From: a virus
Length of the DNA stretch: 37,589 nucleotides
Virus record (IMG/VR): IMGVR_UViG_3300033153_002696
Location: 1-37,589 of that record
Strand: one strand, 5' to 3'
The position numbers were made by a program, and so were the translations under genes. The notes below the pieces were generated by a model, which was not told the origin of the DNA, searched no databases, and worked only from the letters and a program-made list of their open reading frames with translations. Positions 1-37,589 of the stretch are shown here, one piece after another (the first letter of the stretch is position 1; the number at the start of each line of letters is the position of its first letter).

Positions 1-114
1 CCTACCCACGATATATCTGATGGGCGATAAAAGCTCTCAAAGGGAATGGAAAACTGTCTCAAACCCAGTGAATTATTAAATAATAATAAACAAATAAAAT
101 GGAGAAACTAAAAA
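1..114. repeat. Terminal direct repeat, left copy (circular genome overlap)
   Basis: Bases 1-114 are identical to 37476-37589. The right copy simply stops in the A-run of the first gene, so the repeat looks like an assembly overlap of a circular (or circularly permuted) molecule with a unit of 37,475 bp, not a biological long terminal repeat. It holds the 3' half of a structured junction element and the start codon of the first gene. Confidence 0.9.
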
Positions 115-362
115 AATATTTTAGAAAATTGGCTAGACTTTGTTTTAGGAAATGGATAAAGGTTTACCAACACTCACACACTTTAAGTTCTATTGATATT
201 GTGGCTACAGAAGATAGTATTCGTTTACAGAAAGAGATTAAATGGAAAATAGCACGAAGTTTTGCAGAAAAAATGCTTGAAGATGGTCTAATTGATTTTG
301 AAGAAGAAATTTGCCCACAAACAGGAAATAGGATTATCCGTACAAAAATAAGAATAATTTAA
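99..362 (+). CDS. Hypothetical small basic protein
   Basis: Eighty-seven residues that I do not recognise. The first 25 residues are rich in Lys, Arg and aromatic residues and could form an amphipathic helix. The middle looks helical, and the C-terminus has Cys at residue 72. There is no Shine-Dalgarno sequence; the ATG follows an A/T-rich stretch. It is the first gene after the structured junction region, and its start is present again at 37574 because of the circular overlap. Confidence 0.6.
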   Translation: MEKLKKYFRKLARLCFRKWIKVYQHSHTLSSIDIVATEDSIRLQKEIKWKIARSFAEKMLEDGLIDFEEEICPQTGNRIIRTKIRII

Positions 363-403
363 CAAAGGGAAACTAGCCCCTCAAAGCTAGTAAGGAGGAA
401 ACG

Positions 404-571
404 ATGCAAAAAGTAGAACAAAAGAAAGACAACCTATACAAATATCCGTTTTGTTCGTGTGGAATGATGCTAATAAGAGGCAGATGGAGAATACCAGAGG
501 CAATTGATCGGTTACGAAAAGGGTCTAAAATAGAATGCTATAGGTGTCAAAGAAAGAAGATGAGGAAATAA
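404..571 (+). CDS. Small zinc-ribbon-like protein (55 aa)
   Basis: This 55-residue frame has two cysteine pairs, CSC near residue 18 and CYRC near residue 46, fitting a minimal zinc ribbon. It is highly basic (many Lys/Arg), which suits nucleic-acid binding. It is one of the few genes here with a clear Shine-Dalgarno sequence: AAGGAGG at 392-398, 5 nt before the ATG. A short hairpin (ACTAGC 372-377 with GCTAGT 386-391) sits just upstream of that site and could tune ribosome access. Function unknown. Confidence 0.6.
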   Translation: MQKVEQKKDNLYKYPFCSCGMMLIRGRWRIPEAIDRLRKGSKIECYRCQRKKMRK

Positions 572-577
572 TTGCCA

Positions 578-616
578 TGAGGGCTGGCATTGAATGGTTA
601 AAAAACCAAGCCCTCA
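578..616 (+). other. Intergenic hairpin
   Basis: TGAGGGCT (578-585) pairs perfectly with AGCCCTCA (609-616), an 8-bp GC-rich stem with a 23-nt loop. No U-run follows, so it is not a standard intrinsic terminator. It may end or protect the upstream message. Confidence 0.45.
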
Positions 617-695
617 CTAATTAAAATGTCGGGGTAGGCAACAGCTAGCTTGTTGATATTAGATAATGTTGGTGCAATTCCAATCCCCCGTCACT

Positions 696-977
696 ATGTA
701 TGAAGAACTAAGAGCCGAATTAGAACCTAACATAACACCAGAACTAGCCCAGAATCAAAAAGAACGCCCCAGAATAGAAAGAAAGTTCAACAATACCTAT
801 GTAAATGGTGCAAGAGTGGTGTTACAAGACAACTGCCCTAGATGTGGCATACTTTTCAGAGTGGAAGATAAAGAATGTGTTTGTGGTTGGAATTATAGAA
901 TGCCCGAAAAAGAAAGATTAAGACAATACTGGGCAAGAAAATTAAAAATTTGTAGTCTAAGTGGTTTGTTTGCGTAA
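696..977 (+). CDS. Zinc-ribbon protein
   Basis: Ninety-three residues from the ATG at 696; an in-frame ATG at 666 would add ten residues. I prefer 696 because the upstream bases form a tRNA-like stem structure and the protein from there opens with an acidic, helical segment. The C-terminal half has CPRC and CVCGW, a zinc ribbon resembling small DNA- or RNA-binding proteins. No Shine-Dalgarno sequence is seen for either start. Exact role unknown. Confidence 0.6.
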   Translation: MYEELRAELEPNITPELAQNQKERPRIERKFNNTYVNGARVVLQDNCPRCGILFRVEDKECVCGWNYRMPEKERLRQYWARKLKICSLSGLFA

Positions 978-989
978 ATGGGCAAAAGG

Positions 990-998
990 TGCTACTAT
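990..998 (+). promoter_or_regulatory. Extended -10 promoter abutting the ATG at 1005
   Basis: TGC-TACTAT followed by six bases and the ATG. If TACTAT (993-998) is the -10 hexamer, the expected start (+1) is 1005, the A of the ATG. I see no clear -35. The six spacer bases include AAGGA, but it touches the ATG too closely to act as a Shine-Dalgarno sequence. Confidence 0.45.
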
Positions 999-1004
999 TA
1001 AGGA

Positions 1005-1238
1005 ATGATAGAACAAGAAATGTTACTCTTAACTCGGAGGGTTATAGCCTTGGAAAATGCTTCAAGGGAAAATTCGGCTGTAGAAAAAAACGGCCTAAAA
1101 GAATTGGAAAGAGAAGTAACACTAAACGCAAACCAAATAGGTAGAAACACAACCGAAATTGATAGAATAAAACTAATACTAAAACATCAAGGAAAGAAAA
1201 AATCCCTATGGGAAAAGATAAAAAGTTACACAGATTAA
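1005..1238 (+). CDS. Short coiled-coil protein
   Basis: Seventy-seven residues, almost entirely predicted coiled coil by eye: hydrophobic residues at heptad spacing from residue 8 to about 60 (LLTRRVIALEN, then NQIGRNTTEIDRIKLIL), followed by a basic tail. It resembles small phage proteins that form helical bundles, but I cannot assign a function. The next frame (1208) overlaps its end by 31 nt. Its mRNA may be leaderless. Confidence 0.6.
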   Translation: MIEQEMLLLTRRVIALENASRENSAVEKNGLKELEREVTLNANQIGRNTTEIDRIKLILKHQGKKKSLWEKIKSYTD

Positions 1239-1315
1239 AAAGAACAGCCCGAAAGAAGAAGATGACCAAAAAAGAGGCTGATAAGTTTATTTATGGAAAG
1301 GTCGCTAAACAATAA
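1208..1315 (+). CDS. Tiny highly basic peptide (35 aa)
   Basis: Thirty-five codons from ATG 1208 to TAA 1315, about 40% Lys/Arg. It overlaps the previous gene in another frame. The charge suggests nucleic-acid binding. It is short, so chance cannot be excluded, but it fills an otherwise empty gap and fits the dense packing of the region. Confidence 0.4.
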   Translation: MGKDKKLHRLKRTARKKKMTKKEADKFIYGKVAKQ

Positions 1316-1324
1316 AACAATATT

Positions 1325-1489
1325 ATGCAAATAGAAAGAGAAGAACAAAAAGCCCAAGAACCAAACAAAAGAGTAGGATCAGGTCAAAGCCCAAGAGTAC
1401 CAACTCATGAGGGTAGTCAACTAGAAAGCCCTAAGACAGCAGGCAATACTGAATCAGGTATGCCTAGCACAGCACATAACGAACAATAA
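1325..1489 (+). CDS. Hypothetical disordered hydrophilic peptide (54 aa)
   Basis: Fifty-four residues rich in Gln, Glu, Ser, Pro and Gly with almost no hydrophobics, so probably unstructured. It ends 3 nt before the terminase small-subunit start, as expected for a translationally coupled packaging-module gene. Function not recognised. Confidence 0.5.
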   Translation: MQIEREEQKAQEPNKRVGSGQSPRVPTHEGSQLESPKTAGNTESGMPSTAHNEQ

Positions 1490-1492
1490 ACA

Positions 1493-1921
1493 ATGAGACC
1501 AAATGAGTTCAAAGAAGAATATATTGACAAAGTAGAAGAATACTTGGCTAGTAATACTGACGAGGAAGTTAGGGTTGTCCAATTAAAAAGTGATAAAGGC
1601 TATGAAAAGTTTGAACATAAACTAAAAGTAAAACTCCCTACAATAGAGGGTTTTGCTGGTTTTATAGGTGTATCAAAGAAAAGCGTTTATAATTGGGAAA
1701 AGGAAAACAGAGAGTTTTTACACGCTTTGGACAAAATACGCATAGAGCAACAGAATAGACTAATAAATATGGGATTATCAGGAGAGTATAATCCAACTAT
1801 TGCTAAGTTAATCTTGAGTTCTAATCATGGCATGAGAGAAAAGTCAGATGTAACAAGTGATGGCGAGGCATTACCCGTACTGGTCAAGTTTTTAGATGAA
1901 AACAATAAAAATACCAATTGA
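1493..1921 (+). CDS. terS: Terminase small subunit
   Basis: This 142-residue protein should recognise the packaging site and load the large subunit. It has a helix-turn-helix-like segment around residues 50-75 (IEGFAGFIGVSKKSVYNWEKE), then a C-terminal oligomerisation region carrying the NPTIAKLILSSNHG signature common in phage small terminases of the Terminase_2/P27-like type. Its end overlaps the large subunit by 26 nt, the classic terS-terL arrangement. Start: ATG 1493, no Shine-Dalgarno sequence. Confidence 0.85.
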   Translation: MRPNEFKEEYIDKVEEYLASNTDEEVRVVQLKSDKGYEKFEHKLKVKLPTIEGFAGFIGVSKKSVYNWEKENREFLHALDKIRIEQQNRLINMGLSGEYNPTIAKLILSSNHGMREKSDVTSDGEALPVLVKFLDENNKNTN

Positions 1922-3149
1922 ATATAAGCCACTATTTGATAGTAACTGGAGAGAAGCTGCCGTATTTGGTGGTAGGTATTCATTAAAATCTCATACAGTA
2001 GCAAGAGTATTACTTATACAGGCTAGACAAAAGAAAATGAGAATGGCTTGTTTCAGGGAATTTCAAAACTCAATAGCAGACAGCTCACATCAACTACTTG
2101 CAGACTTAATTAAACTATATGAGCTAACTGATTTTAGAGTAACGGACAAAGCAATAATAAATACAATAACAGGCTCGGATTTTATATTTAAAGGGCTACA
2201 CCATAACGAACAGAACATTAAATCAACAGAGGGTATTGATAAAGCATGGGTAGAAGAAGCACAAACAGTTTCTAAGAGAAGCCTAGAAGTCTTGACCCCA
2301 ACAATAAGAAAGCCAGGCTCACAAATTATATATACATACAACAGACTCTTAGAAGATGATCCAGTACACCAAAGGCTAGTAATTGAGGGCAGACCAGATA
2401 CTTTGATAATCAATGAGAACTACGACATAGCTATCAAGTATGACATGATGCCCGATAACATTCTGAAAGAAATAGAAGATGACAAGAAAAACAGACCAGC
2501 ATTGTATAAACATAAATGGTTAGGAGAACCTAACACAATGGAAAGAAAGATATACAAGGACTGGAATGTTATAGGTGAAATACCCCACGAGGCTAGACTA
2601 GAAAGATACTGTTTAGACTTTGGCTATTCAAATGACCCAGCGTCAATAATAGCGATATATTATTACAATGGTGGTTACATCTTAGATGAAATAACCTACC
2701 AGAAAGGACTAAGCAACAAACAGTTAGCCGATATACTTATAAACCAAGAACACAGAGCCTTAACAGTTGCAGACTCATCAGAGCCTAAAAGCATAGACGA
2801 AATAAAACTCTATGGAGTCAATATAACAGGAGCTATTAAGAAAGCCGAAAAGACAGGCCCAAAGATGACTTATAACCGATGGGCTATAGGTATAGTACAA
2901 GAACAAAAAATCAGCATAACAAAGAGAAGCGTAAACACAATCAAGGAGTACATGAACTATATGTGGGATATGGACAAAGACGATAAGGTACTAAATGAAC
3001 CAGTAGGCTTATGGGATCACAGCATGGATGCTATAAAATATGGAATAGTAAGTTTAGCTCCCATTAAAAGGAAACAAGAACTTAGAAAACAAATGGGTGA
3101 TAATTATTCAAACAGGGTAAGAAGAAAAAAGGTTAATCTAGCAATATGA
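1896..3149 (+). CDS. terL: Terminase large subunit (ATPase-nuclease)
   Basis: The 417-residue packaging motor looks like a PBSX/Terminase_3-type enzyme. The N-terminal ATPase has a Walker A-like loop GGRYSLKS (residues 25-32; the usual small residues are replaced by Tyr and Leu) and Walker B KAWVEEAQ (116-123, tandem Glu). The C-terminal RNase H-like nuclease shows its acidic residues in DFGYSNDP (Asp241), VADSSEP (Asp293) and WDHSMDAI (Asp374/378). Length is normal for the family. It overlaps terS and the next gene (4 nt). Confidence 0.93.
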   Translation: MKTIKIPIEYKPLFDSNWREAAVFGGRYSLKSHTVARVLLIQARQKKMRMACFREFQNSIADSSHQLLADLIKLYELTDFRVTDKAIINTITGSDFIFKGLHHNEQNIKSTEGIDKAWVEEAQTVSKRSLEVLTPTIRKPGSQIIYTYNRLLEDDPVHQRLVIEGRPDTLIINENYDIAIKYDMMPDNILKEIEDDKKNRPALYKHKWLGEPNTMERKIYKDWNVIGEIPHEARLERYCLDFGYSNDPASIIAIYYYNGGYILDEITYQKGLSNKQLADILINQEHRALTVADSSEPKSIDEIKLYGVNITGAIKKAEKTGPKMTYNRWAIGIVQEQKISITKRSVNTIKEYMNYMWDMDKDDKVLNEPVGLWDHSMDAIKYGIVSLAPIKRKQELRKQMGDNYSNRVRRKKVNLAI

Positions 3150-3676
3150 TATTAGTAGTAAGCACAGGCAGGGCAGGAACTTCCGAAGTAGCCCAGATAC
3201 TAATAGAATTAGGTGTAAACATGGGTAAAAGACACCACGCAGGTGATAAGTTCAACCCTAAAGGATACTTTGAGGACAGAGACTTCCAAGAGCTTAATAT
3301 GATGTGGTTTGTGTTAGGGCTAAGCGAAGAATATGACACTTATGAAAGGTGGAATATGTGGGAAGATAGATTTAAGAAGCTAGTAAACGCCAGAAAAGAA
3401 CCTTGGGGGCTTAAAGACCCTGGAATTGCAGATAATCCTAAACTATTGGCTGAGTATATAAACCTAAACTCAGATATAATCTACTGCACACGCAACAGAG
3501 AGGACACAATAGCTTCCTTTATGAGAATGAAAAACACCATAGCAAGCAAAGCCGAGCATATATATGAGAATCGCACCAAGAATATTAAGAGAATATTAAC
3601 GGGTAATTATCTAACAGTAGATTGTTACGATACTAATAAAAAATGGAAGATAAAGAAGTGGATGGGCCACCAGTAA
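3146..3676 (+). CDS. Sulfotransferase-like P-loop protein
   Basis: This 176-residue protein resembles the sulfotransferase superfamily, which moves sulfate from PAPS to an acceptor. Seen: a 5'-phosphosulfate loop-like STGRAGTS (residues 6-13), then GYFEDRDF (40-47, common in bacterial sulfotransferase-like proteins), WGLKDPG (87-93) and a 3'-phosphate-binding-like CTRNREDTIASF (114-125). It overlaps terL by 4 nt, so it is co-transcribed with packaging genes. Acceptor unknown: a capsid protein, a glycan or a host surface group are all possible. A related P-loop kinase is the main alternative. Confidence 0.7.
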   Translation: MILVVSTGRAGTSEVAQILIELGVNMGKRHHAGDKFNPKGYFEDRDFQELNMMWFVLGLSEEYDTYERWNMWEDRFKKLVNARKEPWGLKDPGIADNPKLLAEYINLNSDIIYCTRNREDTIASFMRMKNTIASKAEHIYENRTKNIKRILTGNYLTVDCYDTNKKWKIKKWMGHQ

Positions 3677-3801
3677 TAAAAACCCTAGACAAAGGCGAAA
3701 AGTTTACTATGCAGATTCCTATCTGCTGTAGAGAAGGGTGGGATAGTTGCCCTCATGTCGTAAAGCCTCAAAGAAATAAAAAGCGTAATATAGGACTCTA
3801 A
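3643..3801 (+). CDS. Small Cys/His-rich protein (52 aa)
   Basis: Fifty-two residues from ATG 3643, overlapping the sulfotransferase-like gene by 34 nt and ending in TAATG shared with the next start. It holds CCREGWDSCPHV near residues 32-43, a compact Cys/His cluster that could bind one zinc. Function unknown. Confidence 0.5.
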   Translation: MEDKEVDGPPVIKTLDKGEKFTMQIPICCREGWDSCPHVVKPQRNKKRNIGL

Positions 3802-4118
3802 TGAAAAAAATACATAAACTAATAGCCAAAGCAACAGCTAACCCAGTCTTTAATGGGCTACCAGACGCTCTGAAAGACCCTAAGAACTACTTAAAGACAG
3901 AACGCAAGATAGTAGCCACAATGGTGTCAGACCACAAGCACACGACAATGAAAGCCTTTATTAACTGCAAGAGATGTCAGGCTAAAGTAGTCAAGAAAGC
4001 TGAAATGATTAAGGACTTGGGCTTTAAGGACTATGAGCAATACGCCAACTGGCGAAAAATCATGTGGATTATTATAAATGAGCAGAATTTAACTTTATAT
4101 GACAAGACAACAACTTAG
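3801..4118 (+). CDS. Hypothetical protein with Cys/His pair motif
   Basis: One hundred and five residues, basic, mostly helical by composition. HKHTT (residues 45-49) and CKRC (56-59) could form a zinc site. Its stop overlaps the SET-like gene by 20 nt, and its start overlaps the previous stop, so it is part of one translationally coupled run between terL and the portal gene. Not recognised beyond that. Confidence 0.6.
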   Translation: MKKIHKLIAKATANPVFNGLPDALKDPKNYLKTERKIVATMVSDHKHTTMKAFINCKRCQAKVVKKAEMIKDLGFKDYEQYANWRKIMWIIINEQNLTLYDKTTT

Positions 4119-4542
4119 AGAAGAAAAACGCCAAAGGGCTAAGAAGATTAAAGAGGCTATAGTAATGGTCAATGATGTTATCAAGATAAAACTTGGTACA
4201 TTTAATGGCAAAGTAGGCGTAGAAGCTATGAGAGCATTTAAAAAAGGCGATAGAGTCTATGCAAATGTAATACCTTGTTTAGTAGATATACCCTATAAGG
4301 ACTTTAAGAAGATTAGGCCTGATGTAAGCGAACTAATATTAAGCCATTTTCCACAGGTAGTAACTGGCTCACACTTTATGTCGCCTGATACTCTTATGCA
4401 GATATACTTACAGCACCACAATAATCCCAATTATGACGCTGAAACAGACAAGGCGTTAAAGAGTATTAAAAAGGGCGAAGAAATAACACAAGATTATAAG
4501 AAAATTAAGGATTACAAGAAGATATTTGCATCCTTTAAATAA
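4099..4542 (+). CDS. SET-domain protein (putative protein-lysine methyltransferase)
   Basis: This 147-residue protein has the motif order of a minimal SET domain, which transfers a methyl group from SAM to lysine side chains. Seen: opening strand GKVGVEAMRAFKKGD (residues 37-51), a pseudoknot motif QHHNNPN (105-111, normally NHSxxPN; the first Asn is Gln here), and KGEEITQDY (125-133) with the catalytic-type Tyr. Size is like compact viral SET proteins. An N-terminal basic helix (2-19) precedes the domain. It sits in the packaging/head module, so virion or host chromatin proteins are both conceivable targets. The altered NHS motif leaves activity uncertain. Confidence 0.72.
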   Translation: MTRQQLREEKRQRAKKIKEAIVMVNDVIKIKLGTFNGKVGVEAMRAFKKGDRVYANVIPCLVDIPYKDFKKIRPDVSELILSHFPQVVTGSHFMSPDTLMQIYLQHHNNPNYDAETDKALKSIKKGEEITQDYKKIKDYKKIFASFK

Positions 4543-4545
4543 GTA

Positions 4546-4554
4546 TGCTATTAT
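4546..4554 (+). promoter_or_regulatory. Extended -10 promoter for the 4561 gene
   Basis: TGC-TATTAT, then six bases, then ATG 4561: the predicted +1 is exactly the A of the ATG. A second overlapping hexamer, TATAAT (4552-4557), is present. No strong -35. Confidence 0.45.
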
Positions 4555-4560
4555 AATACT

Positions 4561-4800
4561 ATGGCACATAATGTTAATTGCATTAAATGTAAACGAACTT
4601 ATAAGTCAGAAGAACCAGATGATGACTACTGCCCTGATTGCTTGGTGCTACACCGACAGCTAATCATAGAAGTAGACGCTAAAATGAAGAACAAACCACG
4701 AAAGCAAGTAATGAGTGATTTACAAAGGTTTGACGCTATAGCAAAGCAAAGAGGTGGAGGATCATTCGTTAAATGCACAGATATGGGCATAAATATATAA
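4561..4800 (+). CDS. Zinc-ribbon protein (79 aa)
   Basis: An N-terminal zinc ribbon, CIKC (residues 7-10) and CPDC (25-28), is followed by a helical basic region ending in a Gly-rich patch. Such proteins usually bind nucleic acid or act as small adaptors. No Shine-Dalgarno sequence; a -10 box lies so close that the mRNA may be leaderless. The stop is 2 nt before the next ATG. Role in the head module unknown. Confidence 0.65.
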   Translation: MAHNVNCIKCKRTYKSEEPDDDYCPDCLVLHRQLIIEVDAKMKNKPRKQVMSDLQRFDAIAKQRGGGSFVKCTDMGINI

Positions 4801-4802
4801 TT

Positions 4803-5069
4803 ATGACAACAAAAAAACCGCTAATAAAAGCAACTTTAAAAAATCTCGGCAAATATTATAAGGCAGAAGGTAAAACTGTTGAGGAAGTAATAGATAAGCT
4901 ACAGCAACCTATGATGAGAGGTGTAGCAGTATTAACCCTAGAAAAAGGCGAGCTAAAGAGAGAAAAAATCCTAACAAGAACAACAGTATTTTCAAAGAAT
5001 TTAAGTAAAACGGCCCGAATAGTGGCCATGAAGAATATTATATTATTATTTAGTGATTTTAATAAATGA
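4803..5069 (+). CDS. Hypothetical protein upstream of portal
   Basis: Eighty-eight residues from ATG 4803 (an upstream in-frame ATG at 4773 lies inside the preceding gene). Basic N-terminus, then a small alpha/beta-like domain. Ends in ATGA shared with the portal start, implying translational coupling. Family not recognised. Confidence 0.6.
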   Translation: MTTKKPLIKATLKNLGKYYKAEGKTVEEVIDKLQQPMMRGVAVLTLEKGELKREKILTRTTVFSKNLSKTARIVAMKNIILLFSDFNK

Positions 5070-6862
5070 CCCCAGACATATACACTTACATTAAGGAGCA
5101 AGAGTCAGCATTTGATACTCAAGAGATAAGAGTTGGCGATAACTGGAACTGGAACTTTAAAAACCATGTCCAGATGATATTCCACCTAAAGAACAGTAAA
5201 TTCTATTCAGGTGAGAATGACTATTTAAGGGCTTTCAATAACATAATGGAACCAATACTTAACCTTGCGTATTGGACAGAGGACATTGAGGTTAAGGACA
5301 TACTCTTTTACATAGAACAAAAAGGTGGCAGAGTCTTATCATTCCTAGTTAAAAAATACCACGATGAGATTTATGTCAAAAAGAACAACATAGATACTCT
5401 AGTAGATGACATCACCGAAGAAGATGTGGATTATGGTGGTGTTTTGGTGCAAAAAGGTGAAACTAGCCCAGAGGTTATTCCTTTACAGGCAATAGCTTTT
5501 TGCGACCAGACAGACTTAATGGGTGGTGCAGTAGCATTTAAAGCAAACTATAACCCTAGTAGCATAAGAAAAATGGCTAAGAATGGCTGGGGCGATAAGA
5601 AGAACGGAGCAACAATAACCCTAGATGAACTTATACTACAAGCTGAACCAGTAAAAGACGCAACTAACGGAATAAAGAACGAAACAACCTCAAAAAACAT
5701 TGAGGTCTATATTCTTAGGGGTTCATTCCCAGAACATTACTTAGAGGATAACGACAACATGGAGGATTACAGCGATCAACTGCATATTGTTGGCTTTTAT
5801 ACTGCTAAAGACAAAAAAGAGGGCGTAACACTATTCAGGAGCAAAGAAACAGACGCTATTAAATTCCACACAAGCAAAAAGGTTTACGGCAAAGCATTAG
5901 GTAAAGGTGTAGGCGAGAGCTTACTACAACCACAAATATGGACTAACTTCCTAGAAATACATAAAATGGCTATGCTTGAGGGCGGAGCAAAGAATGTATT
6001 ATATACAGATGATGACAGCTACACAGACCGAAACAAGATAATAGACATGGAAACTAACGAGGTTACAGTCATTGAAGAAGGCAAGAGAATCCAAAGAGTA
6101 CCAACAGACAACCCAATGGCTGTTCAACTATTTGAAAAGAGTGTTGATTCTTGGTATGAGAACGCACAGGCTCTTGGGTCAGCATTTGACCCAATAATGG
6201 GTAAGCAAGCAACATCAGGTACTACTTTTAGAGGACAGGAGAGGACAGTACATCAAGGTGGTGGCTCACACAACAAACGCAGAGGACAAAGGGCCAAATT
6301 CATAGAAGAACTGTATAGATGGGATATAATCCCTAGAATAAAGAAAGAGATATTGAAAGGCACTAAGTTCTTGGCAACACTTACCACAGAGGAGCTTAAA
6401 TGGGTATCAGAATCAATGGTTGAGAACGAAGTACAAAAACAGCTTAATGAAATGGTACTTAGTGGTAAACCTATCCCAGAAGGCACTAAAGAACTATTAA
6501 CATCAGAAGCCCAAGAGAGATTTAGGAAAGTAGGCAACAAATGGCCCATAGATATAATCAAGGGCGAGTTCAAAGATGTAGAAATAAAAATGGGCATCTC
6601 AATTTCAGGAAAGCAGAAAAATCTTGGTGCAATGTCTGATAAAGTGTTGGCAATATTCCAAACAGCAATGGCTAACCCAGTAGCGTTTCAACAATCACTA
6701 CAGAATCCTGCACTTGCAAGAGCTTTCAATAGCATATTAGAATTTAGCGGAATCCCAGAAGTAGATTTTTCAGATATGATGGAAGCACAAGCAAAACAGT
6801 TAGACCAACCAGTTGATGTTAGTGGCTTGAAACCAAAGACTGAAGAAGTAACTAAGGTGTAA
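5066..6862 (+). CDS. Portal protein
   Basis: At 598 residues, this is the dodecameric head vertex through which DNA is packaged and ejected. Support: position directly after the terminase module and before scaffold and capsid; size; a long N-terminal wing-like region; a central helix-rich stem region around residues 290-400; and a Gln-rich tail with low complexity, typical of portals of tailed phages. I infer the family from overall pattern and synteny, not from a single motif. Confidence 0.75.
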   Translation: MTPDIYTYIKEQESAFDTQEIRVGDNWNWNFKNHVQMIFHLKNSKFYSGENDYLRAFNNIMEPILNLAYWTEDIEVKDILFYIEQKGGRVLSFLVKKYHDEIYVKKNNIDTLVDDITEEDVDYGGVLVQKGETSPEVIPLQAIAFCDQTDLMGGAVAFKANYNPSSIRKMAKNGWGDKKNGATITLDELILQAEPVKDATNGIKNETTSKNIEVYILRGSFPEHYLEDNDNMEDYSDQLHIVGFYTAKDKKEGVTLFRSKETDAIKFHTSKKVYGKALGKGVGESLLQPQIWTNFLEIHKMAMLEGGAKNVLYTDDDSYTDRNKIIDMETNEVTVIEEGKRIQRVPTDNPMAVQLFEKSVDSWYENAQALGSAFDPIMGKQATSGTTFRGQERTVHQGGGSHNKRRGQRAKFIEELYRWDIIPRIKKEILKGTKFLATLTTEELKWVSESMVENEVQKQLNEMVLSGKPIPEGTKELLTSEAQERFRKVGNKWPIDIIKGEFKDVEIKMGISISGKQKNLGAMSDKVLAIFQTAMANPVAFQQSLQNPALARAFNSILEFSGIPEVDFSDMMEAQAKQLDQPVDVSGLKPKTEEVTKV

Positions 6863-6866
6863 AATT

Positions 6867-7103
6867 ATGAACCAGCACCAACAAAATAAAGTAAAGGCTT
6901 TTATTGAAAGCAAAGACACAGCAAACGCTGTTAAGTCTGCATTAAGAGAAGTATTTTTGAAGTCATCAGGTACAGAAGATGTACAGACATTGGCTTCTGA
7001 AAGAATGGCAATTAACTTACTGGAAAAAGGCTTTAAGGAATTAAAGAAAATCGCCAGTAAGAGTGAACAAGAAGTAAAAGAAGGAGGAAATGTAGGTCTT
7101 TAG
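6867..7103 (+). CDS. Hypothetical small helical protein
   Basis: Seventy-eight residues, mainly helical, with no recognisable motif. It follows the portal by 4 nt and contains a GGAGG stretch near its 3' end (about 7082-7087) that precedes no obvious start. Possibly a head accessory protein by position. Confidence 0.55.
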   Translation: MNQHQQNKVKAFIESKDTANAVKSALREVFLKSSGTEDVQTLASERMAINLLEKGFKELKKIASKSEQEVKEGGNVGL

Positions 7104-7121
7104 GTCGTAAAATTATAAGCA

Positions 7122-7127
7122 TAGTAT
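7122..7127 (+). promoter_or_regulatory. Possible -10 box for the 7134 gene
   Basis: TAGTAT, then six A/T bases, then ATG 7134, placing +1 on the ATG. The wider string AAGCATAGTAT recurs exactly at the promoter near 33654-33664. No convincing -35 here, so weaker than the others. Confidence 0.35.
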
Positions 7128-7133
7128 AAAAAT

Positions 7134-7700
7134 ATGAAAAAAATAACAATATATGGCCTATGTGTAGTGCTTGCTATCGGTGCTGTGTTTTACATAGATA
7201 GTATTCGTGATAAAGGTGAAGTAGGTGCTGTTGTAAAAAATCAAGGCGTTAGATTTGATATAGTAGGTACACAAACAGGTACTTCAACTGTAGGAGTAGG
7301 TTTCTATGGTAATCACACGGCTTCAACCACTTACCCTATGAGAATAGGTAATATTTCTGACACGCTGTTTCTTACATTACAAGCTAACGCAGCTTCAACA
7401 TCAGCAGCAGCAGTCTCAATGGTAATCTTAGGTTCTAACGATTCATATTGTGATACATCTACAACTACAACAGTTTTTGATGTAGTTACAACAGGTCAAG
7501 TGAATTGGTACGACATCGGCTCAAATATCAAAGATTTAGCAGGTTCTACCAGTTTATCAGGAACAACAACAATTAACTGGACAGGTTTAGCAGCAGGCGA
7601 TAGAAAATCGCTTACATTAACAGACTTGGATGTTGCTTGTATTGCATTAGAGGTTAACGCATCTTCAACAGTACTTAGTATTCAAGGAATAACGAAATAG
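7134..7700 (+). CDS. Exported Ser/Thr-rich protein, patescibacterial style
   Basis: A 188-residue protein with a signal/anchor helix at residues 3-22 and a beta-rich, Thr/Ser-rich body with STTTT and NASST motifs. Two cysteines (near residues 106 and 168) could form a disulfide after export. I know this repeat style from Parcubacteria surface proteins. Placed between portal and scaffold genes, it may be a virion decoration or a protein sent to the host surface. The sequence does not decide. Followed by a pseudoknot and terminator. Confidence 0.6.
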   Translation: MKKITIYGLCVVLAIGAVFYIDSIRDKGEVGAVVKNQGVRFDIVGTQTGTSTVGVGFYGNHTASTTYPMRIGNISDTLFLTLQANAASTSAAAVSMVILGSNDSYCDTSTTTTVFDVVTTGQVNWYDIGSNIKDLAGSTSLSGTTTINWTGLAAGDRKSLTLTDLDVACIALEVNASSTVLSIQGITK

Positions 7701-7708
7701 TTAAAAAT

Positions 7709-7788
7709 CAATAAAGTGTTACACAGTGGAATTGCTTATTAGCTTCCCTATACAATTTTTGTAACACTTATTGCATAGGGAAACTAAT
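7709..7788 (+). ncRNA. H-type pseudoknot in 3' region of the 7134 message
   Basis: Stem 1: 7709-7722 pairs with 7761-7773 (13 bp with one bulged A at 7714). Stem 2: 7738-7751, inside the stem-1 loop, pairs with 7775-7788 (13 of 14 positions). The strands are ordered S1-S2-S1'-S2', with one base between the 3' strands, so both stems can form together as a classical pseudoknot. A terminator begins at the next base. It may protect the mRNA end or regulate read-through. Confidence 0.65.
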
Positions 7789-7817
7789 CGGCAGTTTCAC
7801 ACAAACTGTCGGTTTTT
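7789..7817 (+). terminator. Intrinsic terminator
   Basis: CGGCAGTTT (7789-7797) pairs with AAACTGTCG (7803-7811), 9 bp with one G-U and a 5-nt loop, followed after one G by TTTTT. It directly follows the pseudoknot and separates the 7134 message from the 7839 gene. Confidence 0.8.
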
Positions 7818-7838
7818 ATTAGTATAAACATAAAGAAT

Positions 7839-7988
7839 ATGAGTTTAGGAAAATACAAGATGTTTTCCCTAAAGGATAAACACGAGAAACAAGAGGAGGA
7901 TAGGATTAAGGCAGAGGCGAAAGCCAAGAAAGATGAGGTTAAAGAAGTAAAACGGGTCGTAATTAAAAGCAAGACCAAGAAAAAATAA
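7839..7988 (+). CDS. Small charged coiled peptide (49 aa)
   Basis: Forty-nine residues, over half Lys/Glu/Asp/Arg, probably one long charged helix. It begins 22 nt after the terminator and its TAA overlaps the next ATG (TAATG at 7986-7990), so translation is likely coupled. Function unknown. Confidence 0.5.
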   Translation: MSLGKYKMFSLKDKHEKQEEDRIKAEAKAKKDEVKEVKRVVIKSKTKKK

Positions 7989-8644
7989 TGAAAAAATTTA
8001 CAATAGGATTAGTAGTAGCATTAGCTCTATTAGTAGCAACAGTAAGTGTTGCATCTGTAACAGCTAAGACTTCTTTCCTAGACACAATGGGTGTAACTGC
8101 TGGTAAAGAATTGGCAGTAAAGATTTGGAGTAAGATAGGTGGTGATGTAACTACTGAAATGTTTGGTGCTAATCCAGGCCCAGATAAGTATGAGATGCAA
8201 AATATGATTGAAGGCTACACAAATGGCGGTAGTCCACTAAACGCATCCTCAACACTTTGGATTGCAAGAACTATTACAGCAGTAGAGTTTTGTGAGAATG
8301 ACACTATAATGGTTAATTCTTCAACAACGGCAGCCTTACATAATGCAGCAGCTTCATTGGATTTAACTTTTGCAGCAACTTCAACACTATTCACACAATG
8401 TCTTAACTATCCAGGAGCTGAAAAGACAATATGGTTCTACAATGCTTCACCAACAGCAGCAACAACTACAGAATTGATAGCTGGAACTGGTTGTGATACG
8501 AGAATATCTGAAGCAACAGGTGCAGATGACACCATTGACGGATTGAACGGGGCAAAAGTAACACTTAAAAGGTGGGATGACGCTTATGGAGACGGTGGAA
8601 GTGTAGACTGCCTCATGTACATAGAGGAAAATGTAGTTGATTAG
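7988..8644 (+). CDS. Secreted Ser/Thr-rich protein, patescibacterial style
   Basis: A 218-residue protein with a good signal peptide (Lys-Lys start, hydrophobic 5-22, Ala-rich cleavage zone near 25). The mature part has NASSTLW, NSSTTA and AATSTL motifs and four cysteines, probably a beta-sandwich stabilised by disulfides. It resembles the 7134 protein in style and position. It could be a capsid decoration, or modify the host envelope. Ends shortly before the scaffold gene. Confidence 0.6.
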   Translation: MKKFTIGLVVALALLVATVSVASVTAKTSFLDTMGVTAGKELAVKIWSKIGGDVTTEMFGANPGPDKYEMQNMIEGYTNGGSPLNASSTLWIARTITAVEFCENDTIMVNSSTTAALHNAAASLDLTFAATSTLFTQCLNYPGAEKTIWFYNASPTAATTTELIAGTGCDTRISEATGADDTIDGLNGAKVTLKRWDDAYGDGGSVDCLMYIEENVVD

Positions 8645-8704
8645 TAATTTAACGAGAAGCCTAACTCTTAAAATGGCGTTGTGCTAACCAAAGCACTTAA
8701 AACT

Positions 8705-9289
8705 ATGGAAAATAACACTGAGAACAACGACTCTCCAAATGTTGACAACGGTACTGAGGCAACAGCCGAAGATACCACTGCTCTTAAAGAGAAGATGACA
8801 GAATTAGAGGCATCTAACAGACAACTCTTTGAAAGAGCTAAAAAGGCAGAGGGTTTTGAAAAGAAAGGAGAAGAATGGGTGAAGAAAGAAAAGACTGAAA
8901 AGAAATCCTCTAAAAAGTCTGAACCAAACGAAGAATTTGGATTGTTACAAAAGGGCTTCCTTCGTTCAGCAAACATTGTTGATGAAGAAGAAGTACAGCT
9001 TGTAAAGGACTTAATGGCAGAAACAGGCAAAGAAATTGATGTGCTTATTGATACTAAGTATTTCAAATCCGAACTTGAAGCATTGCAAACTAAGAAGAAG
9101 AATGAGCTTGCAACATCTGGTATTAAGACAGGTAGAGGGGAAACCAACGCTGTTAACACAGCCGAGCATTGGATTGCTAAAGGCGTACCACCTACCAAAG
9201 AACAAGTACCTGACAGAAAGACTAGAGCAAAAATAGCGAGAGCTATGATGTCTAGTCAGAAGTCAAGCAAAACCTTTTATAGCGACTAA
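8705..9289 (+). CDS. Capsid scaffold-like protein
   Basis: A 194-residue acidic, Lys/Glu-rich protein with a coiled coil at about residues 30-60 and a helical C-terminal region ending in a basic tail. This is the usual make-up of a scaffolding protein that guides procapsid assembly, and it lies just before the major capsid gene. ATG 8705 is chosen; an in-frame GTG at 8681 lies in a small hairpin (GTGCT 8681-8685 with AGCAC). No protease domain is visible. Confidence 0.65.
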   Translation: MENNTENNDSPNVDNGTEATAEDTTALKEKMTELEASNRQLFERAKKAEGFEKKGEEWVKKEKTEKKSSKKSEPNEEFGLLQKGFLRSANIVDEEEVQLVKDLMAETGKEIDVLIDTKYFKSELEALQTKKKNELATSGIKTGRGETNAVNTAEHWIAKGVPPTKEQVPDRKTRAKIARAMMSSQKSSKTFYSD

Positions 9290-9350
9290 TAGGTCATCTT
9301 TGTTTGGTTATTATAAGGCTTTAACTATTTTGTTTGGAAGTTCTTTCATA

Positions 9351-9368
9351 ATTTAAGTGTGGTATAAT
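9351..9368 (+). repeat. Left imperfect inverted repeat flanking the HNH gene
   Basis: ATTTAAGTGTGGTATAAT here matches the reverse complement of 9846-9863 at 16 of 18 positions, including an uninterrupted 11-bp core. The pair brackets the HNH gene almost exactly. The left copy also contains that gene's -10 box. Confidence 0.6.
9360..9368 (+). promoter_or_regulatory. Extended -10 promoter for the HNH gene
   Basis: TGG-TATAAT, seven bases, then ATG 9376. The predicted +1 is 9375, one base before the ATG, so the mRNA would be essentially leaderless. An upstream ATG at 9367 lies inside the -10 and is not usable by this promoter. Confidence 0.55.
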
Positions 9369-9375
9369 GGAGTTA

Positions 9376-9837
9376 ATGACTTTTCAAAAAGGCAATAAAT
9401 TTGCTAAAGGAAACAAACATACCGAAGAATGGAAAAGAAAAGCTAGTGAACGAATGAAAGGCAACACTCAGGGTTTCCAAAAAGGCAAACCATCACCAAG
9501 AAAGGGCAAAAAATCCTCTAAACCTTCGTGGAATAAAGGATTGAAAGGTTTTTTGGCAGGAGAAAAACACTATAACTGGAAGGGAGGAACAAGTAAGGGA
9601 TATAGAACAGGTTATTATTCTTTTGAATATAAAAAATGGCGAATAGCAGTATTTGAAAGAGATAGTTTTACTTGTCAATCTTGTCATCAAGTAGGGGGTT
9701 ACTTAACGGCTCATCATATAAAATCATTTGCTCATTATCCTGAATTACGCACTGTATTAGAAAACGGAATTACCTTGTGCGAAGATTGCCATAAATTAAC
9801 GGATAACTATAAAGGTAGAGGGAAAAAGAAAAAATAA
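9376..9837 (+). CDS. Free-standing HNH homing endonuclease (NUMOD3 type)
   Basis: A 153-residue protein from ATG 9376. The N-terminal half has repeated KGN/KGKPSPRKG/WNKG motifs of the NUMOD3 DNA-binding type. The C-terminal HNH has CQSC, then AHHIKSF, then LCEDCHKL, giving the catalytic His and the zinc knuckles. Such genes cut intron-less or gene-less alleles and spread by repair. It separates scaffold and capsid genes, has its own -10 box, and is bracketed by inverted repeats at 9351 and 9846. Confidence 0.85.
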   Translation: MTFQKGNKFAKGNKHTEEWKRKASERMKGNTQGFQKGKPSPRKGKKSSKPSWNKGLKGFLAGEKHYNWKGGTSKGYRTGYYSFEYKKWRIAVFERDSFTCQSCHQVGGYLTAHHIKSFAHYPELRTVLENGITLCEDCHKLTDNYKGRGKKKK

Positions 9838-9845
9838 TTGACTCT

Positions 9846-9863
9846 AATATATCACACTTAAAT
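9846..9863 (-). repeat. Right imperfect inverted repeat flanking the HNH gene
   Basis: Inverted partner of 9351-9368 (16/18 matches; CACACTTAAAT is the perfect core). It lies 9 nt after the HNH stop codon and about 30 nt before the capsid gene. Confidence 0.6.
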
Positions 9864-9893
9864 AAGAGGAACTCTTGACAAATATAATCAAAC

Positions 9894-10769
9894 GTGGCAT
9901 ATAGCAATACTATAACTTACGAAACTCTTTTTGAAGATGTTTTACAGGACAGATTAGACCACCCAACAACTTGGAAGGAAATGTGCATGGTTACGATTAC
10001 AGATACCAAATTGATATCTACATCGTACCTGTCATCAACTCCTTCAGTTCAGAGTGTAACAAGAGGTACAGGACACGATATGCAAGTTTTTGTAGAGACT
10101 GCTGAAACCCTTGATATTGCAACTGGTAGAGATTTAGGACTATTTGTTGACTGGGCTGACTTAGCTCAATCACCATGGACTAAACCTGCAGAGTTGTTTG
10201 ATAGGATCGGTGCTTTACTAAACGAGTATATTGAGAGTGCTGTATTAGCACAGTACGGAAGTCGTACTGACTTTGGTACATCTGATATAGGAGGTGGAGG
10301 TACATCTGCGACAGGCATTACTGTTTCTGCTAGTAACATTGATGACATCATTCGTGGTGTTAAAAAGACTATTAGGGAAGCAAACGGTCAATCACAGATG
10401 AACGCCAACGGTGTTGGATTTGTATGGAGGCCTGCTGATTTTGAAATTCTTGAAGCATTTGCACAAGGTAACGGTTACACTTCTGCTGACGAAGCATTGA
10501 AGAATGGAACTGTTGAGGGATTGCATTATATGGGTTGCGACCATTACTGGAGCAACGACAATACTGCACTTCACCTTTTCGCTGGTGTTAAGAAAATTCA
10601 AAGACTAGGTATTCTTAGGGGTACTTATGGAAAGGCACATACGATTGATTTCCCTGCTGGAGACTCAAACTCTTACCTTTCAGGTAGAAGTTTCTACTCT
10701 AGGATTGACATCGGTCATCTCGTACCTACAGGCCTAAAGGCTTTGGTATTTGATTTAAATGTAACTTAG
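9894..10769 (+). CDS. Major capsid protein
   Basis: A 291-residue protein, most likely the HK97-fold major capsid protein. It follows the scaffold gene and precedes the connector. A helix-rich N-arm is followed by a long helix region at residues 95-120 and an A-domain-like C-terminal half with many Gly/Asn turns. It starts with GTG at 9894; no ATG or Shine-Dalgarno sequence is available upstream. The nearest purine stretch, AAGAGGAA, is some 20 nt away. The assignment rests on position and size. Confidence 0.75.
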   Translation: MAYSNTITYETLFEDVLQDRLDHPTTWKEMCMVTITDTKLISTSYLSSTPSVQSVTRGTGHDMQVFVETAETLDIATGRDLGLFVDWADLAQSPWTKPAELFDRIGALLNEYIESAVLAQYGSRTDFGTSDIGGGGTSATGITVSASNIDDIIRGVKKTIREANGQSQMNANGVGFVWRPADFEILEAFAQGNGYTSADEALKNGTVEGLHYMGCDHYWSNDNTALHLFAGVKKIQRLGILRGTYGKAHTIDFPAGDSNSYLSGRSFYSRIDIGHLVPTGLKALVFDLNVT

Positions 10770-10773
10770 TTAC

Positions 10774-10827
10774 AACCCAGTCTTGTGAACTGGGTTCAGG
10801 GATAAAACCTTGAACTTAGTTCATAAG
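10774..10827 (+). other. Hairpin / possible pseudoknot after the capsid gene
   Basis: AACCCAGT (10774-10781) pairs with ACTGGGTT (10789-10796). All seven loop bases CTTGTGA (10782-10788) can pair with TCATAAG (10821-10827; one G-U), forming a pseudoknot or kissing structure. A competing hairpin uses 10794-10800 with 10808-10815. No U-run follows, so it is more likely a stability or processing element than a terminator. Confidence 0.5.
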
Positions 10828-10852
10828 ATTATAAGCTAATAAATATAATAAA

Positions 10853-11581
10853 TTGAATTTTTACGATGCAACAAACGAACAAGGATTATGTCAGTTAGTA
10901 GATACATTGTGTGATTCTACTGATACTTCCTATTCAAGAGTTAAAAAGACAAGGGAAATAAACACAGCTTATAAAGAAATTGTGGGTGATATTGTAAATG
11001 CTGATGGAACTTGGCAGTTTGACGATACTAACTATACAGACTTCCCTATTGGTACTTACACCTTAGTTGACGGACAATCTAAGTATTCTTTCAACGACCA
11101 GTTTCTACAAATGGAGAGTGTTGAGATAATGAACGCTGACGGCAACTACCAGATAATAAAACCAATAGACCAAGATGAATACTCAAAAGTTACCCCACTA
11201 GAGGAAGCATTTGAAACAGATGGCCTGCCTACTTGTTACGACAAGATTGCAGACGATACAATTAAGCTATACCCAGCACCAGATGACGGAACAAGCGTAA
11301 CCCTAGCAAGTGGCTTAAAGATTAAATTCAGAAGAACAGCTAAAACATTCACAGTTGCTTCTGATACAAGTGCAGATACAACAGAAGCAGGTTTTGCTAC
11401 AAACCATGAGATATTGGCTTACAAGGCATCCATTCCTTATTGTATTAAATACCACCCTAGACGAGTGGTTGGTTTTCTTAATGAAATAGCAAGATTAGAG
11501 AAAAAAATCTTAATTCAATACAGCACAAGAGAACAAGACAAACGAAAAATTATTAGAAATAAACCAATAAGATACATTTGA
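10853..11581 (+). CDS. Head-tail connector (adaptor-like) protein
   Basis: A 242-residue protein of the type found directly after capsid genes. Seen: an N-terminal helical segment, then YTLVDGQSKYSF and a DTIKLYPAPDDG motif typical of phage adaptor/connector proteins that join portal and tail. It uses a TTG start at 10853. A TATAAT box at 10844-10849 lies 3 nt upstream. The last bases overlap the next gene. Confidence 0.6.
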   Translation: MNFYDATNEQGLCQLVDTLCDSTDTSYSRVKKTREINTAYKEIVGDIVNADGTWQFDDTNYTDFPIGTYTLVDGQSKYSFNDQFLQMESVEIMNADGNYQIIKPIDQDEYSKVTPLEEAFETDGLPTCYDKIADDTIKLYPAPDDGTSVTLASGLKIKFRRTAKTFTVASDTSADTTEAGFATNHEILAYKASIPYCIKYHPRRVVGFLNEIARLEKKILIQYSTREQDKRKIIRNKPIRYI

Positions 11582-11772
11582 GCAAAGTAGACCTTACATT
11601 AGGAGAAAGCAAAACGAAAGTTGATCTTACCCTAGAAAGTAAGGATGCAGGTTTAACTTGGGATGACGCAGATTGGACTTGGGATAGTGCAGACAGTAGT
11701 TGGAACGCACCAAAAGTAACATTATCAAAAGAAAGTAAAACAAAGGATGATTTATCCTTAGAATCAAAATGA
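11578..11772 (+). CDS. Small Trp/Asp repeat protein
   Basis: Sixty-four residues from a TTG start overlapping the previous stop. It contains imperfect repeats of the type KVDLTLESK (three copies) and TWDDADWTWDSADSSW in the middle, as in small phage connector-region proteins of unknown role. Its stop overlaps the next ATG (ATGA). Confidence 0.6.
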   Translation: MSKVDLTLGESKTKVDLTLESKDAGLTWDDADWTWDSADSSWNAPKVTLSKESKTKDDLSLESK

Positions 11773-12773
11773 TACAAGCAATAATATCATCAATAATAAC
11801 AGTAGCAGTATTAGTAACAGGGTTTTTGAATATGCCAGCCGAATGGATCGGCTTTGGAGATAACTTTGGAACTTCTGTAACAACTATTAGTGGCACAGAT
11901 ACAATGTCAGACTTCCCCACTACCTATAATGCTAACCTTTCAGCCTTAAACGCTGGTAAAATGGAGATAAGCACCACGACACTTCCCCTTATTACAACGC
12001 TAACGGGCCTTACAACAACAGGAACGATAGGAACGGGAGTTTGGGAGGGTACGCCTATTGGAGTGGGTTATAACGGCACTGGAACGACATCGCCAACACA
12101 ATACTTAACAATGTTAGGAAACGGAGCTTTAGGTCTAACTCATGCTTCTTCTACAGGAACATCAGGGCAATTCTTAACATCAGGGGGTGCAGGGGCTTAC
12201 CCAAGCTGGCAGAGTTCGTCAGTTACACAGTCAGATTCATTTAACTGGACAGGTGGTCATACATTCACAAGTGCTTCAACAACCTTTCTGGGAGCAACTA
12301 TGGTGGGTATAGGTACTTCAACACCTTATGCACCTTTATCAGTAGTGGGAGAAACAGTATCAGGTTATTTCACAGCCACAACATCCACTTCAACTTTTCC
12401 AAACATTTTAGTAACAAACAACGCATCAACTTCTAATCTATTTATAGGTGGAACACAAACAGGTGGTACTTGGGCATATACAGGAAGCTCAACTGCTTAT
12501 AGTGTTACTTCTGGTACTACTAATTATGCAGATAACATTCCAGCAGAAGCTAATTTTGGAATGACAAGTGCTTTTATGAATTGCACACAAGATGATTACG
12601 GTAGTGCCACGATTGCAAGAAGTGGGCTTACATCTTCACAAGTAGGTAATGCAAACGCAGGTACAGTTGCAAATTATAAATTTACATTTAGTGGAACAAC
12701 TTTAATAGTTGAAGAAGAAGCTGATAGTAGTACAGATTGTGTGGTATCAGGAACAATGTATTGGTATAAATAA
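11769..12773 (+). CDS. Membrane-anchored repeat protein, Parcubacteria-like
   Basis: A 334-residue protein with an N-terminal anchor helix (about residues 4-20) and a long Ser/Thr/Gly-rich beta-repeat body. It carries GTIGTGVWEGTPI (about residues 85-97) and GIGTSTPYAPLSVVG (about residues 178-192), motifs I associate with Parcubacteria surface proteins. The C-terminal 70 residues form a separate Cys-containing domain. It may be a virion fibre acquired from the host or a protein displayed on the host. Confidence 0.65.
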   Translation: MIQAIISSIITVAVLVTGFLNMPAEWIGFGDNFGTSVTTISGTDTMSDFPTTYNANLSALNAGKMEISTTTLPLITTLTGLTTTGTIGTGVWEGTPIGVGYNGTGTTSPTQYLTMLGNGALGLTHASSTGTSGQFLTSGGAGAYPSWQSSSVTQSDSFNWTGGHTFTSASTTFLGATMVGIGTSTPYAPLSVVGETVSGYFTATTSTSTFPNILVTNNASTSNLFIGGTQTGGTWAYTGSSTAYSVTSGTTNYADNIPAEANFGMTSAFMNCTQDDYGSATIARSGLTSSQVGNANAGTVANYKFTFSGTTLIVEEEADSSTDCVVSGTMYWYK

Positions 12774-12774
12774 A

Positions 12775-14307
12775 ATGGGAAAACAAATAGAAACAACAAT
12801 AAATACATTTGACGGGGCTATCGTAAACGATGTGCGAGACCCTAGAAAAGATGTTTGCCGTATGGTAAGCAACTTTGATGTTTCTAGTAGCTCAAGAATG
12901 ACACCTTATAGGGATAGTGAAAGTGGTGATACTGCAGCCGCAACAAGTCAAAAACAAAACTTTGAAATAGCACTAAGAACAGGTACTACTTATTCACTTT
13001 ATAGTTTAGGCGTTAAGTCAGGTGCAGGAACAGCCGAAATAATGTATAAGAATCTAACCACAGGTTCAGCGACAGACTTAGATGATGGCGATTGGGCTAC
13101 ACCATCAAACAACCAATCATCGGCAGGTGCAGTGAATATGAATTTGTTTGTATATTATGCAAAAACAGCATTGATTTATGGTGCAAGAGCAGGAACTCAC
13201 ATTTGGGCTTTTGACCCATCTGGTGGTGCTTGGGGTGATACAGAAAATGCATTAGCCTACACAAATATTGCACAAGGCATAGTCCACTCAAAAGATGACA
13301 TTTTATATATTCCTTATGATAATAAAATCGCTAAAAATGATAATGGGGCTTGGACTGATATTGCCTTAACTCTACCAGCTCACTATAAGATAAACTCAAT
13401 TTGTGAGTATGGTAATTATTTGGCAATAGGTTGCACTCCTCTTTCAAGTACAGGTAATTCAAGAGTATTTTTATGGAATATGGATTCTGATAGTTGGGAT
13501 TCAGAATATGATGCTGGCCCAGATGAACTTAGGGTTTTGTCAGAAATAACTGGATATTTGGTTAGTGTTTCAATTTCTGGTGGTACAACAATAAGAAACA
13601 ACGACAAAATTGTTTTTAGATATTTATCTGGGTTAAGATTCAAAAAATATGACGAACTTATTGCTGACACAGCAACAACAAGCACATTAGTAACAATAAA
13701 CCAAACATTAGATAACAGAGTTTACTTCTTACTTAAAATAACGCTTGATGGTGTGGTTCGTGATGGTTTATGGAGTTTTGGGCGTTCACTCTTAGAAGAA
13801 AGATTTACAGTAGTTCACGAAAGAACTTCTTATAACGATACAGCTTTGGGTAATGGAGTATTGCGAGGATTTTACAAGATAGGTGACTATACCTTTATAT
13901 CTTCGGAAAACAACGCAGGGGCTTTTCAACTATCAAAGACCAACGACCAAGCAAAATACACAGCCACATCAATATATGAAAAACTTTTTAATAATGGACT
14001 TCGTAATGGAAAGAAAGTCAAAGACAGCTCACAAACAAAAAAACTAATAGGTGCAACTGTAATGACAGCACCAATGCCTAGTGCTGGACAAATAGTCTTA
14101 AAATATAAGATAGACGCAGAAAGTTCTTGGACAACCATATTCACAAACACAACAGATGATAGTATTTCACATTCAGCAATAAATGATGCTAGTGGTGCAA
14201 ATTTGCCCCAATATAAAGAAATTAGACTAAGAATTGAAAGTACAGGTGGTGCTGAAATAACAGGATTATCATTCTTAGAAGAAGTAATAGATAAAAGATT
14301 ATATTAA
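12775..14307 (+). CDS. Large beta-propeller-like virion protein
   Basis: A 510-residue protein from ATG 12775 (2 nt after the previous stop); the frame stays open further upstream but lies within the previous gene. The body has regularly spaced Trp/Gly-rich strands, consistent with a beta-propeller, and a C-terminal beta-sandwich with EIRLRIESTGG. Phages of this layout place such a protein as a tail nozzle or stopper. Assigned from pattern and synteny. Confidence 0.6.
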   Translation: MGKQIETTINTFDGAIVNDVRDPRKDVCRMVSNFDVSSSSRMTPYRDSESGDTAAATSQKQNFEIALRTGTTYSLYSLGVKSGAGTAEIMYKNLTTGSATDLDDGDWATPSNNQSSAGAVNMNLFVYYAKTALIYGARAGTHIWAFDPSGGAWGDTENALAYTNIAQGIVHSKDDILYIPYDNKIAKNDNGAWTDIALTLPAHYKINSICEYGNYLAIGCTPLSSTGNSRVFLWNMDSDSWDSEYDAGPDELRVLSEITGYLVSVSISGGTTIRNNDKIVFRYLSGLRFKKYDELIADTATTSTLVTINQTLDNRVYFLLKITLDGVVRDGLWSFGRSLLEERFTVVHERTSYNDTALGNGVLRGFYKIGDYTFISSENNAGAFQLSKTNDQAKYTATSIYEKLFNNGLRNGKKVKDSSQTKKLIGATVMTAPMPSAGQIVLKYKIDAESSWTTIFTNTTDDSISHSAINDASGANLPQYKEIRLRIESTGGAEITGLSFLEEVIDKRLY

Positions 14308-14308
14308 A

Positions 14309-14614
14309 ATGCCAGAAGAACAAATAAGAGAAATAATAAGAGACGAGTTAGCAAATCACTTATCACTTGATAGATATATTTTTGATAAGTTGGCACAGTT
14401 TCTTGATGGCAGGAATATTCAAACAGGTAGAAATACAGGAACAAAAATAGGAATTGCAACAGATAACCTTGTAGGATTCTATGGAACAACACCAGTAGAC
14501 CAACCAGCAACAATATCAGACCCATCTGGTCAAGCTAACGATCTTGATTCAGAGGCTAGAACAGCAATAAATAGTTTAATAGATAGGCTTCAAGAATTGG
14601 GGCTAATAGCTTAA
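14309..14614 (+). CDS. Small trimeric fibre/collar-like protein
   Basis: A 101-residue protein. An N-terminal acidic helix is followed by GTKIGIATDNLVGFYGTTP (about residues 44-62) and AINSLIDRLQELGLIA at the C-terminus. This motif pair is common in phage proteins with a short beta-turn fibre segment and a C-terminal helix for trimerisation. Starts 1 nt after the previous stop. Likely a virion component. Confidence 0.7.
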   Translation: MPEEQIREIIRDELANHLSLDRYIFDKLAQFLDGRNIQTGRNTGTKIGIATDNLVGFYGTTPVDQPATISDPSGQANDLDSEARTAINSLIDRLQELGLIA

Positions 14615-14621
14615 TAATAAT

Positions 14622-16154
14622 ATGACACAAACAGAAGAACAAAGATTAGCAACATTCACAGATGCAGGTGTAATTGATACTGCAACTTTAGAACCTACTG
14701 AACAGGTAGATTTTGACGCACCTGCATACACACCTACAACAAATATTGCTTCCTTATTACCACCTACACCACAAACTGACAAGCAAGAGGACTTGTTAGG
14801 TGATATTGAGGGTTTTGAAGCACAATTACTAGGAAAAACAGGCTTTGAAACAGAACAACAGTATCAATTCGGACTTCCAGGACTCACCCAACAGCAAGAA
14901 GAACTAACATCTCAATTACAGGGATTTCAATTACAATCACTAGCACTTGAACAACAAAAAGCATTAACAGGTGCAAGGGTTACAGAAGAATCAATCGGTA
15001 GGCGTGGAATGGCAGGGATAGGTCAATTAACATCATCTGAACAGCGACAATTAACCCTGAGACAGTTTGATGTAGCCCAGCAAGCTCTTACATCAGCTAT
15101 TACATTAAATGCCGTACAGGGGCGTATAGGCACAGCAAACAGGCTCATAGACCAAGCTGTAAGTGAGAAGTATGGGCGTGTAGAAGCTGAACTTGCCGCT
15201 TCTGAAAGAAACCTAGATAGACTTATAGATTCTGGTGTTCTTACAAGAGAAGAAAATCGCAGAGCCGAAGCACAAAAAGCTATTAACGATGCTAAACAGG
15301 CTGAAATTGATGACGCAAAAGCCGAAGATACAGCAATATTTAACATAGCAACCAGTATTGCACCAAACATTTCAGAACTACCTAATGCTTCCGAGATAAT
15401 TGACAGTATCAACAACGCCGAAACTAAAGAAGAAGCCCTAGCGATTGCTACACAGTATGCACAAAGTCCTGAAGCTAAACTGGCTTTGAAAACTGCTATG
15501 TTGGATTACACTTTGAAACAGTTAGATATTGTGAGAAAACAAAAAGAAATTAGATTACTTGGTGAGCCAACACCAGACGATATTAAGGATATAAATGCTT
15601 CAATGAAAGAAGCTGAAGCGTCATTAGGTGTTGCTCAAGATAAACTAGATGCTATTGATATATTAGAAACTCACAAAGGGATGGCTACAACAGTTGGGCC
15701 TACTAGAGTAGGTAGAAAAGGCTCATTTGTTGGTATTCCAGGGACATCAGTACAACTTGGTAGAAGTATGCAATCAATGATAGCAGGAGCTAAAGGTTAC
15801 GAACAAGATTTTGCAGGTGGTGTTCATAAATTAGTTAGTGGTCTGACATTAGACAGTTTAATTGCAGCAAAGGCTAGAGGTGCAACTTTTGGTGCTTTAT
15901 CTGATACTGAATTAGAGATACTTGCTAATGCAGCCACAGCAATAAATGATTGGGAAATTAAAGATAAAAATGGTATTGGAATAGGACAATGGGATATAGA
16001 TGAGGCGTCGTTCAAACGAGAATTAGCTGAAATAAAACGCTTAACAACAAAAGCGATTGCAGAATATTCAGGAACAATAGTACCACCAAATGATGCAAGC
16101 ACAATAGACGAAATATATGACGCATTAGAAGTAGAAGATTATTCACAATATTAA
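14622..16154 (+). CDS. Internal virion / ejection-type protein
   Basis: A 510-residue protein, mostly Ala/Gln/Glu-rich helix, with a long coiled region at residues 60-330. Near 380-440 it has the conserved GKGSF...SLIAAKARGATFGALSDTE region that I recognise from uncharacterised phage virion proteins. In short-tailed phages, proteins of this size between nozzle and fibre genes are often packaged and ejected with the DNA. No transglycosylase motif is visible. Confidence 0.6.
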   Translation: MTQTEEQRLATFTDAGVIDTATLEPTEQVDFDAPAYTPTTNIASLLPPTPQTDKQEDLLGDIEGFEAQLLGKTGFETEQQYQFGLPGLTQQQEELTSQLQGFQLQSLALEQQKALTGARVTEESIGRRGMAGIGQLTSSEQRQLTLRQFDVAQQALTSAITLNAVQGRIGTANRLIDQAVSEKYGRVEAELAASERNLDRLIDSGVLTREENRRAEAQKAINDAKQAEIDDAKAEDTAIFNIATSIAPNISELPNASEIIDSINNAETKEEALAIATQYAQSPEAKLALKTAMLDYTLKQLDIVRKQKEIRLLGEPTPDDIKDINASMKEAEASLGVAQDKLDAIDILETHKGMATTVGPTRVGRKGSFVGIPGTSVQLGRSMQSMIAGAKGYEQDFAGGVHKLVSGLTLDSLIAAKARGATFGALSDTELEILANAATAINDWEIKDKNGIGIGQWDIDEASFKRELAEIKRLTTKAIAEYSGTIVPPNDASTIDEIYDALEVEDYSQY

Positions 16155-16160
16155 AAAAAT

Positions 16161-17849
16161 ATGCTTACACCACAAGAAGAAGGACTTATAAAATGGAATA
16201 TAGAAAATGGCAGAACAAGGGAAGAAGCCAAACAAGCTCTTGCTAATTTCAGGGCTGGGATTAAGAAAAGACCAGTTGAACTAACAGTAGAACCAGAACT
16301 TACTCCAGAAATTACTCCAGAACTTACTTTTATGGAAAAGGGTGCTAGTTTATCGGCTGGTGCAGTTAAGGGTGCTATTGAAGGTACAGTTGAAACCACA
16401 GACCTAATACAAAAACTAGGACAAAGAATATTGTCAATCGGCCCAGGTACTTACGATGAAATACGAGAGCAAACAGGTTTCAAGTCCTTATCAGATGAGG
16501 GTGTTAAAGAATTATTAAAAGCAAAAAACGAATATGAGAGGGGTGGAAAGATAGGAGGTTTTGTTGCTGAAGTATTAGTTGGTGGTGGTGCAGGATTGCT
16601 TAAAAAAGGCTTTCAGAAAGGAACTAAATTACTTAGTGGAGGTGTTGATGCTGTATTTGGTGGTGCTGATGAATTGGTTGAATCTGTTTCTGGTAGTGGT
16701 GCATTTCAAAAAACTAAAGAGCTAACTGAAAGAATACCTAGATTTTTAGGTAAAGCTAAAGAATCAGTACAAGAAGCTGCAGAAAAGGCAGTACAGATAA
16801 AAAAAAGCACACCAGCAGTTCAAGAAGCATATAAGGTAGGACTTGATGAGGGATATATAATTACAGCACAACAGGCTGACCAACCAACACTAAAGGCATA
16901 TAAAGAAATGGTGGATATAGCTTCAGACACTAAAGCAAAACCATTTGGCTCAAAACTTACACCTGAAACAGTTGGAGGTAGGTTTGGAGAGGAGCAATAT
17001 AATTTAATTACCAAAGAAAGATCAAGAATAGGAAAGGCGATTGGTGAGGCTTCAGATGCTTTGCCTGATTCTACAATATTTATGCGACCTAGTTTTAGTC
17101 AAATAGAAGCAGTTTTAGCTGAAAACGGAATGACGATATACCGAAAGGGAGGAAAAAATCTAATTGACTTTACACAAACAAACCTAACACCACAGCAAAG
17201 AACAAAGGTGCAAGAACTTTATAACCTAGCGATGGAAGGTGGAGATGAATTGAGTGCTAAGGTGGTACATGGAAAAGATCAGTTATTCGCAACATTAAAA
17301 AGAGAGTCTAGTATTGAAAGAATTAAAAATGTATTTGTAAAAGTTGGTGATGAGAATGTGAATATATACGATATGTTTAGGGATGTTTACAGAAACCAAT
17401 TAGACAACCTTTCACCAGAAATTCGTGAGCTAAATGGTCAATACAGAAAAGCTATGGCATTAGTAAACGATATGGAAAAAAGTATTGTAAGCACAGGAAG
17501 ATTGGAAGCTACAAAAGGTGTGTCAGAGGCAGAGTTTATTAAAACAAACTTACGCAGAATACTCGGAGAGGCTAAAAGTACACCTGAATTTCAAGCTGTA
17601 GTTAATCAAATGGATGATGTAGCACGACAACTTGGTTATGTAGGGCCTAGAATTGATGACTTAGCTTCATTTGCACAAGAATTGAGAAAACTTTACCCAG
17701 AAGTAATACCATCTGGTGGTTTTACTGGTGGAATAAGAACAGGAATAGCTGATATAGCAGAAAGAGTATTAAGAGCAGGTACTCCTGACATAGCAGATAA
17801 GCAAAAAGCATTAAAAGCTATGTTAGAAGAATTACTTAAAAATCAATAG
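16161..17849 (+). CDS. Internal virion / ejection-type protein with glycine zipper
   Basis: A 562-residue protein. Near residues 115-165 it has a Gly/Ala-rich stretch (GGFVAEVLVGGGAGLL, then GGVDAVFGGADE) like a glycine-zipper membrane-insertion segment. The rest is helical. Such features suit a protein that inserts into or crosses the host membrane during DNA entry. Immediately follows the preceding ejection-type gene (6 nt). Confidence 0.6.
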   Translation: MLTPQEEGLIKWNIENGRTREEAKQALANFRAGIKKRPVELTVEPELTPEITPELTFMEKGASLSAGAVKGAIEGTVETTDLIQKLGQRILSIGPGTYDEIREQTGFKSLSDEGVKELLKAKNEYERGGKIGGFVAEVLVGGGAGLLKKGFQKGTKLLSGGVDAVFGGADELVESVSGSGAFQKTKELTERIPRFLGKAKESVQEAAEKAVQIKKSTPAVQEAYKVGLDEGYIITAQQADQPTLKAYKEMVDIASDTKAKPFGSKLTPETVGGRFGEEQYNLITKERSRIGKAIGEASDALPDSTIFMRPSFSQIEAVLAENGMTIYRKGGKNLIDFTQTNLTPQQRTKVQELYNLAMEGGDELSAKVVHGKDQLFATLKRESSIERIKNVFVKVGDENVNIYDMFRDVYRNQLDNLSPEIRELNGQYRKAMALVNDMEKSIVSTGRLEATKGVSEAEFIKTNLRRILGEAKSTPEFQAVVNQMDDVARQLGYVGPRIDDLASFAQELRKLYPEVIPSGGFTGGIRTGIADIAERVLRAGTPDIADKQKALKAMLEELLKNQ

Positions 17850-17948
17850 TAATAGAAACAAAGCTATAGCAATTAACGGACAGCAACAGATAAAAACAAT
17901 AAGACCGATTGCGATAGCTAATATAATTAAAGCACCTATATTATCCAT
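17832..17948 (-). CDS. Antisense hydrophobic mini-protein (38 aa)
   Basis: The 132-nt gap 17850-17981 has no + strand gene, but the - strand reads a 38-residue frame from ATG 17948 to TAA 17832-17834. The product is nearly all hydrophobic with three adjacent cysteines (about residues 21-23) and can form one or two membrane helices. It is the only plausible - strand gene in the genome. No Shine-Dalgarno sequence or clear promoter was found, so it may be chance. Confidence 0.35.
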   Translation of the reverse strand: MDNIGALIILAIAIGLIVFICCCPLIAIALFLLLLIFK

Positions 17949-17981
17949 AAGCCATTACTACCACATTAAAAATATAAGTCA

Positions 17982-18758
17982 ATGACAAACAAAGAAAAAG
18001 CAGACAAGTTAATAAAACTAGCAAAACAGCTTCAATCTGAAGTCGTAAAAGACCAGATAACGAAGCAAGAGTTTAAGCAGTCTTTTGCCAAGATCGCTGA
18101 CTTATTTAAGCGTGCAGAAGCAAGACTAGACACAAAAATAGACACCAACCTAAAAAACCTAACAGCCACCCAACAAAAAGACCTAGCAGTAGTTGGAAAC
18201 AAACGACTAGCTTCACTTAAAAGTGAGTTCACTTCCCTATTTGCTAAACTACAAAAAGAACAATCAGATAATCTTAACTTCATAAAGGATAAAGTAAGAG
18301 GTATACAAGATGGCTTAGACGGAAAAGATGCAGACGAAGAATTGATAGTAGAAAAAATGCTAGAAAAAATCCCTGAAAAAGACACAGCCAAACAAATAAG
18401 AGATGGCTTAGAGGAATTAAAAGGAAAAGAACGCCTAGATATAAAAGCCATTGATGACTTAGAAGAACGCCTTGAGAAACTAGAAAAACGCCCATTAAAA
18501 GTAGGTGGTGGAACTTCTGATATGGGGGTCCAGTATTCCCTAGCAAGAATTGTAAAGACTGAAACGCCTAGTGGACTAATCAATGCAACAAACAAAGTAT
18601 ACTCAACTACCTCAAATATTAACGCTGTTATGTCTTTCGCAATCAATGGAGAATTTATCCATTCAAGTGAATACACAATAGTAAATAAGACAATAACATT
18701 CACAACGGCACTACCAGCCGATTTATCAGGTACTAATTTTGAAATAATTTATGTCTAG
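17982..18758 (+). CDS. Coiled-coil fibre-base protein
   Basis: A 258-residue protein. Residues 1-165 are a long charged coiled coil. A Gly-rich hinge KVGGGTS is followed by a C-terminal beta domain (about 180-258) of the type SGLINATNKVYST...VMSFAINGEFIHSS, seen in phage receptor-binding or tail appendage proteins. It overlaps the large fibre gene by 8 nt, so the two may form one appendage. Confidence 0.65.
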   Translation: MTNKEKADKLIKLAKQLQSEVVKDQITKQEFKQSFAKIADLFKRAEARLDTKIDTNLKNLTATQQKDLAVVGNKRLASLKSEFTSLFAKLQKEQSDNLNFIKDKVRGIQDGLDGKDADEELIVEKMLEKIPEKDTAKQIRDGLEELKGKERLDIKAIDDLEERLEKLEKRPLKVGGGTSDMGVQYSLARIVKTETPSGLINATNKVYSTTSNINAVMSFAINGEFIHSSEYTIVNKTITFTTALPADLSGTNFEIIYV

Positions 18759-21276
18759 AGGATTTATAACAACAACAGTAATGGTCGCATTAGGAGTTTT
18801 AGCAATAGGGTTTTTGGGTATTACACACTTCGTTACAAAAGAACCAAATGTCGGATTATCAGTTTTTCAAATTTCACAGGGTGGCACATCAACCAGTACA
18901 ATTCCTGCTTACGGAGAAATGCTAGTAGGTAACGCACTTGGTCAATATGACATAGTAGCAACTTCAACCCTTAACATTTCAGCAGGTTCTTACGCAAACT
19001 TTGGAACTGACTTTTACACTTACTTCAACGCAACCAATACAGACTACTTGTCAGAAGGAAGCTCAAACCGATACATGACCGAAGATGGTTGGGCTGGTTA
19101 CATGGAAGGAACAACAACTGACGCTCTTAGCGAGGGTTCAACTAACTTGTACTGGTCAGACACACTATTTGATAACCGATTAAGCTCATCAACAACAATG
19201 CCCTTTATAACGACGCTTCTGGGGCTTACAAACGCTTCCACAACCCAGATAACAGTATCAGGTAGTGCTTGGCTTGGTGGTGGATTCGTTTCACAAGCAA
19301 GCTCAACTATTGATGGAGCTTTAACTGTTACTGGTCAAATAACTTCAACAAATATAGATAATTCTGATACAGCAACTACAACAAAATTATGTTTTTCAAA
19401 TGGTGATTGTATGACATCCCCAACTGTTAGCGGTAGCCAAATAACGATGTTTCACTGGAATGAATCTGCTGAAATTGCTACATATGAAGGACTTAAAACT
19501 ATTCCCGATAGTACAAATGCAAATACCGATGAGTCTTGTTCTGCTGAATCGGGGACTGATGGTGGTTATTGTACCATCGACCCCTATGTATCAACCACAA
19601 CACCATCTGGTGAATTGACACTTACAGAAATCCCAGCAGGTACTTGGGAATTTCACTATTTTACTTATGTTAGTAGTGTTGCAAACGCATCATATATAGA
19701 GGCAACAGTTTACAGACGAACATCTGGTGGAGTGGAAACACAAATGTTTCAAGCTACATCAAGTGAAATAAATAATTTGTCTATTACTGAAAAACAATTC
19801 ATATCTGCACAAGGAGCTTTTGCTTTTGATCCAACAGATAGATTAGTTGTTAAGGTTCAGGGATATACTGATGGAGCTGCAGCAAAAGATGTTCACTTTT
19901 TATATGGTGGAACTTCATCAAATTATTCTCATTTTCATACGCCAATCACAATAGGAAGTTTTGATTTTGCTAGTAAAAGTTTAGATGAAACGATATCTGG
20001 CGCTTGGACATTTTCAGGTAATACAACCCTTACAAACGCCTCTACTACTCTATTGACTGTTTCAGGTGATACTTGGCTTACAGACTTAGGAACTGCGGCT
20101 GGAACTTTCCTCGCAGTAGACGGAGCAGGACTTGTTATTGCAACAACAACTTCTAGTGGAGACCCAGACCAGAACTTATGGGAAACAATAGCAGGGGATT
20201 CAGGAAGCACAGCAGCCGATTCTACTACAGATACACTAACAATCGCAGGAGGTACAAACATAACAACAGCTATGTCAGGCGATACACTTACAATAAATGC
20301 AGATGATGTATTTATGTTAAAATCTACAACTTCAGTGGACTCAATCACAACACTAACAAACCTAGTAACAGTAGGTACTATAGGTTCAGGAACTTGGGAG
20401 GCAACCGATGTGGGGGTTGAACACGGAGGAACAGGAGCTTCTACATTCACAGACGGAGGAATATTACTTGGTTCTGGTACAAGTGCAATAACAGCTATGG
20501 CTGCTCTTAATAATGGTAGTATTGTAGTTGGTGATGGAACAACTGACCCACAGATTTTAGCGGCATTTACAGCTTATGATGGTGATTTAAGACACGAAGC
20601 AGGAGGACTAGAAGCAGATGTAAGTTCTTATGCAGGATTACTTTCTATTACAGGAGGTGCTACAGCACAAGTAGATAGTATTGCAGAACTGAACGCTTTG
20701 CTCTTAGGAGAGAGTGTCGCTTCAACTACTTGGGTGGGTGCAACAAGTATTGTAACAGTTGGAACAATCGGTGCAGGTACTTGGGAAGGAACAGCTATAG
20801 CGGCAGGATATTACGCAGCAGGTTCAATAGATGGTGATGACATCAACTCTAACCTTGCAGGGCGTTCCCTAACGCTTACAGGGGCTTCACCAGACACCTT
20901 AGACATAGACGCAGAGATTTACACAGGAGCGATAACTTTTCACATTTCATCGTCAACAATGTCCACATCCACGACAGTATCAATGCACAGGTTCTCAAGT
21001 GCCGTAACTATTACAGGAGCTAAAGGAAGTTGTAATACAGGAACAACCACTGTAAATGTAGAAGTGAGAGCAGACGCAACCCCTTACACAGCAGGAACAG
21101 AAGTATTTGGGGGTGGCTTCCCAATGGGTGCAGGACATACTAACTCATCGTCAACAGTACAAACCACAGCAGTTGCAGCAGATGTACCCTTTGCTTTTGT
21201 AATTGAGGATGCAGAACCTACAGGGGAAAAATCAACCGAATGTAGTCTTACAATTAAGTACGAAAAGAACGATTAG
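18751..21276 (+). CDS. Large membrane-anchored fibre / adhesin-like protein
   Basis: At 841 residues, this is the longest protein here. An N-terminal hydrophobic helix (8-27) precedes a long Ser/Thr/Gly-rich beta-repeat body with NASTT units and two copies of a VTVGTIGxGTWE unit (about 545 and 668). A jelly-roll-like insert with Cys pairs lies at about 225-400, and a C-terminal Cys-containing head at about 720-841. This is the style of Parcubacteria surface proteins, yet the gene sits where phages keep receptor-binding fibres. The membrane helix is odd for a virion fibre. Confidence 0.7.
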   Translation: MSRGFITTTVMVALGVLAIGFLGITHFVTKEPNVGLSVFQISQGGTSTSTIPAYGEMLVGNALGQYDIVATSTLNISAGSYANFGTDFYTYFNATNTDYLSEGSSNRYMTEDGWAGYMEGTTTDALSEGSTNLYWSDTLFDNRLSSSTTMPFITTLLGLTNASTTQITVSGSAWLGGGFVSQASSTIDGALTVTGQITSTNIDNSDTATTTKLCFSNGDCMTSPTVSGSQITMFHWNESAEIATYEGLKTIPDSTNANTDESCSAESGTDGGYCTIDPYVSTTTPSGELTLTEIPAGTWEFHYFTYVSSVANASYIEATVYRRTSGGVETQMFQATSSEINNLSITEKQFISAQGAFAFDPTDRLVVKVQGYTDGAAAKDVHFLYGGTSSNYSHFHTPITIGSFDFASKSLDETISGAWTFSGNTTLTNASTTLLTVSGDTWLTDLGTAAGTFLAVDGAGLVIATTTSSGDPDQNLWETIAGDSGSTAADSTTDTLTIAGGTNITTAMSGDTLTINADDVFMLKSTTSVDSITTLTNLVTVGTIGSGTWEATDVGVEHGGTGASTFTDGGILLGSGTSAITAMAALNNGSIVVGDGTTDPQILAAFTAYDGDLRHEAGGLEADVSSYAGLLSITGGATAQVDSIAELNALLLGESVASTTWVGATSIVTVGTIGAGTWEGTAIAAGYYAAGSIDGDDINSNLAGRSLTLTGASPDTLDIDAEIYTGAITFHISSSTMSTSTTVSMHRFSSAVTITGAKGSCNTGTTTVNVEVRADATPYTAGTEVFGGGFPMGAGHTNSSSTVQTTAVAADVPFAFVIEDAEPTGEKSTECSLTIKYEKND

Positions 21277-21277
21277 G

Positions 21278-21286
21278 TGATATAAT
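21278..21286 (+). promoter_or_regulatory. Extended -10 promoter at the 21293 ATG
   Basis: TGA-TATAAT, six A/T bases, then ATG 21293, so the predicted +1 is the A of the ATG. No clear -35. Confidence 0.5.
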
Positions 21287-21292
21287 ATTATT

Positions 21293-21427
21293 ATGATTAA
21301 AATAATTAACTGCGTATTCTTTTATATAGTTTTGTTTTTTGTTTTTCTAATGGTAAATCTCACATATTTGTTTTGTTTCCCATTTTTGAAAAAACCATCA
21401 ACATTAGAAATAAATCATTTTTGCTAA
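21293..21427 (+). CDS. Single-span membrane mini-protein (44 aa)
   Basis: Forty-four residues with a strongly hydrophobic, Phe-rich segment at about 5-30 and a short basic tail. TAA overlaps the next ATG (TAATG, 21425-21429), so the two are probably coupled. Possible roles include a small holin-like or host-membrane protein. I do not recognise a family. Confidence 0.5.
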   Translation: MIKIINCVFFYIVLFFVFLMVNLTYLFCFPFLKKPSTLEINHFC

Positions 21428-21816
21428 TGAAAAAATATATAATTGTAGTAATACTTATCGCATTAGGTGGTTTTGTTATTTATGATGATTTGAAAGTAGG
21501 CGATAAACCAATAGATAAACCAGTAGTATCGGAAAAAACATATTTTGCAGAAATAGATAGCAACAATATTGTATTGAGAGTAATAGTTGCCGACCAAGAG
21601 TTCATAGATAGTGGTGCGGTTGGTAATCCTGACAACTGGTTAGAAACCGACAAAGTTAATAAAATAAGAAAAAATAGTGCTGGTACAGGTTACTCATATA
21701 ATAAAACTTTAAATGCTTTTGTAGCACCAAAACCAACACTAGATGCTACGCTTGATACAGAAACAGCTACTTGGATATTACCAGAACTTGAAATACAAAC
21801 AGCAACATCAACATGA
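21427..21816 (+). CDS. Membrane-anchored fibre-accessory protein
   Basis: A 129-residue protein from ATG 21427. An N-terminal membrane helix (4-17) is followed by a compact domain with YFAEIDSNNIVLRVIVAD, then RKNSAGTGYSYNKTLNAFVAPKP and a final Trp-containing segment (TATWILPELE). This domain is common beside fibre genes of marine and freshwater phages, where it probably caps or chaperones fibres. The membrane helix is unusual for the family. Overlaps the next gene by 4 nt. Confidence 0.7.
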   Translation: MKKYIIVVILIALGGFVIYDDLKVGDKPIDKPVVSEKTYFAEIDSNNIVLRVIVADQEFIDSGAVGNPDNWLETDKVNKIRKNSAGTGYSYNKTLNAFVAPKPTLDATLDTETATWILPELEIQTATST

Positions 21817-22715
21817 GAATACTTAATATATTTTTAATCTTACTATTGCTTATATATCCTGCTATGGGTGTTGATGGTGCAGGAGAAACAGCAAAAGTAT
21901 TAGTAATAGCAGGAGGCGGAGGAGGTGGAGCTTCAAATGGAGGCGGAGGTGGTGCAGGTGGTTTTTTATATGACGCTACTAGAGCTATTGAGGCAGGTGA
22001 TTACACAATTACAGTAGGTGCAGGAGCACCACCTCTTTCAGGTACAGGTAATGGAAACAATGGTTCAGATTCTGTATTTGATACTGTTGGAACTCCTATT
22101 ACTGCTACTGGTGGTGGAGGAGGAGGAGGTGCAGCTTTAGGGGAGGGGCAGGATGGAGGTTCAGGTGGTGGCGGGGCTAAAGGTTTTCCTTATGACGGAG
22201 GAACTGGAACTGTTGGACAAGGATATGACGGAGGTGATGCAAGTGATGCTAATGGTTCTGGTGGCGGAGGAGGTGCAGGTGCAGTTGGAGGTGATGTAGG
22301 AACAGGAGCAGACACAGGTGGAAATGGTGGAAATGGTGTAGCCGATGGTGCTGTTGGTGGTCTACTAACTATGGCAACTGCTGGTGAAGGTGGATATATC
22401 GCAAGTGGAGGTGGTGGTTATAATCTTGGGGTAGGAGGAACTGGTGGAGGTGGAGATTGTGGAGCTAATGCAAACGGAGCAGATACTACTGGCGGTGGTG
22501 GTGCTGGTTGGGATGGTAGTTATTTCGGTGCTGGTGGTGATGGAATAGTAATAGTTGCTTACACAACATCTGAATTTACTCATTCAGGGGGAAATGACAC
22601 AGGTACAAGTGGTGCAGAGACTTGGGTAAAATTTACATCAAGTGGAACACTAACCTTAACAGCAACAGCAGGTGATACAGGATATAATTACGCATCAATA
22701 ATCATAGAAGAATAA
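21813..22715 (+). CDS. Glycine-rich adhesin-like fibre tip
   Basis: A 300-residue protein with a signal peptide (3-18) and a body dominated by polyglycine tracts (GGGGGG), which resembles the glycine-rich domains of phage tail-tip adhesins. These fold as polyglycine-II bundles and bind host surface ligands. A C-terminal beta segment (VKFTSSGTLTLTAT) ends it. The polyglycine section and the signal peptide together suggest an exported or virion-exposed receptor-binding protein. Confidence 0.7.
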   Translation: MRILNIFLILLLLIYPAMGVDGAGETAKVLVIAGGGGGGASNGGGGGAGGFLYDATRAIEAGDYTITVGAGAPPLSGTGNGNNGSDSVFDTVGTPITATGGGGGGGAALGEGQDGGSGGGGAKGFPYDGGTGTVGQGYDGGDASDANGSGGGGGAGAVGGDVGTGADTGGNGGNGVADGAVGGLLTMATAGEGGYIASGGGGYNLGVGGTGGGGDCGANANGADTTGGGGAGWDGSYFGAGGDGIVIVAYTTSEFTHSGGNDTGTSGAETWVKFTSSGTLTLTATAGDTGYNYASIIIEE

Positions 22716-22849
22716 TGAAAAAAATACTTTTATTTTTACTAAAAAGATACCGAGATAAATATTGCCCCAAAGATGACAAGGTTGCAGATATTGGCACAGC
22801 AGGTAGGTCGTTAGATGACACAATAAAACTAATAAAATTAACAAAATGA
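22715..22849 (+). CDS. Small hypothetical protein (44 aa)
   Basis: Forty-four residues with a hydrophobic N-terminal stretch and a basic segment. Starts in overlap with the previous stop (TAATG) and ends in ATGA shared with the next gene. Not recognised. Confidence 0.4.
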   Translation: MKKILLFLLKRYRDKYCPKDDKVADIGTAGRSLDDTIKLIKLTK

Positions 22850-23007
22850 ATTTTTTAAGAAACTTTTTTTACAAATTAACCCACAAGCAAAAAGACCAAC
22901 CTTGTCGTAAGCATTATTTCATACATAAACCATTTAGTAATTGTAAGGATTGTGGTTGGAGTTCAGATGGACTTAAAATATATGGAAAAAATCCTAAACA
23001 TAATTAA
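22846..23007 (+). CDS. Small Cys/His protein (53 aa)
   Basis: Fifty-three residues with Cys20, His24, His27, Cys33 and Cys36 (CKDCGW), a plausible zinc site. Overlaps its neighbours on both sides. Function unknown. Confidence 0.45.
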   Translation: MNFLRNFFYKLTHKQKDQPCRKHYFIHKPFSNCKDCGWSSDGLKIYGKNPKHN

Positions 23008-23218
23008 AAAAGTAGGAATAATAGGCATAACAGTAATGCTGGTTTTTGTGATTTATCAAGTCATAGACGGCTACCAAACTACAATAAATAATCACATAGA
23101 ACATTCCAACACCTATATCCGAGGCAACACAGAAGTCATGGTAGGTGTTAAGGGTGCATTAGAAGCTAATACTGTTCAGTTGCAAAGAATTGAACAGGTA
23201 CTTGATAATAAATTATGA
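22982..23218 (+). CDS. Single-TM protein with coiled tail (holin/spanin-like)
   Basis: Seventy-eight residues from ATG 22982; in-frame GTG 22952 and ATG 22967 are alternatives. One membrane helix (about 9-28) is followed by a hydrophilic helical tail. This topology fits accessory holins or spanin-like proteins, and lysis genes follow downstream. Ends in TGA overlapping the next ATG. Confidence 0.55.
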   Translation: MEKILNIIKKVGIIGITVMLVFVIYQVIDGYQTTINNHIEHSNTYIRGNTEVMVGVKGALEANTVQLQRIEQVLDNKL

Positions 23219-23346
23219 TTGACTTAGCAAGAGAGGAAAAAGAACAAGACGGAACTGAGTGGGAATTTGGCTCTAAATCAATCCCCTGTATTGCACTAAT
23301 CCCAGAAGATAAAAGGGAGCAGTATGGTATAATTAAGGTATGTTAA
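23215..23346 (+). CDS. Short frame resembling an N-terminal fragment
   Basis: Forty-three residues (TEWEFGSKSIPCIALIPEDK core). The pattern looks to me like the first part of phage proteins related to the 24011 gene, cut short where the HNH gene begins: its last codons overlap the HNH start. It may be a remnant left by insertion of the HNH gene. This reading is from memory of the family pattern and needs alignment. Confidence 0.4.
   Translation: MIDLAREEKEQDGTEWEFGSKSIPCIALIPEDKREQYGIIKVC
23325..23333 (+). promoter_or_regulatory. Extended -10 promoter of the second HNH gene
   Basis: TGG-TATAAT, six bases, ATG 23340; predicted +1 is the A of the ATG. The context AGTATGGTATAAT closely matches AGTGTGGTATAAT upstream of the HNH gene at 9376. 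Confidence 0.55.
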
Positions 23347-24014
23347 TAAATTGTTTGGCTTGCAAAACAGAAATTAAACGCACCAATAACTCAAACTACT
23401 GTTTGGATTGCAGAATAATACCTTGTATGTGTAACTACTGTCTAAGGGAATTTCTTTTACCACGCAACAAGTTAATTATTAGAGGACATAATAATAATGG
23501 ACAATATTGTTGTCGTGATTGTTATGATAGATATTACAAACTTTATCCTAAGAGTGGGCAGATAGCGTGGAATAAAGGTAAAAAGTTTCCACAATTTTCT
23601 GGCAAAAATGCTAGTTTCTATGGTAAAAAACACACAAAAGAATCTAAGGCAAAAATGAGTAAAAATCATTGGGATATATCTGGCAATAATAATCCAATGA
23701 AACGACCAGAGGTAGCAAAAAAAATAAGTATACAGAAACAAGGGAGCAAAAATCCACAATGGCGAGGTGGAATATCGTTTGAGCCGTATTCAACAAAATG
23801 GACAAAAACATTAAAAAGAAGTATCCGAGAAAGAGATAATTATATTTGTCAGTTGTGTAATACACCACAAACTGATAGACAGCACGCTATCCACCATATA
23901 GATTATGATAAAAAGAACTGTAACCCTGATAACCTAATAACACTTTGTATAAGTTGTCATGGTAATACACAACAAAATAGAAAATATTGGACTAAAATAT
24001 TAGAAGTAAAATGA
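23340..24014 (+). CDS. HNH endonuclease with zinc ribbons and NUMOD3 repeats
   Basis: A 224-residue protein. N-terminal CLAC/CLDC and CNYC/CRDC zinc-ribbon pairs are followed by NUMOD3-like repeats (WNKGKKFPQFSGKN, then NNPMKRPEV), and the HNH nuclease at about 160-224 with CQLC, HAIHHIDYD and LCISCHG. It is a typical free-standing homing endonuclease, inserted between fibre/lysis genes with its own -10 box. Its last codons overlap the 24011 gene by 4 nt. Confidence 0.85.
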   Translation: MLINCLACKTEIKRTNNSNYCLDCRIIPCMCNYCLREFLLPRNKLIIRGHNNNGQYCCRDCYDRYYKLYPKSGQIAWNKGKKFPQFSGKNASFYGKKHTKESKAKMSKNHWDISGNNNPMKRPEVAKKISIQKQGSKNPQWRGGISFEPYSTKWTKTLKRSIRERDNYICQLCNTPQTDRQHAIHHIDYDKKNCNPDNLITLCISCHGNTQQNRKYWTKILEVK

Positions 24015-24868
24015 AAAACATAGGATTTGACCACAAAAGAGAACTAGCCGAACAAACAGACGAGGATATTCGTTTCGGCTCAACTGTAATAGACGGACTA
24101 GCCAATGAAGTAGCTGGACTTGTTGGTGCTGTTTATGCTTGGCCTAACCCTGTTAATGGGGTTTATCCAAGAGTAGAACATGGTTTTAACCACGCTATCA
24201 ATATCATAACGGAAACAAAATATTTACCAGACGGCACAGTACAACGAGGCAAAGAGGACTGGATGAATTGTGCTAGCAACGCACCTAACAATGAAATTGA
24301 GAAACAACACAACTACGCCTTAGTGAATGGTTTATTTTCAGATAGTTTGGTTAAGTGGTTTGATGATAATGGCTACCTAAACAACGGAAAGTTTGAAACA
24401 TCGGATGCTTTCACGGCGATCGGGTCAGGTACTACGAAAACAGGAAATTCGCTAAAATCCCCTATCGTATTCTTAGAAAAAAACGGAGTAATACCAAAAT
24501 GGCTACTACCAGATGATAAGTCAATGAACTTTGACCAATACCACAACCCAAACAGAATAACCCAAGAGATGAAAGACTTATCAGAAGAATACTGCAAACG
24601 AATAAAAATAAACTATAAAAGAAAATCTGAATATACTTTTCAGTCAATTATAGTTGCACCACTTTGGAAGATACTAGATTCATACATTGACCCTGTAGAT
24701 GGAAATTTTGTCAAAGATTTGGCTACGGATTATCAATTCTACAAGTTTGGATATAAATTATATATAAGAGAATTAAAGGTCAAAGTAAAAAAAAACAAAA
24801 TATGCGACTTTCTCACCCTATTGCGGGCTTTTCTTTCAAGGAAAATATATCGCAACTATTCGGAGTAA
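24011..24868 (+). CDS. Papain-like cysteine-peptidase-fold protein
   Basis: A 285-residue protein. The core QRGKEDWMNCAS (Cys87), WFDDNGYLNNG, SGTTKTGNSLKSP and EKNGVIPKWLLP resembles papain-like phage proteins, in which a Gln-Cys pair precedes a helical domain. His would be expected later, but I cannot place it surely. Possibly a virion-associated or lysis-related peptidase. The C-terminal 20 residues overlap the M23 endolysin in another frame, so the true stop region may be non-essential. Confidence 0.5.
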   Translation: MKNIGFDHKRELAEQTDEDIRFGSTVIDGLANEVAGLVGAVYAWPNPVNGVYPRVEHGFNHAINIITETKYLPDGTVQRGKEDWMNCASNAPNNEIEKQHNYALVNGLFSDSLVKWFDDNGYLNNGKFETSDAFTAIGSGTTKTGNSLKSPIVFLEKNGVIPKWLLPDDKSMNFDQYHNPNRITQEMKDLSEEYCKRIKINYKRKSEYTFQSIIVAPLWKILDSYIDPVDGNFVKDLATDYQFYKFGYKLYIRELKVKVKKNKICDFLTLLRAFLSRKIYRNYSE

Positions 24869-25545
24869 ACCAAGCACTATATCAAAAGCACTTTGGTATT
24901 CCAGCCCATAATGGATTGGACATTTGTGTCCGTGAAAAAGGCTTTGGATTTGGTACACCAATACACGCTACACATGACGGCACAGTAGAAAAAATCTTTT
25001 ATGACATACCACATCGGACAAGAGGTAACGGACTTTACTTGCTATCAGACGATAAATCTTTCTCAACTGTCTATTGGCATTTATCACAATTCAGCGACAA
25101 TGTCCGTATAGGACACAAGATTACTCAAGGACAAGTTATCGGACTAATGGGCAATTCTGGTTTTGTTCGTCCTCTACCAACCCAAGATAAGCCTAGAAAT
25201 GGCACTCATTTGCATTTCGCTAAAAAGGTTCATGGACTTCATAATGATTACAATGGTTTTGTTGACCCTGTAATACACATGATAGTAATAGGTGAAAAGT
25301 TGCCGATATACTTTGCAAGGGATTTGTTTATAGGACGAAGTGGTGATGATTGCTCATGGTTACAAACTTGTCTTAAACTTGAAGGCTTTGCAGAAGATTA
25401 CGAGCCGATTGGATTCTTCGGCAATAAGACAATGCGTGATGTCCGATTATTTCAGAAGAAATATAACATAAAACCAGCCATAGGATATTTCGGGCCAAAG
25501 ACTAGAAAACAAATGATGAGCTTGTGGTCGTGCTACTCATCTTGA
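24802..25545 (+). CDS. M23-family endolysin with peptidoglycan-binding domain
   Basis: A 247-residue protein that should cut peptide cross-links of the cell wall. The M23 (LytM) zinc site is complete: His36 and Asp40 in HNGLD, His93 in YWHLS, and HLH at 136-138. A C-terminal domain (177-240), with IGRSGDDCSWLQ, GFFGNKTMRDV and GYFGPKTRKQM, is a peptidoglycan-binding repeat. No signal peptide is visible, so export would need the downstream holin. Overlaps the papain-like gene by 67 nt. Confidence 0.88.
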   Translation: MRLSHPIAGFSFKENISQLFGVNQALYQKHFGIPAHNGLDICVREKGFGFGTPIHATHDGTVEKIFYDIPHRTRGNGLYLLSDDKSFSTVYWHLSQFSDNVRIGHKITQGQVIGLMGNSGFVRPLPTQDKPRNGTHLHFAKKVHGLHNDYNGFVDPVIHMIVIGEKLPIYFARDLFIGRSGDDCSWLQTCLKLEGFAEDYEPIGFFGNKTMRDVRLFQKKYNIKPAIGYFGPKTRKQMMSLWSCYSS

Positions 25546-25571
25546 CATAGTAATTATTAGTAATATATACT
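25542..25571 (+). promoter_or_regulatory. Sigma70-type promoter for the holin gene
   Basis: TTGACA (25542-25547), an 18-bp spacer, TATACT (25566-25571), and then 7 nt to the holin ATG. It starts just inside the end of the endolysin gene and would give an almost leaderless message. Confidence 0.6.
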
Positions 25572-25578
25572 TAAAACA

Positions 25579-25761
25579 ATGAAGAAGTTTTTAGAAGGCC
25601 GTAAGACATTCTTGGGAATAATCGTAATACTTGTTGGTATGTTTGGTTTGACCAATTTTATCACACCAGATGAAACAGAGATTGCGTTTAATTCCATTAT
25701 AGAGCTTGTGGGAGTCATCATTACTGTCTATGGGAGAGTAGTAGCCAAGCCTGTCAAATAA
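25579..25761 (+). CDS. Holin
   Basis: Sixty residues with two hydrophobic segments (11-28 and 38-52) around GLTNFI, and the GRKTFLGIIVILVG / VYGRVVAK motifs typical of short phage holins of this kind. It should open the inner membrane for lysin release. Lies between two lysins. It is in the same frame as the next gene, separated by a single TAA. Confidence 0.8.
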   Translation: MKKFLEGRKTFLGIIVILVGMFGLTNFITPDETEIAFNSIIELVGVIITVYGRVVAKPVK

Positions 25762-25782
25762 TCTATAATAGAAACAATCATC

Positions 25783-26496
25783 TTGTTATGGGGCTTAGCA
25801 ACCTCAAATACACACTTGTATGAAGCCGACAGTACGCCTGTAAGCGAAGTAACAGTCAGAGTTGATAGAATGTCCGTACCAGATAAGATAAGGCATTACA
25901 GCCCCGATAAAAGGGTTGCTGAACTTGCTATTGCGATCCATTTAGCAGAAAACATTAACAATGAAGTCTGCAATTCAAATGGTTGCCGTTATGGAATTTC
26001 CAGTATGCAAATTGTGCAGTCAACTTTTGACGAACAATGTCAGGGCGATGTTTACAATGAAGATGACAATATAAAATGTGGGCTGAAAATGATCGCCAAC
26101 AAAGAACTGTGGCGTTGGAAACAATCAGCCTATGATATGCCAAACCATAAAGGCTGGCTAAACAGACTTTCAACAACTACTAGAGAATATGCTTTGGAAA
26201 TTCTAAATGATAGGGAACTTATGACTTGCAGTTGTGTTGCCCTAATGCGTGAACTTGGTCATACTTTTCCTAGAATACCAGACCCATCATACTTAGAACC
26301 TAACAGCTTTCCCTTCGTGGGAGGGCTGATTTTATTAGACTTAGAATTGCCACATATCGGACATATAGTGGCACTTGGAGCTGAATATGTCTATTATAAA
26401 GAAAGGATTTTAATTAACGGACAATGCCTTACAAGAGAAAATAAGATTGAATATGTGAGTAGTAAATTGAGAGGGTTCTTTCAATCCCCTCTTTGA
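25783..26496 (+). CDS. Lysin: transglycosylase-like plus cysteine-peptidase-like
   Basis: A 237-residue protein. Residues 45-105 look like a lytic transglycosylase (catalytic-type Glu56, then YGISSMQI 70-77 and DDNIKCG). Residues 147-237 have CSCVALMREL with a Cys near 149-151 and GHIVAL with His194, like a CHAP/NlpC-type peptidase. No ATG is available; TTG 25783 is used by default. The frame is open back to the holin TAA, and the preceding codons (IIETIILL) would make a better signal-like start. Confidence 0.65.
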   Translation: MLWGLATSNTHLYEADSTPVSEVTVRVDRMSVPDKIRHYSPDKRVAELAIAIHLAENINNEVCNSNGCRYGISSMQIVQSTFDEQCQGDVYNEDDNIKCGLKMIANKELWRWKQSAYDMPNHKGWLNRLSTTTREYALEILNDRELMTCSCVALMRELGHTFPRIPDPSYLEPNSFPFVGGLILLDLELPHIGHIVALGAEYVYYKERILINGQCLTRENKIEYVSSKLRGFFQSPL

Positions 26497-26770
26497 CCAT
26501 GTATCACTAAAACCCACTCCCCCGTCTGTTTTTCAAGAATAGCGACACCCACAAGAGGGTAGGGAACAGGTCTTTGTAAGTCCACAAGGTGCAAATGTGG
26601 GCTTCATAAAGCCCTAATCAGGGAAAATTAGTTTGGGAGCTGTACACTCCTAGATCGACCTAATAATCACCTGATAAAGCGTAAATAATGTCATTAGACA
26701 TTCCGCAAGTCTGACGGTTATCGGACACGGGGGGCTTGATTTAAGTCCCCCATTCCTGTATTATAAGAAT
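26497..26770 (+). ncRNA. Dense chain of hairpins, candidate structured RNA
   Basis: No gene fits this stretch. Stems in order: CCACA/TGTGG (26582-26600), GGGCTT/AAGCCC with CATA loop (26599-26614), CTAAT/ATTAG (26614-26631), GGAG/CTCC (26636-26650), AATGTC/GACATT with ATTA loop (26687-26702), and a 9-bp stem GGGGGGCTT/AAGTCCCCC (26729-26751). It may be one RNA running into the pseudoknot-terminator that follows. It does not resemble tmRNA or RNase P RNA as I know them. Confidence 0.5.
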
Positions 26771-26823
26771 AGTCCTGCGAACCTATGGCTCACTATTCCT
26801 CGCAGGACTTGTGAGCCTTTTTT
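26771..26823 (+). terminator. Pseudoknotted terminator
   Basis: AGTCCTGCGA (26771-26780) pairs with TCGCAGGACT (26800-26809), 10 bp. Loop bases GGCTCAC (26787-26793) pair with GTGAGCC (26811-26817), immediately followed by six T. Either an H-type pseudoknot forms, or the two stems compete as antiterminator and terminator. Termination before the 26843 gene is likely in both readings. Confidence 0.75.
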
Positions 26824-26842
26824 ATTAGGTAAATTAAATATT

Positions 26843-27145
26843 ATGGAAAAAAAAATAACAATAACAAAATCAATTCTTATTCTTGTGTTATTAACTGCAA
26901 TGCAACTAGGTTGGGTTGGGTATAGTATGCGTGGCATGATAACAAGGGTGGATAGACTGACAACCATTGAAACTAAATTAGACAACCTATTAGAGGAAAT
27001 AGATACTGAAATTATGACAGAAAAAAGAAATGAGTGTACAGAGAAAGGTGGTGCAGTTGTTACGATGGGAAATGATTTGTGGGCGTTTTGTAGGGTTGAT
27101 GGTGAACTTTATGACATTAGAACTGGCTCTTTATTGACTCAATGA
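26843..27145 (+). CDS. Single-TM protein with Cys-containing tail
   Basis: A 100-residue protein with a membrane helix at about 10-28, a coiled segment at 36-60, and a small C-terminal domain with Cys65 and Cys83 and a Trp between them. Likely a membrane-tethered accessory protein. It begins 20 nt after the pseudoknotted terminator. Not recognised. Confidence 0.55.
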   Translation: MEKKITITKSILILVLLTAMQLGWVGYSMRGMITRVDRLTTIETKLDNLLEEIDTEIMTEKRNECTEKGGAVVTMGNDLWAFCRVDGELYDIRTGSLLTQ

Positions 27146-27165
27146 TTTTAATTTGAAATATAAAA

Positions 27166-27318
27166 ATGAAAAAAGCTGAAGTAAATGAAATAACAGAGTG
27201 GGAATGTCCATATAAAAATTGCGGACATATGAATAGTAAACCAACGGAATGTGTTGATTCCACAGAACAATGCGAGGAGTGTGAAAAATATGCGAAAATA
27301 AATAAAAACCACACATAG
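27166..27318 (+). CDS. Small zinc-ribbon-like protein (50 aa)
   Basis: Fifty residues with CPYKNCGH (about 14-21) and CEEC (about 38-41), a plausible zinc ribbon; acidic otherwise. It ends in TAG. No Shine-Dalgarno sequence. Function unknown. Confidence 0.5.
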   Translation: MKKAEVNEITEWECPYKNCGHMNSKPTECVDSTEQCEECEKYAKINKNHT

Positions 27319-27395
27319 ACAAAACACAAAAAATTTGCTATTATTAACTAATAACAAAGTATTAACGGATAACAACAATCTTGTTGCAGTCAGCT

Positions 27396-27503
27396 ATGCT
27401 AAAAACAATAACAACCTATTCCCTACTAATAACAGCCAGCATTGCTATTGGTATTTTTTCAGCAGGAATGATTGATTTATTCTTTTATTTAGGGATTTTA
27501 TGA
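27396..27503 (+). CDS. Membrane mini-protein (35 aa)
   Basis: Thirty-five residues, nearly all hydrophobic after the first eight; one membrane helix. It ends in ATGA shared with the metallopeptidase-like gene, which supports it being real. Role unknown. Confidence 0.45.
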   Translation: MLKTITTYSLLITASIAIGIFSAGMIDLFFYLGIL

Positions 27504-27856
27504 AAACAACTAACAAGGATTTTCAGCTTTTCAAAAGCGAATGTGAAAAATGGTTAAAAAGATTTGAGTTAGGAGGATGGAAAGTATATTTTACACATCA
27601 AGCCCATAGTCAAGATACATTTGCAACTTGTTACTCAAATACTCTTGGAAGAAATGCAACAATATATTTTACTGATGAATGGGATGATGAGATTAGAAAA
27701 TTAACACCAGAAGCTGTAAAAGAAACAGCTAAACATGAAATGATACATTTATTACTCGCAAGACTATCAGATAATGGGCGTGCCAGATATGTGGTGATAG
27801 ATGAAATTGATGAAGCTGAAGAAGAATTGGTTAGAAAACTTGAAAACATAATTTAA
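27500..27856 (+). CDS. HExxH metallopeptidase-like protein
   Basis: A 118-residue protein with HEMIH (residues 79-83) in a long helix, followed by an acidic C-terminal helix (IDEIDEAEEELV), which could supply the third zinc ligand. It looks like the small SprT/ImmA-like phage proteins. Whether it is active as a peptidase is unknown. It is the last gene before a 770-nt stretch with almost no coding capacity. Confidence 0.55.
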   Translation: MKTTNKDFQLFKSECEKWLKRFELGGWKVYFTHQAHSQDTFATCYSNTLGRNATIYFTDEWDDEIRKLTPEAVKETAKHEMIHLLLARLSDNGRARYVVIDEIDEAEEELVRKLENII

Positions 27857-28132
27857 TGCGTTAAGGACGGCATTTCGCTTTAATTAACGAAATGTCACCC
27901 TTAGTGCGTTAAGTCTTAGAAAAAAACCTGACACAGTTAGAGTGTCTGCGAGGCAAGATAGCAACTTGCCCCAAGAATAAACAAGGGTTGAGAAGTAGTA
28001 TGCTTCATTTATGGAATGTACTTATCAAGTCCCAATGATTTAAAAGGAGTTCGCTACCTGTATATCATTAAAACTTTTTTCTAAGACTTAGGGCATTAAC
28101 TATGCTATTATAAATTCATCTTCAGGAAAAAG
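27857..28132 (+). ncRNA. Structured RNA closed by a 17-bp helix
   Basis: No gene fits. A first hairpin pairs 27862-27866 with 27899-27903 and 27869-27877 with 27888-27896. Then 27909-27925 pairs with 28075-28091 (17 bp including one G-U), closing a domain with GACAC/GTGTC (27930-27946), GCAAG/CTTGC (27953-27969), AAGTA/TACTT (about 27993-28022) and AATGAT/ATCATT (about 28034-28069) helices. The motif TGCGTTAAG occurs twice (27857 and 27905). A UUCG-loop terminator follows. The structure is strong; no known RNA class matches it. Confidence 0.6.
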
Positions 28133-28158
28133 GTCATAGGTTCGCCTGTGGCTTTTTT
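28133..28158 (+). terminator. Intrinsic terminator with TTCG tetraloop
   Basis: GTCATAGG (28133-28140), TTCG loop, CCTGTGGC (28145-28152), then TTTTTT. Eight pairs including G-U pairs. It ends the upstream structured RNA. Confidence 0.85.
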
Positions 28159-28232
28159 GTTAAATGAGTTACAGTACGCCCATAAAATTCTTATTAACGC
28201 TGACTCATTACAAAGTTATCAACAGTTGGTGT

Positions 28233-28260
28233 TTGCAATTCTCAAAATAGGGTATATACT
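28233..28260 (+). promoter_or_regulatory. Sigma70-type promoter
   Basis: TTGCAA, 16-bp spacer, TATACT; predicted +1 at 28267. The block AAATAGGGTATATACT...AAATTATGA is nearly the same as at the 33176 promoter. A DnaA-box-like TTATCAACA (one mismatch) lies at 28216-28224. Confidence 0.7.
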
Positions 28261-28266
28261 TAAATT

Positions 28267-28380
28267 ATGAATGTATTGTATCAAGCCAAAAATCAGTTTT
28301 TTAGTATCGTCTTGAAAGTTGGTTTTTGGTACAATACAAAGCAAAGCACCGCTCATAATTGGGCGGTTTTTTGCGTTTAA
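28267..28380 (+). CDS. Possible leaderless 37-aa peptide or small RNA
   Basis: The ATG at 28267 coincides with the predicted +1, and a 37-residue frame runs to TAA 28380. The same bases form a strong interrupted hairpin (TGTATTGTA with TACAATACA; CCAAAAA with TTTTTGG), and an intrinsic terminator lies inside the frame, so a short non-coding RNA of about 105 nt is as likely. I cannot decide between peptide, RNA or both. Confidence 0.4.
   Translation: MNVLYQAKNQFFSIVLKVGFWYNTKQSTAHNWAVFCV
28348..28372 (+). terminator. Intrinsic terminator of the short 28267 unit
   Basis: ACCGCTC (28348-28354) pairs with GGGCGGT (28361-28367), 6-nt loop, followed by a T-run to 28372. It gives a complete promoter-terminator unit of about 105 nt. 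Confidence 0.8.
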
Positions 28381-28628
28381 TTTTTTTCTCGTAAGAGGGC
28401 TGACCTGTATCAGTTAATAGAGCGAGCTTAAATAAAATCTATAGAGAATATAGGCGACCGACAACCCGACCTTTGTACGCAGACTTTATTTTAAACACCT
28501 TTGACTGCAACAAGATTTGCAGGGTGAGGCTAACCACGAACAGAGAGTAACAAGTCAGACTGCGGTAATGGGAGGGGAGGAGGGAGGTAGTTCCGTTAGT
28601 AACGGGGAAAGGGGGAGGTGTACCCAAT
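28381..28628 (+). other. Structured, G-rich leader before an HNH gene
   Basis: No gene in this 248-nt gap. Seen: 28430-28440 pairs with 28481-28491 (10 of 11), CTGCAA/TTGCAG (28505-28522), CCGTT/AACGG (28593-28605), and a purine tract with several G3-5 runs (28570-28618) that could form a G-quadruplex. The last GGAGG (28614-28618) is a plausible Shine-Dalgarno sequence for the gene at 28629. It shows no group I or II intron core that I recognise. Confidence 0.4.
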
Positions 28629-29117
28629 ATGTCTATAAGAAAAGAATTATTAAAAAAAGAAACTTTTGACTGTATTAAACGCAGTATAAAGAAAAACAAA
28701 GTTAAGTTAGAACCTTGTAGTTTTGTTTGGAAACCTAAGAAACCAAGTAAGTATTTAATAAAGGCACTAAGAAACAGAATTAAAAAGAAGAAAAGAAAAA
28801 GTAAAAAACCGAAAGTAGGAAACTACAAAACTTACATAAAATCAGGTCTATGGAAAAAAATTAGAAAAAGCTATTATAAAAGACACAAGAAAGAGTGCAA
28901 AGCCTGTAAAGCCACTTATAAGATTTGTTTGCACCACAAGAATTACAAAAGACTTGGACACGAAAAAGACAGCGACCTAATCCCCTTGTGTTGGACTTGT
29001 CATGGTAGTCTACACGACAAGTACGGACACGGGGCAAAGAACACAGATATATTTTTGAGCGATAAATTAAAAGAAAGGTTAGACGATGAATTTACAGAAG
29101 CGTGCAAGAACTTTTGA
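28629..29117 (+). CDS. HNH endonuclease with basic N-terminus
   Basis: A 162-residue protein. The first 80 residues are very basic (Lys-rich), for DNA binding. An HNH nuclease follows with CKAC (about 98-101), CLHHKNYKRLG, LCWTCHGSLHD and matching zinc cysteines. It is probably a homing or packaging-linked nuclease. The next tiny frame overlaps its end. Confidence 0.8.
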   Translation: MSIRKELLKKETFDCIKRSIKKNKVKLEPCSFVWKPKKPSKYLIKALRNRIKKKKRKSKKPKVGNYKTYIKSGLWKKIRKSYYKRHKKECKACKATYKICLHHKNYKRLGHEKDSDLIPLCWTCHGSLHDKYGHGAKNTDIFLSDKLKERLDDEFTEACKNF

Positions 29118-29175
29118 AGATATTAGAAGGGGAAGAAGACAGCAATCTAAAAAGAATGTGGCATTAAAACTATGA
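29086..29175 (+). CDS. Tiny basic peptide (29 aa)
   Basis: Twenty-nine residues rich in Arg/Lys/Gln, overlapping the HNH gene's end and sharing ATGA with the RNA ligase start. It may serve mainly to couple translation of the ligase. Confidence 0.35.
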   Translation: MNLQKRARTFEDIRRGRRQQSKKNVALKL

Positions 29176-29867
29176 ATAAACCATTAGGAAGAAAAGCATA
29201 CGGAAGTATCGGGCATTTACCACATAGCAGACTTGGTAGTGGCGATCACAAAGTTACAGACGGACAAGCTAAAATTTGTCTACTAAAGGAAAGAGATAAA
29301 TACGATACTATCGTTATACAGGAAAAATTGGACGGATCAAATTGTGCTGTGGCAAAAGTTGAAGGGAAAATATTACCACTTACTAGAGCTGGGTATATTG
29401 CAAGTACATCTAAATACGAACAACATCAACTATTTTTTAAGTGGGTTTTAGAAAATTACAAAAGATTTGATGATTTATTATTTGAGGGCGAAAGAATTGT
29501 GGGCGAATGGTTGGCTATGGCACACGGCACTAGATATGATTTACCACACGAACCTTTTGTTGTTTTTGATATTATGAGGGAAACGGAACGGCTAACCTAT
29601 TTTGATTTTTTGGAAAGAGTTTTGCATTACGAATTTATTACACCAAATCTTATAAGTTATGGACGACCAATGGAACACAAACATATCTTAAAAAGAATTG
29701 AAAAATCTGGGCATGGTGCGATTGATTTAGTTGAGGGATATGTTTGTCGTGTAGAAAGAAATAGAAGGGTAGATTTTTTGGCTAAGTGGGTACGACAAGA
29801 GAAACAAGACGGCAAATACTTCAAGGAAAATTTTGGCGAAGATGTTTGGAATTGGAAATGTGTATAA
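29172..29867 (+). CDS. RNA ligase (Rnl2-like nucleotidyltransferase)
   Basis: A 231-residue ATP-dependent RNA ligase. The motifs appear in order: I EKLDGSN with AMP-acceptor Lys52; III-like EGERIVGEW (105-113); VVFDI (130-134); IV EGYVCR (188-193); V AKWVR (204-208). Length fits a catalytic domain only, without a kinase or tRNA-binding extension. Such ligases repair tRNA nicks made by host defence nucleases. No polynucleotide kinase/phosphatase is seen in this genome. Confidence 0.82.
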   Translation: MNKPLGRKAYGSIGHLPHSRLGSGDHKVTDGQAKICLLKERDKYDTIVIQEKLDGSNCAVAKVEGKILPLTRAGYIASTSKYEQHQLFFKWVLENYKRFDDLLFEGERIVGEWLAMAHGTRYDLPHEPFVVFDIMRETERLTYFDFLERVLHYEFITPNLISYGRPMEHKHILKRIEKSGHGAIDLVEGYVCRVERNRRVDFLAKWVRQEKQDGKYFKENFGEDVWNWKCV

Positions 29868-29940
29868 CTCAAATAGACAACTAAAGGAAAAAATGCTAAT
29901 CTAAATATATGATCAAATCGCAAAACAATTTATTATTAGG

Positions 29941-29994
29941 AATGGGTTACCGATTTAGTTTTTGCGAACTTGGTCAGTCGGTAATCCATTTTTT
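29941..29994 (+). terminator. Intrinsic terminator with 13-bp stem
   Basis: AATGGGTTACCGA (29941-29953) pairs with TCGGTAATCCATT (29978-29990), one G-U, with a 24-nt loop, followed by TTTT. Ends the ligase message. Confidence 0.75.
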
Positions 29995-30006
29995 ATTGTA
30001 AATATT

Positions 30007-30210
30007 ATGAAAAAACATATTTTAATGAAAGTAGGTTTGTTAAATGCTCAAGTATGTTCTGAAGGAACTTATGACGAAGCCTTAGATTGGTTACAAAAAT
30101 CAAACCCAGCAGGAACAGTAAATAATTGGCAAAAAGACGAAAGAAAAGAAGTAGCACCAGTAAAATGTGCTGATGATTCTAAAAGAACTCATTATATTTT
30201 TGAATGTTAA
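30007..30210 (+). CDS. Hypothetical small protein
   Basis: Sixty-seven residues from ATG 30007; the frame is open further upstream, through the terminator, so the inner ATG is preferred. Two cysteines, mixed alpha/beta composition. Not recognised. Confidence 0.5.
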   Translation: MKKHILMKVGLLNAQVCSEGTYDEALDWLQKSNPAGTVNNWQKDERKEVAPVKCADDSKRTHYIFEC

Positions 30211-30214
30211 TTAA

Positions 30215-30457
30215 ATGCACCAAATCCAATTAAACATAGAAACATACAAAGAAAAAAAAGGCCCGAAAATAGACCACCAATTCCAAGAACTTTGTTTGGA
30301 TATGATCGCCTACTTCGGGGAAAAGCAAAAAGGGTTAATCTGGTCGTTGCCGTATAAGCATAATCTTGAAAAGTTGAGGGAGGCGTTTAGGCGGTGCAAA
30401 GCAAGTAAAGTAAGGTCGGTGAGGTATTTATTAGGGATAATTAAGAATTTGAGATGA
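30215..30457 (+). CDS. Hypothetical small protein (helical, basic)
   Basis: Eighty residues, helical, basic C-terminus (RRCKASKVRSVRYLLGIIKNLR region). It resembles the tail of small phage replication-associated proteins in general look only; no motif allows an assignment. Overlaps the next gene by 4 nt. Confidence 0.5.
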   Translation: MHQIQLNIETYKEKKGPKIDHQFQELCLDMIAYFGEKQKGLIWSLPYKHNLEKLREAFRRCKASKVRSVRYLLGIIKNLR

Positions 30458-30741
30458 GTACAAATCTTTATTACAACACAATAAGTAAAAACAAAAATAT
30501 TGGTTATGCCATCAAATGGATTTTAGCACCTCTAATTTGGGAACATGACGGCTCTTTGGGTTCAGAACCAACATACATAAACAAAGACTCCGAATTTTAT
30601 ATGAACGATAAGTCTATACGCTTATATGATTTTCTTCTGGGATTAACAAACAAAAATGATGAAATAGGAAAAGAGGCAAAAATTTTGGTTGATTTATTGG
30701 ATAAATACGATGATGGAATTGAAATACAGTTAATGGCTTAA
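30454..30741 (+). CDS. Hypothetical protein (95 aa)
   Basis: Ninety-five residues, acidic C-terminal half, with a Trp-rich middle (IKWILAPLIWEHDG). Starts in overlap with the previous stop. Not recognised. Confidence 0.5.
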   Translation: MSTNLYYNTISKNKNIGYAIKWILAPLIWEHDGSLGSEPTYINKDSEFYMNDKSIRLYDFLLGLTNKNDEIGKEAKILVDLLDKYDDGIEIQLMA

Positions 30742-30757
30742 ATTGAAAAATAAAATT

Positions 30758-31018
30758 ATGAAAGAATTGATTATATGTGCATTAGTATTAGTTATAGTAA
30801 CATCATTTTTGGCTATCGGATTTATAATGGGCGAAAGAGATGAATTAAAAAAACAAATATGCGATTGTAGAAGTAATGTTAGATTTAGAACAGTACAGCT
30901 TGAAAAATGTCTAGAAATTGCTGTCTATGACGAACTGTATGAAATGCCACAGATGAGTAGTGATGAATATATGGATTTTTATAATTCTGTAAAAGAAACA
31001 CTATTAGAAAAAAATTAA
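30758..31018 (+). CDS. Single-TM protein
   Basis: Eighty-six residues from ATG 30758. A membrane helix (4-24), then a soluble helical part with CDC and another Cys. An in-frame TTG at 30743 is possible. Topology suggests a membrane accessory protein; no family recognised. Confidence 0.55.
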   Translation: MKELIICALVLVIVTSFLAIGFIMGERDELKKQICDCRSNVRFRTVQLEKCLEIAVYDELYEMPQMSSDEYMDFYNSVKETLLEKN

Positions 31019-31024
31019 AAAACA

Positions 31025-31294
31025 ATGAATAGCGTAGCTGTAGTATTAGTATCAATAGCGTTAATTGGATTCGGCTTAGGTTTCGGTGTTGGTTTTGAGG
31101 TAGATAAGTTATTTTTTTCAAAAACACCAGAAAAATATAACAATAATCTTGTGGAACTCACCATACAAGAAAAATATCTCATTTATGTATGTCTTGACCA
31201 AGAAATTGAGAAGGAAAAATGTTATGAAATTTTGTGGCATTTATCAGATGATGCAAATGCAATAGAAAAGAGAAATTTAATTATAAACCTATGA
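31025..31294 (+). CDS. Single-TM protein
   Basis: Eighty-nine residues. A Gly-rich membrane helix (4-25; GFGLGFGVGF) and a cytoplasmic-looking helical tail with two cysteines. Its TGA overlaps the next ATG. Function unknown. Confidence 0.55.
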   Translation: MNSVAVVLVSIALIGFGLGFGVGFEVDKLFFSKTPEKYNNNLVELTIQEKYLIYVCLDQEIEKEKCYEILWHLSDDANAIEKRNLIINL

Positions 31295-31611
31295 ACTCAA
31301 CAAAACTAAAACAAGACTTCGCCCCCTTACTAGAAACAACCACTGTAAGAGGGAAAGAAAGAATATTTTTGCCCCTAGGAAAAGAACTACAATACTTGGC
31401 TGATAATAAAATAATAACCCTAGAAGAAAAAATCACAGGCAAAGAAACTGGACTATCAGACTATTCCTACAGGGTAAACCCAACAAAATATTCACAGTAC
31501 CTAAAAGTTAAGTATTACTATGATATAGGAAAATTCGCTAAGGAGAAGGAAACCGAACACCACGAAAAATTATCAGAAGAACTAACAGGGGAAGAAATAT
31601 GGGGAAATTAA
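31291..31611 (+). CDS. Hypothetical protein (106 aa)
   Basis: A 106-residue hydrophilic protein with no cysteines and a Glu-rich C-terminus. No motif recognised. Its start overlaps the preceding stop. Confidence 0.5.
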   Translation: MNSTKLKQDFAPLLETTTVRGKERIFLPLGKELQYLADNKIITLEEKITGKETGLSDYSYRVNPTKYSQYLKVKYYYDIGKFAKEKETEHHEKLSEELTGEEIWGN

Positions 31612-31631
31612 AAGCTAATTAAAAATTTACA

Positions 31632-31826
31632 ATGAAAGACCAAGATTATTACGATAAAAGAAGAAAGCACGTTGATAAATGGTTAAAAAAATGCGAAAAG
31701 GGTGTTTGCAGAATGTGTGGCAGAAAAACAGAACAGATATTTAACATAGACTTAAAAATGGCTTCTCTATGTGCTTCGTGTGAAAAAACAATCGTTAAAC
31801 AAAGTGTAGTAGATATGTATATGTAA
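31632..31826 (+). CDS. Zinc-ribbon protein (64 aa)
   Basis: Sixty-four residues: basic N-terminus, then CRMCG (about 26-30) and CASC (about 47-52), forming a zinc ribbon. Probably binds nucleic acid. Family not identified. Confidence 0.6.
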   Translation: MKDQDYYDKRRKHVDKWLKKCEKGVCRMCGRKTEQIFNIDLKMASLCASCEKTIVKQSVVDMYM

Positions 31827-31859
31827 TTCCCCATTAAAATAAATAAAGTAATAAACAAA

Positions 31860-32504
31860 ATGAAAGTAATTTTAGATTTATGTGGCGGAACTGGTGCTTG
31901 GTCAAAACCATACAAAGACAACGGCTACGATGTAAGAACAATAACCCTACCAAATTATGATTTACTAGAAACTGTGTTTGAACCAGAAACTTTTGAATTT
32001 AGGGGCGTAAAAATGATGAGAGTTGCCAAAGATGAAGTTTACGGAATATTAGCCGCGCCACCTTGTACAATGTTTAGTTTTGCAAGAACCAAAGCCAAGA
32101 CCCCAAGAGATTTAGAAGAAGGAATGAAATGTGTAAGAATGTGTCTTGATATTATCTGGTCTTGTATGGAAATAACCCAAAGCACAGGAAAAAAGACGCT
32201 ACCACTAAAGTTTTGGGCTTTGGAAAACCCAGCAAGAGGATTTTTACCGAAGCTATTAGGAAAGCCAGCGTTTGTATTTAATCCGTATGATTTTGGCGAC
32301 AATTATAAAAAAGAAACTGCCTTATGGGGAAATTTCAAAGAACCAGTAAAATGGTGCGAAGCTGATATAAAAAAATTGCCTAAGTTTGATTATATGAAAA
32401 GTAAAGATATTCACCCAGAAAAATTCGGGCAATTAACAAGACAAGAAAGACGAAGTATAACCCCAGAAGGATTCGCAAAAGCATTTTATAAAGAAAATAA
32501 GTAA
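31860..32504 (+). CDS. Small DNA cytosine-5 methyltransferase-like protein
   Basis: A 214-residue protein with class I SAM-binding LDLCGGTGAWS (residues 5-15), the C5-type catalytic AAPPCTMFS (65-73, Cys69), ENP (122-124) and the C-terminal RSITPEGFAKAF (198-209) closing motif. It is shorter than typical C5 enzymes, with little room for a target-recognition domain. It may protect phage DNA from host nucleases, modify the base for another step, or be inactive on its own. Confidence 0.75.
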   Translation: MKVILDLCGGTGAWSKPYKDNGYDVRTITLPNYDLLETVFEPETFEFRGVKMMRVAKDEVYGILAAPPCTMFSFARTKAKTPRDLEEGMKCVRMCLDIIWSCMEITQSTGKKTLPLKFWALENPARGFLPKLLGKPAFVFNPYDFGDNYKKETALWGNFKEPVKWCEADIKKLPKFDYMKSKDIHPEKFGQLTRQERRSITPEGFAKAFYKENK

Positions 32505-32536
32505 CCCCCCATTATTCACCTAAAAGAAACAAACAC

Positions 32537-32737
32537 ATGAAGATGCAAGATATAATTCAAGTATTCACAAAAGAGGAAGAAATGGAAATTTTAAGTTGTT
32601 CTGAATTTTTTACTTTTGTGGGGATTCGTAAAAATCCTTTTTATTACAAAGGAAAATTCGCAATAGTAAAAAGCGACATAGATTTAAGAACTATTAGAAA
32701 ACTAAGTAATGTACTAGATTTAAGAAATAACCAATAA
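32537..32737 (+). CDS. Hypothetical small protein (66 aa)
   Basis: Sixty-six residues, alpha/beta mix, one Cys. Ends 3 nt before the next gene. Not recognised. Confidence 0.45.
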   Translation: MKMQDIIQVFTKEEEMEILSCSEFFTFVGIRKNPFYYKGKFAIVKSDIDLRTIRKLSNVLDLRNNQ

Positions 32738-32740
32738 GAC

Positions 32741-33031
32741 ATGGCAAAGACAGAAACATATTTTTTTCTAAAAGAAAGGGATGGCTTAAAATGTGGCATA
32801 TGTAAAAAATCGCTAACAAAAGAATGGGCTGAATACCAAGAGTGGATGGATTCAGTAAAATTTCATAAAAGGTCATCGTTTGCAAGAAAAAAAATAAATC
32901 TAAACATAGACCACAAAATACCAAGAAGTAGATTAAAAAATAAGGAATATTATAAATACATGGCAAATCTACAATTAGCCCACAAGACTTGTAACACCGA
33001 AAAAGGCTCTGACAATGAATATATCAACTAA
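32741..33031 (+). CDS. HNH endonuclease (McrA-like)
   Basis: A 96-residue protein: CGICKKSL (18-25), IDHKIPRSRL (about 56-65), LAHKTCNTEKG (about 79-89), a complete HNH with zinc cysteines. Likely a small structure- or sequence-directed nuclease, used in packaging, recombination or homing. No DNA-binding extension. Confidence 0.8.
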   Translation: MAKTETYFFLKERDGLKCGICKKSLTKEWAEYQEWMDSVKFHKRSSFARKKINLNIDHKIPRSRLKNKEYYKYMANLQLAHKTCNTEKGSDNEYIN

Positions 33032-33175
33032 AAGGGAAAAACCCGTCTAAGGCAAACCTCAAGCGATTAAAGGCACATTTTAACCATTAAAGAACACTTA
33101 GATATTTAATTATGGGAGTAAGATATGAAGATCCGATAAGGACTTGACAAGAACTAACCAGAATTTGCGAAAGTA
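33032..33175. other. Non-coding gap before the 33176 promoter
   Basis: About 145 nt with no credible gene; the longest ATG frame is 11 codons. A second TTGACA at 33144-33149 has no matching -10. I see nothing else that I can support. Confidence 0.4.
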
Positions 33176-33203
33176 TTGACAACTTTGTAAATAGGTATAT
33201 ACT
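33176..33203 (+). promoter_or_regulatory. Sigma70-type promoter abutting the HNH ATG
   Basis: TTGACA, 16-bp spacer, TATACT, six bases, ATG 33210: near-consensus, and +1 is predicted on the ATG. It is homologous to the 28233 promoter over AAATAGG..TATACT..AAATTATGA. Confidence 0.8.
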
Positions 33204-33209
33204 GAAATT

Positions 33210-33620
33210 ATGATAAAAAATAAAAGAGAGTGTAGGACTTGTGGTAAAGATATATCAAAAAGGGCAGGAAATGCTGTTTATTGTTTCCCTTGTTTATATA
33301 AAAGGGAAAATCAAAAAAGTAAAGAGTCTGGTAGGAGGAAAAGAAAAGATTTTGTCGCAGATAAAAAATGTATTTTTTGTGGTTCAGTAAAAGATTTGCA
33401 AGGGCATCACTCTGATATGGATAAAAGAAATAATACACAAGATAATTTTATTTTTTTATGTATGTCGTGTCATTCAAAAGTACATTTTAGAATACTAAGA
33501 CCATTTATAAGAAACATAGCAAAATCCCTGAAAGCCGAAAGATTTGGAGTAACACAGATTGCAAAGATAATCGGGCTATCAAGACAAAGGATTTATAAGA
33601 TTTTGGAAAAGGTAGAATAG
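33210..33620 (+). CDS. HNH endonuclease with C-terminal helix-turn-helix
   Basis: A 136-residue protein. N-terminal CRTCGK/CFPC zinc pair, HNH with CIFC, GHHSDMDKRNN and CMSCHSKVHF (about 50-92), and a C-terminal resolvase-like HTH (FGVTQIAKIIGLSRQRIYKIL, about 113-133). It could be a homing endonuclease whose HTH also autoregulates. Leaderless mRNA is likely from the promoter geometry. Confidence 0.82.
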   Translation: MIKNKRECRTCGKDISKRAGNAVYCFPCLYKRENQKSKESGRRKRKDFVADKKCIFCGSVKDLQGHHSDMDKRNNTQDNFIFLCMSCHSKVHFRILRPFIRNIAKSLKAERFGVTQIAKIIGLSRQRIYKILEKVE

Positions 33621-33629
33621 TTATCCACA
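33621..33629 (+). promoter_or_regulatory. DnaA-box match
   Basis: TTATCCACA, a perfect consensus DnaA box, 6 bp upstream of the next promoter's -35. Could be chance in AT-rich DNA. It could also be a regulator or replication-start site using host DnaA. Confidence 0.4.
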
Positions 33630-33635
33630 AGGGTA

Positions 33636-33664
33636 TTGACACTTATGTAAATAAAGCATAGTAT
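33636..33664 (+). promoter_or_regulatory. Sigma70-type promoter of the replication module
   Basis: TTGACA, 17-bp spacer, TAGTAT; +1 near 33671. Unlike the other promoters, it does not lead straight to a gene: a structured leader of about 240 nt comes first. Only a 7-codon frame (ATG 33669) is present at the start. Confidence 0.7.
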
Positions 33665-33670
33665 TAAGAT

Positions 33671-33905
33671 GTACTGGAGATATCGGGCATGAGAAACTAG
33701 GTAAAGGAATTATCCTTTATAGGTAAACTCACAAGCGACTCTCTGTGTACAGCCCGAAAGGGTTTACTGATATGGGGTAGGGAAATTCTTAACTTAAAAA
33801 ATGTAATTATCACTACCCCTTAACCGATTATTAAAAGCTAAAGTTTTCAGTTCGGCATCTTCACTTTAGCGGATGTCGAACCGAGAAAGTCGCAAGACTT
33901 AAAAT
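33671..33905 (+). ncRNA. Structured leader RNA with pseudoknots
   Basis: Non-coding, highly paired. TCGGGC/GCCCGA (33683-33688/33752-33757); TAAAGGA/TCCTTTA with ATTA loop (33702-33719); GTAAAC/GTTTAC (33723-33728/33762-33767, crossing the first stem); GGGGTAG/CTACCCC (33774-33819); pseudoknot 33837-33881; and hairpin AAGTC-GCAA-GACTT (33887-33900). It precedes the 33913 gene and may be a riboswitch-like or antitermination leader, or a free RNA. Confidence 0.55.
33837..33881 (+). ncRNA. H-type pseudoknot in the leader
   Basis: GCTAAAG (33837-33843) pairs with CTTTAGC (33864-33870). The loop GTTCGGCATC (33850-33859) pairs with GATGTCGAAC (33872-33881), 10 bp with one G-U. One base separates the two 3' strands, as in the pseudoknots at 7709 and 26771. 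Confidence 0.65.
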
Positions 33906-33912
33906 TCTAACA

Positions 33913-34041
33913 ATGAAAGAACAACCAAGCGTAAATGTACTAAGGGCGACCCTCTGGATTTTATTCATAACCTCAATAGCAATAAACGCAGGCTCTATGG
34001 TCGTAATCAATAAGCTAACAAGTATAATTCTATGTCAATAA
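33913..34041 (+). CDS. Single-TM mini-protein (42 aa)
   Basis: Forty-two residues with one membrane helix (about 12-33). It is the first gene of the module after the structured leader and overlaps the next gene by 10 nt. Unknown role. Confidence 0.5.
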   Translation: MKEQPSVNVLRATLWILFITSIAINAGSMVVINKLTSIILCQ

Positions 34042-34184
34042 AAGAAAAAGCAAAAAAATACCGACAAGCTATGTTAGACGGAGCAGACATGACTGACGCA
34101 AGAGAAGTAGAAATGTTTTCAGGCCTAACAATGGAACAGCAATTTGAAGTTATAGATTATCGGGTAGCTCAACAAAAAAAATGA
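34032..34184 (+). CDS. Small hypothetical protein (50 aa)
   Basis: Fifty residues, helical, ending in a Lys-rich tail. Shares ATGA with the next gene. Not recognised. Confidence 0.5.
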   Translation: MSIKEKAKKYRQAMLDGADMTDAREVEMFSGLTMEQQFEVIDYRVAQQKK

Positions 34185-34357
34185 ACATAAACGACATAAT
34201 GCCAACAAAAGAAAACCTTGTGAAACTATTAAATGACGATTTTGAAGACGAAAAAAGGGAAGAAGCAAAACTGCGTAGCGAAGATATGAAACAGGAACTC
34301 TATGCTATGCGACACGAACAAGACGAAAGATTATTAGATGAAGTTAAATATCAATAA
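34181..34357 (+). CDS. Small acidic helical protein (58 aa)
   Basis: Fifty-eight residues dominated by Glu/Asp/Lys, probably one long helix. It lies just before the ssDNA-binding-like gene, with which it might interact. No family recognised. Confidence 0.5.
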   Translation: MNINDIMPTKENLVKLLNDDFEDEKREEAKLRSEDMKQELYAMRHEQDERLLDEVKYQ

Positions 34358-34361
34358 AAAC

Positions 34362-34985
34362 ATGGACATGACACAAGAGACAATGAAAAAAGTAGGAAGC
34401 GATAGTATATTTTTACCAATAGACGCTGGTAGTGATAACAGATACAGGATTGTATCAGGTATTAAAGGAGTAAAACAGCATGGCTTTCAGGTTGGAGATA
34501 ATTGGAGATTCCCTATATGCCCAACAGCCCAAAAGAATTGGGAAAATGAAACTAACGGAACTAACGAAGAAGTACCACAATGTCCCCTATGTTTGGCTGG
34601 AACAAGTGAAAAAATGAAAAAGGTGGGTGTTCAATTTTTTGCACTAGCAATAGATAGAAAAACAGGAAAATTAGGAGTATTGAAGCAAGGTATAATGTTA
34701 TTCAAAATCATAATGGCTATGGCACATGACGAAGATTGGGGAGATTTGTCGCAGTATGATATTAAGGTAACAAAAACTGGCGAAGGTAAAGAAACAAAAT
34801 ATAGTGCATTAGGAGTACCAAATAAAACACCCCTAACAGACGAAGAAAAGAAAATGATTGAAGAATCGGACATAGACTTAGATAAAATGTGTATTCCTAA
34901 TGACTTTGATAAGCTAGTAGAGATAGCAGGGATTGACCCAGAGAAGATTAAAAGTGTAGTTAAAGGAGACATTCCTTTCGCCTAA
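34362..34985 (+). CDS. Single-stranded DNA-binding-like protein
   Basis: A 207-residue protein from ATG 34362 (in-frame ATG 34338 is possible). The order of features resembles phage gp32-like ssDNA-binding proteins: RIVSGIKGVKQHG beta strand, a zinc-type CP...CPLC cluster (about 54-77), a long FFALAIDRKTGKLGVLKQG core, DWGDLSQYDIKV, and an acidic C-terminal region. It would coat ssDNA in replication and recombination. Fits with the following resolvase. Confidence 0.55.
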   Translation: MDMTQETMKKVGSDSIFLPIDAGSDNRYRIVSGIKGVKQHGFQVGDNWRFPICPTAQKNWENETNGTNEEVPQCPLCLAGTSEKMKKVGVQFFALAIDRKTGKLGVLKQGIMLFKIIMAMAHDEDWGDLSQYDIKVTKTGEGKETKYSALGVPNKTPLTDEEKKMIEESDIDLDKMCIPNDFDKLVEIAGIDPEKIKSVVKGDIPFA

Positions 34986-35338
34986 TGACTTTTCAAGCAC
35001 AATCACAAATATCCAAAGTCTTAACCATGTCAGACAAAGGCATTAGAATACAGATAGACACACAAGAACTACCACCAGAAGATATTGCAAAGCTGTTCAA
35101 ACTGAAAGATGTTGACGGAATTATCTGGACAGCTTTCAAAGAAATTCCCATGAAAGAAGAAGATTTTGAAATACCAGAAGTAATTGATAAGGACATAGAC
35201 ACAAAAACCCCCAGTCAAAGATTGAGAAATACTTTATTTATCTATTGGCAACAAAACAAAACGGGGCTAGAATTTGATATGTTCTACAAGCGTAGTATTG
35301 AAAAGTATATCAATGTTATTAAGGAAAAATTAATATAA
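34985..35338 (+). CDS. Hypothetical replication-module protein
   Basis: A 117-residue protein: an N-terminal small beta domain (GIRIQIDTQELPPEDIAKLF) and a helical C-terminal part (RLRNTLFIYWQQNK). Proteins of this look sit next to ssDNA-binding genes in other phages, but I cannot name the function. Overlaps the previous stop by 1 nt. Confidence 0.55.
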   Translation: MTFQAQSQISKVLTMSDKGIRIQIDTQELPPEDIAKLFKLKDVDGIIWTAFKEIPMKEEDFEIPEVIDKDIDTKTPSQRLRNTLFIYWQQNKTGLEFDMFYKRSIEKYINVIKEKLI

Positions 35339-35344
35339 CCAACA

Positions 35345-35692
35345 ATGAGACCAATAAGCCCAAAAGTTAAAGCAATACTACAAGAAGAACCAAATGTATG
35401 TGCTAGAGCTAACAAGGATTGCGAGGGGTGCATAACTTGGGAACATTCTATTATCTATGCTGGCAGACAATTAGACGAAGCATGGGCGATAATCAAGCTA
35501 TGTGAAAAACACCACAGCGTAAATATGTTTCAGGACACTGGACTATTGGATAAAGAAATAAACGAATGGATCGCCTTGAATCGTGCTACAACTGAAGAAC
35601 TAAGAAGAATAAGCAAAGCAGAGAATTACTTATTAAAAAGAGAAAGATTAAATAAGAAGTATGGCATATTCGGAAAAAAGTTTTCAAGTTGA
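35345..35692 (+). CDS. HNH-type recombination nuclease-like protein
   Basis: A 115-residue protein with CARANKDCEGCITWEHSIIYAG (about residues 19-40) and LCEKHHSVN (about 58-66). This WEH...HH arrangement is found in small phage HNH proteins next to Holliday-junction resolvases. Overlaps the resolvase-like gene by 32 nt. Activity is inferred only. Confidence 0.6.
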   Translation: MRPISPKVKAILQEEPNVCARANKDCEGCITWEHSIIYAGRQLDEAWAIIKLCEKHHSVNMFQDTGLLDKEINEWIALNRATTEELRRISKAENYLLKRERLNKKYGIFGKKFSS

Positions 35693-36080
35693 ATTTGGCA
35701 AAAACAACACACAAGAAGGTGTGTTTGAGTTGAAGATAACCAAAAGCAGAAGTGTAAGGTTTGACGCAGTACAACCACATCAACGAGAAGCATTGCTAAA
35801 CGCACAAAGTGATGATGGTGTATATCACAAGATAGCTGACCAGACTATAGGCAGAGGGTTAAATTTTGGCTATACACAACCCAAGCCGTTTGACTGCTTT
35901 CTAATAAGGAATACTAGAGCTTATGTGGTAGTGATGTTTTACGAGCCTAGAAAAAGAAAAATGGTGTATTATATAGAAATAAAAACTTGGCTCGCCTTAG
36001 AAAGAATTATCCCTAAGAAAAGCATTACAGAAGCATTATTAGTTGAAGATGGAATTTATCATACAAGTTATCTTAAATAA
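35661..36080 (+). CDS. RecU/Hjc-like Holliday junction resolvase
   Basis: A 139-residue protein with a PD-(D/E)xK-like core: FELKITKSRSVRFDAVQPHQREALLNA (about 21-48, ELK with HQ downstream), FGYTQPKPFDCFLI (about 70-83; Asp near 80) and YVVVMFYE. These match RecU-like nucleases that cut recombination intermediates before packaging. Size fits the family. Confidence 0.7.
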   Translation: MAYSEKSFQVEFGKNNTQEGVFELKITKSRSVRFDAVQPHQREALLNAQSDDGVYHKIADQTIGRGLNFGYTQPKPFDCFLIRNTRAYVVVMFYEPRKRKMVYYIEIKTWLALERIIPKKSITEALLVEDGIYHTSYLK

Positions 36081-36081
36081 A

Positions 36082-36195
36082 ATGCTTAAAATAATAACAG
36101 CCTCAATCCTAGCAATCATCGCAATACCATTTATAATAGTCGTTTATGGTTTAGGGAAAGTAACTGAATTAAAATTATGGAAAAAGAAAAAATAA
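36082..36195 (+). CDS. Single-TM mini-protein (37 aa)
   Basis: Thirty-seven residues: membrane helix at about 4-24, then a Lys-rich cytoplasmic tail. Overlaps the next gene by 19 nt. Unknown. Confidence 0.45.
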   Translation: MLKIITASILAIIAIPFIIVVYGLGKVTELKLWKKKK

Positions 36196-36344
36196 TAATT
36201 TTAGGAATAATAATAATCGGAATTGTTTTTTGTATAAATGGGCTTATAGATATGTATGAGAAAGAAAAATTATTGAAAGCATTAGAAGAAGTATCGTATT
36301 TTGATATGGGTCTTATTGGAACATCAACTAACCCCCACATATAA
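36177..36344 (+). CDS. Single-TM mini-protein (55 aa)
   Basis: Fifty-five residues: a very Ile-rich membrane helix (6-22) and a soluble tail. Unknown function; one of several small membrane proteins of this arm. Confidence 0.45.
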   Translation: MEKEKIIILGIIIIGIVFCINGLIDMYEKEKLLKALEEVSYFDMGLIGTSTNPHI

Positions 36345-36346
36345 AC

Positions 36347-36526
36347 ATGGAAAAAGGAAAGCCAAATATACTTATAAGAAATAAAAAATGCTCAAGAAAT
36401 AAATTTTTTATATGTATTGGTGATAGATGTTCTTCTTGGGGTCGTAATTGGAAAAGACATTGGTTTAATAAAGAAAATAATTGTTATCGCTGTGGTATAA
36501 GTAAAGAAGATGCTAAAAATCAATAA
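36347..36526 (+). CDS. Zinc-binding mini-protein (59 aa)
   Basis: Fifty-nine residues, basic, with Cys15, Cys23, Cys28 and CYRC (about 47-50). Probably a zinc ribbon of nucleic-acid type. Not assigned to a family. Confidence 0.5.
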   Translation: MEKGKPNILIRNKKCSRNKFFICIGDRCSSWGRNWKRHWFNKENNCYRCGISKEDAKNQ

Positions 36527-36528
36527 TT

Positions 36529-36711
36529 ATGAAAAAAGAAAAAATACAAAAAAAGCGTACAGAATATGTGGTCGGTTACTGGTTTTATATGGAAAATAAT
36601 CATGAAAATCTAGCAAAAGCAGAACGAGATATTGAACAAAAAAAAGAAGAACCGAGATATAAGGATATAAAACTTTACCAAACATCTTTCAGTGAAATTA
36701 AACCACAATGA
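36529..36711 (+). CDS. Hypothetical small protein (60 aa)
   Basis: Sixty residues, helical, highly charged. Overlaps the next gene by 4 nt. Not recognised. Confidence 0.45.
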   Translation: MKKEKIQKKRTEYVVGYWFYMENNHENLAKAERDIEQKKEEPRYKDIKLYQTSFSEIKPQ

Positions 36712-36893
36712 AAAACCTAATGATAAAATACAACCACGACAAAAAGAATTGGGAGGTAATAAAATACCAAAAACTAATTCGTGGCAAAACAGAAGTATTA
36801 GGTAGTAATGTATTAGTAGAGTTCTCTATTCGGGAACTTGCAGAAGCCTATGTTAATGACTTACCAAGAGCAGAAGGGTTTAAAAAAGTTTAG
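36708..36893 (+). CDS. Hypothetical small protein (61 aa)
   Basis: Sixty-one residues with a mixed alpha/beta pattern and no cysteines. Not recognised. Confidence 0.45.
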   Translation: MKNLMIKYNHDKKNWEVIKYQKLIRGKTEVLGSNVLVEFSIRELAEAYVNDLPRAEGFKKV

Positions 36894-36934
36894 GTCGAAA
36901 ATTGACTGCGAGAGGTTTATTGAAGAAAATTAGT

Positions 36935-37030
36935 ATGTGGCATCAAGAAAAAAAGTGCAGAAATTGTGTCTTAAATGGAGATTGTTTAATGGATAATCCC
37001 GAAGATTGTGATGTTGAAGATGAAGATTAA
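36935..37030 (+). CDS. Cys-rich acidic mini-protein (31 aa)
   Basis: Thirty-one residues with CRNC, a third Cys and a fourth near the end, plus an acidic tail. Four cysteines could bind one zinc. Short, so uncertain. Confidence 0.35.
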   Translation: MWHQEKKCRNCVLNGDCLMDNPEDCDVEDED

Positions 37031-37033
37031 CCC

Positions 37034-37052
37034 CCCAAAAGAATACATAAGA
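37034..37052 (+). repeat. 19-bp direct repeat, copy 1
   Basis: CCCAAAAGAATACATAAGA occurs here and at 37253-37271, bracketing the gene at 37078. It suggests a local duplication. Confidence 0.7.
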
Positions 37053-37077
37053 GGCAGAGTGAATTTGTGAAAACATT

Positions 37078-37269
37078 ATGATAAATGATTATCTAGTACA
37101 AAAAGAATTAAGGCGGATTGATTTTGAAATGAAAGAATTTGGTGAACCCCTTTTAGTTAGTGATGGAACTTCGCAGAAATATTGGTGGAATATACGGAAA
37201 AAATTAGGAATAAAATGGTGGCAATTCTGGGTTGATGAAACAAAGATTTTAACCCAAAAGAATACATAA
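37078..37269 (+). CDS. Hypothetical small protein (63 aa)
   Basis: Sixty-three residues, Trp-rich (QKYWWNIRKKLGIKWWQFW region). No cysteines. The second direct-repeat copy overlaps its last codons. Not recognised. Confidence 0.5.
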   Translation: MINDYLVQKELRRIDFEMKEFGEPLLVSDGTSQKYWWNIRKKLGIKWWQFWVDETKILTQKNT

Positions 37270-37271
37270 GA
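37253..37271 (+). repeat. 19-bp direct repeat, copy 2
   Basis: Second exact copy of CCCAAAAGAATACATAAGA, encoding the end of the 37078 protein. Confidence 0.7.
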
Positions 37272-37276
37272 AACCA

Positions 37277-37402
37277 ATGATAAAATTTTTAGAAAAAATA
37301 TTTGGGTGTTTCCACGATTGGGAATATCTTGGTGGATGGGGTAGAACATATCAACAAAAAAAATGTCGTAAATGTGGAAAATTAAAAATAATAAGCCAAT
37401 AG
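37277..37402 (+). CDS. Zinc-ribbon mini-protein (41 aa)
   Basis: Forty-one residues: amphipathic N-terminus with GCFHDW (Cys11, His13) and CRKCG near residues 30-34. Such GCFHDW plus CxxCG proteins are common small phage zinc proteins of unknown role. It is the last gene before the junction RNA. Confidence 0.55.
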   Translation: MIKFLEKIFGCFHDWEYLGGWGRTYQQKKCRKCGKLKIISQ

Positions 37403-37410
37403 TTCATTGT

Positions 37411-37539
37411 GTTTGAGACAGTGGGGCTAGTCCAATACTGGTACTAGTAGGTAATTGGTATAAACGCCCCCTTATCCTACCCACGATATATCTGATGGGC
37501 GATAAAAGCTCTCAAAGGGAATGGAAAACTGTCTCAAAC
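37411..37539 (+). ncRNA. Structured junction element closed by a 12-bp helix
   Basis: Spans the circular junction (37411-37475 plus 1-64). GTTTGAGACAGT (37411-37422) pairs with ACTGTCTCAAAC (37528-37539; also 53-64). Inside: GGGGC/GCCCC (37423-37427/37466-37470) enclosing a hairpin TAGTCCA...TGGTACTA (37428-37446), and GTAGG (37447-37451), which can pair with CCTAC (37476-37480) as a pseudoknot. No gene fits. It may be a non-coding RNA, a leader, or a replication/packaging site acting as DNA. Confidence 0.5.
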
Positions 37540-37589
37540 CCAGTGAATTATTAAATAATAATAAACAAATAAAATGGAGAAACTAAAAA
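37476..37589. repeat. Terminal direct repeat, right copy
   Basis: Exact copy of bases 1-114. It contains the ATG and first codons of the first gene (from 37574), truncated by the window end. Confidence 0.9.

Follow-up and report, generated by a model that had tools for sequence, protein, structure and literature searches.

Promoter-like -10 boxes at the spacing expected of leaderless mRNAs in a phage lineage depleted of Shine-Dalgarno sequences

How do ribosomes find the start codons of a phage whose genes almost lack Shine-Dalgarno (SD) sequences? The question is raised by the viral genome in IMG/VR record IMGVR_UViG_3300033153_002696, which we analysed over its whole length (37,589 bases, positions 1-37,589; hereafter "the window"). 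Its ends carry a 114-base direct terminal repeat, its GC content is 36% and all called genes lie on the + strand. We recognised genes for the small and large terminase subunits (PF16677, PF04466), HNH endonucleases, an M23 lysin, an RNA ligase, a DNA methyltransferase and an ssDNA-binding protein; for most remaining proteins, profile and database searches found no match. The annotated phage collection held no close relative, and related contigs were found in IMG/VR. The window has no tRNA genes, and among the related loci only L014 has phage tRNAs. Between terminase and portal, the phage family throughout carries a gene for a SET-domain-like protein (window 4099-4542 and L099 3981-4394; PF00856, E 6e-4 and 2.5e-3, both slightly short of the cut-off). 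Large terminase genes reach about 690 codons in two relatives (L019 589-2679, L022 3330-5396), and in L019 the nuclease domain harbours an intein (PF14890, E 1.5e-13).

The near absence of SD sequences, claimed in an earlier note on this DNA, held up: the 5-base core occurs at 0 of the 46 called ATG starts of the window. Across the family, SD cores are depleted, being found at 1.6% of starts versus 4.4% of internal ATGs. One exception is the small ORF at 404-571, which has a perfect SD (AAGGAGG) at 5 nt spacing. Family-wide, T occupies position -1 in 60% of starts, and A is found at -3 and -6.

The earlier note had also listed nine -10 hexamers lying six bases before an ATG (1005, 4561, 7134, 21293, 23340, 28267 and 33210) or seven (9376 and 25579), and had read them as a leaderless expression strategy. 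All nine are present with these spacings (Table 1), and none of the nine sites has an SD sequence. The site at 7134 does not stand as a strong case: it has neither TG nor -35, falls outside the 40 best sites of the scan described below, and the L099 gene at 7132, similar to the 7134 gene in its N-terminal region, has no -10.

Table 1. Promoter-like elements and the genes or RNA that follow them in the window.
Feature	Position	Strand	Remarks
-10 TACTAT with TGC	993..998	+	6 nt before ATG 1005 (77-aa ORF)
-10 TATTAT with TGC	4549..4554	+	6 nt before ATG 4561; top-scoring promoter-like site of + strand
Zinc-ribbon-like small protein gene, head module, before portal	4561..4800	+	leaderless candidate
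TAGTAT	7122..7127	+	6 nt before ATG 7134; a weak site and likely a chance match
-10 TATAAT with TGG	9363..9368	+	overlaps in-frame ATG 9367; spacing 7 to ATG 9376
HNH endonuclease gene	9376..9837	+	PF01844 E 4.9e-8; candidate for leaderless or 1-nt leader
-10 TATAAT with TGA	21281..21286	+	6 nt before ATG 21293
44-codon mini-ORF	21293..21427	+	stop overlaps next start (TAATG at 21427)
-10 TATAAT with TGG	23328..23333	+	6 nt before ATG 23340
HNH/NUMOD3 endonuclease gene	23340..24014	+	leaderless candidate
TTGACA-18-TATACT promoter	25542..25571	+	11/12 consensus positions; -10 end 7 nt before ATG 25579
60-aa protein, hydrophobic N-terminal part, after M23 lysin gene	25579..25761	+	leaderless candidate
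TTGCAA-16-TATACT promoter	28233..28260	+	6 nt before ATG 28267
Structured small-RNA-like unit with terminator hairpin	28267..28375 (~109 nt)	+	MFE -43.1 kcal/mol, shuffle z -8.3
TTGACA-16-TATACT promoter	33176..33203	+	11/12 consensus positions; -10 end 6 nt before ATG 33210
HNH endonuclease + HTH gene	33210..33620	+	leaderless candidate

Because the earlier note might have selected good cases, we chose a scan that was blind to genes. Each position on either strand was scored with a generic sigma-70 matrix made up of an E. coli-like -10, an optional -35 at 15-19 nt and a bonus for TGN, with weights of our own choosing; gene positions were not used, and the next ATG was looked up only after scoring. 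Eight of the 12 top sites of the + strand had an ATG at the two spacings (six at spacing 6, two at spacing 7), where chance predicts 0.25 per spacing and 0.5 for both (binomial P ~3e-9 for 8/12). The same scan of the minus strand, as a control, gave none at spacing 6 and one at spacing 7. The start codon at spacing 6-7 of the top sites is ATG, with GTG or TTG there only 0-1 times. The excess was stable across a range of -35 and TG weights. With either the -35 or the TG term dropped it fell to about 4 of 10-20 sites, and with both dropped it was nearly gone, so full promoter quality, and not AT-richness, underlies it. A plain count of -35/-10 pairs was not above shuffles; the unusual thing is their placement. 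The promoters of 25579 and 33210 are the top two -35/-10 pairs in the window's right half.

We extended the analysis to 37 related loci, which together with the window provide 588 unique starts, 559 of them ATG. Within this set spacing 6 accounts for 12 occurrences of TGNTANNNT, and each other spacing for 0-5. The earlier note had proposed counting the distance from -10 boxes to ATGs against shuffled controls. In the 496 unique starts of the relatives alone, TGNTANNNT is over-represented at spacing 6 (9 versus 0.55 in dinucleotide shuffles), as is TATAAT with one mismatch (20 versus 4.6). A family-wide scan gave 131 top sites, with an ATG at spacings 6, 7 and 8 in 12, 8 and 10 cases (2.5 expected each). 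As a replication set we fetched 13 further loci with the capsid-like protein 9894-10769, which had no part in designing the test. In this independent set an ATG follows at spacing 6 for 11 of the 55 top sites (0.94 expected), and TGNTANNNT occurs five times at spacing 6 versus four times at all 44 other spacings combined. A TATAAT-like box stands at spacing 6 in about 4% of family starts, chance matches included. Tested genome by genome in nine large family genomes, the signal was strong in the window, G300 and G301, marginal in G298 and G299 and null in G302, G303 and G304; the ninth genome, G305, is partial and in none of these classes. The leaderless strategy is thus not uniform within the phage family.

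The placement is conserved at the zinc-ribbon gene. Counted by eye on upstream sequences, its orthologues represent 14 distinct lineages (protein identity to the window about 31-58%, GC 35-62%), and eight of these have a -10 at exactly 6 nt: the window, the L002 group, L024, L094, L103, L104, L105 and L106. L034 has its -10 at 8 nt, L026 a weak one, and L006, L095, L096 and L100 no clear one. The 62% GC genome, L104, reads TGG-TACGAT-TTTCGT-ATG at this place, so the signal is not base composition. Boxes also precede the portal gene of L012 (1492) and a probable capsid gene of L013 (6163), and the starts of the portal (5066) and capsid-like (9894) genes have no consistent -10 element across relatives.

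The boxes follow promoter grammar. Extended -10 and -35 elements are known to stand in for each other, and the same reciprocity is seen here: the TG sites at 1005 and 23340 lack a good -35 and that at 4561 has TTTGCA (two mismatches), and the strong sites without TG have a -35 (TTGACA at 25579 and 33210, TTGCAA at 28267). In the family, the density of TGNTATAAT upstream of genes (0.41 per kb) is tenfold that within gene bodies (0.04 per kb).

We infer, with a probability of about 0.83, that host RNA polymerase starts at or next to the A of the AUG in about seven genes, and that these are translated leaderless. A host polymerase of the sigma-70 type would transcribe the phage from two interchangeable promoter forms, an extended -10 (TGN-TATAAT) without -35 or TTGACA plus TATACT without TG; the genes so placed would be 1005, 4561, 9376, 21293, 23340, 25579 and 33210. 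Given the usual discriminator of 6 nt, spacing 6 would put +1 at the A of the AUG, and spacing 7 (9376, 25579) at the preceding purine, an A. The box before 9376 overlaps the longer in-frame start at 9367; use of this promoter would therefore require 9376 as the start. If these promoters fire as predicted from the sequence, ribosomes loaded with initiator tRNA would attach straight to the 5' AUG. Ribosomes would get to the SD-less genes behind the first cistron chiefly by way of overlapping or abutting starts (at 29 of 62 junctions the genes lie at most 10 nt apart), and termination-reinitiation could serve many of these later cistrons. The mini-ORF at 21293, if leaderless, could pass ribosomes to 21427 through TAATG.

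It is possible to see in the AT-rich hexamer a translation element (A/U-rich, S1-dependent or Kozak-like) that merely resembles a -10, as in SD-less Bacteroidota. All family starts are A-rich upstream, and the share of T at -1 is close to that of Flavobacterium phage 11b (AJ842011; 56-57%), which is likewise SD-free with A at -3 and -6. However, phage 11b, as A-rich and as SD-less, has no -10 at spacing 6; it has TAnnTTTG upstream and a strong A peak at -11 to -13 that the window family does not share. The controls as a whole (NrS-1, phi1422, sk1 and 11b, all phages with known hosts, and Bacteroidota contigs) gave nothing at spacing 6 beyond single chance matches; in a Manatee Spring phage three top sites were at spacing 6 (P 0.02). 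What is enriched in the window family is TGN-TATAAT at an exact spacing, or a TTGACA 16-18 nt away, and the box persists in L104 despite its GC content. We regard a translation element as very unlikely.

The boxes could also be real promoters that serve downstream genes or small RNAs, with the ATG at +1 incidental, as transcripts prefer an A after a pyrimidine. This probably applies at 28267, which the earlier note had counted as a leaderless mRNA. Over the 109 nt from +1 the RNA is predicted to form two hairpins, the first long and imperfect and the second a terminator (stem 28348-28367); the other eight stretches all fold far less strongly. The predicted fold makes 28267-28375 probably a small RNA gene and its ATG incidental. 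The same might be true of 21293, where the ORF is only 44 codons long. However, the ATGs at 1005, 4561, 9376, 23340, 25579 and 33210 open into genes, three of them with HNH domains, and the spacing is conserved at the zinc-ribbon orthologue, which makes this explanation very unlikely for the set. Leaderless placement, as the earlier note had it, is thus supported for the set by the blind scan, the independent loci and the spacing kept at the orthologue, and is not supported for the structured RNA at 28267, nor as a strong case for the weak site at 7134.

Other structured tracts were noted nearby. Directly upstream of the 28267 unit lies a second very short promoter-terminator unit (28103-28162), with TGC-TATTAT at 28106 followed within about 50 nt by a 14-bp hairpin and a T run (z -4.7). 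Immediately before gene 26843, an attenuator-like region (26759-26822) has TATTAT at 26759 and then alternative hairpins, AGUCCUGCGA/UCGCAGGACU versus CUCGCAGGACUUGUGAG with a T run. At 33636-33780, a TTGACA-17-TAGTAT promoter precedes a structured tract (z -2.9) that has no ORF. The two structured RNAs matched no Rfam family, and exact-sequence searches of viral contigs found nothing.

That AT-rich DNA simply yields TATAAT-like words near ATGs, from which good ones were picked, is hardly credible: TATAAT alone at the called starts of the window is not significant (4 versus 1.1 expected, with up to 6 in 200 shuffles) and single weak members such as 7134 may be chance, but the blind scan, its minus-strand control and the replication loci rule this out for the whole set.

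The earlier note had assigned the strategy to accessory and late genes, which is half right. Three of the nine sites belong to HNH endonuclease genes; others precede the head-module zinc-ribbon gene, a gene behind the lysin for a small protein of membrane type, and the 44-codon mini-ORF. In the family, 5 of 9 HNH-type genes have a box, compared with 28 among the 578 other starts (P 4e-5; counted post hoc and partly by hand), as expected of mobile genes that bring their own promoter.

The leaderless mechanism is already known in other bacteria, and the window phage lineage is a further case. In TA-led genes, a TATAAT-like box lies about 10 nt before the start, is TG-extended in low-GC genomes and occurs without SD; they were described for chromosomes, mainly of Actinobacteria and Deinococcus-Thermus, where they make up about 20-46% of genes (Zheng et al., 2011, PMC3160421). 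The window phage resembles these in box position, TG extension, lack of SD and AUG start, but here the carrier is a phage lineage and the share of starts is small. In Deinococcus-Thermus, a -10 motif lies a few bp before the ORF at a specific spacing, with no RBS and with a -35 that is optional but enhancing (Zhong et al., 2025, PMC12340547). That motif is TANNNT and was tested by mutation and reporters, whereas the phage case has low GC and an extended -10 and rests on sequence evidence. Thermus phage P23-45 has middle and late promoters of the extended -10 class (PMC7403470). Extended -10 promoters read by the host RNA polymerase would be common to both phages; phage and host are unrelated. 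Work by Berdygulova et al. in 2011 reportedly found the middle and late transcripts of P23-45 to be leaderless. We identified no protein like its anti-sigma factor gp39 in the window phage. F. johnsoniae is SD-free yet mostly leadered (PMC6847099).

Which host would read such mRNAs? A single scan of genome contigs gave one contig of a bacterial genome that carries this phage family, L008 (SKHH01000024.1, 4.8 kb), in a Lishizhenia MAG. No comparable match was found in 295 other genomes of the phylum Bacteroidota, and L008 may be mis-binned. Despite L008, we rejected a Bacteroidota host on promoter type: the Bacteroidota element TAnnTTTG is not enriched upstream in the family (0.33 per kb vs 0.40 in gene bodies), and in phage 11b it is (1.90 vs 0.68 per kb). 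TGA is the stop codon of 15 of the 53 window genes, which argues against a TGA-recoded host (Absconditabacteria, Gracilibacteria). Ser/Thr-rich window proteins, for example those of 11769-12773 and 18751-21276, are reminiscent of Patescibacteria, which we take as a lead only. SD-scarce Patescibacteria include Wolfebacteria, Campbellbacteria and Peribacter (PMC10783764). A literature search returned no paper joining Patescibacteria with SD and translation initiation. We tentatively suggest, as a doubtful reading, that SD-guided initiation has largely been lost in the bacterial lineage of the host, which may be a candidate phylum such as Patescibacteria, and that the leaderless extended -10 route is a main one there. 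The UViG name of L099 (IMGVR_UViG_2626542112_000002) does not start with 33000; it may be a single-cell or isolate genome and could give the host.

For a large dark phage family, the boxes provide an annotation rule, in that a -10 box can fix the start codon (9376 over 9367). They also make a testable prediction on the translation machinery of the host. If a host without SD use relies on 5'-terminal AUGs, the phage family would be an entry to the initiation biology of an uncultured lineage and, should the suggested host be the true one, its signature would give the first sign of that lineage's mode of initiation.
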